From Hericium rajendrae (taxonomy: Eukaryota > Basidiomycota > Agaricomycetes > Russulales > Hericiaceae): a stretch of 64,000 bases of DNA. The notes beneath the pieces are model-generated. The model did no database searches. It saw only the letters and a program-made list of their open reading frames with translations, and had not been told where the DNA came from. The stretch spans positions 2,480,001 to 2,544,000 of the forward strand of contig CM065880.1 in assembly GCA_033439255.1 (NCBI GenBank). The letters run 5' to 3'. This document shows, in pieces, positions 1-64,000 of the stretch. Made by a program: the position numbers and the translations under genes. Every line of letters begins with the position of its first letter. Position 1 is the first letter of the stretch.

Positions 1-870
1 CGCGGGTAAGGCAGGGACAACCCCACCTGCCGCGGGTAAGGCAGGGACAGCCCACCTCCCGCGGATAAGGCAGGGACAACCCACTTGCCGCCCACCTGCC
101 AAGGCAAGGACAACCCCACCTGCCGCGGGTAAGGCAGGGACAGCCCACCTCCCGCGGATAAGGCAGGGACAACCCACCTCCCGCGGGTAATCAGCCGCCG
201 CCGGTGATTGATATATCCTGTGAGATACAATGGAATCTAATGAGACAAGTGCGACATGATGGAAACATACCGGCTGACCGGAGTGGATCATGAAGCCGTC
301 GGTGAACTTCATCGACTTGGCACGGGCAGCACAAAGCTTGCCGGAAACAACGACTTCGCAACCCTTGGCACCGGACTCCATAACGAAGCGGAGCACACAG
401 CAGGGACAACCCCACCTGCCGCGGGTAAGGCAGGGACAACCCACCTGCCGCGGATAAGGCAGGGACAGCTAAGGCAGGGACAACCCACTTGCCGCCCACC
501 TGCCAAGGCAAGGACAACCCCACCTGCCCCGGGTAAGGCAGGGACAGCCCACCTCCCGCGGGTAAGGCAGGGACAACCCACTTGCCGTGGGTAAGGCAGG
601 GACAACCCCACTTGCCGCGGGTAAGGCAGGGACAACCCCACCTCCCGCGGGTAAGGCAGGGACAGCCCACCTCCCGCGGATAAGGCAGGGACAACCCACC
701 TCCCGCGGGTAATCAGCCGCCGCCGGTGATTGATATATCCTGTGAGATACAATGGAACCTAATGAGACAAGTGCGACATGATGGAGACATAAATCAGAGT
801 GCAGCAGGCTGCTCCTGGTCCGCCGGTAAGGCAAGAACAACCCCACCTGCCGTGGGTAAGGGGTGGGTGT
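1..870. repeat. Minisatellite block (CCGCGGGTAAGGCAGGGACA units) with spacers
   Basis: Tandem units of roughly 26-36 bp, each with a CCGCGG-like core followed by TAAGGCAGGGACA and CCCACCT, fill about 1-190, 400-715 and 815-870. Two near-identical spacers (about 190-265 and 712-785) separate the arrays. The first spacer leads into an RPS3 exon fragment. An inverted counterpart lies at 42,990-43,195. Long open frames across the units are array artefacts, not genes. Confidence 0.9.
271..398 (-). pseudogene. Captured exon fragment of ribosomal protein uS3 (RPS3)
   Basis: On the minus strand the frame reads [20 protein letters not shown] and continues through [14 protein letters not shown], which is the conserved C-terminal half of eukaryotic 40S ribosomal protein S3. 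The usual KLRAARAK segment reads KLCAACAK: two Arg codons have become Cys, each explained by C-to-T at a CpG. A GTATGT splice donor follows directly after GQP, so the donor intron edge was captured too. The fragment is embedded in a minisatellite and has no start or remainder, so it is a transduplicated piece and not a working gene. A second copy lies in the opposite orientation at 42,780-42,919. Confidence 0.85.
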
Positions 871-908
871 AGGTTGGGGAGCTGGCCGTTACCGAGCACC
901 TTGCTGAA
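871..908 (-). pseudogene. Short uL15 ribosomal-protein fragment at the foldback edge
   Basis: The minus strand reads [13 protein letters not shown], matching the GYSKVLGKGRLP segment of ribosomal protein uL15 (yeast Rpl28, animal RPL27A). It stops at the left border of the foldback element. A longer fragment of the same gene lies on the other side at 8,226-8,440, so the foldback is flanked by related but not identical uL15 pieces. Confidence 0.65.
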
Positions 909-1059
909 TGTGGAGTATGTTCAGTCACTTAGTGCATTGAGGGAATGCCAGGCGAGCTTGACAAAGTGCCATTGTTGATTGGCCATCCTGTGCTGGCCCG
1001 TCCGTCACAATGTAGCAGTCATCCAATGACAGGCCTGCCCTTCCTATGTACCAATGGGT

Positions 1060-2045
1060 CATTGTCCGGCCTCTAGTCATTTAATCTGTAGTGTCCATTC
1101 ATCATTGACCGGCCTGTCCTCTGATGTCCATTGGATCATTGGCTGGCCCACTTGATCCCGCGGGATATCAGTTGCTCGGCCCGTCCTCTACCATCCATTG
1201 GGTCATTGGCTGGCCCATCCCCTTATAATGTCTACTGGTCATTCATCATTGATGGGCCCGTCCTCTGATGTCCATTGGATCATTGGCTGGCCCATTTGAT
1301 CCCGCGGGATATCAGTTGCTCGGCCCGTCCTCTACCATCTATTGGGTCATCAACGGGCCTGTCCCCTTATAATGTCTACTGGTCATTCATCATTGATGGG
1401 CCCATCCTCTGATGTCCGATGGGTCATTGACTGGCCCTCTCGATCCCGCGGGATATCAGTTGCTCGGCCTGTCCTCTACCGTCCATTGGGTCATTAGCTG
1501 GCCCATCTCCTTATAATGTCTACTGGTCATTCATCATTGACCGGCCTGTCCTCTGACATCCATTGGATCATTGGCTGGCCCTCTCGATCCCGCGGAATGT
1601 CAATTGCTCGGCCGGTTCTCTACCATCCATTGGGTCATCGACGGGCCTGTCCCCTTATAATGTCTACTGGTCATTCATCATTGACGGGCCCATCATCTGA
1701 TGTCCGATGGGTCATTGGCTGGCCCTCTCGATCCCGCGGGATATCAGTTGCTCGGCCCATCCTCTACCGTCCATTGGATCATTGACAGGCCCGTCCTCTT
1801 ACAATTTCTACTGGTCATTGGGTCATTGGCTGGCCCATCCTCTTACAATACCACTGCATATTCATCATTGACTGGCCTGTCCTCTGACATCCAATGGGTC
1901 ATTGGCTGGCCTGTCCTTTAACAATGTCTACTGTACATTCATCATTGACGGGCCCATTCTCCACTGTCTAATGGGTCATTGGCTGGTCCACTTGATCCTA
2001 CAGGTTGTCAATTGCTCGGCCCATCCTCTACTGTCCAATGAGATG
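1060..2045. repeat. Outer satellite array, left arm of foldback
   Basis: Units of roughly 120-130 bp alternate GTCATTGGCTGGCCC, CCCGCGGGATATCAGTTGCT and TACTGGTCATTCATCATTGA. CCAATG/CATTGG palindromes and CCGCGG are embedded in the units. The mirror copy is at 7,070-7,920. Confidence 0.85.
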
Positions 2046-2049
2046 TTAT

Positions 2050-4340
2050 TGGATCTCATGGAATCCTGCCAGACTCTATCTTAGATGTTTTCAGATCCCA
2101 TGTGATCCCACAGGATTCTGTTTTAGACATTTTCAGATCCCATGAGATCCTGTGGGATTCTATCTTAGACATTTTTGAATCCCATGAAATTCCACAGGAT
2201 TCTGTTTTAAACATTTTTGGATCCCATGGAATCTTGCAGGATTCTGTTTTAGACATTTTTGAGAATCCCGCGGGATTCTCTTTTGGACATTTTTGGATCC
2301 CATGGGATCCCATGGGATTTTGTTTTAGACATTTTCAGGGATCCCGTGGGATTCTGTCTTAGACATTTTCTGACTGCATGAAATCCCGCAGGATTTTGTT
2401 TTAAACATTTTTAGAGATCCCGCAAGATTCTGTTTTGGACATTTTTGGATCCCATGGGATCCCATGAGATTTTGTTTTAGACATTTTTAGGGATCCCACA
2501 GAAATTTGTCTTAGACATTTTCTGACTGCATGAAATCCCGTGGGATTCAGTTTTAGACATTTTCGGAGATCCCGCGGGATTCTGTCTTAGTAGACATTTT
2601 CTAACCACATGAAATCCCACGAGATTTTGTTTTAGACATTTTTAGGGATCCCACGGGATTCTGTCTTAGACATTTTCTGACTGCATGAAATCCCGCGGGA
2701 TTCAATTTTAGACATTTTTGGAGATCCCGCGGGATTCTGTCTTAGTAGACATTTTCTAACCACATGAAATCCCACGAGATTTTGTTTTAGACATTTTTAG
2801 GGATCCCACGGGATTCTGTCTTAGACATTTTCTGACTGCATGAAATCCCGCGGGATTCAATTTTAGACATTTTTGGAGATCCCGCGGGATTCTGTCTTAG
2901 TAGACATTTTCTAACCACATGAAATCCTACGAGATTTTGTTTTAGACATTTTTTAGGGATCCCACGGGATTCTGTCTTAGACATTTTCTGACTGCATGAA
3001 ATCCCGCGGGATTCAGTTTTAGACATTTTTGGAGATCCCGCGAGATTCTGTCTTAGTAGACATTTTCTAACCACATGAAATCCTACGAGATTTTGTTTTA
3101 GACATTTTTAGGGATCCCACGGGATTCTGTCTTAGACATTTTCTGACTGCATGAAATCCCGTGGGATTCAGTTTTAGACATTTTCGGAGATCCCGCGGGA
3201 TTCTGTCTTAGACATTTTCTAACCACATGAAATCCTACGAGATTTTGTTTTAGACATTTTTAGGGATCCCACGGGATTCTGTCTTAGACATTTTCTGACT
3301 GCATGAAATCCCACGGGATTCTGTCTTAGTAGACATTTTCTAACCACATGAAATCCCACGAGATTTTGTTTTAGACATTTTTAGGGATCCCACGGGATTC
3401 TGTCTTAGACATTTTCTGACTGCATGAAATCCCGCGGGATTCAGTTTTAGACATTTTCGGAGATCCCGCGGGATTCTGTCTTAGTAGACATTTTCTAACC
3501 ACATGAAATCCTACGAGATTTTGTTTTAGACATTTTTAGGGATCCCACGGGATTCTGTCTTAGACATTTTCTGACTGCATGAAATCCCGTGGGATTCAGT
3601 TTTAGACATTTTCGGAGATCCCGCGGGATTCTGTCTTAGTAGACATTTTCTAACCACATGAAATCCTACGAGATTTTGTTTTAGACATTTTTAGGGATCC
3701 CACGGGATTCTGTCTTAGACATTTTCTGACTGCATGAAATCCCACGGGATTCTGTCTTAGTAGACATTTTCTAACCACATGAAATCCCACGAGATTTTGT
3801 TTTAGACATTTTTAGGGATCCCACGGGATTCTGTCTTAGACATTTTCTGACTGCATGAAATCCCGTGGGATTCAGTTTTAGACATTTTCGGAGATCCCGC
3901 GGGATTCTGTCTTAGTAGACATTTTCTAACTACATGAAATCTCACGCAATTCTGTCTTAGACATTTTCAGGTATCTCGTAGGATTCTATCTTAGACATTT
4001 TTTGACCACATGAAATTCTGCGGAATTCTGTTTTAGATGTTTTCAGATCTCATAGGATCTTGTGAGATTCTGTTTTAGACATTTTTAGATCCCATGAGAT
4101 TCTGTCTTAGATATTTTCAGATCACATGAAATCTCACAGACTCTGTCTTAGACATTTTTGGATCCCATAAAATCTCGTGTTAGATGCTTTTAAATTTCAT
4201 AGGATCAAATTATATGAGATGTTGTTTTAGACACTTTCAGATCCTATCATGGGATATTACAGGATTCTGTTTTGGATAATCTTGTGAAATCTCATCTTAG
4301 ACACTTTTGGATCTTATGGAATTCTGTAGAATTCTGTTCT
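2050..4340. repeat. Inner satellite array, left arm of foldback
   Basis: About 40-bp half-units each carry TCCCGCGGGATTC (or a CpG-decayed variant) followed by TTAGACATTTT, grouped into higher-order units of roughly 150-230 bp. From about 2,050 to 2,480 many cores are CCATGG, CCTGTGG or similar. From 2,550 to 3,900 CCGCGG and CCACGG dominate. Units degenerate towards 4,340. Confidence 0.85.
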
Positions 4341-5210
4341 ATAGACTTTTGCTTCTCACATTAGCAAACATGGTCATTTTTCTGACTCATTGACAGTGGT
4401 CTGACTCATCTGAAAGTAGTCTGACTTATGCAAATCAGACCATTGTCAGTGAGTCAGAAAAATGGTCATCTTTGCCTATCTCAGATATATTTATCTAGAA
4501 ATTCAATCTGAGATACCAGAATAGCAAAGTAACAAGTGATATGTAAAAATAGTGATATGTGTCTTGAAGTGTAGTACAATGTCATCTGAGTGGTAAACAA
4601 GTGGTCTGACTGTCATAGCTGTCCTGGCTCACTTGCAAACTGCAAAATACTGGATAAAATACTTTATGTAAAACAAAAATTTGTAAATATCTCAGTTAGT
4701 TCTGATCCAATTGATATAAAAATGTTACTATATGAAAGGTCCTGAAAAACCTGCATCTAATCCAATATATTGCTAAACATATTCTCCAATTGAACCATAA
4801 AAAACTGCAATATACTGATTTGTACAATTTTTAAGTATAATATTTGTATCATGACCTCAACCAGTCATTATATAACTTAATGCATGTTACCTTCAATTAG
4901 ATATTAAGAAATCATCTATCAAAGAGTGCATATAGTTGTTTAAGCACACATTTTCATATTTGGCAGTTAATATAAATAAAAAAGTGTTACATTTGAATTC
5001 AGCTCACAAAATGAAGCAAATGTATATAGATATATTGTATAGTTAAGTACTAAACTTGGCATAATTGCTTATAGAACAATTTGGATGTCACATCTAAGCA
5101 TAGCTTGAGATTCTTGGATAATTGCCAAATTGATAAATTACCATTGGATCTCATGAGATGACACTAAATCAGCATTTTGCAAAATATCATGGTAACTCAG
5201 GTGAAACCTT
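4340..5210. other. AT-rich centre of foldback with a 30-bp-arm hairpin
   Basis: This is the unpaired middle of the palindrome, strongly AT-rich and without an open frame of note. A small inverted repeat lies at 4,375-4,404 and 4,435-4,464 (30-bp arms with two mismatches and a 30-bp loop). No coding or RNA gene was recognised in the rest. Confidence 0.7.
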
Positions 5211-7060
5211 ATAAATTTCAAAAGTATCTAAGACAAAATCCTACAAGACTTGATCTCATGAAATCCAAAAGCATCTAAGTCAAGATTTTATAAAATACAA
5301 AAAATATCTAACATAGAGTCCTACAAGATCCTATGAATCTGAAAACATCTAAAACATAATCTTGCAGAATTTTATGTAGTCTGAAAATGTCTAAAACTGA
5401 ATTCCGTGGGATTTCATGTGGTTAGAAAATGTCTACTAAGACAGAATCCCGTGGGATCTCCGAAAATGTCTAAAACTGAATCCCGCGGGATTTCATGCAG
5501 TCAGAAAATGTCTAAGACAGAATCCCGTGGGATCCCTAAAAATGTCTAAAACAAAATCTCGTAGGATTTCATGTGGTTAGAAAATGTCTACTAAGACAGA
5601 ATCCCGCGGGATCTCCAAAAATGTCTAAAACTGAATCCCGCGGGATTTCATGCAGTCAGAAAATGTCTAAGACAGAATCCCGTGGGATCCCTAAAAAATG
5701 TCTAAAACAAAATCTCGTAGGATTTCATGTGGTTAGAAAATGTCTACTAAGACAGAATCTCGCGGGATCTCCAAAAATGTCTAAAACTGAATCCCGCGGG
5801 ATTTCATGCAGTCAGAAAATGTCTAAGACAGAATCCCATGAGATCCCTAAAAAATGTCTAAAACAAAATCTCGTAGGATTTCATGTGGTTAGAAAATGTC
5901 TACTAAGACAGAATCCCGCGGGATCTCCAAAAATGTCTAAAACTGAATCCCGCGGGATTTCATGCAGTCAGAAAATGTCTAAGACAGAATCCCATGAGAT
6001 CCCTAAAAATGTCTAAAACAAAATCTCGTAGGATTTCATGTGGTTAGAAAATGTCTACTAAGACAGAATCCCGCGGGATCTCCAAAAATGTCTAAAACTG
6101 AATCCCGCGGGATTTCATGCAGTCAGAAAATGTCTAAGACAGAATCCCGTGGGATCCCTAAAAAATGTCTAAAACAAAATCTCGTAGGATTTCATGTGGT
6201 TAGAAAATGTCTACTAAGACAGAATCTCGCGGGATCTCCAAAAATGTCTAAAACTGAATCCCGCGGGATTTCATGCAGTCAGAAAATGTCTAAGACAGAA
6301 TCCCGTGGGATCCCTAAAAAATGTCTAAAACAAAATCTCGTAGGATTTCATGTGGTTAGAAAATGTCTACTAAGACAGAATCCCGCGGGATCTCCAAAAA
6401 TGTCTAAAATTGAATCCCGCGGGATTTCATGCAGTCAGAAAATGTCTAAGACAGAATCCCGTGGGATCCCTAAAAATGTCTAAAACAAAATCTCGTGGGA
6501 TTTCATGTGGTTAGAAAATGTCTACTAAGACAGAATCCCGCGGGATCTCCGAAAATGTCTAAAACTGAATCCCACGGGATTTCATGCAGTCAAAAAATGT
6601 CTAAGACAAATTTCTGTGGGATCCCTAAAAATGTCTAAAACAAAATCTCATGGGATCCCATGGGATCCAAAAATGTCCAAAACAGAATCTTGCGGGATCT
6701 CTAAAAATGTTTAAAACAAAATCCTGCGGGATTTCATGCAGTCAGAAAATGTCTAAGACAGAATCCCACGGGATCCCTGAAAATGTCTAAAACAAAATCC
6801 CATGGGATCCCATGGGATCCAAAAATGTCCAAAAGAGAATCCCGCGGGATTCTCAAAAATGTCTAAAACAGAATCCTGCAAGATTCCATGGGATCCAAAA
6901 ATGTCTAAAACAGAATCCTGTGGAATTTCATGGGATTCAAAAATGTCTAAGATAGAATCCCACAGGATCTCATGGGATCTGAAAATGTCTAAAACAGAAT
7001 CCTGTGGGATCACATGGGATCTGAAAACATCTAAGATAGAGTCTGGCAGGATTCCATGAG
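5210..7060. repeat. Inner satellite array, right arm of foldback
   Basis: Mirror of 2,050-4,340: AATGTCTAAGACAGAATCCC and GGGATTTCATG-type units with CCCGCGGGA cores, repeated in highly similar higher-order blocks between about 5,400 and 6,560. Open frames here (for example 5,573-6,016) are the repeat read in frame. Confidence 0.85.
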
Positions 7061-7069
7061 ATCCAATAA

Positions 7070-7920
7070 CATCTCATTGGACAGTAGAGGATGGGCCGAG
7101 CAATTGACAACCTGTAGGATCAAGTGGACCAGCCAATGACCCATTAGACAGTGGAGAATGGGCCCGTCAATGATGAATGTACAGTAGACATTGTTAAAGG
7201 ACAGGCCAGCCAATGACCCATTGGATGTCAGAGGACGGGCCAGTCAATGATGAATATGCAGTGGTATTGTAAGAGGATGGGCCAGCCAATGACCCAATGA
7301 CCAGTAGAAATTGTAAGAGGACGGGCCTGTCAATGATCCAATGAACGGTAGAGGATGGGCCGAGCAACTGATATCCCGCGGGATCGAGAGGGCCAGCCAA
7401 TGACCCATCGGACATCAGATGATGGGCCCGTCAATGATGAATGACCAGTAGACATTATAAGGGGACAGGCCCGTCGATGACCCAATGGATGGTAGAGAAC
7501 CGGCCGAGCAATTGACATTCCGCGGGATCGAGAGGGCCAGCCAATGACCCATTGGACATCAGAGGACAGGCCCGTCAATGATGAATGACCAGTAGACATT
7601 ATAAGGGGATGGGCCAGCTAATGACCCAATGGACGGTAGAGGACAGGCCGAGCAACTGATATCCCGCGGGATCAAATGGGCCAGCCAATGATCCAATGGA
7701 CATCAGAGGACGGGCCCGTCAATGATGAATGACCAGTAGACATTATAAGGGGACAGGCCCGTCGATGACCCAATGGATGGTAGAGGACGGGCCGAGCAAC
7801 TGATATCCCGCGGGATCAAATGGGCCAGCCAATGATCCAATGGATGTCAGAGGACAGGCCGGTCAATGATGAATGGACACTACAGATTAAATGACTAGAG
7901 GCCAGACAATGACCCATTGG
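7070..7920. repeat. Outer satellite array, right arm of foldback
   Basis: Mirror of 1,060-2,045 with the same unit order reversed. It is about one unit shorter than the left array, as shown by an offset of about 145 bp between paired positions. Confidence 0.85.
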
Positions 7921-8225
7921 TACATAGGAAGGGCAGGCCTGTCATTGGATGACTGCTACATTGTGACGGACGGGCCAGCGCAGGATGGCCAATCAACAAT
8001 GGCACTTTGTCAGGTTCACCTGGCATTACCTCAATGCACTAAGTGACTGTTTCATGTGGAATGTGTGCTGCAGCACATCGAAAATTTAGATAATGTCATA
8101 TCATGCATGGTGGGCTTCTTTGCCTCCAGAGCCACCCCATTCCGCGGGCCATAGGTTCCGCGGGCCATAGGGTTGGGGGGACAACCCAATTGCCGCGGGT
8201 AGGGGAAGGGTGATGTCTGGGTGGG

Positions 8226-8440
8226 TTCCAGGAAGATTGGGCAGCTGGCCGTTACCGAGTACCTTGCTGAACCCGTGTTGTAGCACACATCACACCAGGA
8301 TGGTATTTATCGAAGTTGATTCTGTGGTGCTGCAGACCACCACCAAGATCCGAACCCCCTCCATGCTTGCCGACTCGTCCGTGACCGGCGGGGACAAGGC
8401 CACAGTGCTTGCAGGTCTTGGGACAAACGAGCCACCATTT
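8226..8440 (-). pseudogene. Captured fragment of ribosomal protein uL15 (RPL27A/Rpl28)
   Basis: One minus-strand frame reads [20 protein letters not shown], then [16 protein letters not shown], then [19 protein letters not shown]. These are three conserved blocks of uL15 in the right order (family: [51 protein letters not shown]). About 45 residues of the normal protein are missing between the last two blocks, so it is an internally deleted fragment. As in the RPS3 fragment, Arg codons have become Cys (KTCKHC for KTRKHR), which is CpG-to-TpG change. It lies between the foldback and the first KDZ-B gene. Confidence 0.85.
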
Positions 8441-8831
8441 GCTTTAGGATGTTTTCGTGATGTGCCGCGGCATCACAATTCCGTCCCTTTCCTCAGGCCG
8501 CCCGTTTCCGTGCATGTGCAGGGGCAGTGGCAAATGCACGATTCCCCCCCTGCATGCAGCAACCTCGCCCGTGTTCTTATCTACCAATCCCGGGGTATCT
8601 CGAACAAGGGCTGTTTCTGACCTTCATGATTGCCTCTACTCTTATGAGTCGACCCATAAGCCAAGGGTCATGCCCCAGTCTGGTACACTGCTAAGGACTC
8701 ATTCATCATTTTCACAATTGGCTCTGGACTGCGATCATGCACAGCGTTTGGATCGGACAGTGTCTACTACCACCATTTCCTATGATGCTTGAATATTGTC
8801 CGTCACAGATCAGGATCCTACAGCACATTGA
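8441..8831. other. Gene-free stretch, left subterminal region of KDZ-B
   Basis: No conserved coding signal was seen. It contains a GTGCCGCGGCATCAC site near 8,460. It may be 3' flank of the minus-strand gene that ends at 8,832. Confidence 0.5.
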
Positions 8832-9968
8832 TTAATGATCCCAACGACGATCCTCGCGCCATGCAAAATACTGATCCTTCAAGTCCTCCAATGATTCCTC
8901 TACCTTCTGGTGGATGTCAATCATGTCCTGAAACCTCTTGCTGCTTCGCGCCGCATTGTCCCTCTGGGAAGCCATCAAACTAATGGCGGACTGCATGATG
9001 ACCGCTGCCGGGTGTCCAACTTCACCGGTATTCAAAAATGGCTGGTCCAGGGGTGGGAGACTCCTCTCCAGATCTGTCTAGATGGAGAGTGAATGGTCAA
9101 CCTTCAATCACATAAATCATAATTTACCATCGTGGACAACGCGGCCTGTCGGGCCTCTGGATCCCCCTTGGGACCAATATTCGTGGTCCAGAAACCCTAA
9201 ATGTCTATGAGACCCAATCATCACATAGTCCATATTTTCTTACCGGTGCATTGGAGCCTTGGTCTACAGCCTTGCCCTTGCTGTTAGATGGCAACGGATT
9301 GCCGCGGCATGAAGATGAGCCCTGTGAGTCAGTGTTAAGACTGATTATGTAGTCTCAATAACGGCCCCTACTGCTGTGGTATTGCCACCCTTGACCTGAA
9401 GGACCTCCATCAGTACGAGGGTCGTCATGATATCCAAACAACCACCTACCGCGGCTTCGCTGCCTGCTGGAGCAGTCTTCCGCTGTTGAAGAATTTTGGT
9501 GCCAGCATGATTGATGAATGCAGGAGACATACCTTTTTCTTTGGCCTGTCTTCATCAGAGTCCGGAATGATGATGACTTCTCTCTCCTGATCTGTTGGAC
9601 GTAAGGGTCCCAGTTTGGAGGCAATGAGCATCCCGCGGGATCTAGTCCTTGGTTGGCCTACCTATGGACATTGTGTTTGCCGCGGCATTCTGTGGGCCAT
9701 TGGCGAGCAGCATGTCGAGTTCTTCCATCAAATCGACAGGCTCCTGGGCCTGGTTTTCATTTTTCGCAGGAGCCCACAACGTGTCCGGGGCATCCTCCAA
9801 CATCGCCGCCCAATCGTCATCGTCTGGAGCATTCACCCTGCTCGCATTGCTGGTGTCGGGACCACGAGAAGGTGGCAAGTCGTCTACTGGCATGAAAGGA
9901 GACAGGGATTCTTCCTTCGGGATGGTGTACAGCCCGTCGAAGAGAGAGAGATCAAAGTTGGAATTCAT
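8832..9968 (-). CDS. Hypothetical protein with acidic N-terminus and C-terminal coiled coil (KDZ-B gene A)
   Basis: The family was not recognised. The start ATG at 9,968 opens MNSNFDLSLFDGLYTIPKEE, followed by an acidic stretch with a VDLMEELDMLLAN helix. Later exons read REVIIIPDSDEDRPKKK and a small-residue segment, VKGGNTTAVGAVIETT. The last exon is helical, with SQRDNAARSSKRFQDMIDIH continuing to a coiled coil and ending at REDRRWDH. Introns near 9,600-9,660, 9,480-9,540 and 9,040-9,340 are inferred from frame changes, and several hold CCGCGG sites. It is transcribed away from gene B across about 190 bp, so the two probably share a control region. It is presumably element cargo of unknown role. 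Exon limits are approximate. Confidence 0.55.
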
Positions 9969-10156
9969 CAACAAGTTGACCAGATTAGGTAGTTCGCGTG
10001 TTGACGTGGCGAGCCACGGATTACCCGATCGTGATCACGTGATCAGCTGTCAGAGACGCGGCGCAAGTCAACACGACGCGGTGAACTCCGTCACGTCTGA
10101 TCTCTTCTGTCCACATCCACTCCCCATTGCTATCTGCTCAGTTTGCTCTCTTTACA
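9969..10156. promoter_or_regulatory. Divergent promoter region between KDZ-B genes A and B
   Basis: A 188-bp gap separates the two divergent starts. It holds GATCGTGATCACGTGATC around 10,028-10,045, a palindromic site with an E-box-like CACGTG core. A related palindrome lies in the divergent promoter of KDZ-A at 26,353-26,366. The regulatory role is inferred. Confidence 0.45.
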
Positions 10157-13100
10157 ATGTCCACTCCAGAACGCACTCTCACCCCCTTGCAGATCCAGCA
10201 CGTCGTGCGGGTTGCATACGTGGCACAGGCCATCGCTTGTTACAAGCAACAGGACAACCCAGATGTGGCCGCTTGGACTGCCCTTCTGGAGAACCACGTT
10301 GTATGCTACCTTCAACTGATTTTTTACGACTACTTTCTTCTTACCGTGCGCACACCGACAGCGTGAGGTACATGCCGGCATGAAAAAGATCATGATTGCC
10401 GGTGATCATTGTGGCCTCTCGGCCTTGTTTCTCAGCTATGTGGCCGAAAGCCAAAAAGCCAAGGAACAAAATCGTCCCATCCGCATCCGTGATGTCTACG
10501 AAGATGATCCGCGTATTGAGCCGCGCAAGGCTTGGGTTCGTATTTGGGCCACGATGGAAGAGGCGGCGGGTCCCGCGGGACAGCCGGATGGCTCAGGTAT
10601 CTGGTGGGCACACTTAGGTATTTTTCATTCCAGCATATTTCTTTTGTTTTCAACATTTTCTGATATCCCTTCTGCCCCACAAGCAGCGCCCCACCATCCA
10701 CCTGGCCCTGTGGTAGACAGGCCTGTGGTCCCCACCGGTGCCCAAGCCCCCACAGCAACCCCGCCTCCAGCAACGGCGAGGCCTCCTCCTGAGAGCACAA
10801 ATGCACCCGCGGCACCCGCGGCATCCTCGGCACCCACAGCACCCGCAGCACCCGCGACACCTGCAGCACCTGCGGCACCCGCGGAAACCGTGTCACCCTC
10901 GGCACCCGCTGGGCGCACGACACGCGGGATACCTCCAGCCCGGACGACACCCGCGGCACCTGTGGCACCCGCGGCACCCGCGGCACCCGCGGCACCCGCA
11001 GCACCGGCACCCGCGGCACCCGCGGAAACCGCGGCACCCACCGCACGCCGGGGACGCCCTGCACGCACCACCCCCGCACCACGCACAGCACTGGATCCCG
11101 CCCCACCGCGCCGTCAGCCCAAAATGCGGAAGAAGCTGGATTTCGTGGAACTCGACACCCGGCAGAGCCGCAAGCATGCGAATTCGGACGAGGAGACCAA
11201 CACGATGATGGAGCAGGGCCGGAAGCGTGCCCGCAGCAAGCCCACCCAGTCGACCAAGAAGGATGAGGTGAACGCTGGACCTAGTGGCCAGGGGACCTCT
11301 CGGCCGAAGAAGAGGGTGTACAAGACGCCGGCCCTCGTTCCCACTGAGGACGAGGAGGAGGATGAGGAGCCCATGCCGGCTAAGAAAGTAAGCTGCAGCC
11401 ACAACTATTTTGTGCCGTGCACTGATCCCGCGGGTTCCAGACACGCAGAAGCAAGCCGCCTGCCACAATAGACGAAGATATGGCTGAGGGCGAGGAGAAC
11501 GAGCATGAAGACAAGGTCCGGAATGAAGAGGAGCACCAGGACGAGGAGGACGAGGATGCCGCCGCCACCGAGGATGACGACGATGATGACGACGATGAGC
11601 CTTTGGCCAAGGTGATGCCCCGCCTTCAAAGATGATTGCACTGCTGACCATAACATCTGCTGTGCAGCGTCAAAGGGTAAAGGGCCCTACTAGCCAGGCA
11701 GCAGAGCCCGAATTACCATCAAGCAAGGTAAGTACCTCTCGATGCCTTGAGGTGTAGACACCAATGCCGCGGAATCTAGAAGGGCAAGAACACAAAGCGG
11801 GTAGCATCGCCTGACAATCAGGGTGATGCTCCTCCCACCAAGGTACTTAGTATTTCAAATATCAGGATGACACAAATTGACTTGGTCCACCATTTACAGA
11901 AGCAGAAAGGTAAGCAGGCAGCAAAGCCTGTTGAAACAGAGGCGGAGATCCCCATCGTAAATGTGAGTGGCATTGTTGCATTGTTGACCAGGACTGATCC
12001 TGTCATGAACAGAAGGACAAAGGGAAGCAGCGTGCATCACCACAAGAGACAGTGCAGAAGGTGCTTCGGAGTAAGGTGAGCAATGATCATTGCTGACCGT
12101 TGTTTGCACACACTCAGCCCTTATCCCGCGGCATATCACAGGCCCCTCCCGCGGATACTGCTCAGAAGGTAGTGGAAAGTCATACTCTAAAAGTCTTGCG
12201 AGGCTGATATTAGGAGTAGCAGAATGAGGTCAAGGACAAGACAAAGCGGTACAGCGACAGCCAGCTGAACAAGGCTGAACTCCGGTTCCGACTGGCTGCC
12301 AAAGCAGTGAAGGTACATCCCTTCGCTGTTTCCATTCCACGACACTGACCAGTGTTGCCAGCTGAGTCCTTGTGGGAACTGTATTGCGCACGGCAAAAAG
12401 GAACTGTGCTTCTACCCAGGAGTGGGGTCTGCCTGCGTCCTGTACACCGCCGGCAAGAAGAAGTGCTCCCTCCGACCCTGTGGTGTCACAAGTGGGGGGG
12501 TGGTCAACTACACCACACCCGAGCTCTGGGATGTCCTCATTCGTCATGGTCAAGGCCCTCTTCCACCCCTTCCTCCTGGGTTCGAGCACCTGCCGCCGCC
12601 TCCCAACCACATGCCGGCTGGCGTGGCATCCGCTGCTTCGCAAGATCCCGCGGCATCGACGTCCTCGGCTCCCGCGGGATCCCAACCCGTGGTATCTCGC
12701 ACAGAGTACGATGGCCTTGTCTCCCGAATGGAGCACCTCATCATGGAGGTTCGCACCCAAGGCGGTGTTATCGAGCAGCTCCGCGGGATGGAGCCAAAGT
12801 TTGCGAAGCTGACGTATGACATTGACGACCACAAGACCGCGATGGCCACGAGATTCGAGGACATCGATGCCCGCATGGACTGCATCAACACGGCCCACTT
12901 CAACGACATGGAGCGCATGGAGCACCGGATGGCGGACGTAGAGGGGAAGTCAAAGACGATCGACCCCGCGGTTCTCGAGGAAGTGGGAAACCACTTCCAG
13001 AAGACAATGCAGGATGGCCAAAGCCAGCTCAAGCAGGACCTGCTGGAGTCTTACCGCGAGATGCTGCAGAACGACTTGGGTCGCATGAGGGAGGAGGTAG

Positions 13101-13432
13101 CCGCGGAACGGGCTGCAGGAGGTGAAATGCGAGCTGAACTCGCTAGACTGACTGCTACTCATGCGGAGAGGCTCCCTCAGTCCACATCAGATGGTGGTCA
13201 GCTCCCAACTATAGCGGCCTCTCCAGCTCCGAACAAGGCATTGACCCTCGGCTTCGGGTGGGCTTCCCGTCAGTCATTGACGCCCTGTCCGTCTGGCAGT
13301 GGTGCCGCGGGTGGTGGTCAGAGTCCGGCCTCCCAGGAGTCCAACGGTGCCGCTGGTGCCGCGGGTTCCCACTCCCCCCGGGACTTGCAGGAAAGCGCCA
13401 ATGAGGACTCTGCAGGTGCCGGGCATGCGTAA
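10157..13432 (+). CDS. Cysteine-cluster, Ala/Pro-rich, coiled-coil protein (KDZ-B gene B)
   Basis: The start is ATG at 10,157 (MSTPERTLTPLQIQHVVRVA). A second exon (about 10,365-10,615) contains IRIRDVYEDDPRIEPRKAWV. A long low-complexity stretch of AAP/TPA repeats follows (10,690-11,090), then a basic region with KKLDFVELDTRQSRKHANSD and acidic runs. Several mini-exons between 11,400 and 12,310 are separated by about 50-bp introns, many with one CCGCGG palindrome. The last exon (about 12,360-13,432) has a cysteine cluster, CGNCIAHGKKELC, followed by two more cysteines within about 20 residues, resembling a zinc-binding knuckle. A heptad-rich coiled coil (DGLVSRMEHLIMEVRTQG onward) and a low-complexity tail ending AGHA follow. 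The role is probably DNA or chromatin contact for the element, which is inference. Mini-exon borders are uncertain. Confidence 0.65.
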
Positions 13433-13753
13433 TTGACACCTGCTTTCCACTCGCATCTAATCGTTTTGTTCTGCATATCACTCGATTGTCGGTTTACGTG
13501 TCTATTTACGATATCATCATCTTGAATTAATCGTGATCTTTGAATTAATCATGGTCTTTGAATCAATCATGGTCTTGATGCTCTGCAAACAGAACTGACA
13601 TATATTGAGATGGGAGGTAAGGTAACAATCGTTTCAGGGAGTCATGAATGTCCAGTAATTTCGTATGGAAGCCTCTATGCAGTGTTGAAACCACACCAGT
13701 ATCTGTTCCCGTGGAGTTGAAACCGCAGGATATCACCGTGGTCGGTGCCCATA
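13433..13753. other. Intergenic gap with a short tandem repeat
   Basis: This is the space between convergent genes B and C. About three copies of a 20-22-bp unit (TTTGAATTAATCATGGTC) lie around 13,515-13,578. Nothing else was recognised. Confidence 0.6.
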
Positions 13754-14411
13754 CTAACGCCTTCTGCGGCTGCTAGCACCTTCCTTCCCACTGGTGCCTG
13801 ATGCTTTATCACCGGTCGTTCGTGCAGCGGGTTTCTTTCGCAGTGCTGGGGTCTCAATAACCACCTCCAGAGGGTGCCCCTTCCTTCTTGCAGATCGTTC
13901 GAGCTCTTCCGTACTAATCCCGCGGCTTGATCCAGCAGCAGGAACATCGATCATTCCCGCGGGATTCATGCCACTAGGTCCTGCCGCACTCTTCCGAACA
14001 GGACCAGCTGCCTTGGCCTTACCCCGTTTTGCCTTCGAAGCATCCTGCGCCATCGCCCTGCCTTGCTGTTAGTACCAAATAAACATAGCAAGGGATGACA
14101 ACAAACTCAAGGACCCGTTGGCTGGGCTTTGGTTGACGGGGCACCTCAAGGATGTTGGCAGAGGTAATGTCTGCCTGCGTGTGATTCTTGTTACGTTTGG
14201 GGGCTGGCTGCCCTTCCACTTCATCTCCACGGCGACGCTTCTTGCCAGTGTCAGACGACTGCGTCAAGCCATTCCCCCTCTGGACACAACTCTGCAGTCA
14301 GTGACCCATGCCGCGGGATCGTATGAGAAGTGGTACCTTCTTGGCACGCGGCTCTTCCGCGGCATCCTGCTCTTGACGCCTCATGAGCATCTGCGACGAC
14401 TTGACGGTGGC
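13754..14411 (-). CDS. KDZ-B accessory gene C, 3' exons (separated from the 5' exons by KDZ-A)
   Basis: These exons continue the gene at 30,850-34,249 on the far side of KDZ-A. The first starts after CTAACAG at 14,412 and reads ATVKSSQMLMRRQEQDAAEE, ending PRAKK before a GTACCA donor. This pattern matches the last exons on the other side (AGKSSETSKKHQDDDQ to EEEPAPK). Further exons read GKKRRRGDEVEGQPAPKR and SARRKGHPLEVVIETPALRK, ending in GASSRRRR and a stop at 13,754. The tail is basic and low in complexity, as expected for a disordered nuclear C-terminus. Introns at 14,300 and 13,960 carry CCGCGG sites. Whether transcripts still splice across 16.4 kb of inserted DNA is unknown. Confidence 0.6.
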
Positions 14412-14453
14412 CTGTTAGTGAGACATGGCTCAGTGGTTAGTCAGTCGACCCAG

Positions 14454-14565
14454 TAGCCACTTAGCTAAATGTACAGTAGTAGCCACCCGACACATACCTA
14501 AATGCACAGCAAGTCGCTAGTGGCAAGTCATCAGGCATTTAGCTAAAGTGTCATTTAGCTAAATG
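14454..14565 (+). repeat. Left terminal inverted repeat of KDZ-A
   Basis: It begins TAGCCACTTAGCTAAATG and ends CATTTAGCTAAATG. It holds TTTAGCTAAA-type sites near 14,460, 14,538 and 14,553, and a further site lies just inside at 14,597-14,611. It mirrors 30,685-30,796. Confidence 0.85.
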
Positions 14566-14911
14566 GATGATGACTTGCCACTGGTGGCTTACCAGTGATT
14601 TAGCTAAATGTCTAACACTACATGCAAAGATAGCTTTTCGGCAAAATCATGACAAAAATAGATTGATGCCAAAACTGTACAAAAACGACAAACATAGCAT
14701 TTGCTACTTCCGACACATGCGGTACAGCCGGCCCGATCGAAAAAATACAGGGGAGGGCACAGGGCACACGAGAGCAACGAGACAGCAACACAGGAGGTCA
14801 ACATGATAGCAGAATGAACAGGGAGGAAGGCGTGAGGAAGCAATGTCTAAGGGGGCATGAGCCTTGGCCATCCTAAAAGCGAGCAAAAAATCACTTACCT
14901 GAGGCGGCTGC
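14566..14911. other. Gene-free stretch between KDZ-A left end and transposase stop
   Basis: No coding signal was recognised. One TTTAGCTAAA palindrome lies at 14,597-14,611. The rest is probably 3' flank of the transposase gene. Confidence 0.5.
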
Positions 14912-17900
14912 CTAGTTGTCCTCCTCGTGCTCTACCACCTCCACCTCTATCCGAACAACAGCAGAAGCTGCCTGCTCCCTGTCGTATTCATCGTCTTCAT
15001 CCCAGTTGAGATATACACTCCTGTCGAGGACAGGCATAGCCCTGCTCCGCACAGCTGCCCATCGCGAGGCAAACTTCGCAGCAAGGCTGCGGTACATGGC
15101 CGCATGCTCAGAGGCATAGGCATGAATACCTTCGATTAGTGGAATGTCACCGTCAATAACTGCGTCACGCCTGGCCGACTTGTCCTCCCAATCATTTGCC
15201 TCTGTGGCGAACGTCTCGAGGACCCGACGCATCTCTTCCTCGACATGCATGACCTCTTCGTGCCACCGCGCTGCACGTACTTTCGACTTTGCCCACTCAA
15301 CGCGAAGTGCTTCAAGAAAACAGTCCAGTCAGCAGATGAGACCATGGACCGGTAAGTACTTACCTTCATGTAAGTCTTTATCATCGTCATCATCCCCGTC
15401 GGGAATTAAGAACCATATCCATGAGACCTTCTTGCGCCCATTGCCCTTCTGCGCCTGGCTCCGCTTCGAACGGCCCTGCATGCTTTGAGATGCACCCTGC
15501 GTGCTTTGAGAAGGATCCTGTGTACCAGCCAGGACACGAGCCTCCCCGTCCTCAGTGTTGGCCTCCGGCAGCCCAATAATGTCGATAAGGTCTACGTTGA
15601 GCGAGACGACATGTTCGTCGTGCAGCTCACGGAGCGTCTTTGCCCAATCCCCGCCGCCAGTAAGGCGCATCAGGGCGGCACGGGCGTGTCGATACCGCAG
15701 CTTGCTTGTCTTGACGCGCTCGTCGATGCGGGACTGGGTATGTTGGGCGCGTGTTAGCCTGCGTTGTCCACGTACTTGGGCGCGTTTGAACGTGTTCACG
15801 AAAGACCGTAGGCGGAGGTGGCGCCGCAGGTCATCCAGCGCATCTTCGGCCTCCGCTAGGCGCAGTTTTGCCTCCATGTCAGCAATGCCAGCCGCGCAGT
15901 AGGCCAGCCGAGCCTCTGGGGCCAAATCCGAGGGCATATTGAGGGCTGTCTCCTCTGGTTTCGGCAGCTGCACACCCTCAGGGACCTCGGTTGAAGCGCC
16001 GTCATCAGAAGCTTGAGTAAGGCCAGGCATGTGGATGCATTGTTGGCGCCGAAGCTTGCGAAACTTCCGCCTCAAAGCGCGGCGGCGGTCCTCGAAGTCG
16101 GATAGGTCCATCGTCGTCGGGAGCCTAGCGGCCCGAACGTCCTCAATGAGGAGACGCCTGCTTCAGTCAGCATTACAAATAATAAGCCACAAAGGAAAAT
16201 GTACTCACTGCTGCTGTTCGATCTCAAGCCCGAGCAACAGGAATGTCAGCCCGCTCGCATCGCCCGCATCATCAGCCGCTTGCCCTAACGCGGCCTGCTC
16301 TTCTTCCTTTAGTTCGATCTTCAGCTGCGCCATAGATTTTTCTTCAACATAACATCAGCACAAGGCAGCCCAACCTGACGTGGTGTACGTACTTGCGTGG
16401 GGCATGGCAAAAGGGCTCGGCATGCGCTCTTTGTCTGCATCCCAGACGGCAAACATGTCCTCCCATTCCTCCAGCTGCAGTGGTCGTTTCTCGCGCAGGC
16501 CGGCCTCGAACTCCTTGAACGCACGGTGTTGAATAATGGCGTTTGGGATGGCGTCAAGCATCTTCTTAAGGAGAAATGCACCTGGGACTCGGTCAGTCGG
16601 CTAGTAGCCTCGAAGGAGAATGGACATACCCATGCCGACGACGCGCCTCCAGTTTGCGAACCCACAGAAGTCGTCTAATGTATCCCGCCACGAGCCCGGC
16701 CCCATCTCCTTTGTACTCGATGCAGCTCCATTGAGCCAGGACCAATTTCTCTCCGGGCCTTCGAGCTCAGATCGACCCATACCAACTGTTTTTCGTGAGG
16801 AGTGTTTGCTGTGACAAGGATCTTTATGTGCCTGGAGGTGAAATTCCGGGACCAGAAATATCATGTTCGAATGCGGAATATTGAGCTGTAGGTCATCTGG
16901 GAACACCTCCACCCGCCGCCAGAACTTCTTCTTCCACTGGCAAGCTAGGTCGTACGATGCGACGACGATGCGGAGGACTTCATCGGCGAGCGTTGAGAGA
17001 AAGACGTAGTCCATGTTCACGTAACTAGTCGACATCAGCAAAAGCGGTATAGTAAAAGCGGCGAAGGCTTACCGCTCGCCTTTCTGCAGGTCACCAATGC
17101 CATTTGGCCTCCAAAATTGGTGCCGGCCACAGGTTACAGCCCCCACTCCCGTGGACGCTAGGCCCGTCGTCCTCTTGAGGTTCGCCGTCGCCAGCGCAGC
17201 AAAGGCAACACATGAGCTTATCTAAGACCAAGCTCAGGCCTCAGAACACAGCGCGTAGCAGAGCAACGAGCACGGAGAGCATACGCACCTCGTCGTCATT
17301 CGTACGCTCCAGTACAAACTCCCCGTATCTCTTGGTCTCCACAAAATACGCAAACCCGCTTCCGAGCGGCGGATCCTTCTCCTCACTTGAGCGCAGGCGA
17401 CTTTTGAGGCGAAAGTTTGCGTCCATGGCGAGGACTAGCCAGTACAGGAAGCTACGAGCTAAGGTAAGCCCAAGAAACTTCAGCAGGAGAGAGGCACGCA
17501 CGCAGTTTCCGGTGGGGCGTCCGCCCAGTTAGAAGGCAAATTAACTCCCGGACGAGGACAGGCGGGACAGCGAACAGCGAGCTCCCCCTCCCTCGTGCCC
17601 GCAATGCCGCTAGGATCTAGACCCCGTTTTCCGCGCTTGAGAAGCAGTGTGAAGCGCCATTCGCGGACCATAAGTCTGAACATAGGAAGCCGATCCTACC
17701 GCGTAAGATCAGCACGAGGCCGCCGAGGAGAATGTGGGCAGAGGCACTCACTGGTAAGTCAAGGACACCCGCACCATTAGTCTGTATCTCCAGGGCCTTG
17801 TAGAAGTCGTACATGGACGTCTTCCCCTGCAAATTTAAAGCGTGGAACTGCCGGAGGACTGCCATTGTTGCGCAAGTCTGTGGAGAGAGGGGGGTTGCAG

Positions 17901-18035
17901 GCCACCAGGCGACGCGCAGGAGTTGAGTCCAATGCTCACAGCTGCCAGCGCAGCCGCAGTAATCGACTTTAACGCGGTGGATGCCATTGGTATGCAGGAC
18001 TACGAAGTCCTTATGGCCGGGGACCCGCGCAGGGC
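14912..18035 (-). CDS. KDZ transposase of KDZ-A, 3' part (interrupted by the 3.2-kb insertion)
   Basis: This is the catalytic body of a KDZ (Kyakuja-Dileera-Zisupton) transposase, an RNase H-fold enzyme. Exons in order read GHKDFVVLHTNGIHRVKVDY CGC; QGKTSMYDFYKALEIQT; MFRLMVREWRFTLLLKRGKR with an ACPRPGVNLP motif; VLAMDANFRLKSRLR with the first catalytic Asp; LASTGVGAVTCGRHQFW to QKGER; and VVASYDLACQWKKKFW with the second Asp. Then come FHLQAHKDPC and EGPERNWSWLNGAASS with the catalytic Glu. The last exons (about 16,111-15,360 and 15,300-14,912) are a helical coiled-coil tail ending EVVEHEEDN. About nine introns of 45-70 bp are implied. Apart from the insertion I saw no break. Neighbours on the same strand are the TET/JBP and viroplasmin-like genes. 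Confidence 0.85.
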
Positions 18036-18769
18036 ACCATCTGAGAAATTTACTACTGGTATATAACACTATGTAGGCTATATAGCTTTCCTAGGTCCAT
18101 AGCTGTCCTCTTTTCTACATAGCAGTCTCATAGCAGTCAAGTAATCTATGCATAGCTATCATAGCTTGCCATAGCTACCATAGCATAGAGTATAAGCTAT
18201 ATAGCTGCTATAGCATAGAGTATAAGATATCATAGCTGTCATAGCCATTATAGTATAAAATTGCTATAGAAGCTATATCAACTATACACTATATCACTAT
18301 TGTTATAGTATATCTAGCTAGTAAGATTTCTATCCACTCTATGTCATTTCTATCAAATATTTGCTTCTAGCATGCTAAAATAATTATAAGCTCATTAATT
18401 TTTGTCTTAATCACAAATATTAAAAGCTTAAAAATCATTATATTTTTCATAAAATTTCATTCTACAACACTACTACAACTAACAAAGATTATTATAACTA
18501 CAAAAGACAAAGTTACAACAACTATAAAAAGCGAAAATATAAACAAGAAAATATATTAGTATTGGAAAGATGTTAAAGATAACATAAAGGCTTACCAAAC
18601 TAACAAGAAAGCGAAAATCTGAAAGTGTTGAAACATGATATCACTTATCTGATGAGCATATAAAAGTACTTTATAACAAGTAAGAAAGCATTAGCATCAG
18701 GCATAAGAGATTAAGAATAAACACTCACCTTAATACAGAACAATAAAGAAAAAGAACAACAACAACGAG

Positions 18770-18970
18770 CAAGAAGGACTGACAACGATGAGCAAAAAAG
18801 ATCGACGACAACGAGCGAGAGACCGATGACGACGAGAGAGGTAGCGACAACGAGAGAGGTAGCGACAACGAGAGAGCTAGCGACAACGACGAGGGAGAGA
18901 GCAACGACAACGAGCGAGAGAGCGACGACAACGAGGGAGAGAGCGACGACAACGAGAAGGGAGCGACGAC
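18770..18970. repeat. Low-complexity ACGAGAGAG/ACAACGAGC tract
   Basis: Purine-rich GCGACAACGAGAGAG-type units about 9-21 bp long. A shorter relative is in the second element at about 45,460-45,540. Confidence 0.8.
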
Positions 18971-19513
18971 GATGAGAAAGGGAGCGACGACGTCGACGAT
19001 GATGTGGCAAGAGGGATAGTGGGGGTTTAGGAGCAAGAGGCAACGCGCGTCGCGCAAGCCTTATATACGAATCCCGGGCGAAGCCGAGAATCGTGGCTGC
19101 CGAGCGTCGCCGAGCGCCGCGTCAGAGGCTAAGTCGCAGACGTGATAACTTTGACTCTGCGGTCCGGTCTTGTGTGCTACATAATGTAGATACTCAGCCC
19201 ATTCAATCCATGTAGATTACTATTGTAAAGTACTATATTTTGTTTTGTAATTACAGGCATTTTATTCGACTTGCTACGTCGCGAGAAACTTTAACTCGCT
19301 CGTTCGGTGGCTGAAGCACCGAACTCGCGTCGAGACTTAGCTTCATTCTTCACCTCCTCCCTTACTCTATCTGTCCCTCTCCGCCTCCTCTCGCTCGCTT
19401 CGCTTCACTCCTCCTTCTATCGACAGTCAAGACGGGTCGGGCGGGGATTGAAAAAGCTGGGGGGCTGTAGGTAAGTTAAAAAAAATTCATCCGTGTTCAT
19501 TCGTACTAACGCG

Positions 19514-19541
19514 GAGTGTCGCTCGTTTTCGAGCGACACTC
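19514..19541. other. Perfect 12-bp-stem hairpin (copy 1, hairpin I)
   Basis: GAGTGTCGCTCG, a TTTT loop, and CGAGCGACACTC. The second element has the equivalent at 46,064-46,098, where one stem pair has changed from G-C to A-T on both arms. Confidence 0.85.
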
Positions 19542-19559
19542 ATTCTTTCGACATCCCGA

Positions 19560-20870
19560 CGCCCCCGATCCCCATCGCGCGCCATCGTCCTCACCTTCCC
19601 CTTCCCATTTGCCCTTTTCGCTGTCCCAATGCCGCCGCCGACGCCCTCTGATGCCCGCGCTCAGCACCCTGCGCCCGATGTGCCACGACACGCGCACTCC
19701 GGTCCCCGTTTTCGCGGACCCAACCACCCAGTACGCACACACGCCGTACCGCCTCGTCTACGCGCTGTCAACGATATGCACGCACGGGCCATGTCATCGC
19801 GCGTGCCCTCAACGTCCGCGTGTGCCCGCATCATGGAGTCCCGTTGCCGTGGCAACGGGACTCCAACGTCGTCCCGTTCGCGATCGCTGTGCCTCAAGCA
19901 CCCAGCGAGCATCCCCGCGCATCATCACCACTTCCTCACGCTTCCTGCCCCGGCCTCCTGCCCCGGACGCGCGCGCAAGACCTCGCGCTCGTGCCCCACA
20001 TGCCCTGCCCGCCTGCGCAACGCCCCGGCCCCGCGCCCGCGCTCAATGCCATCACGCCCGCACGACACCTTGCGACCCAGCAACGACCCTCAGCACGCGC
20101 ACGCCAGGGCACGACTGTGCATGGCCCGCATGGCTCCATCAACGCCTCGCCCGCGCGCCTTGCCTCGCGCACGCCCGCCACGCCTCGTGCACGTCCCGAA
20201 CGCATCGTGCACGGGCCCAGCTCGGGCGGCTGCCTCCTGCACGCCGCCTGCGCTTCCAGCGAATCCGCCCCGCCCACGCCTCCCGCGCGCCTCGCGCCTC
20301 GCGCCTCACGCACGGCCCGCCACCCGCCGCCTCTTGCGCACATCCCCGCGCCTCGCCACGTCCCCCGCACCCCGCGTACGACCACTCGTGCGTCGCGCAC
20401 GATCCCACGCCCCGCATCTCCCACGCGCAGGCCTGCGCTATCGCGCACGGGCCCGGGCTTCGCGCGTGGCCATTGTGTCTCGGGCGCAGAACTGCGGCAT
20501 CGAGTACACTGCCGTGTCGCGCATGCCCGTCGCGCCTCACGCAAGCCTCGCACGCTTCGCGCACCTCGCGCACGGCCCACCGCCTGCTGCGGCCTCGCGT
20601 CGCCCTCGACGCCTCGTGCGCGCCTCCCGCACGGGCCTGCCGCATTCCGACGCCTCTCGCACCCATCGCGCTCCTCGCGCCGGCCCCCGACGCCTCACCA
20701 CGCCCCTCGCGGGCCGCATCAGCCTCCCACGCCTCGCGCACGGCCGCCGCACTTCGTTCCGCCCCGCCCCGTCTCGCGCACATCCACCGCGCTTCGCATG
20801 AGCCTGCCGCCCATCGCGCCTCGCGCACAGCCTCCGCGTCATGCGCACACGCTGCCTCGTGTATGTGCCT
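19560..20870. other. C-rich low-complexity block of the 3.2-kb element
   Basis: This is a strongly GC-rich block between AT-rich flanks, dominated by CACGCCTCGCGC-like words. A 460-codon open frame crosses it (19,516-20,898), but the composition alone removes stops in several frames. The second element (46,100-47,050) does not conserve a protein in any frame, so I do not call a gene. With a TATATA box upstream and AATAAA-like signals downstream (about 20,938 and 47,205), a non-coding transcript is possible. Confidence 0.5.
19835..19864. other. Perfect 14-bp-stem hairpin (copy 1, hairpin II)
   Basis: GGAGTCCCGTTGCC, a GT loop, and GGCAACGGGACTCC. The equivalent in the second element (46,412-46,439) keeps pairing with one compensatory C-G to T-A change and two wobble pairs. 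Confidence 0.85.
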
Positions 20871-21271
20871 TGTTGTACCCAGCCAGCACTATAGATAACT
20901 GTAGTGTACTTAATTGTAGTAGCACTTTTGTTAAATACAATAAGTTTTGACTTGGAAACTTTAATCCTTGATTGACTTCAAGACATAGCTTTCATAGTAG
21001 TCATAGGCTCTCATAGCTCACTCTGCTAGGTATGATAGTGCTATATATGTATAACTACTAGCTATGAAAACTATGGTTACATGCCATAGCTAGCACTACT
21101 AGCTATGGAAGCTATGGTAACACTCCATAGCTAGTAGTACGAGCTATGGAAGCTATGAAAGCTCTTATAGCTCTACATAGCTGGATAAGCAAACTATATA
21201 GCTCTGATAGCTCGGCCATAGCACCTATAATATAACCTGCAGCTATATAAAATTTAGTTTTCTCAGATGAC

Positions 21272-21948
21272 AGGCCTGGAAGGACGTGTCCTACCTGAAT
21301 CCTAAGACCCAGGCTATGCAGAGGGACGGGGTGAAATCGGGTCTCTCTCCACTCCTGTTTAGAAAAAGAGGTGAGCGATTTCAGCGGCGGACAAGCGGAT
21401 TACATCTCACCTCAACAACGTGCAGGGGAAGGCAGCGATGAGCGTCTTTAAGGCAGCCAGCACAAAGCAGCCGCCGCCCATGGCATTCTCTGCAGCGGAA
21501 CATCGGCTTGCTAGAGGCGCAGCTGGCGCAAACCGTGCCCTCCGACCTAGCCCCGGCGTCGTCCCCCCTGCCCTCAAGCCTCATCGACTCATCAAGATAA
21601 CCGGGTGCATATTGCCGCCACGTTGATAACGGGATGTCCTTCGGAAAAGTGAGCTGCGTACAGAGAGACAAAGGAGAGAAGGCGGCGCACCGAATTTTTG
21701 TAGCGCTTTGCTGGCACTACCTCTATCCCTTCCAACCCCGCTTCTGGCACTGACGAAAACGCCTGATCCTCCATAAAAATCGAGTCCTCTTCAGGCGGGA
21801 TGATAACGGAGGGGACGGGAGCGGGTAGGACGACTTTGGAGGACTTCGCATGGACGCGCCGATGATCGTCAAGGGTCAGAACCTCTGCGACCACAGTAGG
21901 CTGCAGGGAGTCAACAACCTCGTAAGTTCGTTTTTTAGCCCGCGTCAT
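21272..21948 (-). CDS. KDZ transposase of KDZ-A, 5' part with cysteine cluster
   Basis: The start ATG at 21,948 (MTRAKKRTYEVVDSLQPTVV) is chosen because the basic N-terminus and the splice after RYKNS at about 21,695 lead into LTFPKDIPLSTWRQYAPGYL. The second exon holds a CxC2-type zinc-binding cluster (VCASCASSKPMFRCREC, LLCAGCLKDAH, LPLHVVE) typical of basidiomycete KDZ transposases. After an intron at about 21,360-21,417 the exon reads EWRETRFHPVPLHSLGLRIQ and then GHVLPGL, where the 3.2-kb element interrupts it. The frame resumes at 18,035. This N-terminal region is thought to bind DNA or chromatin, which is known for the family only by inference. Confidence 0.85.
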
Positions 21949-22215
21949 GTCGACGCAGGAAGCAGAGATTAAGACAGCAGGATAAGGAGGAGGGACAGAA
22001 GACGAAGAAGACGGCGGGAGGAAGGAGGTCAAGAACACGAGACGTGGCGACAAACAGTTTGGAAGCGCCGTAAGCCATCAATTTACGTAATGTAATTTGC
22101 CTTCAGGCTTCAACTTGGCTCGCATTCAAACATCTTTACTGCCTTCAATATAACCTTCTATTGCCTTGGAAATATCTTCGTACATTGACAGCTGCAGTCG
22201 AGGGAAAAAATCACT
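21949..22215. other. Spacer between KDZ-A transposase and TET/JBP gene
   Basis: About 270 bp separate the TET/JBP stop from the transposase start on the same strand. No coding signal was seen, and it presumably holds the transposase promoter. Confidence 0.5.
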
Positions 22216-24013
22216 CTAAGTAAGTATGCTAAGCCTATCCTTCACCACGCTGGCAGCCGTGGAAAACAGAGACAGCGCCCATTGCCATCGTTGCTCCGGC
22301 GTTCCGTCCAGCGAGACCCGCTCCTCCTTTGAGAGCGTCTTGGCGGGGCGAAAGCCATGGCGCGAAAAGCGCAACAGGCCGCCTGGACAATACTGAGTGA
22401 ACGAGAATCGAGTCTCGCCTTTTCCAATGGGGGTGTTGGCATGTCGAACGGAGCCCGACGTAATTGCGGCCGTGGAGCCAGCAGGGAAGCTAATGATGAG
22501 TCGGAACTCCCATAGGACTAGATGTCCTCCCCTCTTGCTGTCAAAATTCCCCAGCGCCGTGATGACGCACCAGCCATGGGGAACGTTCGTGGGGTCGACG
22601 TGGTCACAGCACACAGTTGCCGGGCCGAGGTTGAAAGTGCATGTTGGAAATATACTGCGTGAGAAGGGCCAGCGAAGGACGGGATACTTAAGGAAGAGGG
22701 GGTACAGGTGGTCCTCATAGTAGGAGTAAACCTTTGGTGCCCAGAGGGCGAAGACGCCTTCGAAAACGCCTCAGTCAGTGCCGCGTAAAGAACAACGTGC
22801 AGCTCACTGCTTCCGAACCCGGCTATCCGCTGTATCGCATCGCAGCGCAAGAGACCGTCGACAATGCGCTGCATAGGCTGGCTATTCTTGAGGTTTCCGG
22901 GAAGCTACAGAGCGTGTCAGAGGAGGCCTCATCCATCCCGACGAAATCGCCAAGCAGTCACCTTCGGCCCGCCGCCATACGACACCCCTGTGTTCAAGGC
23001 AAGGAACTTGCCCCTTCGTCGGTTGATAAGCCCAGTGCGTGAGTACCTGCGACTCTCCTTTTCGGCCCCCTCAAACGCCAGCGTGGCGCATTGGATGACG
23101 CTAGCCCATGCAGGGCCTGCAGGCCTGCCAGGGAACACGCCGACGAGACGACCTCCCCGGTCGCAAAGGGCAAAAGGAACACTGTCCAACAGAGGTAAGC
23201 ATCAGGGGAAGTGAGGACAACAGCACGCACCTACCATCCGTCCCAGTCCATTTCCTTGAAGCCCATTTTTTTCAGCTCCTTCACAGTCCACGGCTGGTCG
23301 CGGAGCCTTTTCGTGCGTACGCCCGTATAAGCCCACTTCGCGGACCTTAATATGCTGGCGTCGAAGTCAACGGCGACGAAAGCCGGCATCACGGCACGCC
23401 GGGACAACGACGACCTTGGCTTTGGCCTCGGGGCTGCATCGTCGCGGGAAGCACGTGCGCGCTGTCGCTTCCCTCGTCTGCGCTTTGTCTTTGCTAATTG
23501 CTGGTGGATCGCCAGCCCCGATTTGCTAGACGAATGCGGCGGCCGAGAGGGAGGTGGAGACGGCATGGGCGACTGGGGTGCCAGGCAGGCTGCCTGTTGG
23601 CGTGGCCGGCGGACAGGGGATGGGGATGGTGGATCCTCTGGCTGAGGGAGGGCTGCGGAGCAATGCGCAGGCAGAGACGAGGGCGAAGGGGGAGCGGAGG
23701 GTGTAGGAGGCCAGCTGAGCGGGGTTATGGGCGAGGAAAAGATACCTTGGCCTCGAGGAGGGGGCGTTGCTACCCTCGACGTGACCTGCTCCGCCCCCGT
23801 GTCTAGCTCCTGCTCCTCGTGGTCGCCTAGACCCAGCTCGTCGCGTCTATCCTCTTCCTCAAAAGCATCCATTAGGCCGGGACCCAGGTCGACGGTGCTG
23901 GCAACCAGCTGTAAGGGGCCTGGACTGCCAGCGGACACGAACGGGTTGTAGGTACGACCGGAACGCGTCAGGCGCTCTATGCCCGGCGATCGAGGCTGCC
24001 ACAAGCCAGCGGT
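22216..24013 (-). CDS. TET/JBP-family 2-oxoglutarate/Fe(II) dioxygenase 1 (KDZ-A)
   Basis: Such enzymes oxidise 5-methylcytosine in DNA using Fe(II) and 2-oxoglutarate. The N-terminal exon opens (after an acceptor at 24,013) with LTRSGRTYNPFVSAGSPG, a start typical of the fungal group, followed by a Pro/Ser-rich basic linker and FVAVDFDASILRSAKWAYTG. The next exon reads ALCDRGGRLVGVFPGRPAGP and ends VSYGGGPK. Then come AIQRIAGFGSSELHVVLYAA and the catalytic double-stranded beta helix: CCDHVDPTNVPHGWCVITAL with the metal-binding HxD, GGHLVLWEFRLIISFPAGST, SGSVRHANTPI with the distal His, and GETRFSFTQYCPGG with the 2-oxoglutarate Arg. All key residues are present and no break was seen. The first exon and start codon are unresolved and lie upstream, perhaps in 24,014-24,370. 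Confidence 0.85.
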
Positions 24014-24829
24014 CTGAAGCGAAGCATCGTCAGTCCCGTTTTCGGAATGGGAAGAAGGGTGCGGGGCTTATGGAAAAGACTGCCGCTGGCTGGTCGCCGT
24101 GAGGCCCAGCTCTGGTCGCAGTCGAGGGGCGACGAGGGGGAATAAAGCGAAACACGCACCATGCAGGACGCGTTCTACGCGCTGGAACACCAAAGCAACC
24201 AAGCCCTTGGATGAAGGTATAATAAAACGCGTCAGCTGGACTGGTAGCGACGCGACGCAGCAGCGGGGCCTCCGCTCGCGAAGGAGCGCCATCTGCTGGG
24301 CCTGGGCGAGACCCAACTGGAAGCGCGCACTCGCAAGCAGAGGCTGGCCAAGACGAGATAAACTCACCGACGGGGACGTTCGGAGCCTTCAGGTGAGAAT
24401 GAGGTGTGAAGAAGAGCTGAGGGATGAGGGATGGGGGGTTGAAGCCAGCGAGGACGCGAGAAATGGTGTTGGCATTGATTCACGCTCCGACTGCGCGGAG
24501 TCCAAATTCGCCCGGACCGTCAAGCGCAGCCGGACAGCCGACGCGAGCGCCGTCGGCATAGCAACAAACTGCGAATAAAATATACCTCAGACTCTCGCTC
24601 GAAAGGCGGAAAGAAAATGGGTCCGTGATCATTATTAAACACACATGAAAATATCAATTGAAAAAAGGTAATACTCTGACACCGGGGTACGTATGAAAGC
24701 AACAGGCGTGATTGGAGTCTAGCAGCGATTAGCACGGGACAGCAGCGTGGGAAATGCAGGGAGACAGCGGTAGTGGAAATGCAACAGCGAACGGAAGTGA
24801 GAAGCAGAGAGCGAGTGAGGGCGCGAGGC
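24014..24829. other. Region upstream of TET/JBP-1, possible first exon
   Basis: It should hold the promoter and perhaps a short first exon of the dioxygenase gene. Minus-strand coding-like sequence at 24,068-24,367 (LGQPLLASARFQLGLAQAQQ) may belong to it, but no confident splice could be chosen. The stretch 24,370-24,829 shows nothing further. Confidence 0.35.
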
Positions 24830-26221
24830 CTATGCCCGCACGCGAACCAACCCTGCCTCCAGGGCCTGGCGAAAGGCTCTTCGCCCCAAACGAATCGACC
24901 TGTACTTAACGAAATTATTCAACGACACTCGATTGACCTGCGCTTTCGCCTCCCGGTGAGTGGCGTAGATTCCGGGGGCCTTCCCCTGAAATACTACATA
25001 AACCTGGCCGACGTGCGTGCTGGGGAGCATGGGGTACGCCTCCCACGTATGGCCGCGCGGCTTCGTACTCCCTGATTCACGATACGAATGACGGCCTCGC
25101 TCGCCAGGAGCAGCGCGCGCGTGTGGATCGTGAGCTCCCTCGTCGCCTTCATTGTCATAGCCCCCAGCCGAAGGGGTCGACCACGGCGCAACGGTAGGGC
25201 AGCACTCGCGCGAGTCATCCGTGCACTCATGTGCGGCACCAACCTTTCGGTACAGACGAAGGGCGGCCCAGGCATCACGTCGGGTGTGAAAGCCCGCGTA
25301 GAGGCCATAACGGCACCCTACGACCTGCTCCTGTGCGTCGAAGCTAAAGGAAGTCGTTAGGTACGGCTGACCCCGAGCGAAAAATACTTACGGGTCGTAA
25401 TACACACCGGGGCAAAACCCGCGGAAGACCACCCAAGCCGCGAGCCAATCATCCTTGCCGTCAGGCTCTGTGTCTATCTCTATGTCTCCATCGCCGTGGG
25501 TTTCTCCCGACCGTGATTTTTCTCCTCTTCGCGAAGCCAAGCCAGAACGCTTTCTTCTGGCGAAGGCAAAGACCCTCCCGCCTGGCACACCCTGACTCGC
25601 TGGTCCCCCCCGCCACCTACACCATGCATACATGAAAGCTCTTTTACGTATGTACTATAATAACTCACCAGCTATGAAATATGCCCGTCGGCCGTCCCGA
25701 CTCGACGTTGTAGTGATGGCCATTCACGGCCCCGTCGTCTACTCGCGATCAGCAGCGCACCGCTGGGTAAGAGACGCGCATACCGCTGCTGTCGTGAGGG
25801 CTTGGACGGGGCGCGCTATGTCGTGGCGACGGCCGACGACGGGTGCGGGAATCGCCGTCAGGGGAGACTGACGACTGCGAGGGGGGGCATGCACCGGGTA
25901 TGTCTAACGCGCGTTACGATTAGCAGTTTCCGGAGAAATTAGAAGCTTACACGCGCGGCCTGAATCTGACACCTCTACCTCGCCAATGATCCTGTCCAGC
26001 TCGGAATCGGCCGCATACGTTGTTGTCGTCTTCGTCGTCTTCGTCGACGTGGTCGTCGTGGTCGTGGTCGTGGACGTCGTTGACAACGGCGTAGCGTACC
26101 CGCCGTCACTCCCCGACGACGACGCGTCAAGCAGAACCGACGGCACGCTCAGCGGGGGTGGGCTAGGCATGCAGAGAAGAAAAGATAGAGTGAGAGGGAA
26201 ATGCTGAGGATCGACAGGCAT
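24830..26221 (-). CDS. Protein with two viroplasmin/RNase H1 N-terminal-like domains (KDZ-A)
   Basis: The N-terminal exon (ATG at 26,221, MPVDPQHFPL, or an inner ATG at 26,171, MPSPPPLSVP) is Ser/Thr-rich with a long TTTTTTT run and ends SDSGRA before a donor. A later exon reads WLAAWVVFRGFCPGVYYDP and, after an intron at about 25,340-25,390, continues FDAQEQVVGCRYGLYAGFHT. A second domain follows: QVYVVFQGKAPGIYATHREA, then KAQVNRVSLNNFVKYRSIRL, ending at 24,830. Both match the viroplasmin/RNase H1 N-terminal fold (family pattern YVVxxGRxPGIYxxWxEAxxQVxGF), which in RNase H1 binds RNA-DNA hybrids. No RNase H catalytic domain is present. It lies divergent from gene D. Binding of hybrids during transposition is a guess. 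Middle exons (25,650-25,890) are unresolved. Confidence 0.6.
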
Positions 26222-26499
26222 CGTATGGGGGTTTATATAGGTATGGAATGCCTCGGCCATCAGTTTTGATCGAAGCTTGGCCGTCGAACTGGACGCAGCT
26301 CGCGCGGGTTCGAACTTGGAAGCCTGTATGCTGCGAGTACGCGACGCCGAGACACGTGATCACGTGGAGGGGATTGTGGCTTAGCGGTTCAGTTCTTGGT
26401 TGACTCGAGCTCCGGGATTCCCCGCAAACTCAACACTCAACCCTAATCCGAATCGGACGTTCCATTTCGACCCTCTGATCGTCAGCGGCCCCGGCTCCC
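26222..26499. promoter_or_regulatory. Divergent promoter of KDZ-A viroplasmin-like gene and gene D
   Basis: It contains the perfect 14-bp palindrome CACGTGATCACGTG (26,353-26,366), two E-box cores around GATC, about 130 bp from each start. A shorter version is in the KDZ-B divergent promoter at 10,028-10,045. Confidence 0.5.
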
Positions 26500-29400
26500 A
26501 TGACGGACAGAGTTAGCGCTCTCCCCCTGCCAAAGCTCAGGACCACCCAGCCAGCAAAGACACGACAGTCCCGCCTGGAAAGCGTAGGCAAGCCGCGTGG
26601 TCGCATCCCATTTTTACTGGGCTACCGAGTCGAGTTCTGCGAGGTACGCAGGGATACCTGGCAGACTGCCAGCACCTCCACGGTCAAGGGGGCGGTCGGT
26701 GCCTTTTACAACAAGTCAACCAACGAGTACTTCGACGAGCTTGGTTACGACGATTTCGTCCTCGATGACGAAGTCAAGAAGGACGCAGAGGGCGACGACG
26801 TGGCAGAGGGCTCAGCCGATGCTACTTCCACCCGCGTAGAGGACGAGGAGGAGGCCGAGGCCATCTTAAAGAGTCGGAAGTGGTGGTGGGTGCGGGGGGT
26901 ACGTGTCGTACTCATAATTTCCTGGGATGTTTTTACTCATAATTCCGTAGAAGCTGGCGTATTGGTTTCGACACAACGGCCACGGTGAGGGCAGCAAGGC
27001 AAATTCTGGAGGTGATCTGGGCAAGAAGTTCGTAGAGATGGTTGATATGGCCCCCGTCAAGCCTCGCCGCGCCCACGAGGATCAGTTCTTTTCGAAGCAG
27101 CACTACGCCGTGCTCGTCAAGCCGCGGTTCGACCCCATGTTCGCCTGCGTTTCCGCAGGCTGGCAAGCTGCCAGCGCCCTTCCATCAACAGGAATCCAGC
27201 CGTCGCTTGACCAGATCTCCATCTTAGCCGACCTCACCTTCGAGGACCCTCTCTTCACAAAAGTTTATGAGTCCTGGCTCGCGGATTACGCAAAGGGCGA
27301 GAAGGCAGTCAAGCTTACCGAGATGAAGCTGCGTGCTGCATACACGCGCGCGGTGTACGATTCTCAGCCAGACGAGTTCAAGGCGGGGTTAAGGCAGGAT
27401 CTGCAGCAGGAGCATGATAAGCAGATGGACTTGTATGCTCAGCTGCGCGACGCTGGCAACAAGGAGAAGACTGCTGAGTATTATTATCAGTGCGTCCTCT
27501 TATCCTCAGAAAGCGACGTCCGCTTACAAGCAGCTTTGTAGCATGCAGTCGAAGATCGCGTATTATCTGTGCCCTTTCGCAGATCTTCTGCAAGAATTCT
27601 TTGGCATGAATGCATCAATCATATTGACAGGGCCGATTTCAGAGCGCCAAGGACAAATCGGTGTGAAAAGGTATGCGTCGTTGCTCTTCACGCCCTCCTC
27701 ATCAAGCTGACGCCCCGTAGTGTTCACTCAGGAGTGACGCTCGACTCGAGGTCATGCAAGTGGAATGTGGCTGATCCAACCGGGTTTCACAGCATGGAGG
27801 AGGCTAGCGCTGCTTTCGCGGCGCAGTGCTTCAGTATGTGTCTTTCCTCCCACATCATCGGACGTAGACTGACGCTTGAGTCTCTGCCAGCTCCCGCAGA
27901 GCAGGCTGCGCGCGCCTTCCGGCCAGCCTCGGCAGGGAATTACGACGAGGGCCCCGGCACCAGCGCCTCTGATGAGGGCTTAGAGGGCGCGGATGATATG
28001 CCATCTCGCGCTGCATCTCTGGTTCGCGGGCCAGGCCATTCCCTGTCGAGCCCGAGGGATGCTTCCAGGAGCGGATCACCACCCGAACAACGCGCGAATA
28101 GCGCCTCTCCCCCGTCCTCCCCACAATCGATCTTCGGGCCGGCCATGAGCCCTACCTTGCCGCAGCCTTCGCCAGAGACACGTCCGCGTGCAACGCACGC
28201 ACTTCCTCAACGTGTTGGCCATGGTGATGCCCATTCGACCCCCAACAGAATCAGTGACCGGCCCCGTCTTTTCCTGCCTGGTTCGTCGCAGTCCGGACAG
28301 ACCACGATCAGCAGGAGCGGGCGTAGCGTGATCGCGTCGCCTATGCAAGCTGCAGGCGGCGCGTTGAGGCATGGCCCCTCCCTTTCACGCCCGGCGCGTT
28401 CTGTCTCGCAGCCATCTCCTCTCGCGCCGCTGTCCCACGTGCCGCCAGCTAGGCGCGTGGCTTCAGCACCTATGCCCGGCCGCGCTCAGCAGGACGGCCG
28501 ATCCTCCGCCTCCCAACGCATTGTCATCGATCCGGCTCTCCAGCATTCACCGGAAGATTCGCCTCGGCGCTCTGAACAGGACGAGGCCGAGGTGCCAATT
28601 ACGCCTCCGCGCTCCCCGGATTTCTTGCTGGACGAGCCACTTGTGGCGCGTCGTTTCTCCATGCCCCTTGCCGGCGCGCCGGAAGCTCAGCCAGGCGCCG
28701 CAACCTACGTACGAAGGCCGTACTTGCGCAGGCCATTCGTAAGGCGTCACGGGACGTACGCTGTGGAGCTCGAGGAGGTCGCTTTTGCGTTAGGCGAGGA
28801 CAAACGGCAGGAGGAGTGGGAGGAAGTAGAGGATGCCCGTGTCCAGATGGCACTACGCGTTCAGAGCCAAACAGGCCATACGGACAGCTTGGCCCAAAGC
28901 CCGTTGGCTAGCCCTGCGAATCTCGCCCTGAGGACTCCGATTCCGATTTCTATAGGCCGCCGTCAGCAGCTCTCAAGCTCCCCGCCGGGCCCTCCTTTCA
29001 CGCGACGACTCCTTGATCAGTCGTCATCACCTGTGCCTACTCGGGGCCGCATGCGGGAGCCTTCGTCCTCCTCGGGGCCTCCTCCGCAGCCTCCTCCGAA
29101 CCCCGGACAAGTCGTGCGTCAGGCTGGCAGGCGTGGACGTGCCGCACTGGGAACGACGGGCTTACCTACTGTCGCTTCGTCGCCTCCGCCCGCTCCCACC
29201 TCTGCGCTGCTACCAGCTTTGGTCTCCATCGACGACTCACAGCAGTGGCCAGACAAGATGAAGGCTGCCCACAAGTTTTTAACCAAGGGCAAGGACTGGG
29301 GCGAGGATTGGCGGCTATGCGTTGGCGAGTGGGTGGAGGTCCAGCGAATGGATGGGTTTCAGGTAAGTTTCATCACGCAGCTCCTGAATTTGCTAAGCTG

Positions 29401-29970
29401 AATCCACCCGACAGATCGCTGCTGTGTCAAAAGGAAAGGCTGCCGGAGCCTTTGCCTCTGGCGTAAGGCCGGGCCTCATCAGCGCCTGGATCAATAACAA
29501 ACGCGTGAAGGACCCCGATGTTGAGGACCTACCTGGATACACGCACGCGTGGTGGACGTGGTGGGCGGAGTGTCAGCCCATTGGCCGGGGCGTCGACGCC
29601 AGAGGACGGCCCGCAGGATCAGTCGAAGGCCTCGACTGGTCCTGCATGGACGTGACGACAAGCACCGGGCTTGTCCTGATCCTCGCTGGCCTCTCGATTT
29701 GGGGCAAACACATCCTTGCCTGCCCGCGTCCCTCAGCCCGTGAGCAGAAGGAGTGGAGGGAGGCCGTTTTGGAGGTCACTGTGGCTCTACAGTGTGTTCG
29801 ACGGCACAAGGCAGCTGGGGCAGGAGGGCCCAGCATAGTGGCTGCGAAGAAGTCAACGAAACGCAAGAGGTATGTCTTCGTCATCTTTCTGGTGGCCTGG
29901 CTAATACAACCTTTGTAGCGAGATGCCCCATGCAGGCCCGTCGAAGTCTCGGAAGATGAAGAAAACATAG
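26500..29970 (+). CDS. KDZ-A accessory gene D, homologue of KDZ-B gene C
   Basis: This multi-exon gene of unknown biochemical function is often seen as anonymous proteins in Agaricomycetes. From ATG at 26,500 it encodes VGKPRGRIPFLLGYRVEFCE, an acidic segment, KSRKWWWVRG, and after an intron AYWFRHNGHGEGSKANSGGD. This WFxxNG block recurs in gene C. Next come a helical region (VYESWLADYAKGEKAVKLTE to EYYYQ), FADLLQEFFGMNASIILTGP, and WNVADPTGFHSMEEASAAFA. A long Ser/Pro-rich disordered stretch follows (27,880-29,200). The C-terminal part reads KFLTKGKDWGEDWRLCVGEW, HAWWTWWAECQPIG, and a helix VLILAGLSIWGKHI, ending in a basic tail SRKMKKT at 29,970. Gene C has the same block order. A structural or targeting role for the transposon is inferred. 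Confidence 0.7.
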
Positions 29971-30684
29971 CTGCGCCCGCATCACCCCGCTTCTAATTTC
30001 CCCTCCCACTCCATTGTCCGAGTCCTCGTCTGTGCTGCATGGTAGGCCTAATGTGCATGCTCCAATTTGCACGGTCAAGGCCTAAGTATTTCCCCCCCGC
30101 TCCCCCGTCTTTAATTACTGTATACCTACGCCTGACTTTTTTCATCCTTGCATCATATTGGACTCACTCGCATTGGCCTCGTATCATTAACATTGCACTC
30201 GCATCATTCCATTCTAGCATATTTCTCTCTCGTCAATACTGTAGCATTCCCATCAACACGTACATTATTCGACTTGGCCACATTTTTTATGTCAATACTG
30301 TAGCATCTTTCTTGGACAATACTAACATCTATGCTTTAGACCTTTCCTCTTACGACCCGCACGACGACCCATGCAACCCCTCCTCAGAATGCTATCCATG
30401 CCTCCCCTCAAACCCCACATCACTATTCTCATAGGCCATTTTTCGTCCTGCACACTATACTGCATTCCTCGACTCTACTATTTCGTGTCTGCCATACGAT
30501 ACTCTACAAACGAGACTACCCAGTCATTATAATGTGATCAACTTGTCTTTTTTGACGCCAATGCTCAGTGATTGATTAGATGGACTGAATCTGATAGCTG
30601 AGGTAAGCATTTTCACCGGTGTGCCCGATGCTGATTAGATTAGATACCATATTTCCTGCCCGAAGAAGATCAGCAGGTGTGTGT
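29971..30684. other. AT-richer gene-free stretch near the KDZ-A right end
   Basis: No coding signal was recognised. Pyrimidine-rich sequence follows the stop of gene D, so it is probably its 3' untranslated and flanking sequence. Confidence 0.5.
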
Positions 30685-30796
30685 CATTTAGCTAAATGAA
30701 GCTTTAGCTAAATGCCTGGTGACTTGCTATTGACAGCTTATTGTGCATTTAGGTATGTGTCGGGTGGCTACTACTGTACATTTAGTTAAGTGGCTA
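30685..30796 (-). repeat. Right terminal inverted repeat of KDZ-A
   Basis: Reverse complement of 14,454-14,565 with about ten differences. TTTAGCTAAA sites lie at about 30,686 and 30,702, with decayed versions further out. Confidence 0.85.
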
Positions 30797-30849
30797 CATC
30801 TAGTGGTGGGTTAGTTACTCATGTGGCTGCATCTTAGCAGGAGTCACAC

Positions 30850-33800
30850 CTTTGGTGCAGGTTCCTGTTCAGCTTCGGCAATATCTCCAGTCTTCCTCGT
30901 CGCAGACTGCTTACTGGGCCCCTTACACACATAGCACCGTGATAAGTGACCAATGTGGCCAGGTCTTAGCCAGAGACATACCTTCTTGGCAGGTGGCTGT
31001 GCCCCATCTCTCTGTCCACGCCGCGTCTCAGTCCGAGATGACTTTGCACCACCCTGTTTCTAAACAAATAGTTCCAGGTGAGTCATCGATACCGCGGGAT
31101 CCTGGCAGAAGACGGACCTTTGGTGCAGGCTCCTCTTCAGCCTCCTGGTCATCGTCTTGATGCTTCTTGCTGGTCTCCGACGACTTGCCGGCCACCTAGA
31201 GATAGTTTCCAGATCAGAAACCCGTGGCCCGATTGGAATAGAATATGAACCTTTTTGCCAGAACGAGCCAACACAGACGACATTCGTTTAATCGCGGCAA
31301 CCAACACGTGTTCATACTGTTCTTCAAACCAGCCTGACTGATGCACATGCTTTGGCGCATTTTCGTCACGATATGTCTTCGCTTCCACATCATGCATCAG
31401 CATGCCCAGAAGGAGTGCCAACACTAACAGTGCCCTCTTTGAGTATAGATCCCGCGGCTTCGTTGACTTGCCTTTGCTCTTCTCAGAAAGTGGAATGTAC
31501 CAAGGCTCACCATCGATCCACTCTACCACATGTCGGACGCTTTCTTTGGTATGCAGGGATTTTGGAAGCCACTCCTTCTGGAAAGACCATCCACCCCACT
31601 TTGTGTCCCACCCTTCAGGCAGATGCATTGCCCGCGGGGGGTAGGAATTCTACAATATCATCCAAGTTCAGATCGTGTAATGACAATTAATGACCACATA
31701 CCTTAGAGCTGTTGATGGCATCCAGAAGGTCGTGGTACTCTTTAATCATGCTCAAGGAACGAAGATAATCCATCCTATTTGCATCGGAGGTACCAGTCGC
31801 CGCTGGGCTGTCACCGGTAGTTGGGCGACCAGCACTTCTGTTTGGTGCCATAAGACGCTCGACATCTTGTTCGCTGCCAGCCTCCTCTTCACCCATTGAT
31901 ATGTCATCTTCGAAGTATGATCCATGAATTGCGGACAGGGGGGCTGGTGGGGGTGTGGGGGTACGCGACCGTTCTTGCAGAGCGGGGGGGATCCCGCGGG
32001 TGGGTTGCGCACCTGCTGCACTGTCGGAGTGAACCGCACTGGCTGCTCGACTGTGGTCAGGCCTTCCACTCGACTTCGCACCGACGGCTAATGGGCGGGA
32101 GGGTGTGGGGGTGGTCCCAGGCGCAGCTTGCCCTGGACTATTCCCCTTGTTGGTAGCCCTGGGCCGACTGGTCACCACAGGATCCTCATCCTCATCGCTT
32201 CCACCTCCATTGGTTCCCTCTTGTACATACTGAAGTAAGTCCTCGAACCCAGTGTCGGAGTCCTCTTCCAAGTCTGACCGAGCTTCCTTGCCTTGCCTGC
32301 CATTGCCCCCGTCTGGAGCTGGCGAGCTTTCCTCTGGACCTGGAACATGTTCTTCCTCGTCGTCCTCTTCCATGGGCACAGGTTCTTGTGATTCGTCACC
32401 AAAGATGTCAGCCAGATCCATCATCTTCTGAAAATCTTCCTCTTCCTCCTCGCCTTCCAGTTCCTCTTCCGGATCCTGCTCCTGTTCCTGTTCCTCATCT
32501 TCGTCTGAGTTGCCGCTGGATTGAGGTTTCCAATCGTCAGACGCAGAGCTCTCAGATCGCTCTGGGGTCGAGCGAGCTGATTTCTCGGATGGAGAACGTT
32601 GCCGAGATTTCCGTGGCTTCTTTGCGGTGCTGGATGCTGATGCCGCGGGTGCTGATGCCGTGGGATGTGACGCCGCAGGAGCCGATGCCGCGGGACGAGC
32701 TGGCCGATTCTTGCGGGGCAGCACAGTGCATGGCCCTTGCCCAGGGACCGGATCAAGGGCACGTTTGGGCACCGCCTTGCCACGTACAGTGTCAGCCCAA
32801 AAAGACCAGCGGAATGGCATCTTGTTGTCATCGTCCCTCTCTATCCAGTGCTGGTAGATTTTGTTCATCATTTTGACAGTCCATTTTGAGGGATGGTGCC
32901 AAGTGTCCCAGCCATCTGGAAGGTATTCGGCCTTAACGTACCCGGTTCCAGACTTCCAAACATCACCCCAGGGGACAGGTCCCTGGTTCACACCTTTAGA
33001 GATGTCTTCTCAAATGTCAATATCTGCAGAGCATGGTATACGATGCCGCGGGACTTACGGTAGTGTGCTGTGAGCCAACCCCCGATGAACTTCTGTTGGG
33101 TCGTGCGGTCCAACACCTTCCACTCGTCCATCGGCAAAAGGACAGGCCAGCCGCTGTCTACATCGTACTTGATCTCCATGATGCTCACGTCCTCTTCATC
33201 GATGTCGTCGTAGCCTTGAACTTCTGGATCTAGAATTCATCAAACGACATGAGGGGGAGCCATGAGAGAATGCCGCGGGATGGAGATAATGCACTCACTC
33301 AAAGCGAACTCTGCCCACTTTCCGAATGCATCGGCCACGTTGGGTTCCGTTATCCATTTCGGGTTGGTGTCCGTAAAACCTTTCTTGTCCGGGATCAAGT
33401 TATTCGTGTAGTCATGTCTGCAAATAGTTAGTAAAATGACACATTCCAACAAATACGAACTTACTCTGCTTGGCACAACATGCCCTTGCTATTCACATGG
33501 GCGGACATCACAATGAGGGTCATCCCGCAATGCCGGAACATCTCCTTCGAGAAATCCTTGATGTATTTCACTGCCCGGTTGTCCGCATTTCTGGGTAAAA
33601 ATCAGCATTGCAAGACGAGATCATTGCGGAAAGCACTCACTTCCGCTGGACCTCAACTGGCGGCCCACTTTCCGACCATTCCTGTGCCAATGCAGCATAT
33701 CCCTCCATCTCATCTGCATCCACATGTTCTTCGAGGAACGCAGACAGTAATTGTTGCCAATTCGAAAAGAGGTTAACGTCAGGAGCATGGTGTGCTATGA

Positions 33801-34249
33801 ATGCGTCCAAGTCTGCTTTTCTAACTTGCGCTGCGACCAGCCGCTTGTTGTACTTGCTGACGAAGTGATGGTCGGGGCCTGTCTCCTTTTTTCTACCATT
33901 GTTGTTGAACCACTGAGCGACTGCCTGGTACAAGGATTAAATATGGAAGGAACGACATGATGTGGTGCACGCTTACCCGCTTCACAAGAAACCTGTCTTC
34001 CTTCCAGTCCTTGAACTCCTTCGGATACTTATCCCTCATTGAATTCATGGCATTGTTGATGACCGTCTGTCGTGCCTGCTTATCGCCATCCCGGAACTCT
34101 TCGACATATGCCTTGATGACCTTCTTGTATCTGTCCGGGAGCGAAAGGGTCTTAGGATCGATACCCTTGGGAGGGGGAACGTCCCGCGGCGCAGTTGACT
34201 TGGGCTTCTTGCTGTTCGTCTTGCCCTTGGAAGGTCCGCGAGGTGCCAT
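30850..34249 (-). CDS. KDZ-B accessory gene C, 5' exons
   Basis: ATG at 34,249 opens MAPRGPSKGKTNSKKPKSTA, then YKKVIKAYVEEFRDGDKQAR. Following exons read AVAQWFNNNGRKKETGPDHH, RAVKYIKDFSKEMFRHCGMT with MSAHVNSKGMLCQAE, and EPNVADAFGKWAEFAL. Then come IKYDVDSGWPVLLPMDEWKV and WGDVWKSGTGYVKAEYLPDG. A long Ser/Pro/acidic low-complexity region (32,700-31,700) follows, then HLPEGWDTKWGGWSFQKEWL and a hydrophobic helix LLVLALLLGMLM. Short basic exons (AGKSSETSKKHQDDDQ and others) end at 30,850, where the KDZ-A insertion begins inside an intron. The last exons are at 14,411-13,754. Block order matches gene D of KDZ-A. Many introns hold one CCGCGG palindrome (near 31,092, 33,045 and 33,273). Function unknown. 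Confidence 0.7.
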
Positions 34250-34874
34250 TTTGTCAGATGGAGGTAGGAATGAGGATGTGGGAGGGTAAGGGTGTAGGTT
34301 GACTTGTTGAGAGGACCACGTAGCACTTACCCAAGCGAATGCCGTCGGTATTAAATCACCCGGTCGGTTAGCGTGAAGCTATCGTAAGTCTGGGGCACAG
34401 CAAGACGTTGCAGTGGCCAACAGTCAGGTAGTAGGCAACGGTCTCAATCTACAGCACACAGCAAACTATTTATATTCTTGTCTCTGAAATGTCGATGAGC
34501 AAGAGACGTCGTCAGTCATGCAGTCCAGCGACACTGCACTATGCAGCAAGGGCTGTCCCTGCCGCGGAGTGGTGCCAGCAGCCATTTGATGATTACATAC
34601 AAAGCATAACACAGCTTCGATGCCTCAGCAATAGATGCGGTGATAAGAAACCCACAAAAACACATTCCGCCCCGAAAAATGAATTTAAAGATGGCAAGGC
34701 AGCACGATGTATCTACGCCCAGCAATAGCCGCGTAGGAACCAACATAAGCAATCATTAATGAACGCACCATCAATAGAACCTGTGTCGTTGCTGTCACCC
34801 TGCCTGCCCCTGCCATGTCACCTCTCCTGCCCATCCCTTATTCCAGAGCGGTTGCATGCCCATACGAGGTTGAA
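34250..34874. promoter_or_regulatory. Divergent region between gene C and TET/JBP-2
   Basis: About 620 bp separate the divergent starts, with one CCGCGG site near 34,561. Open frames here show no conserved feature. It presumably contains both promoters. Confidence 0.45.
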
Positions 34875-36151
34875 ATGGCAGACTATCTTTCTGCCCGCTT
34901 TGCAAATGTTCTGGCACAGAGGGGAGCCGCGGGATCGAGCATTAGCGATGTACGAAGGCCTGCAATACTACCTCTCCATGTCCTGATCGAGTTGGACTTC
35001 ATTGCCCACAAACTGGCAGATGCCGCGGAAACCAGAGGTATGTTTACGGCATCGTACCGCGGCATCTGATTGACGTGCTTGGCAGTACAAGTACATTGGG
35101 ACATGGCTCGCTACGCAGAGCGGAGGAGGACTGAGGACACCCCTGCATTCTTGAAGCGCTATCCGCCTCTATCTGACCGCCCAGTGCAGACCAATCCTTG
35201 CGTCGGGGTCGATATCGGGGAACAGGCCTTCTTGTGGTACTTGCCTGACTTGTTGTCAGAGGAGCGTGAAGTATGCCTAGTTTCAGTTGCGATATGCAAT
35301 ATTTTTATGATTTCCACATGCAGAGGAAGATGCTAGAGGCTACAGAGCACCTCAATGAACACTTCAAAGTCGCTACCAGCGCCAGCCAGGCAACATGGCG
35401 TGAGTATGCTGGGCTCTTCATTGATCCCGCGGCAACCCATCGCTTCTCACCTGGCACGGTCACCCTCTCTCCAGGATGGTTTGCACAGGGTCATGATGTA
35501 TGTGCAGTGGATATATGCGTATACGTAGGCTACGTTCTGACGTATGTACAGATGCCAGGTGATGATTGGACGGTGTCAGCAAATTTGAACCCAAAACGTC
35601 GCAACAAAATGACAGCGAAACCATTCAAATGGCTCCGAGATATTGCGGAATCCGCGGCTCTTATCAGTGCAATTCTAGCAGTGGTCAACCCAGACCTTTA
35701 CCGTGCCGCGGCTTCCGTGATTGGCGTACAGAGGGAAGACGAACACTTGGCTTCAGTTGCACATCGATGGAGTTCGGTATTCAACGGAGTCTCCATCATA
35801 TCAAATCGCATCACCCCATCACACAGAGATAGCCAAGGCCTGACTGGAGGCTACGACATCTTGTGTACCATTGGAGACTACTCCGGGGCCTGATTCAACC
35901 TTCCTGGTTTGAATTGGACCCTGAACTACCCCAGGCGCACAGTCATAGCCGTGGCAGGGAAGTCCCTGAACCATGCTGTGGGCCCATTCCGCGGAGAGCG
36001 TATCTGCTATGCGTGGTTTTTGAGAGACAACGTTCACGAACGGGCAAAGGTTATTTCTCCAGGCTGGATGAACCTGCGGGAGTATTCGGATTTATTGCCG
36101 CAGGATAGAGATGGTCTAGCTGATGAAGATGGTGATAATTGCCATCGATAA
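34875..36151 (+). pseudogene. TET/JBP-family dioxygenase 2 (KDZ-B), one in-frame stop
   Basis: This belongs to a different subgroup from the KDZ-A enzyme, the one widespread in basidiomycetes. Exons read MADYLSARFANVLAQRGAAG, then VQVHWDMARYAERRR with NPCVGVDIGEQAFLWYLPDL, KMLEATEHLNEHFKVATSAS, and NLNPKRRNKMTAKPFKWLRD. The core is ISNRITPSHRDSQG with HRD as the HxD metal motif, YDILCTIGDYSGA, FNLPGLNWTLNYPRRTVIAV, SLNHAVGPFRGERICYAWFL with the distal His and an Arg, and DNVHERAKVISPGW. A TGA stop at 35,891-35,893 splits the core between GDYSGA and FNLPGL without changing frame. CGA to TGA at a CpG would explain it. Introns at about 35,037, 35,271 and 35,499 have GTATG donors. It lies just upstream of the KDZ transposase on the same strand. 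Confidence 0.8.
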
Positions 36152-36243
36152 GAGTTACGAATACCATCGATCAAATTTACACATGTTCTCGTCGAGCAGG
36201 TTTGCCGTGTTCTTGTATTCTACAGTCATCTTCACCCAATCTC

Positions 36244-39200
36244 ATGGTAACCAGAAAGAGTACTACCAGGGTTCGTCGCAAGGAATTTGGCAATCCAAGT
36301 CAACCGGCTCGAGTGGCACTAGTGCTCAAGGAGACGTCCCGCAGATATCGCCAAGTTGCGATTCCAATCCGTAATGTGAATCCCAGCAACCCGGCCCGCC
36401 GGGCCAGGAGCACACCACTGCGCGGCGCATCCGGTCAGCAATCTGGAGAGGGCCCGAAAGAGGACACCATACCGGATGTGGATCCCGATCGTGTACCCCT
36501 TGCAAATACATTAAGGAAGGTAAGTATTGAATTGGCATCGAGTCACGTAGTGCGGCGGCATGACTGGCTTTACAATAGGGCCAGCATGACTTCCTACGGG
36601 AATGGCTTGATGAGCGTCAGGATTATCTCCATATCCTGTTGGAGCATGAATGTCGGCCTGCGGATGGCAAGTGCATCTCATGCAAGGAACGCCCAGGTCT
36701 GTGGAAATGTGGAGATTGTGTGGGCCGACCCTTTGAATGCACGGCATGCTGCGCACGGCGCCATCTGGCACTTCCACTCCATCGCGTTGAAAAGTGGACT
36801 GGCGAATTTTTTGCACCTTCATGGCTGCGTCTAGCTGGTGTTCGGGTCCACCTTGGTCACGGTGGAGAAGCATGTCCACATGCCGCGGGAAGCTGGAAGG
36901 GAGATGGAGTCCGGGTTGAGGATGAGGACGATGATGCGGAGGATGATCAGACGAACCAGAGTAACGAAGACAACACACTGCACTTCCAGACAGATTCAGT
37001 CCGCAAGCAGGACATGGATAATGAAGGCAATCCCATTCTCTGCTTGATCGATTCGAACGGAGTCCATCAGCTGCCAGTCGTATGGTGTCAGTGTCCAGAT
37101 GCAGAGGCACCAGCAAAGCAGCTGTTTCGGATGGGCTTCTTCCCAGCCTCCTTCAATGCACCACAATCTGCATTCACGTTTCATGTTTTGGATGACTTCC
37201 GACTGGATAATTTAGAATGCAAGACCACAGCCTGGCATTTCTATGCGAAACTGCGTCGGCTCACGAGCAGTGCATTTCCGGCCAGTGTACCGGTGAGATA
37301 CATACTTTCTTGTAATCAGAGGGAAATTTCTTTGATCAGATATTCCTCCAGAATCGGTACAGAGAGCTTCTCAGAGTAGAAAGAGAATGGCGCGATATGA
37401 AGTTGAGAAAATGGTTTGGGGCTGGCCATACGGACTTGGACAAGCCAGATGCCGCGGGTGCATTTGCGCTGTTTTGTGCAGCATGCCCTCAGCCAGGATT
37501 CAACTTGCCGGACAATTGGAAGGAATTAGATCCACGGAAGTAAGCTGCATGTCACCTCAAGAATATTCCTCTCAGATTCATACCTCGTCAGGTGGATTTT
37601 CTTAAGAACATTTGTCATGGATGGCAATTTTGACTCGACTGGGGTGAAGATGCGAAAGCCAGAGAATGATGTCCAGCTCAGTGATGGCACCGGATTCATG
37701 GTGGGAAGGAAAGAGTATCAGGAACATCTTAAAGTTGCTTTGGAGGTCACCAAGGTAGGGTGGTTCAGCATTGCCGCGGGTCAAGGTTGCTTGACCATGT
37801 TTTAGCGCTCCACCTGCAATGAGCACCGCGCTGTAAACCGTGTCAACTCGGATCGTCACAACATTGAAAACACCGGAATCGGTGCTACCGCCTGTGGCCA
37901 TGGTGCTTACTATCCCCATTCTGTTGTTGACTTTCAAAAAGGCGAAAGGTGCGTCCCGCGGGTTCCATATCGCTATCCCGCAGCATGGCTCATGCACCCC
38001 CTCAACCAGACAAATGAACATGGACTACTCCATGTGCCAGGCCATCAACCACAATACTGAAGGGATAGAAATCATCTTGAAATACTATGACGTCATTTGT
38101 CAATGGTGGAAGCATTTCGATGAGCGAGTAGAGAGAAGTCCATATCTCAACCTTCCAACGAGTTTGAAGGAAATGAAGAAGGCGATTGGGCTGTTCCATG
38201 TCCACGGACACAAGGATACTTGCATCCCGTCGTTCTCACCAAACTACATCATTGGAGCCAGACAGTTTGATGGGGAAGTCGTCGAAACACTCTGGGCACC
38301 ACTGAACGAGATTTCTCGCAGTACGTCTGGTATGACGACTTCTCATCGCCGAGAGGTCCTGGACGACCATATGAATGACTCAAATTGGAAAAAGATGACA
38401 GGGATGGGTGGGTTCATTCACTCCCGAGCAATAATCATTGATCCTGATCATGGTGCACAGTATCGTACCTTACCCGCAAGTATAAAGAGGGCAAGGCAGG
38501 CATTGCGGAGGCACGTCTTGGGTTCGAAAATATCGACGCAACAGTCGGGGCTGAGAATAGGGACACGTGGCTCAAAGCAGAGCAGCGTGCGCAGGATAAG
38601 CGCAGCGATAAGCCTGAAGTCATGGTCCCGATATATGACACAGTAATCAAAACAGGTGCGCGTAACTTGGTACGACGTGTTCCCGCGGCAAGGGGTTGAT
38701 TTCCGCGGGATACACAGCCCCTTCAAGAGCAGAGATCCTATCCAAATTGAATGAGCGAGAGCGAAAGAAGGAAAAGGGGCAAGGTGCCGCGGCATGGATT
38801 ACTCTAGGACTTCGCATTCAGGAAACTCAGTAAGTCTTGCCAAAGAATGCCTTATTCATTCAGCATTTCATTCTTTTAATGGAACTGGCAGGCTATCTAT
38901 CCTAGCACATCTGCGCAAGTTGGGAAAAAACCTTACCGCGGAGCAGAAAAATGATCTAGCAGACCGCAGACGTCGTCTCCAGGCCAGGGTTTCGACATTT
39001 GAGAGGGCGGCAGGCGACTATCTCCCACAGGATACAGATGTCACAGGTGGTGGCATCCCATTGTCTGAAAATGAAGGGGAAGACTTCGACCTTGTAGGTG
39101 AAGATGGCGAGGATATCGAACAGCCGGAACAGCAACATGCTCCAGGGAATGCTGCAGCAGACGGCACAAATGTGTATGTCCCAGTGGAGAGGGTCGCCCT

Positions 39201-39980
39201 GTCAATCCCATCCTGCCTGGACGACGAGTTGCGCGCGTTGCCGGAGATGCGCTCGCTTGTTGCCAAGGAGGCCGAGTTGAGGGAGGGCCAAGCAAATGAT
39301 GCTTTGCAGAGCCTTCGTCTAGCATTGGGACATAAGGCGTTTGTTTTCAGACATGACGTCCGCAATGCTGGCAGTCAACGCGGCAAAACCCGAGCCTGGG
39401 CAGATGTCATGTCCATCGAAAACACAGTACAACAGCAGGCCCGCATATATCGGAAGGCAAGAGAGGCATTAGTTACATTGAAAGTCAAGTCGTCGGTCCT
39501 GAAAAGACTTCAGCTGCTGGAGAGGGCACAGCTCAAGGTCCATACCGCGGTATTGGATCCCGCGGCAAGGGGGCTGCGGAATGCAAATCTGCCATGGTTC
39601 TGGAGTGTAGATGTGAAAGGGGACTCCGCTGAGGCTACATGGCTGGCAGATTGTGAGCCAAAATCATTCTTGCATGTCCGATTGTTCATCCTTGTCTTAC
39701 AGTCCATCGTGTCCAATGGCTCCGCGCCCGCGCTCGGTTGCATCGCTGGGAGGAGCAAATGGTAGTGCTTCCATTTGAAATGGAGTGGACTGTCTGCGGG
39801 TTCAGGACACGTGGAGCAGCCTGGAATGCTAGGAAGATATGGGCTGACAGGAAGGGGAAACTGGGTCACTTGGCATATGCAGCCCGTCAGAGTGCAATGT
39901 GGGCAGAATTCGCAACCACCGCAGAAGCTGCATTTGCTCTTGCTAGAGGCGACGATCCTCCATCGCAGTTTGGCATGTAA
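36244..39980 (+). CDS. KDZ transposase of KDZ-B, apparently intact
   Basis: ATG at 36,244 (MVTRKSTTRVRRKEFGNPSQ) starts a basic N-terminus. The second exon holds the CxC2 cysteine cluster (GKCISCKERPGLWKCGDC, FECTACCARRHLALPLHRVE) and LAGVRVHLGHGGEACPHA. The RNase H-fold core follows: DSNGVHQLPVVWCQCPDAEA, LDDFRLDNLECKTTAWHFYA, AACPQPGFNLPDNW, TFVMDGNFDSTGVKMRKPEN with the first Asp, NIENTGIGATACGHGAYYPH to FQKGER, KYYDVICQWWKHFDER with the second Asp, FHVHGHKDTC, and ARQFDGEVVETLWAPLNEIS with the Glu. A long coiled-coil tail ends SQFGM at 39,980. About ten short introns are implied, several with CCGCGG (37,776, 37,956, 38,683, 38,703). No stop interrupts the inferred exons, so it may be functional. 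Confidence 0.85.
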
Positions 39981-40112
39981 TATATTCAGGTTATTGAGTT
40001 CGAGTCGGGTCCAAATCAATGCATACATTTGTCACTTAAGGCAGTACTTATGTCCTTGATGTGATTCCGCGGCATTAAATCCCACGGCAGCATATCCTAC
40101 CGCATGGTACCA

Positions 40113-40185
40113 CGTCCCGCGGCACTGTATCCCATGTCCCGCGGCACTGTATCCCATGCCCCGCGGCACTGTATCCCACTGCCTA
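40113..40185. repeat. Three tandem 26-bp units CCGCGGCACTGTATCCCATG
   Basis: The CCGCGG motif of KDZ-B has been duplicated in tandem between the convergent transposase and gene G. Confidence 0.85.
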
Positions 40186-40198
40186 TCATATTCACTTG

Positions 40199-42169
40199 TC
40201 ACATATCCCCAGAGCTGCCCGCCATGTTTTCGATACCATGATACCCTTTGCTTATGTTGGCCCATTTGAGCAGGGCCCCCATCTCCATTGCCATCTGATC
40301 GTCTTCACCCTGCCTTGATTTCAGACCGGTTATCATGTTCTTGGTCAGGGTAATTGCACTGTCGATGTTCTGCACCATGGGGTCATTGCATCGAATCTGT
40401 ATGAATACAGAAGTAAGTAGAGTCCAGCAGCATTGGTCGTGGCTCACCTCTGTCACAGCCAGCTGGATGGCGACGATGAGATGGTCCAGAACGTTTGGCG
40501 GTATCGAAACCCCTCCCTTTCGGAAAGCCTTATCCAGTGCTGTTGCCTGGGTATTCACTTGCTTCTTTGAAAGCCACTCCCCCCCACGTTCCATCCACCA
40601 CAATGGCATGTAAATTCTGGTCAGGGTAGTCTTACCCCTTTGAAAGGGTATATGAGACACAGAAACAGGGGTCTTATGGGCCTCGTATGCCTTGGTGCAT
40701 ATGTGGAATGTGTTGTACGCATTCCTTAAATAGTCGTGGACTAGGAGGGGTTCGCAGTGGAAGGCTGCCCACCCGATGATGAAACCCGCGGCATCCTAGT
40801 CGGGTTCAGCATCAATCAGAATCCAATCAGATCAATCACCACTTGCCAATTCTGCCTTTATGCCGGCATAGATCTGATCCTTCATAATATCATAATCTGG
40901 GTAATCCACCTTGTCTTTCAGCCATAGGATGGCATCACGAATGCGCCAAGCAGACTCGTTGAGGAGCTGTTGTGCGAGGCAATGCGGAGGTGCTTGGGGA
41001 AAGTCCGTGTCTTCTGGATTTAGGGGAGGGGGTCCATCCCACTCCTCCTCATCATATCCATATTCGTCTAGGGTCGGCCAGCTACTGTCTACACTACTGA
41101 TTAGCAATGCCAGGATCTCGACAATTCCGCACACACCTGAGCCGCGGGTTTGGTCCGTCAATGGATTGATATCCTGGTCTGAACCGTCGTTGCTAGGATG
41201 GCTCTGCATTTGGCTTGTTTTCCAGCGAACTTGGTCAAATAGAACGAGATGACAGAGGGTGCGGAAGTGTGGACAAAATACCGAAAGGGGCATTGATCAG
41301 ATCATCGGACTGTGGAATACTACTGCCAGATTTGGATAACGCTTTAGGCTAAAGAACAAAAGGTCTATGAATTTGTACGTCCGTCTGTATCATTGCCATC
41401 GGTGACGTCCTCTGCATTGGCACCACGTGTACTATGATTACCCTTCATCGCCGCCCCTATTTCGCTATTCCACTGCTTCACCTTGGTATCCTCGGCAGCC
41501 AACGCCCTCTGCAGCATACCGCGCGCTTCCTGTTGGGCTGTTTCTGACTCGTTCAAAGCCTCCAAAAAACCTTTGTTTGTTTCCTCGAAAAGATCTGCAG
41601 GAGGTGCAGAGCCAGGTACAGTATAGTAACCATTCTAGATATTTGGTAGATTTGAGAATTTAGTGTGTATGATCTGGCAAGAAACATTTCAACTCACTCT
41701 CGAGAAGAGGGCGGCGTTATACCGCGGGAGTGTATCGGTCAATGGTGGCATGCCGTGGGTGAGTCCTGGGCTAACAATGCCGCAGGATGTGTGCGCACGA
41801 GCTGCACGAGCAGTCATGGTTGAGGTGGATTCAGGAATGAGAGGATGCCATGAACGATCCATATCTTCTATGAAGCGATGATAAATAGATTGTTGGACTT
41901 CATCGGAACATTGGATGCTATCATGGCTCAGTTGAACCAAGCCAAAATCTCTGGCAAGTACTACCTAAAACGATGGTGATAGTGTGATTAGCACATTGAC
42001 ATGGCTTTGCGAAGATGGATTGCTGTACCCATTGCTTCACATTCAGGTTAGTGTCACCGACTTCCGATGCCTGTAGTGCAGCAAGAGACTTTTCCACCCG
42101 ACGTTTTCGTTCCTGCATATCGCGGGTGCGGAACTCTTCAAGGGGGTCTGGTGAGGGACTCGTTGACAT
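40199..42169 (-). CDS. Hypothetical multi-exon protein (KDZ-B gene G)
   Basis: The family was not recognised. The start ATG at 42,169 opens MSTSPSPDPLEEFRTRDMQE, then a helix KRRVEKSLAALQASEVGDTN. Further exons read LVQLSHDSIQCSDEVQQSIY with FIEDMDRSWHPLIPE, a helix MEALNESETAQQEARGMLQR, VEILALLISSVDSSWPTLDE with an acidic YDEEEWDGPPPLNPEDTDFP, and RIRDAILWLKDKVDYPDYDI. The last exon has MPLWWMERGGEWLSKKQVNT and NIDSAITLTKNMITGLKSRQ, ending SSGDM at 40,199. It is mostly helical, with neither signal peptide nor membrane segment, and lies convergent with the transposase. It probably serves the element. Exon joins are approximate, and I cannot exclude two genes. Confidence 0.5.
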
Positions 42170-42420
42170 ATGGAAAGTGATGGATGGAGATGAAGTGTAG
42201 ACCTCGCCGCGAAACCCTACCACATGACAATTCAGGCACGTGCGCGATACCAGTTGTGATTGTTAAAGTTAGTGTTTTATGCAATGCGCACATGTGCGGG
42301 TATATGTTATATACCATACAGCTGGTTTATATTTTGAATGACTAATTTTGTCTGCAGTGAAACCCCCCACTGTGATTGATCCCGCGGCATCACGCTGAAA
42401 TTGATCCCGCGGCATGGTGA
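42170..42420. other. Promoter-side spacer of gene G and inner edge of right terminal repeats
   Basis: No gene was seen. Two close CCGCGGCAT sites lie near 42,380 and 42,406 at the start of the GGCC/CAATGA repeats. Confidence 0.5.
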
Positions 42421-42779
42421 TGACCCAATGGATGTCAGAGGATGGACCGGTGAATGATGAATATACAGTGGTATTGTAAGAGGACCGGCCGGCCAATGAC
42501 CCAATGACCAGTAGAAATTGTTAAGAGGATGGTCCCATTAATGACCCAATGGACGGTAGGGGACCAGCCGAGCAACTGAAAACCCGCGGGATCGAATGGG
42601 CCAGCCAATGATCCATTGGACATAAGAGGATGAGCCGGTCAATGATGAATGAATCGTGGTATTATAAGAGAAGCGGCGTGTGGGGGTATATGTTATACAA
42701 GCTCATTAGTGGCCTCGCCATCCGTCGGTGCGTGCTTCAATCGATTTGGGTGTTGTGTTCAGCATCTGAGCCTCTTGCA

Positions 42780-42919
42780 GTGCATGCTACGGTGTGCTCC
42801 GCTTCGTTATGGAGTCCGGTGCCAAGGGTTGCGAAGTCGTTGTTTCCGGCAAGCTTTGTGCTGCCTGTGCCAAGTCGATGAAGTTCACCGACGGCTTCAT
42901 GATCCACTCTGGTCAGCCG
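42780..42919 (+). pseudogene. Second captured exon of ribosomal protein uS3 (RPS3)
   Basis: The frame reads [35 protein letters not shown] and [11 protein letters not shown]. An acceptor-like CTCTTGCAG precedes it and a GTATGT donor follows at 42,920, so a whole exon with its splice edges was copied. It shares both Arg-to-Cys changes with the inverted copy at 271-398, so the changes predate, or were copied with, the duplication. After the intron the frame ends soon (DISITGGG), which is not RPS3. Confidence 0.85.
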
Positions 42920-42989
42920 GTATGTTTCCATCATGTCGCACTTGTCTCATTAAATTCCATTGTATCTCACAGGATATATCAATCACCGG

Positions 42990-43195
42990 CGGCGGCTGAT
43001 TACCCGCGGGAGGTGGGTTGTCCCTGCCTTATCCGCGGGAGGTGGGTTGTCCCTGCCTTACCCGCGGCAGGTGGGGTTGTCCCTGCCTTACCCGCGGCTA
43101 GGTGGGTTGTCCCTGCCTTACCCGCGGCAGGTCGGGTTGTCCCTGCCTTACCCGCGGCTAGGTGGGTTGTCCCTGCCTTACCCACGGACCAGGAG
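42990..43195. repeat. Minisatellite, right copy (inverted relative to 1-870)
   Basis: About six units of TGTCCCTGCCTTACCCGCGG type, each about 30 bp and each with a CCGCGG core. Confidence 0.9.
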
Positions 43196-46063
43196 CAGCC
43201 TGCTGCGTTCTAATTTATGTTTCCATGATGTCGCACTTGTCTCATTAGGTTCCAAAATTCATGCAATTCCATTGTATCTCATGGAATATATTAACACGGT
43301 ATCACCCACCTTCACCCCAGTAACGAGCGTGCACTGTGGTATTATAAGAGAACTGGCCTGTCAATGACCCAATGGACGTTGGAGGACGGGCCGGTGAATG
43401 ATGAATGAACAGTGGTGTTATGAGAGGATGGGCTGGTCAATGATCCAATGGACGTTGGAGGACGGGCCGGTGAATGATGAATGTACAGCGGTATTGTAAG
43501 AGGACCGGCCGGCCAATGACCCAATGGATGTTGGAGGACGGGCCGAGCAATTGACAACCCGCGGGATGGAACGGGCCTGTCAATGATCCAATGGACGTTG
43601 GAGGACGGGCCGGTGAATGATGAATGTACAGCGGTATTGTAAGAGGACCGGCCGGCCAATGACCCAATGGATGTTGGAGGACGGGCCGAGCAATTGACAA
43701 CCCGCAGGATGGAATGGGCCTGTCAATGACCCAATGAACGTCAGAGGACAGGCCGGTGAATGATGAATGTACAGTAGACATTGTGAGAGAACCGGCCCGT
43801 TAATGATCCAATGGACGGTAGAGGACGGGCCCGTCAATGATGAATAAACGGTAAAAATGGTAGGAGGACAGGCCAGCCAATGACCCATTGGATGGTGGAG
43901 GACGGGCCCGTCAATGATGAATGTACAGGAGACATTGTACAAGGACGGGCCGGCCAATGACCCAATGTACAGTGTTATTGTGAGAGGACGGGCCCGTCAA
44001 TGACCCGATGGACGGTACAGGACGGGCCGAGCAATTGTGATGCCGCGGGATCGAGTGGGCCGGTCAATGATGAATGTACAATGGTATATTCTAAGAGGAC
44101 GGGCCCATCAATGACCCATTTGTATATACTGCAGGCCCGTCAATGGGGAATTGATAGTAGAAATTGTGAGAGGATGGGCCGGTCAATGACCCAATGGACG
44201 TTGGAGGACGGGCCGGTGAATGATGAATGTACAGCGGTATTGTAAGAGGACTGGCCGGCCAATGACCCAATGGATGTTGGAGGACGGGCCGAGCAATTGA
44301 CAACCCGCGGGATGGAATGGGCCTGTCAATGACCCAATGGACGTTGGAGGACGGGCCGGTGAATGATGAATGAACAGTGGTGATATGAGAGGATGGGCCT
44401 GTCAATGACCCAATGGACGTTGGAGGACGGGCCAGTCAATGATGAATGTACAGCGGTATTGTAAGAGGACTGGCCGGCCAATGACCCAATGGATGTTGGA
44501 GGACGGGCCGAGCAATTGACAACCCGCGGGATGGAATGGGCCTGTCAATGACCCAATGGACGTTGGAGGACGGGCCGGTGAATGATGAATGAACAGCGGT
44601 ATTATAGAAGGACTGGCCGGCCAATGACCCAATGGACGTTGGAGGACGGGCCGAGCAATTGACAACCCGTGGGATGGAATGGGCCGGTCAATGATCCAAT
44701 GGACGTCAGAGGACAGGCCGGTGAATGATGAATGTACAGCGATACATCTGAAAAATTTGCAGGTCCTACATAGTTCTACATATCTTATATAGAAGTCATA
44801 GGCCCATAGCACCTCCCTTTACTACATAGCCCTCATAGCTCAAAGGGAGAGCTATGAAGTGCTATGAGATGCTATAGAGCTGAAGGGGGTGCTATGAACT
44901 ACTATCATGACTATCATAGTTAACTATGAAGCTATCATAGGGTGCCTAGCTATTAAATCTATCAGAGCTATATTACCTACTTATGCTATACTCAATATAT
45001 AAACTTAGCACATCTATCAAAGTAATAAGATTTATTAGAACTATCTAAACTATCAAATTTTTGGTCTAACTATAAAGCAAATCTTATATTCATCATTAAT
45101 ACTGAAAGATCATATCAAAACATTATTTTATAAGTGATTATTTAAATTTCATATTATATTAATCAGTCTAATATATTACAACATGATAAACTATTATAAT
45201 CTAATAATAGACTTGATAATTTACAACAATATGCACTCACAGCTCAAAAAGATAACAAATTAATGAAACCTACCTTTATCAAAAAAGCAAAAATCTATTA
45301 ATCAAAGATATTAGATAACAAAGATGTAGAGACAAAGAAAGTAAAAGATCAGCCCACCTTTACTTGAGAAGATAACAAAGATATAGATAGAGGGAACATT
45401 AGTAAAGAACATAGAACATTTAACTAAAGTCAACACACCTTAAAGATAATTGAGCAAAGAAACAACGAGCAAAGAAAGAACAACGACGAGCAAAAAAATA
45501 ACAACGACGAGCAAAGAAGGAGCAACGGCGAGCAAGCAACAATGACAATGACGACGCCGACGTGGCGAGAGATGGTGGGTGTTAGAGAGCAAGAGGCAAT
45601 GCGCGTCGCGCGAGCCTTATATACGAATCCCGGGCGAAGCCGAGAATCGTGGCTGCCGGGCGCTGCCGAGCGCCGCGCCAGAGGCTAAGTGATAGATTTT
45701 GTTAACTTGTGTTTGCTGCTCAGTAGCGCACAGTATGTTAGTTAGACAAGTAGCACATACAATCGATTGGTATGAAAAAGTTATACGTAGTATCTTTTTT
45801 TCTGAATTATAACGATTTGATTTGATTAATGAAGTTCGAAACATTTGAACTCGCGCTTTCGATCGCTCAAGCACTAAGGCGCGTCGTTCGACTTGTCCTT
45901 GTTCTCACTCAGTCCCTCGACAGCTCCCCCTCGTCTCTGCACCCCGTTTTCCTCCTCCTTCCCCTTGCTTTTTGTCACCCCGAAGATCGGCAGGATCGGT
46001 AAGAGGTTCAAAGGGCTCAAGGTAAGTAAAAAAAATCTGTATTCGTGCTTCTCGTACTAATTC

Positions 46064-46098
46064 CGAGAGTATCGCTCGGATAACGAGCGATACTCTCG
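46064..46098. other. Hairpin I of the second CATCTGA element
   Basis: GAGAGTATCGCTCG pairs perfectly with CGAGCGATACTCTC across a GATAA loop. It is the positional equivalent of 19,514-19,541. Confidence 0.85.
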
Positions 46099-46411
46099 TT
46101 GTTACTCGTTCTTTCGTGCCTCCACGCCCCCATCGCCGCCCTTTCCCCATTCCCGTCCTCCTCGCATCTTCGCCGCATCCATCCCCCGCATCGCTGTCGC
46201 GTCGCCGCAACACGCGACGTTCTCTGCGTGTGGCTCCGACGCCCCCGGTGTCACCTCAACCTCCCGCGCATGGCTTCAGCAGCCCGCGCCTGCTCTCGCG
46301 CCCGCCGGTGTCTGCCCTCCACGCCGAGCACGCCCTCCACGCCGCCCTAACGGTCCACACACCTTCTCAACAACCCCACATGGCCAGGACAACGACACGA
46401 CAACGACTATC

Positions 46412-46439
46412 GGGTCTCGTTGCCGTGGCGACGAGACTC
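46412..46439. other. Hairpin II of the second CATCTGA element
   Basis: GGGTCTCGTTGCC, a GT loop, and GGCGACGAGACTC. All 13 positions pair if two G-T wobbles are allowed. Equivalent of 19,835-19,864. Confidence 0.8.
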
Positions 46440-46539
46440 GGTGTGTCGTGCTGCGCCCCTGCGCTCGTTTCCCGCACCCTGCGCACCGTATCTACGTCCT
46501 CCGCGCGGCCTCCGCACCCTCGCACACCCTCTACGCCGT

Positions 46540-46930
46540 CCGCGTAACCTCTGCGCCGTCCACGCACTCTCCACGCCGTCCGCGCACTCTTCACGCCGTC
46601 CGCGCCGCCTCCACGCCATCCGCGCCGCCTCCACGCCATCCGCGCATCCTCCACGCCTTCCGCGCAGCCTCCTTGCCCTCCGCGCAGCCTCCTGCCTTCC
46701 GCGTCACCTCCCTGCCTTCCGCGCCGCCTCAACGCCGTCCGCGCCACTCCACGCCTTCCCCGCTGCCTCCATGTCTTTCGCGCCGCGTCCTCGCCCTCCG
46801 CGCTGCATCCCCGCCCCCTGTTCCACATCCACGCATTCCGCGCCGTCATCCCGCCCTCTGCGCCGCCTCCCCGCCCTCTGCGCTGCGTCCACGCGCTCCG
46901 CGCCGTTCAGCGCCGTGGCTTCGCCTCTCC
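46540..46930. repeat. CCACGCCGTCCGCGC tandem low-complexity tract
   Basis: About 18-21-bp units of TCCACGCCNTCCGCGCNGCC type within the C-rich block. They give long open frames in several phases, which is an artefact. Confidence 0.75.
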
Positions 46931-47477
46931 GCACTCCTCGCCGCTTCTCCGCGCTCTGCGCACCTCGCGCACGTCGTCATCTACGCGCGACTATAATGCC
47001 ACGTGCACGGACCCCAGGAGCCTGTACGCGACCCCGCCGTCGCAGATAGGGTGTTGACGCCACGCGCACGGCATCAATACCGCGCGCGCGACATCAGTAG
47101 CCCACGCATGGCCGCCACATGATTGCAGCATCATGGCTGCCTGGATTATGTTTTTAATTACATTTTCGTAGATAGATGCCTTGTACCAATCATGACTCTG
47201 ATATAATAAAAATAAAAATTTTGACTTCTAATTATGGAGTCTACCATATCTGACATAGGGCTGATAGAGTCCATAGCAAGGCTATGATAGTACATAGCTC
47301 TGATAGTAATGGCTTACAGGTACATAGGTCTATATACCTTCTGCCTGCTGCTATGAAGGCTATCATAGTGTGCATAGCTCTGTATAGATGCAAGGGTGAC
47401 TATATAGATCCCATAGCACTATGCTAGGACACATACTTTAGTACTGAGCTATATAAAATTCTAATTTTTCAGATGTA

Positions 47478-47834
47478 TTGTAAGAGAACCGGCCCGTCAA
47501 TGATGCATTGGTATATACTACAGGCCCGTCAATGGGAAATGGATAGTAGATACTTCATGAGCACGGGCCAGCCAATGACCTCCCACCACATCCAGTGGGC
47601 CAGACAATGACCCATTGGTACATAGTGAACCAGGCCAGTCAATGATAAATGGACACTACAGATTAAATGACCAGAGGCCAGACAATGACTTATTGGTACA
47701 TAAGGGGAGCAGGCCTGTCATTGAGTAACTGCTACATTGTGACCGACGGGCCGGCGCGGGATGACCATTCAACAATGGCACTTTGTCAAGCTCGCCTGGC
47801 ATTACCTCAATGCACTAAGTGACTGAACATACTC
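47478..47834. repeat. Right terminus of KDZ-B
   Basis: This continues the satellite after the 2.7-kb element and ends CCTCAATGCACTAAGTGACTG at 47,825. It is homologous to both foldback ends over at least 150 bp (7,880-8,049 and the complement of 922-1,060). The next nine bases, AACATACTC, are also mirrored left of 922 (GAGTATGTT, 913-921), so the exact tip could be 47,825 or 47,834. Confidence 0.75.
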
Positions 47835-49117
47835 TCCATTCTTCAACCAGGCAATCTCATCGACATAATAGTGTTTGGATCCCACATCATACATAGGGCT
47901 CAATGTGGAGCAATCCATCTCCTTCCTCCACTTGTCAGCATGCCAGATCTCGGTGATAAGACCATCAGGAATCTCAGGATAGAACCGAAGGTGCTGTCGC
48001 ACGAGAGGGTTCGAATAGTCCTATGACACCAATGTTATATCTACACGATAATAAATTAGGCAGATCTCATACCTTTGCAATAATAGAGCGAACATTGTTC
48101 ATGAAGAAAATGTTCTTGTGAACCGATTGAAATCGGTGGGTTGGTATACCACACCATGCTCGAATACTGCCTTGCACCTTACGCAGGTGGTCTAGACTGG
48201 GCACACCATGCACATCACTTTCTCGCAGAAGCCACAAGACCATGGACATCATAGAATCTGACATCTGCAGGCGTGAAAGATTGTCGATGGTATCCAATAG
48301 AAAGAGCTACAAAATTGTAATTCGTACCATGCCAGATTATAAAGCTCGAAGTACTCACCAACTTGGATTTGTACAGAAACCATTCAGAATCACGAGAAGG
48401 CAAGTTGATATGTGTGTCATCAAACTCGAGGTGCTGGATATCCTCCAAGTCAGGGTCACGGATTCCTGGCAGACATAACATGAGTTCACGAAAAAAAATG
48501 CTGTAAGAAGGGAAATCTGCGTGCTCATTTCTTGCAACACATTTGTAAGTGTGTCATCGACGTCCGGATCCACGAAACCATCAAAATCTGAACCGTCATC
48601 TGTAACACCAAGTCTCCATCCAGCGGCCTCTTCATCCCAAAGTCCAAACTCGTTGAGATCTCTGAGGAATTGCGCTTGATCTTGACCGGCAGTAGATTCA
48701 AGGCCCATCTCGAAATCGGCATTCGAAGTGTTGTACAGAGAGTCCCACATTTCAGTCTCTAGAGCACTGGGAAGTGGTTGATGATGAGGAATCATGCGAT
48801 CGGTAGAGACAGGTGCAAAGGCTGGCAAAGACCCGAGAGTTTCTTGTTGCACAAACATCATGCATGCATCCTGGATGGAGTCTTCAACCTGTGCATACTG
48901 GCGCTGTTGATCCTCGTGTGCCACCAAAGCCTGTTTATGCTTGGTCGTCTTTAGGTGAGCAGTTATATTTCTGTACGCTATCCACTGCTCGTTCTGGGAA
49001 ACATTCGCAGCAAACGTTGTGCAGATCGTGCATCTTGCTGACTTGTGGTCTGCACAGATCAAGACCTTGGAACTCAAGTAGTTACTTACAAGCTGGGTAG
49101 ATGGCTCGAGGAGGCAT
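47835..49117 (-). pseudogene. Plavaka-type transposase, N-terminal part, cut by KDZ-B
   Basis: The start is ATG at 49,117 (MPPRAIYPAC), spliced to a BED-like zinc finger: LICADHKSARCTICTTFAAN, then WIAYRNITAHLKTTKHKQAL giving a C-x2-C and H-x5-H pattern. Later exons read INLPSRDSEWFLYKSKLV, TIDNLSRLQMSDSMMSMVLW with LLRESDVHGVPSLDHLRKVQ, IFFMNNVRSIIAK, and the highly characteristic [33 protein letters not shown]. This is the N-terminal region of fungal Plavaka DNA-transposon proteins. The frame runs straight into the KDZ-B end after NGEYV, and the catalytic remainder is absent. Its continuation would be expected at the far, unseen left end of KDZ-B. Confidence 0.75.
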
Positions 49118-49492
49118 ATCTGAAGGGCAGCGATTTCGCTCTGCTCACGGCGACTTCAAAATTCAAACGTTCACGGCGCCTGTGTCGTCGGATCACGTGG
49201 AGTGCTGTACATTCAGAGAACTCAGCAAGAGCATCTCGCTCTGTCTCGCTTTGGTCTCGCTCGATAACATCTGAGCTGATTGGCGCCTGTGAAATGAGTG
49301 CAGCTTCAGTCTTGCTCACATATTGTGACCTTGTTGCCCAAAGACAAAGACTGAGACAGCGGGCCCTGGCATGGCCCGACAATGCACGGCAGCCATGTCT
49401 GCATAAAAGGTGCGCAGTCTTTTCCATCATGACACCAGCACATCACTCATTTGCCCGCTCATCTCTTCCCGCACCACTGCGCATTTTCAGAT
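49118..49492. promoter_or_regulatory. Divergent gap between Plavaka fragment and hypothetical gene
   Basis: About 375 bp separate two starts that face away from each other. No specific site was recognised. Confidence 0.4.
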
Positions 49493-50831
49493 ATGTCTGA
49501 CGCTGAGATGGATGTCGACCCCTTCATTGTGGCGATGACCGCAGGCAGTTCTCCCCCATCCTCGCCTACTCCCGCCCCTCGTACCCTCCCAACTGGTGCT
49601 GAGTCGCCCACCTTGGAAGCGACTTCCTCAGGTGAAGATCGTCAGAGCTCTCAGCCAGCTGAGTCCGGCGGTGCGGCGTCGACCCTCCAGACCCCAACGC
49701 CCTCGCATGTGACTGGACGCAATGTGGTTCAGGCGGCGAGACGTTATTCAGAGCGCCGAAAGCTTCGGAACGAACAGTTTCTGGATGTCGAGCAGTTTGT
49801 CCAGGCCAGTTTCCTTTTCATTCATCCTTCCCCGTCGCTGACTGTCCCTCACGCTTTTCAGGGAGCACCCCATGAGCAGCTGTTCAAGCTTTTCATCAAC
49901 CTCATTGCTCTTCAGAACAGGGTAGATAAGATCATACTGACCCTGCCTCCTTTCCAAGTCTCCGATGATCTCAAGGTACGCGTTCGAGCCTGTTTTGTCT
50001 ACCTTACTCGCTGATTACAATGATGACTTAGAAAAACATCCATGAGTATTCTATATCTGTCCTTCTCTCGTCAAAGATCCGAGCGTATAAGGGCGACGTC
50101 CCGCGTGATCATGTCTTGGTGCGTCAGTTCAAATTCATAGTTCACGTTCACGCGGCTGTCGAACTCACACACATATATATAGAATGTCCTCAAGAAATTC
50201 CGTCCAGGATTACCTCTCCACATCGAGCAAATTCCATCTGACTGGAACAAAGTCATCTCGGCAGTCTCAGATGCGCTCACGCAAATCCGCTCGCAATGGA
50301 AGAAGAATGTAAGTGGCTTCGTTGATTTGTGATCTCTGATTGACATTCCCACAGCTCAAGGCGAGTCTCCTTGGCGAAAAGGAGGAAGACATGGAGATCT
50401 ACGCTCTCGCTCTCCTGTTTGTTCGCAAGACAACTTGCAAGGTAACAGTGCCACTTGCATGCCGTGTCGCGCTCATGGTACGTTGTCGTCAAGGTCTTAT
50501 GTGTTCAAGTCCTCTTCTAATTTACGCACCAGCGCGCCATCTACGTGTCCTCCAAGGACGACGGCGACAAGTTCTGGAGTAATGTTGATAAGCGCCTGGC
50601 TTGGATACGAAAGGTCTCTGACGGCGATGCGCGGATGGTCAAGAGGTATGTCAATCTCGAAGTCTCTTTTCATCTCTCACTCTCGTTGATTTTAGCGCAT
50701 TCATGAAGTACCTCAATGACGACCGTGAAAAGCATGGAAGTGACACGACTGAATTCAACGACGATGACGTAGACGAGCGCCAGCAGAGTGTTGACGAGAT
50801 TATCGAGGGCGCTGTGGCCATTCAGGACTAG
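49493..50831 (+). CDS. Hypothetical protein of an Agaricomycete-expanded family
   Basis: The biochemical family is not recognised, although proteins of this look are common in Agaricomycetes. ATG at 49,493 opens MSDAEMDVDPFIVAMTAGSS, followed by a Ser/Pro-rich disordered stretch and a helix NVVQAARRYSERRKLRNEQF. Then come APHEQLFKLFINLIALQNRV, HEYSISVLLSSKIRAYKGDV, LKKFRPGLPLHIEQIPSDWN with VISAVSDALTQIRSQWKKN, LALLFVRKTTCKVTVPLACR, and RAIYVSSKDDGDKFWSNVDK. A helical tail ends EGAVAIQD at 50,831. About six introns of roughly 50 bp are implied. It is divergent from the Plavaka fragment, so it could be Plavaka cargo or an independent host gene. It has no signal peptide or membrane segment. Confidence 0.65.
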
Positions 50832-52250
50832 ATGTTCACGTATTTCACATTATTTTGTTCAGTTTTGTTGTGCCCAGTATCCCGTAGCTATTGCATTCAT
50901 GAATGGATGAAATGAATTATCGAAATTTTTCATTGTAATCATTGGAGCACGATGGGAAATTGGATGTGAATGAGCGGGCCAGTGCATTCCCGCTAACGGG
51001 CTATCAGCCATCTATTTTCCATGCTCTCCATAACTGCTTATTTCGTCGTCTTCATGTCGCCCGGTTGCTGTTCGTCATGACGGGCTCTCCTTATCTTCAC
51101 ATCGCTCGATCGCTGCTCGTCACGCATGCTCTTCCCACTGGCAGCTGGCCTCTCACGACTTCGACTGGTGTGGGCAGGCAGAAAGCACATAGCTATAGTG
51201 CTGAATACTGCGCACGAGCGTTGTCGTGCGCAGCGGCACCTCCACATGGCATCCACCCCGACTGACAGGACCGAGGAGCGCAGTCGAGCACGATACTGCG
51301 GCATAAGAGACTGGCCGGACCTGATATTGTTGTTCTTCGAAATTCAAGCTAATGGTGTACATTACATTAAGACAATGAGCTGGCTGTGTATGGTACAGGC
51401 TCTATAACAATGGGGGTGTAAATGGCGGTGAAACAACAAAGACAAAGCGGCTGATGGTGCATGCATTCTGGGTCCAGCCTGAGACTATTACTGCAAGGTT
51501 ATGGGACCGAGGTGGAAAGTGCCGGCACACCAGAATATCTCGCGGCATGACTCAGACGACGTTCACAGCTGGTAGACACCTGGCCGAAAACTTGCGGTGT
51601 AGCAGAAAAGCTACTTCTTCTAGACATTTAAGGGAAGAACATGCACGTCACGAATATGTCACGGTAAGCGTGATGTCTCTCGGCTGCGGAATTTGAATTT
51701 TCCAGCTCTCACTAGGAACTGGCCGAGACGTTGCGATGTTCACCGTCCTCCCCTCCTTGAATTCTTCATTTAACTCGGTCCACTAGGGTCGGTTCAGTTA
51801 CGGAACCAGAACATGCAGAACTTGTTAGCTAGGTGTTTACCAACACTCTATGTAAACGATATGCCATGTTCGCAGGGCCAGATTGCTGTCTGCTGAGCAC
51901 TAACCCCTCCTGCACGCGGCACCTATAGCGAAATCCTCTCATCCGATACCATGGTTGCCTGATTCAAAACTTACCTCTGGCAGAAATCACTCGATATCTA
52001 GGCGCGATTGCATCCAATGGCGGATGCTGCTCATGCAGTGCTCGTCAGTCTCGGATGCTCTAAATCATTCTCTGGCACCATGCGTGGGAAGGAAGGAAGG
52101 ATGAAGCGGGCGTATCTTCCGCATTTTATGACCCGCAGATCAGGCCCTCTTCCCTATTTGCTGTCTGTCGAGAAAGGATTCTCCTGTGCAAGATTCCCAT
52201 AAATTTGGTCGAAAGAGGATCCTCCTTGATTCCTCTCGTTCATTTACACG
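50832..52250. other. Gene-free stretch
   Basis: Open frames here are short and show no conserved features. No repeat or RNA gene was recognised. It should contain the 3' region of the hypothetical gene and the promoter of the ATPase. Confidence 0.5.
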
Positions 52251-55200
52251 ATGAGGTTCTCTCGCGCGGATCCCGACGTCGAAGCCGCGAACAAGGCTTC
52301 TACTAGTGCTGCCATCCCCTTGAGAAGTCGTTCTCCCGGATTCCGTTCGGAACCTACCCGAGAGGCTATCGAAGTGGCCAGCCGACTTCCTGTTGAGTTC
52401 CGGACTCTGAGCTTGCAAGTCGTCTCCAAGACCGGTTCCAATAGCGAAACAGAGAGGCAAGCCGTACGAGGTACATTTTTCGCATGTATGCTGAGGTTAT
52501 CTGCTGATATACAACCACAGATCTTGCCGGTCTCGACTGGCATAAGATCAGTATCGATGAAGCCCTGCGACGACTCGGCGTGTCATCGAAGACTGGATTG
52601 GACTCTGTTCAGGCTCAGCGACGTATCTCCATCAATGGCAAAAATCAGATGTCGCCTCCCCCGAATCATTTATTTCGCAGGATAATGGGTTGGGTATTTG
52701 GCGGGTTCGGCAGCTTACTGCTGGCAGCTAGTATTGTCTGCTTCATAGCCTGGTGTGTTTGCTGCGGACATCGTTTTCACGCAGTCTAACGATGATTGTT
52801 TCGTGCAGGAGACCGCTCGGCAATCCCGATCCGCAGGGATCTAATCTCGCACTTGCGATCGTCCTTTTGGTGGTCGTTCTTCTGCAGGCGGTATTCAACG
52901 CATGGCAGGACTTCTCGACCTCACGCGTGATGGCGTCGATCAAGGACATGCTTCCTTCGGATGTGCTGGTGCTCCGCGACTCTGCTCAGACTGAGATCCC
53001 TGCCGCGGACCTCGTACCGGGAGATCTGGTTTACATCAAGCTGGGGCAGAAGGTTCCCGCAGACTTGCGTCTCATTGATGTCAGCAGCGATCTGAAGTTT
53101 GATAGAAGTATCCTCACAGGAGAGGTATGTTCTATCCAGGTTCAGCCTTTTCCTTGTGCTCACAAATCATGATTCCTAGAGTGAACCGGTATCTGGTCGC
53201 ATTGACATGACCGACATGAACATGTTGGAGGTGCGCTTTGTCGCACATCCTGCTGAGTTTGATACTCACGAGTCACTGGAATAGACGAAGAATGTTGGCC
53301 TTCAGGGCACGCTTTGCGTCAATGGCTCTGGTCTAGGCTTGGTTGTCCAGACCGGTGATAATACCGTTTTGTACGTCTCTCCGAGTGCAGGTTTTCCGTC
53401 ATTGATACATGTGTATATATGCAGCGGAAAGATCGCAAAGATGTCATCTGCAGCGCCTACCCATCTGACGACCCTTCAACGCGAGATTCTGCGCTTCATC
53501 GTCATCATCGCAAGTCTTGCATCCATTGTGGCAATCATCATGGTTATCTTATGGGCGGCATGGTGGGTCTTCCATGTTGCCATTGCACGCGCGCATCCAA
53601 CCCGGCTCGCAGGCTGAGACGGAAGTTCCCCGGCTATATTGACACCTCAGGGATCCTAATTGACGTCGTTTCTGTAATGGGTTCGTACTGCCGTGTTGTC
53701 TTTCTCGCATGCTCGTGCTTATGACATGGCCGCCCAGTCGCTTTCATTCCCGAGGGGCTGTAAGTTCGAAGGAGCGGTATTTCAACATGCCAGCTGATAT
53801 TTATGTCGCAGTCCCATCGCGGTGACAATATCACTGGCAAAAGTCGCACACACGCTCAGCAAGCATAAGGTCATCTGCAAGTGCGTAGGACGTGCGTAAT
53901 TTCAAGACTAATGCTAACATCTATCCAACACAGGTCGCTCTCAATAGTCGAAACACTTGGATCTGTCAATGTTTTATGCTCGGTATACTTATATCCTGAT
54001 CACGTCAGACTGTTGCTGACAATGTCTATAGGACAAGACTGGAACACTCACGCAGAACAAGATGCATGTCGAGGATGCCGCCATCTTTGATACGACATTT
54101 ACTCCGACATCACTGAGTGAGAGCATGGCATCGTCTTCGCCCGAGGTCCTCGAGAATATTCGTCAGCTATCTGTGATTTCGGCCCTTTGCAATGTGGCGT
54201 CTTTCAAGTCTGAAGGTCCTGACGCTGAAAAAAGTGTGATTGGGGATGCCACGGGTATGGTGTTAGCTTTTGGTCGCCAAATGCGTATCGCTCACGAAAC
54301 CGCGTAGATTCCGCTATTCTATGCTTCGCAGAGACTTTTAGTCCCGTCGAGACGGTCAGAAGTCACTGGCACCACGTGTTCAAGATCAACTTCAATTCGA
54401 AGGCATGTTATTTGCCTTGTTCTCGTTTCCTAGAAATCCTCATCGTGCTTCAGACCAAATTCATGCTCACACTCTCTGAGCTTTTGCCGTCAAAGGAGGT
54501 CCCCAAATCAAACATACTCCCGGTGCCGATCGCTTCCTGGGATGATTTTTCATCGGATGATTACCTTCTAGCTGTGAAAGGTGCTCCGGAAGTGCTCCTC
54601 CCGCGCTGCGGATATGTCCTGAACCCTTTAGGGGGATCGCCCATTCTCTTAAATCCTTCCGTTTTCCACCGGATTGTAGTGGTTCAAGAGTTATGGGCAG
54701 CACAAGGTCGACGGGTGCTCATAATGGCACGCCGGATCGTGCCAAAGGAGTATATTTCGAAAGACTTGGATAGATCTTCGGACGAGTTTGCGGATCTGGT
54801 CAACGAACTCAATTCTGAATTGATCATAGTTGGCCTCGTAGGCTTGATAGATCCCCTAAAGCCTGACATCCCGGACACAGTTCGGTGAGTACGTATCCTT
54901 AAAGACATGCATAGACAGCTGATGATCAAGGAATGGTGTCCAGGACGTGTCGCCGCGCTGGGATTCGCTTCTTTGTCGTCACGGGTCAGTCCTACTTCTT
55001 TTGCTGCACAAGATCGGCGCAATGGTTGATCTTCCCAAAGGCGACCACCCTGCTACCTCCGTTGCAATTGCTGCGCAAGCCGGCATCATCTCCAACGTCA
55101 AAACCGTCCATCAGTTTTCTAATCTCGGCCTTGACTCTGACAACAAGGATATTCAGACGAAATTCGAACCATTCAACTCTCCCGAACTCGATCCACCTAG

Positions 55201-56664
55201 AAGTATTGTCATCACTGGGACAGAACTCGATGCGCTTACGAAACCCCAAATGGACAGGCTATGCGATTACACAGAAATCGTATTTGCGCGCACGACGCCG
55301 GAGCAGAAGCTTCGCATCGTTCAAGCTTTCCGTGCGCGAGGTGCTATTGTGGCTATGACTGGCGATGGTGTTAACGATGCCCCTTCCTTGCGCGAGGCAG
55401 ACTGTGGGATCGCCATGGGAAGCGGTTCGGACGTTGCTCGTGAAGCCGCGGATATGGTGCTTCTGGAGGATTTCTCTGCTATCATCGTCGCTCTTGAATA
55501 TGGTAAGCCTGAATGTTGCCTGAAATGGTGAACTAGACTTATTCTTACAATTGAGGTCGTCTTGTCTATGACAACCTCAAGAAGACGGTTCTATATTTGC
55601 TACCTGCGGGAAGGTGAGCGAATTGGCCTGATGCTGTGCTCAGGAATTTATGCTGTCCCAGTTTCTCCGAGCTGATGCCCATCATCCTCAATATCTTGAT
55701 TGGAGTTCCGCAGATGCTCAGCAATATACAGTAAGTATCCGACTTTCCATCGCACTGCGGTTTCCTGACATGCCGATAGGATGATTTTGATCTGCGTCGC
55801 GGTACGTTTCATTCATCAGTATGATCATCTGAGATTGACGACCGACGCCTACCGCAGACCGATGTATGGCCAGCCCTGAGTATGTGTCTTGAGCCGCCAG
55901 AAAGCGGCCTACTCGCTCGCCCTCCCCGTAACGTCAAGAAGGATCGCCTCGCGGACTGGCGTCTTCTGCTTCATGCCTACGGTTTCCTGGGAGTCTTGGA
56001 ATCGCTATGTGCCATGTCCATGTACGCCCCGGCTGCATGTCTATGCCTTTCCGTTATTCAACATTTCTCCAACAGGTCCTTCTGGTTTTTGCAACGTCAT
56101 GGAGTGCCATTTTCCTCTCTGGCCCTCGGATTTGGAAATTGGCCAGGTCTTACCAATGACCTGCTTTATCGCGCACAGACAGTGTACTTCTTTACGCTTG
56201 TCATCATGCAATGGGGGTGAGCCGTCTGCAGTTCCATCATATTCATATTGACTCGTCGGCCATCCCTCTCAGAAATCTCCTTGCAACGCGCAACCGTAAA
56301 TGCAGCTTGTTGCAACAACCACCTTTGCCTCGAGTCAACCCGGCTGTCCTACCTGCTGCCCTACTCGCATTGGCGATAGGCATATTCTTCTCTTATATCC
56401 CAGCGTTGTGAGTTCATTCGCGCATTATTGGTCCTTCGAGGTGCTAATGGTCTTTATCTCGTAGCCACCGCGTCTTTCAGACACGCGATATCCCTGCGGA
56501 ACATTTCTTCCTGCCCATGGCGTTCGGCCTGGCCATACTCATGTTTGTGCTCTTCTTCTCATCGGACCTTCTTTGCTGATTCTCGCTTCGTTAGTTTGGA
56601 TGAGACACGGAAGCTTGTTGTTCGCCGCCATCCCCGAGGCATTCTCGCGCGAGTAGCGTGGTAG
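52251..56664 (+). CDS. P-type cation-transporting ATPase (P2C/ACU-like)
   Basis: This is a membrane pump that couples ATP hydrolysis to cation transport. ATG at 52,251 opens [20 protein letters not shown]. In order: [20 protein letters not shown] (N-terminal cation-ATPase domain), a transmembrane pair near [16 protein letters not shown] and [17 protein letters not shown], and the actuator domain with [20 protein letters not shown] and ILTGE. Then come the M4 motif [20 protein letters not shown], the phosphorylation site [25 protein letters not shown] in the nucleotide domain, and the hinge [21 protein letters not shown]-terminal helices end [20 protein letters not shown]. Overall it resembles Na,K-ATPase alpha and fungal ACU alkali-cation ATPases, and the ion is not proven. 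More than ten introns occur. One near 54,403 seems to use a GC donor (AAG|GCATGT), and the last (about 56,545-56,600) shifts into the terminal frame. Confidence 0.85.
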
Positions 56665-57019
56665 TCGCACGCCAGCTGATCGCTTTGAGATAGGCTGCGA
56701 GGATTGAACGTAGAGTCACGGACGAATGGACGAAGATGCGAACTGTAGACTGTTCACCACATAAACAATATCTAGACTGGAAGATATGGCTGTCAATTTT
56801 GTACATTCCTAAATCGTCAGTGAGACTTGTCCATAATGTGAGGCATGCAATCAGAGCCGAATGTTTCAATAAAACCTGGTCAATTCACTCATGACAAGCA
56901 TGTCTATCTGCGTTGATGTGTAGGACCAACAGTCGTCACCTGGCATTGGCATCATCGCCAAGCCTCATCCCATCGACCCCGCAACGTGTCGTACGGCCTT
57001 CGCTCGACCAATACATAGA
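56665..57019. other. Convergent intergenic gap
   Basis: This is the 3' space between the ATPase and the CCCH gene. Nothing else was recognised. Confidence 0.5.
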
Positions 57020-58639
57020 CTAGTACCGCGTCGCCTCGAGAACATCCTGAAACGCAACCTGTCAGCAAATATAGCGCAAGCAAACAGAGAACGCCTACCC
57101 AAGCATCGTCATCCCAGGGCTTGACGCCGTAACTAATAAGCTCGTCGAACTCGTCGTTCGTGAACCCGCAGTTCTGCATCCGCTGCTCGAGCTCGTCGTC
57201 CGAGTCGGACTCGTCGCCGTCCACGTCAGGCAGCCAGCGGCTGGCATGGCTACTGCCTGCATGCGCGTTATCCCCACGACTGCCTCCCACGCCCCGACCG
57301 CCGCGCTGCTGCCCGCCCCGCGCCCGGCCACCGCGGTTCCCTCTGCCCCTGCCCCGACCCCGACCTCTACCCCTGCCGCCTCCCCGACCGACCGCCGCGC
57401 CACCTCGCTGCGCATGCTCCATGAGCCTCAGCTCGCGCCCCATCGCCTCCCTGCTCTCCGGCGCGCCGCTGAAGCGCGCGGCCGGGTCCGCGCCCGCCGG
57501 CTTGAACCACACGAGGCGATCGTCGAGCATGCCGACGAAGTGGCACATGTAGTCTGCGTCGTCGCGCACGCCGCGCATCGTGAGGACGCCGCGCACGGCG
57601 GCGGTCTTTTCGGGGTCTGTCCACCAGCCGGTCTCGGGGAGGAAGGCGCGGCGGTGCGAGTACGAGCATTCGTCGGCGCCGAAGCGGCAGTTGCCGGTGA
57701 GGAAGTAGATGCAGACGTTCTGCCCGCTGTTGCGAGGTGGAAATGGAAGTTAGTGCTGGAAAGCGGTGAACGATGGGAACGTACAGCCTATCGCGCACGC
57801 TCTTGTGGTCGGGCGCGTGCGAGTACATGCAGTCGCGCTCCTTGCTGCAGCCGTTGTGGTTGTAATACCGGCACGGGATGCCGTTACCCTCGTGGTTCCA
57901 GTCGCTTGAATCAGACGCGGACTCGATCTCGACCTTCGGCTCGTCGAGATCGGGGTACTCGTCGAGATCGGGGTACTCGTCCTCGAAGCCGACATCGTCC
58001 AGCTCGTAGTCGGGCGCGTCCATGCGGCGGTTGAGCTCGCGGAGCACGGCTTTGGCCTCGGTTAGGTTCGGGTCCTGCTTCAGGACGATCTCGATGTCTG
58101 CGGTCGTTAGCGAGCCACGGGAGCGGGCTGAGGGGACTCTCACCTAACATTGGCACCCAGAATGTTGTCTTGGCCTTTTCTAGCTAGAGCACGGCGGTAG
58201 CGGGCCTTTGTGAACGTAGGGTCGTGAAGAAGGGCTCGTTGAGCCGCGCCTTCAGCGGCTTCATACCTAGAAGTATTCGTACTTAGCATAGAGAAACTCT
58301 AGGTAGCAAATGGAAACGGCGAACTCTTCGGCTTTTAAGTATGCCAACGCCATGTTGGATAAAACGGCTGTCCTTGGGCCGTTCACTTTCATGGCTTCCT
58401 CATAGCAGGCGACTGCGCCCTCGTAATCCTGAGCTTTAAATTTCGCATTTCCCTGCGACCATTCCCGTCAGCATAGCTGACCGGCCGTCAGACATTCAGA
58501 AGCGTACCTTCTCCTTATGCTCTTCTGCCAGCTTCTCCTTTTCGCTGGCGCGCTTAGCGCGCTGCGCTGTCCGCAGAGCGAGCGCCTCGGCGAGCTGCGC
58601 CTCCGTCAAAGGTGGTAAAGATGTACTCGTAGACGCCAT
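57020..58639 (-). CDS. TPR and CCCH zinc-finger RNA-binding protein with RGG tail
   Basis: ATG at 58,639 opens MASTSTSLPPLTEAQLAEAL, a charged helix EKEKLAEEHKEK, then tetratricopeptide-like repeats GNAKFKAQDYEGAVACYEEA, SNMALAYLKAEEFA and AAQRALLHDPTFTKARYRRA. After an acidic linker with repeated EYPDLD come two CCCH fingers: CRYYNHNGCSKERDCMYSH (C-x7-C-x5-C-x3-H) and CIYFLTGNCRFGADECSYSH (C-x7-C-x6-C-x3-H). These usually bind RNA. A glycine/arginine-rich RGG stretch follows (about 57,290-57,410), then NCGFTNDEFDELISYGVKPW and, across a small intron, a final VAFQDVLEATRY at 57,020. The fold order suggests an mRNA-binding regulator, but no specific orthologue is claimed. About five introns occur. 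Confidence 0.8.
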
Positions 58640-59057
58640 TTCTAAAGGTATGCGAAACAAACAAGAATTTATAAAGGAAATAAAGCAAGAAGCAGTTGCA
58701 GTCAGTAGAGAGTGAAATGTGCGCTCGAAGAGGCTCAAAGTTGGCCGGATAGCGCACGCGCGCTACGCCGCCGCGTGTCTTGCCGCGCTTGCCGCGCTTG
58801 TGGCGCAGATCGGGAGTCACATGACCGTGTCGTAACCACTCGTGTTTTATCCAAAGAAATTTGTACAAAAAATTACAGACGTCGATTCGGAACTTTGTTA
58901 GTTATGTGGGACGTGTTTCCATTGTGCTTCTTCTCAGACACCCAATCGCGAGACACAGATTCACCCAGAACCCAAGAGAATAGCTGTTATCCATAAAGAC
59001 CCCAACCCAACCCCAACCGGAGAAAGACGGAAACGTTGGAAGATGACGATTATTTGT
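58640..59057. other. Gap between CCCH gene and GH16 gene
   Basis: It holds the CCCH promoter and the GH16 3' end. No further feature was recognised. Confidence 0.5.
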
Positions 59058-60515
59058 TCAGGTGTAGATCTTGATCCACGGGAACTCGAAGTACGCGTTG
59101 TTGAAAGCGCTGGCGTTGTTGTTGACGTAGTCTGGAGGTGCACTTAATGAACGGGAATCGCTGAAAGGAGTGAAGGTGCGAGAATTACCGTTACAACTGC
59201 TCGGGCAGCCCGAAGAGCCGTAGACAGAGCCAGCCCAGTCACCACCTGATCATCACAAGTTCAATTCCACGATTCTTCGAGAATTGATATAGGAAGCTTA
59301 CAGAATGTGAGGTTGATGATGATGTTGTGAGGACCGAAGTGCTGGCCAATATTGCAGCTCGTGCTGGGGAAGTACGCGTCGGGAGTTCCCTGGTACAAAC
59401 CCTTCAGCACGGACAGCGTAAATACGAAGGACGAGGCAGGCGGCATACCCAATTGTCCGTATTTACGCTGTTGGCGCCGCTCGTGATGTCGCTGGGGATC
59501 CCGCCAGTATTGCGGGCCCAGAACCAGACCTTGATAAAGCTACCGGTGCGCTCCACTGCATACCTTCAAAAAGAAATTGTCAGCATAACTCCACTCAGGG
59601 CGAAGACTCTGACGTACCAGCCGCCGCCGTTATTGTTGAAAGAAGGCCCGTAGCTATTCGCATCCGTGACCTGCACGCCGCAACCCGCATTGTTGGTCGT
59701 CGCAGTATTGCAATCATTCCCCGTCGGGCGCCTGCCCCACAAAAAGTCAGCCCACTGCCTTCGAAAAATAAAGGAATGACGTAACGCACCCGGTCTCCGA
59801 GCGCGACGCCGGCATGCTGCACCCTGCGTTCGTGTGCAGCGTGCTCTGGTTCGGGCCCTGGTCATTCACGCCCTCGACGATGTCGACTTCGCCCTATGGG
59901 GCCCCACGCGCGTCAGTCTGTCTCCGCGCTGCTGCGGCGATGAGTGGGGCGCACCTCGTTCGGCCAGTTAGCGCCGACTTCCCAGATCGCGGGCCATGTC
60001 CTGTCGCTCCGTGTGGGAACCTAGTACTCCCAGAGTAGATGAGACGGACGCACCCGCAGCCTTGGGGCATGTGCTGCACGTTGAAGCTGTGGAGAATGTC
60101 AATGAAGGTTTCCTGGTCGCTTCGCGAAGGAGAAGATGCCTACACAGCGACGTGCGTGGAATACTGCTTGTTCGACTGCACACGGAACGAGTTGCGCCCG
60201 GGGCCGCTGGCGCTGAGCGTCGTGTGCGCATCGGCGCGCAGGATAATGTTGTTGCCCGAAATTGTGGCCAGGCCCTGGCTCTGTGCGGTTGCTTGGCTCA
60301 CGTAGTTGCTGCATAAATCATCAGCAAAAATACAGGCTGAGATGGCGAAGAAAGCGAACTTACACGCGGCCGTGCGTCGGATCCGATATGGCCTGGAAGT
60401 TGAACAAGTTGAAGAATGAGTTTCCCTGGATGTTATCCGCAATATTGTATGTCGCCGCGAGGGTACGGCCGGCCATAAGAACGGACAGAAAAATAGAGGC
60501 GAAGGAGAGCTTCAT
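59058..60515 (-). CDS. Secreted GH16 endo-beta-1,3(4)-glucanase (laminarinase type)
   Basis: ATG at 60,515 begins a signal peptide, MKLSFASIFLSVLMAGRTLA, followed by TYNIADNIQGNSFFNLFNF. Further exons read GLATISGNNIILRADAHTTL, FRVQSNKQYSTHVAVFDI and MPQGCG. Then comes the GH16 catalytic motif: WPAIWEVGANWPNE leading to GEVDIVEGVNDQGPNQSTLH, where EVDIVE carries the nucleophile and acid/base glutamates. GPSFNNNGGGWYAVERTGSF and IKVWFWARN follow, then HFGPHNIIINLTFC and GSSGCPSSC. The protein ends AFNNAYFEFPWIKIYT at 59,058. This order and the conserved WPAIWE/EVDIVE pair match basidiomycete laminarinases of about 300 residues, which cleave fungal wall or plant beta-glucans outside the cell. 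About eight introns are implied. Confidence 0.85.
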
Positions 60516-61710
60516 GGTCGCTTGGGTTCAGAGAGCAAGACACCTCGACTGAAGTACAGCTCGCAGACCAAAATTGCACCGTAATTATAGCCTGCAAGCC
60601 CCAGCTTGGAAGACAATCCGAGTGCGCCATATGGCAGCTCGTCAGAAGAACGTCTTGTGCTTTAACGTCGAGTGGACGCAAGGCCAAACTGACTATCAGG
60701 TGGGGGATATGCCAGCGAAGCAACATGGCCCGCATCTCATTGACCAGACTCTGGAGTCGACCGAGGACACCGAGCGGCGGCGGAGACAGCCACCGAGCTG
60801 CAAAGGCTGAGGTACCTACCTTGGCCTGTGTGGTCAAGTGCTGCGAACCAGGACCCGAGGCCAGATCGAAGGTCGCGAGGGCGACGAAAGCAGCGCGACG
60901 TCTAAATCACGTTCGTCTGTTCGGAGAAAAGAAGGCGGAGGATCAGATAGTGTTTCCTCGTAAGACCAAAGGAGGCAAAGAAAGTGGTCTCTCCGAGAGA
61001 GAGGTCCCATGGCGAAAGCATGGTTGGACGTCATGCTGCCCTAAACACCACAAGGCCGCTCGCCTTGGCAAGAGTAGGTCCACGAGACACTGCAGATTGC
61101 CAAGTTCGAGCTATGTGATCGGTCCTGAACCTCAGCGCAGATTATCGTCAACAGCCGCCGAGTAGGGCGTGGTGATCTGGCCCACGCTGGCATTCGTTGG
61201 GATGGAAAAGGACTCGACGTAGTCTTAGCTTATCCGAGTTCAGCTTGCCGGACACCGGAAATGAAGAAGGCAGACGTGGCCTGGTTCCAATGATAGGAGC
61301 TGTTGCTTTGTGCGATGGCAAACCACCTGCGCACCTGGTTACACATGTCCGGAAAGATCAGCTGACATTGCTCATAGCTTGAATACTCGAAGCAAAATCG
61401 GTACAAGGAAAGACACAAACGAAGAGAGGATGGACACTCGCGCCATGATGGTCGTCTGTTAGTGACATTCAAGTACGATTGAAACTTGCTGTGTTAGTCG
61501 AGAGTGAAGGTGTCGCTGAGCAGAAATTGCAGCTTCGTCGCAAGACTGGCGCCCGCGGTCCGGTCCGTCAACATGGCTCCGTCCGTCGAACTTCGAGCAA
61601 CCTCAAATCTTGGACTGTCCTCAATGTCATCAAAGTTAAATTGTCTGAATCCAAACAGAAGAAATGAAACTCTCTTTTGACTGTATTGATATAAGATAAA
61701 AGATGTCATA
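60516..61710. other. Gene-free stretch upstream of GH16
   Basis: Open frames at 60,725-61,165 (+) and 61,230-61,472 (-) show no recognisable domain or family pattern. The second, with YEQCQLIFPDMCNQVRRWFA, could be an exon remnant, but I cannot support it. Confidence 0.45.
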
Positions 61711-61958
61711 CAGCCGTTTACAAAACGATAGGCCGCTTTTGGCAGAAGTTGATCGTCCGTCGGACGTTCAATAGTATAGGTTGAGCTTGTATCTAGCCCA
61801 CACGCGGTGGCAACTGGTGGCAACGGCAGCACGGCAGGAGGGACGCGGCATGGTCTGGCAGTGGTGCCACACAGTCGCAAGCGGTTTCCGACCTTCGCCG
61901 ACTCAAAAGATGTTTACGTCTTTTTGCTCGGGAAGGCCTATCGTTTTGTAAACGGCTG
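61711..61958. mobile_element. 248-bp MITE with perfect 24-bp inverted repeats
   Basis: The ends CAGCCGTTTACAAAACGATA (61,711 onward, 24 bp in all) and their exact complement (61,935-61,958) are flanked by TA on both sides, a TA target duplication. No coding capacity. Perfect ends and a clean duplication suggest a young insertion. TA duplication fits Tc1/mariner-like mobilisation, which is inferred. Confidence 0.85.
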
Positions 61959-62026
61959 TAATGTTACAACATAGCAAAAACCAAAACCAGGCAATACATC
62001 ACGTCCACAAGCGCAGTCAATAAAGT

Positions 62027-64000
62027 TCATGCGCCCCTCCTACCTCGCCTCCGCCCGCCACCCTCATTTTCATCCCCATCTCCATTTCTGTCATTGGTAT
62101 ATAACGCAGACGTGCTCCGTTGTGCAGTCCTCTCAACCACGCTGGTCCCGTCACGGAATCGTGTGCGGAAAAGTACGTTCGCATTAGTGAAGAGCCCCTC
62201 CTTGAGGGAGACGACGATGAATTGCGCGCCATGGAACCGCGTGCGGAAGAGTGTGCCGATGTGCTGCGTATGCGACAGATCGAGTGCGGCATCGATCTCG
62301 TCCAGGATGTAGACGGGCGCGGGCTTGAATTGTAGAAGAGCCATGATCAATGACAGCGCGATGAGCGAACTGCATGATGGATGAGCGTGCGCGCGCTGAG
62401 ACCCAGAACGGTACTACTCACCGTTGTCCACCACTCAGTTCCGTCAAACTTTGTTTCCATACGCTGCCGAGCTGCACTTTGATCTCCAGGCCATTCATGA
62501 GATCTTGGTTCTCGGGAGGCTGAAGTTTCGCAAAGTTGCCTGGAAGCAGTTCTGCAAATATCCCACCGAAATCTCTGTAGCAGAGTGACGTCGTTAAGAG
62601 CCGGAGATGCAGTCTTAAACATGGGTGTGCACATACCCATTGACCTTCTCCCAGGTCGTTTGGAGCGCTTCCCGCTTATACTGATCGAGCTGCTCAATCG
62701 TTTGTTCAATCTTCTCCTTGTCTTTCAGAACCGTCGCTAACATCTTCTTCAACGATGTTTCGCGCTTCTCGACGCTAAATGAGACACTGAGATCACATCT
62801 TCGGACGAAATTGGGATTCATTGTTGCTCACCTGTCGATCATGTTCAAGACCTTCGGATTGACCTTTTTCTTCATCCCGCGTTGCTGATTCTCAAGCTCC
62901 GTTGCTTTGGCGCGAAGAGTCTCCAGGTTCGCATTTTGGAAATCGTACTGAGTACCTTCCTTTCCAAACAACCTTCACAAAAAGTCAATAACGAAAGGGT
63001 AGACGGAAAATAGACGAAACGCACTCGCTATCTTGGAGTATCCAGTCATATTGCTTCTCCAGACTAGTGACATACGACTGCGCGGTCGCCCTCTCCTTGC
63101 CGAGGGTTTGCACGTCATGCTCCATCTTCTTCAATGTGAGCTCAGCATCCGCAACGGCCTGCTTCTTTTCCTTGATGACGTTCTCGAGGTCGCTTAGCTC
63201 AGTATCGAAACGAGTCAACGTGGCACGTTCTTCTTGAAGCTTCCGAGCAGCCTTCGTATGAGAGGCCTGTATTGAGGTGCGAAGAGTCAACATCTTCATA
63301 AGTACGGTCCCAGACTGAGAATGTACCTCCTGCTTTGCATGTTCTGCCTCTAAATTACTCAATTCTTTCATCTGCTTCTCGATACCGGACCTTTGGCTGG
63401 CCTGCTTCTCGTCCGCAGCCTCGATATCTTTCTCGATTTGTTCTAAACGATACTTCGTCAATCACGGCACGGCAGGGCAAGATTACGCAAAAAAAGACCT
63501 AGTTCGAGCGTCGCTGTCTGCAGCTCTTTCTGCTGAGTCTTGACACCAACTGCCTGTTTCTGCAGAGCAGCCTTCCGCTTCGAGATGTCGGCCTACAATT
63601 ATCCCGTAAGACGGGACCGACATCATTTATGTGGGTGATATCATTACCTTGAGTTCATCCGTCTTGCCTTCTTTGTTGTTCTTGAATTCGCTCATGTCCT
63701 TCTCAAGCTTCTTGCACTCTTCCTTGGCTGTCTGCTGCTTCTGCCTCGCAGTCTCCAATGCCGTCTCGAGATCCACAATCGTCTGCTTTACACCGTCCAG
63801 CTGAGCAGCGGTCTATGCGGACGGTGATCAGCCCCGACAAACCTCTGCTCAAAAGGGAAAGGTACCTGTGATGCATTACTACCGTGGACTTGCTGCTCGA
63901 GAAGCCCCATCTCATGCTGCTTGATATCGAGGTTCCGCGACAACGCCCGCCACCTCTCGCGCTTCTCCCTGATCTTGCCCTCCTCGCTCTCGAGCGCGCG
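62027..64000 (-). CDS. SMC2: Condensin subunit SMC2, C-terminal part (runs off right edge)
   Basis: SMC2 is an ATPase core subunit of condensin that compacts mitotic chromosomes. From the right edge the minus strand reads a long coiled coil ([20 protein letters not shown] onward, through [16 protein letters not shown] and [20 protein letters not shown]). It continues with [75 protein letters not shown] (the ABC signature, split by a short intron near 62,420), and the Walker B/D-loop [40 protein letters not shown] and a basic, glycine-rich tail ending at 62,027 follow. The KALETTWxKVN and DLSHTQxIG patterns fit SMC2 better than SMC3 or SMC4. The Walker A head and the hinge lie beyond the window. 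Introns of about 50-60 bp interrupt it. Confidence 0.9.

Follow-up and report, generated by a model that had tools for sequence, protein, structure and literature searches.

The window, i.e., the whole stretch of 64,000 nucleotides that was analysed, contains a large element, KDZ-B, and a second element, KDZ-A, which is nested in it (14453-30797, with TIRs at 14453-14565 and 30685-30797, 89%). The analysis covered this one window and this one copy of KDZ-B, which was taken as positions 1-14,452 and 30,798-44,744, leaving out the nested 16.3-kb KDZ-A. Open frames on the plus strand of KDZ-B matched a TET/JBP dioxygenase (35270-36149; PF12851, 1.8e-15) and a KDZ transposase (36579-39762; CxC2 PF18803, 2.8e-26; KDZ PF18758, 5.5e-27). 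TET/JBP genes have repeatedly been acquired by fungal transposons. A PDB sequence search with the TET/JBP frame yielded 8jkk (1.8e-13) and CcTet (7vpn, 2e-13), and its HRD motif aligned with the HRD of CcTet. Further open frames encode a Pro/Ala-rich protein (10404-11468, plus strand), a cysteine-cluster protein (12311-13429, plus strand), one or more genes at 31152-34378 (minus strand) and a gene at 40202-41296 (minus strand); the frame 33,639-33,936 had a sub-threshold match to Dcc1 (0.018). Neither the KDZ or TET frame nor a two-row KDZ alignment found relatives among virus contigs, and the alignment also found none in the genome contigs of a prokaryote collection; such collections are silent on fungal sister copies.

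Repeats lie within the body of KDZ-B and on both sides of it, and the ends of the element, sought among these arrays and inserts, were not located. A 29-bp minisatellite block (1-921), which has CCGCGG in many units and contains a piece of a gene for ribosomal protein S3, is followed by a 7.1-kb palindromic array block (922-8049) of 144-bp and about 155-bp tandem arrays, with two arms (1195-3694 and 5381-7920) that are 96% identical and enclose an AT-rich centre. Two copies of a 16-bp tandem repeat on CCGCGG lie at 8140-8171, and a 9-bp repeat within the Pro/Ala-rich frame (10803-11039) contributes 10 CCGCGG. On the right side, a 22-bp tandem repeat (40110-40178) and a 30-bp minisatellite (43000-43187) have about one CCGCGG per unit, and a 143-bp array with CCGCGG (43338-44744) is broken by an insert at 44745 and resumes at 47476-47841. 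The latter segment had been considered as an old relic in host DNA; this was rejected, as it is the right array continued beyond a 2.7-kb TA-flanked insert. For this reason, the loss of one aligned core site from it in each of two comparisons is weak evidence. The motif was contained in 13 of 18 array rows of KDZ-B compared with 0 of 10 outside it, whereby the rows were merged by hand and partly overlap. Satellite units descend from one another, and counts within them are therefore not independent. One satellite pattern was without a match in virus contigs, and another was without a match in prokaryote genome contigs.

Distribution and enrichment of CCGCGG

The window contains 133 copies of the hexamer CCGCGG, with 127 of them in KDZ-B, two in KDZ-A and four elsewhere. 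The array block (1-8,219) has 49 copies, the left part of the body (8,220-14,452) 31, of which 21 lie outside the tandem tract, the right part (30,798-42,380) 34, of which 29 lie outside tandem tracts, and the right arrays (42,381-44,744) 13. The insert (44,745-47,475) and the array remnant (47,476-47,841) have none, and the remaining four are in 47,842-64,000. All ten site positions quoted in the sequence-only reading were within two bases of a CCGCGG, and the scarcity that it had described for KDZ-A was found. Its span of 8140-42600 was revised: it takes in KDZ-A, which is nested and poor in the motif, and the true territory is wider, starting at base 1 and ending with the site at 44,524. 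Sites every few hundred bases were confirmed (mean gaps of 295 and 380 bases in the two body parts), but an even, bead-like spacing was not supported, as the gap CVs of 0.96 and 0.74 were equalled or undercut by 60% and 7% of random placements.

To exclude repeats, a non-tandem body of 17,414 nt was defined, from which 10,791-11,049, 32,631-32,699, 40,106-40,179 and everything below 8,220 and above 42,380 were dropped. It contained 50 CCGCGG, i.e., 2.9 per kb throughout and not confined to the ends, compared with 3.20 ± 1.56 in dinucleotide shuffles (maximum 8, n=300) and 3.47 in order-1 simulations (maximum 11, n=200). This enrichment is strong. Enrichment was seen neither in KDZ-A (2 versus 8.7 expected) nor in 44,800-64,000 (4 versus 5.1 expected), a control that includes the 2.7-kb insert and the array remnant; the cleaner region 47,842-64,000 likewise has 4 sites. 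Among all 4096 hexamers CCGCGG ranked first by z in both halves of KDZ-B, tandem tracts included (34 versus 1.84 in 8,140-14,450 and 37 versus 2.08 in 31,001-42,600).

That composition produces this excess, through G+C content, CpG, codon bias or Ala-rich proteins, is hardly credible. The coding sites do favour an Ala reading (29 of 38); 12 of the 38 come from the Pro/Ala-rich gene. However, the other seven G+C-only palindromic hexamers occur only one to seven times each in the body, and the dinucleotide shuffles did not match the excess either. The excess also survived synonymous shuffling (n=2000), with 38 sites versus 5.08 in 14 coding-like segments (maximum 14), 26 versus 3.02 without the Pro/Ala-rich gene (maximum 10), and 11 versus 1.10 in the TET and KDZ exons (maximum 6). 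The 26 sites use all three codon phases (17, 6 and 3). Coding-like and other DNA of the body are alike in density, with 2.86/kb and 2.90/kb, respectively. Composition, codon choice and Ala-rich protein were thus ruled out as cause. The TET/JBP frames contain sites at 35427, 35652, 35706 and 35989, the second and third within the Pfam match, while the transposase frames have sites in and around them and none within the CxC2 or KDZ profile matches.

Form and upkeep of the site

The flanks extend the core to approximately ATS-CCGCGG-SAT, with little information beyond ±4. In 100 half-sites A or T was present at +2 in 92 and T at +3 in 54, and at least three of the four flank letters were matched at 13 of the 21 left-hand and 15 of the 29 right-hand body sites. 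The forms that had been proposed for the site stood only in part. The spread of the core was verified, but ATCCCGCGGGAT is almost solely a satellite form, with 32 perfect copies in 1-8,219 and one in the body, and ATGCCGCGGCAT had no occurrence in counts over the window. What is dispersed is the core with degenerate flanks rather than a perfect 12-mer. Because the flank information ends at about ±4, body sites are points, and the idea that the core travels within some longer dispersed repeat was ruled out.

At least three flank letters were matched at 28 of the 50 perfect body cores (baseline 5.1%) and at only 11 of 72 single-mutant body cores. In the satellites the corresponding fractions were 41 of 62 and 37 of 49, and 26 of these 37 well-flanked mutant cores were CCACGG or CCGTGG. 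The base composition of KDZ-B outside the motif points to methylation, with a CpG o/e of 0.70 and a TpG+CpA of 1.27 in the body versus 1.04 and 1.02 in KDZ-A. Despite this CpG decay, most body cores with good flanks have remained intact. This bears on the possibility that the sites spread from the satellites without any function, by slippage, gene conversion or biased mutation. Several array families share the core, and arrays amplify and decay, as such a process would require; yet no conversion tract is visible around the short flanks, CpG decay acts against CCGCGG, and the well-flanked body cores are mostly perfect, which makes functionless spread quite unlikely.

A local demethylation footprint around the sites was sought by comparing CpG retention near and far from them, with a negative result. 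The near-minus-far CpG fraction was -0.029, a value reached by 0.878 of 500 random placements, and the CpG o/e was 0.62 within 50 bases of sites versus 0.71-0.76 farther away. That retention is not raised near sites counts against local demethylation in the germ line, which predicts the opposite.

Candidate readers and known systems

The sequence-only reading had named transposase, methylation, chromatin, compaction and immunity as possibilities and had chosen none of them. One option is that CCGCGG is a binding site of the KDZ-B transposase, serving end recognition in the terminal arrays and, along the body, compaction of this very large element so that its distant ends can meet. The hexamer is palindromic, like the sites of dimers, the array blocks are densest (49 in 8.2 kb and 13 in 2.4 kb), and KDZ-A also has palindromic sites near its ends. 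However, the KDZ-A palindrome, TTTAGCTAAA, is kept within about 160 bases of the ends, although the transposase frames of the two elements are related (37% identity in the two-row alignment). It follows the pattern of conventional subterminal transposase sites, which CCGCGG in KDZ-B does not, and if inner sites were bound about as tightly as the termini, more aborted or internal transposition would be expected. A role purely at the transposon ends is a poor fit, and the transposase option as a whole appears rather improbable.

Zinc-cluster factors are numerous in fungi, and a host reader, either a CGG-binding factor of this type or a methylation reader, could recruit transcription or silencing while KDZ-B merely accumulates sites. 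In yeast, dimers of Pdr1/Pdr3 read the identical hexamer, according to the available part of the source, in which it is a promoter element of host genes and is not spread over a transposon (PMC3091778). But the rest of the window (44,800-64,000) is unenriched, coding-like DNA has the sites just as often as other DNA, which is unlike promoter elements, and a site that recruits silencing should be lost from the body, where it is kept; a host reader is unlikely.

Within KDZ-B, the cysteine-cluster protein is an unproven candidate for a DNA-binding protein. Its frame contains C-x2-C-x8-C-x8-C-x2-Y-x6-C, predicted with low confidence to be followed by long helices. The Zn2Cys6 zinc-cluster pattern is C-x2-C-x6-C-x5-12-C-x2-C-x6-8-C. 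The candidate departs from it in having five of the six cysteines, a tyrosine replacing one, and a first loop of x8; the strict pattern had no match anywhere in the six frames, and a relaxed one also picked up antisense frames of low complexity and, in KDZ-A, a frame at 21,530. In a Pfam search of 10 KDZ-B frames (E up to 10) the candidate matched no family, and three other frames had weak matches, the best being bZIP_Maf (0.084; frame 38,755-39,762). A PDB sequence search with the candidate gave five weak matches, the best (0.16) to a coiled coil, and two single-sequence structure models were too poor for use (mean pLDDT 56.5 and 49.6).

A close likeness was found in the VANDAL transposons of Arabidopsis. 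According to the available part of the source, VANC21 binds YAGTATTAY, copies of which form tandem repeats in noncoding DNA, and VANC lowers methylation throughout its own elements (PMC5735166). In both cases, as far as those texts were available, one DNA transposon family has many copies of a short family-specific word (PMC5735166, PMC10398659), the word is amplified in tandem arrays, a gene of the element can counteract DNA methylation, and a related element, here KDZ-A, has a different word. In contrast, the VANC21 motif is not a CpG palindrome and is noncoding, while coding-like DNA of KDZ-B has as many sites as other DNA, which speaks against a VANC-like reading; VANDALs are of the MuDR type (PMC12730594, in part) and KDZ-B is of the KDZ type. 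Moreover, binding and methylation loss have been demonstrated for VANC, whereas for KDZ-B they are proposed. In the mushroom transposons Kyakuja and Zisupton a KDZ transposase likewise adjoins a TET/JBP gene; for Kyakuja-1_LB and Kyakuja-2_LB the available part of the report describes 7-bp TSDs, CA..TG ends and no TIRs, and neither CCGCGG nor "subterminal" occurs in its main text (PMC12730594). Among the matches listed in the literature searched, there was no description of a CCGCGG motif in KDZ elements. Neisseria also labels its own DNA with a short word, in the form of the DNA uptake sequences, which pervade coding and noncoding DNA alike; these serve bacterial DNA uptake and have no mechanistic link to KDZ-B.

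A possible self-recognition system

The earlier idea of a functional site along the whole element is supported by the strong enrichment in both coding-like and other DNA, the palindromic flanks, the few decayed forms in the body and the near absence from the two inserts. Our main reading, with a probability of roughly 0.4, is that KDZ-B is a DNA transposon of the KDZ type, large and composite, that bears a TET/JBP dioxygenase gene, and that CCGCGG is its dispersed self-recognition site. By analogy with VANC, though with another motif and other proteins, the site probably serves a putative element-encoded dimer in anti-silencing beside the TET/JBP gene. A homodimer encoded by KDZ-B would bind the many copies of CCGCGG along its own DNA and would mark the element as self. 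The mark would steer anti-silencing, i.e., the oxidation or removal of cytosine methylation, to KDZ-B alone within the genome, and the TET/JBP enzyme plausibly takes part. Occupancy would scale with the number of sites, which would explain why they are kept in exons and amplified in tandem. The unraised CpG retention near sites, the abundance of sites in coding-like DNA, the lean of coding sites to Ala and the imperfect cysteine cluster of the candidate binder count against this reading.

In its fullest form, which is tentative and somewhat improbable as a whole, the proposal describes a transposon-wide address code. A CpG palindrome in exons, spacers and satellites would let the putative dimer coat KDZ-B and target the element's own TET/JBP oxidation to it, so that both CpGs of a site would escape decay while the remainder of the element decays; words would differ from one KDZ family to the next, and the system would be a fungal, TET-based and independently evolved counterpart of VANDAL anti-silencing. 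Oxidised 5mC is enriched in the transposons of two mushrooms, according to the available part of that report (PMC8889193), and it has been speculated, in the available part of another, that mushroom-type TET/JBP enzymes show no target specificity in oxidising methylated bases (PMC12730594). With a site that is dispersed and specific to its family, TET/JBP would gain a targeting signal, which is directly testable, and, if true, KDZ-B would exemplify strong selection for a DNA word in the exons of a transposon.

CCGCGG enrichment in KDZ-B

The window contains two KDZ transposons, a sign of fungal origin. KDZ-A (about 16.3 kb) begins and ends with 113-bp inverted repeats (14,453-14,565 and 30,685-30,797; 89% complementary) and is flanked on both sides by DNA with a common CCGCGG signature. 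These two stretches (1-14,452 and 30,798-44,744) were treated as one element, KDZ-B. No target duplication of KDZ-A was seen in the sequence inspected, and its nesting in KDZ-B is based on the inverted repeats and the CCGCGG signature. By transposon type KDZ-B belongs with the TET-carrying KDZ elements already described (PMC12730594); neither CCGCGG nor "subterminal" occurs in the main text of that article.

The sequence-only reading had noted a CCGCGG-centred palindrome throughout KDZ-B, and this pattern turned out to be real, strong and unusual. KDZ-B contains 127 of the 133 CCGCGG sites, KDZ-A contains two, the region 47,842-64,000 four, and the 2.7-kb insert at 44,745-47,475 none. The KDZ-B body, i.e., the 17,414 nt outside the terminal array blocks and tandem tracts, has 50 sites versus 3.2 in dinucleotide shuffles (maximum 8 among 300). 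CCGCGG was the top over-represented hexamer of 4096 in each half of KDZ-B, and the individual counts of the other seven G/C-only palindromes in the body ranged from 1 to 7. The count in KDZ-A was below expectation (2 versus 8.7), at a higher G+C content (0.565 versus 0.525). Within the window, and for this one KDZ-B copy, ordinary explanations of the pattern are rejected.

Site densities in the body were equal in coding-like (26 in 9,092 nt) and other DNA (24 in 8,281 nt). The TET and KDZ exons contained 11 sites, compared with 1.1 after synonymous-codon shuffling (maximum 6 in 2000 shuffles), and 14 coding-like segments, which were chosen by hand from open frames without transcripts and one of which includes a stop codon, contained 38 compared with 5.1 (maximum 14). 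All three codon phases were used, and an alanine reading was favoured (29 of 38 sites, or 17 of 26 without the Pro/Ala-rich open frame at 10404-11468 (+)). The TET_JBP profile match spans two sites, and none lies inside the CxC2 or KDZ profile matches.

Flanks, apparent upkeep and tandem arrays

The 50 body sites were pooled over both strands to yield 100 half-sites. G or C was found at +1 in 79, A or T at +2 in 92, and T at +3 in 54 of them; this extension is symmetric, and hardly any signal was left past +4. The 12-mer ATCCCGCGGGAT of the sequence-only reading represents the form found in the satellites, with 32 copies in 1-8,219 and a single one in the body.

A low CpG content together with raised TpG is the usual mark of methylated CpG turning into TpG. 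The observed/expected ratios of CpG and TpG+CpA were 0.70 and 1.27 in the KDZ-B body excluding the motif, 1.04 and 1.02 in KDZ-A, and 1.06 and 1.11 at 44,800-64,000. CCGCGG, with its two CpGs, would therefore be expected to erode in KDZ-B. In the body, good flanks were found at 28 of the 50 perfect cores and at 11 of the 72 cores with a single mutation (about 4 expected at a baseline of 5.1%), and the sites thus seem to be maintained there. The respective satellite values were 41 of 62 and 37 of 49 (chiefly CCACGG and CCGTGG), counts that are not independent because the units are copies of one another. Comparison of the left palindrome arms revealed an intact partner core in 13 of 15 and 13 of 17 cases. 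CpG retention did not rise closer to the sites, which counts against anti-silencing targeted by CCGCGG; therefore, protection extends no further than the bound word, or the word is maintained by selection only, or anti-silencing is not the correct explanation.

CCGCGG occurs in KDZ-B arrays with periods of 9, 15, 16, 22, 29/30, 42, 143/144 and about 155 bases. It was present in 13 of 18 array rows in KDZ-B and 0 of 10 outside, after 58 overlapping rows had been merged by hand to 28 with some overlap remaining. Arrays likewise form around the binding word of Arabidopsis VANC targets (PMC5735166). The satellite arrays at 922-8049 form a 7.1-kb palindrome with the ends CAGTCACTTAGTGCATTGAGG; a further copy of this end word lies at 47805-47825. 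Two inverted copies of a ribosomal protein S3 gene fragment, at 42785-42922 (+) and about 281-403 (-), both adjoin CCGCGG minisatellites. The right copy, which was the one searched, matched Pfam Ribosomal_S3_C (1e-10) and PDB S3 chains (to 3.8e-41); the fragment is a captured piece of a host gene.

Conventional sites in KDZ-A

KDZ-A contains five copies of TTTAGCTAAA, at 14453-14612 and 30685-30797, none of them further than about 160 bases from an end of the element. This is the conventional design of transposase sites, and the element-wide pattern of KDZ-B therefore stands out. The main rival explanation of that pattern is that a transposase coats KDZ-B via the CCGCGG sites.

KDZ-A also carries a frame at 24833-25387 (-) that matches the RNase H1 N-terminal (Cauli_VI) domain (3.3e-9), and 149 bp of KDZ-A (18986-19134) share 87% identity with a segment of the 2.7-kb insert (45544-45690). 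This insert (44745-47475) has 13-bp inverted ends CATCTGAAAAATT with TA on either side and interrupts the right 143-bp array.

A putative element-encoded reader

The symmetric core suggests a dimer as the binder, and yeast Pdr1 and Pdr3 recognise opposed CGG triplets, CCGCGG (PMC3091778). The product of the KDZ-B open frame 12,311-13,429, with a cysteine cluster followed by long helices in a low-confidence model, is a candidate reader. It is a lead only, because it has five of the six cysteines of the cluster and no profile match, and because the relaxed cysteine pattern also matches a KDZ-A frame and low-complexity frames. The HRD motif of the TET/JBP frame aligns with that of CcTet, in a comparison limited to this motif. 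In Laccaria and Coprinopsis, DNA transposons are enriched in oxidised methylcytosines (PMC8889193).

From the symmetric core, the precedent of CCGCGG-binding dimers and the element's own TET/JBP frame, we favour a putative element-encoded reader with self-targeted anti-silencing. We infer methylation of KDZ-B, binding of a reader and removal of methylation. KDZ-B may thus resemble VANDAL/VANC self-recognition in its working. It is not a member of that class, the similarity being one of putative function, and in contrast to VANDAL/VANC the motif is not restricted to noncoding DNA. A protein encoded by KDZ-B would read CCGCGG along its own element and would direct anti-silencing onto KDZ-B itself.
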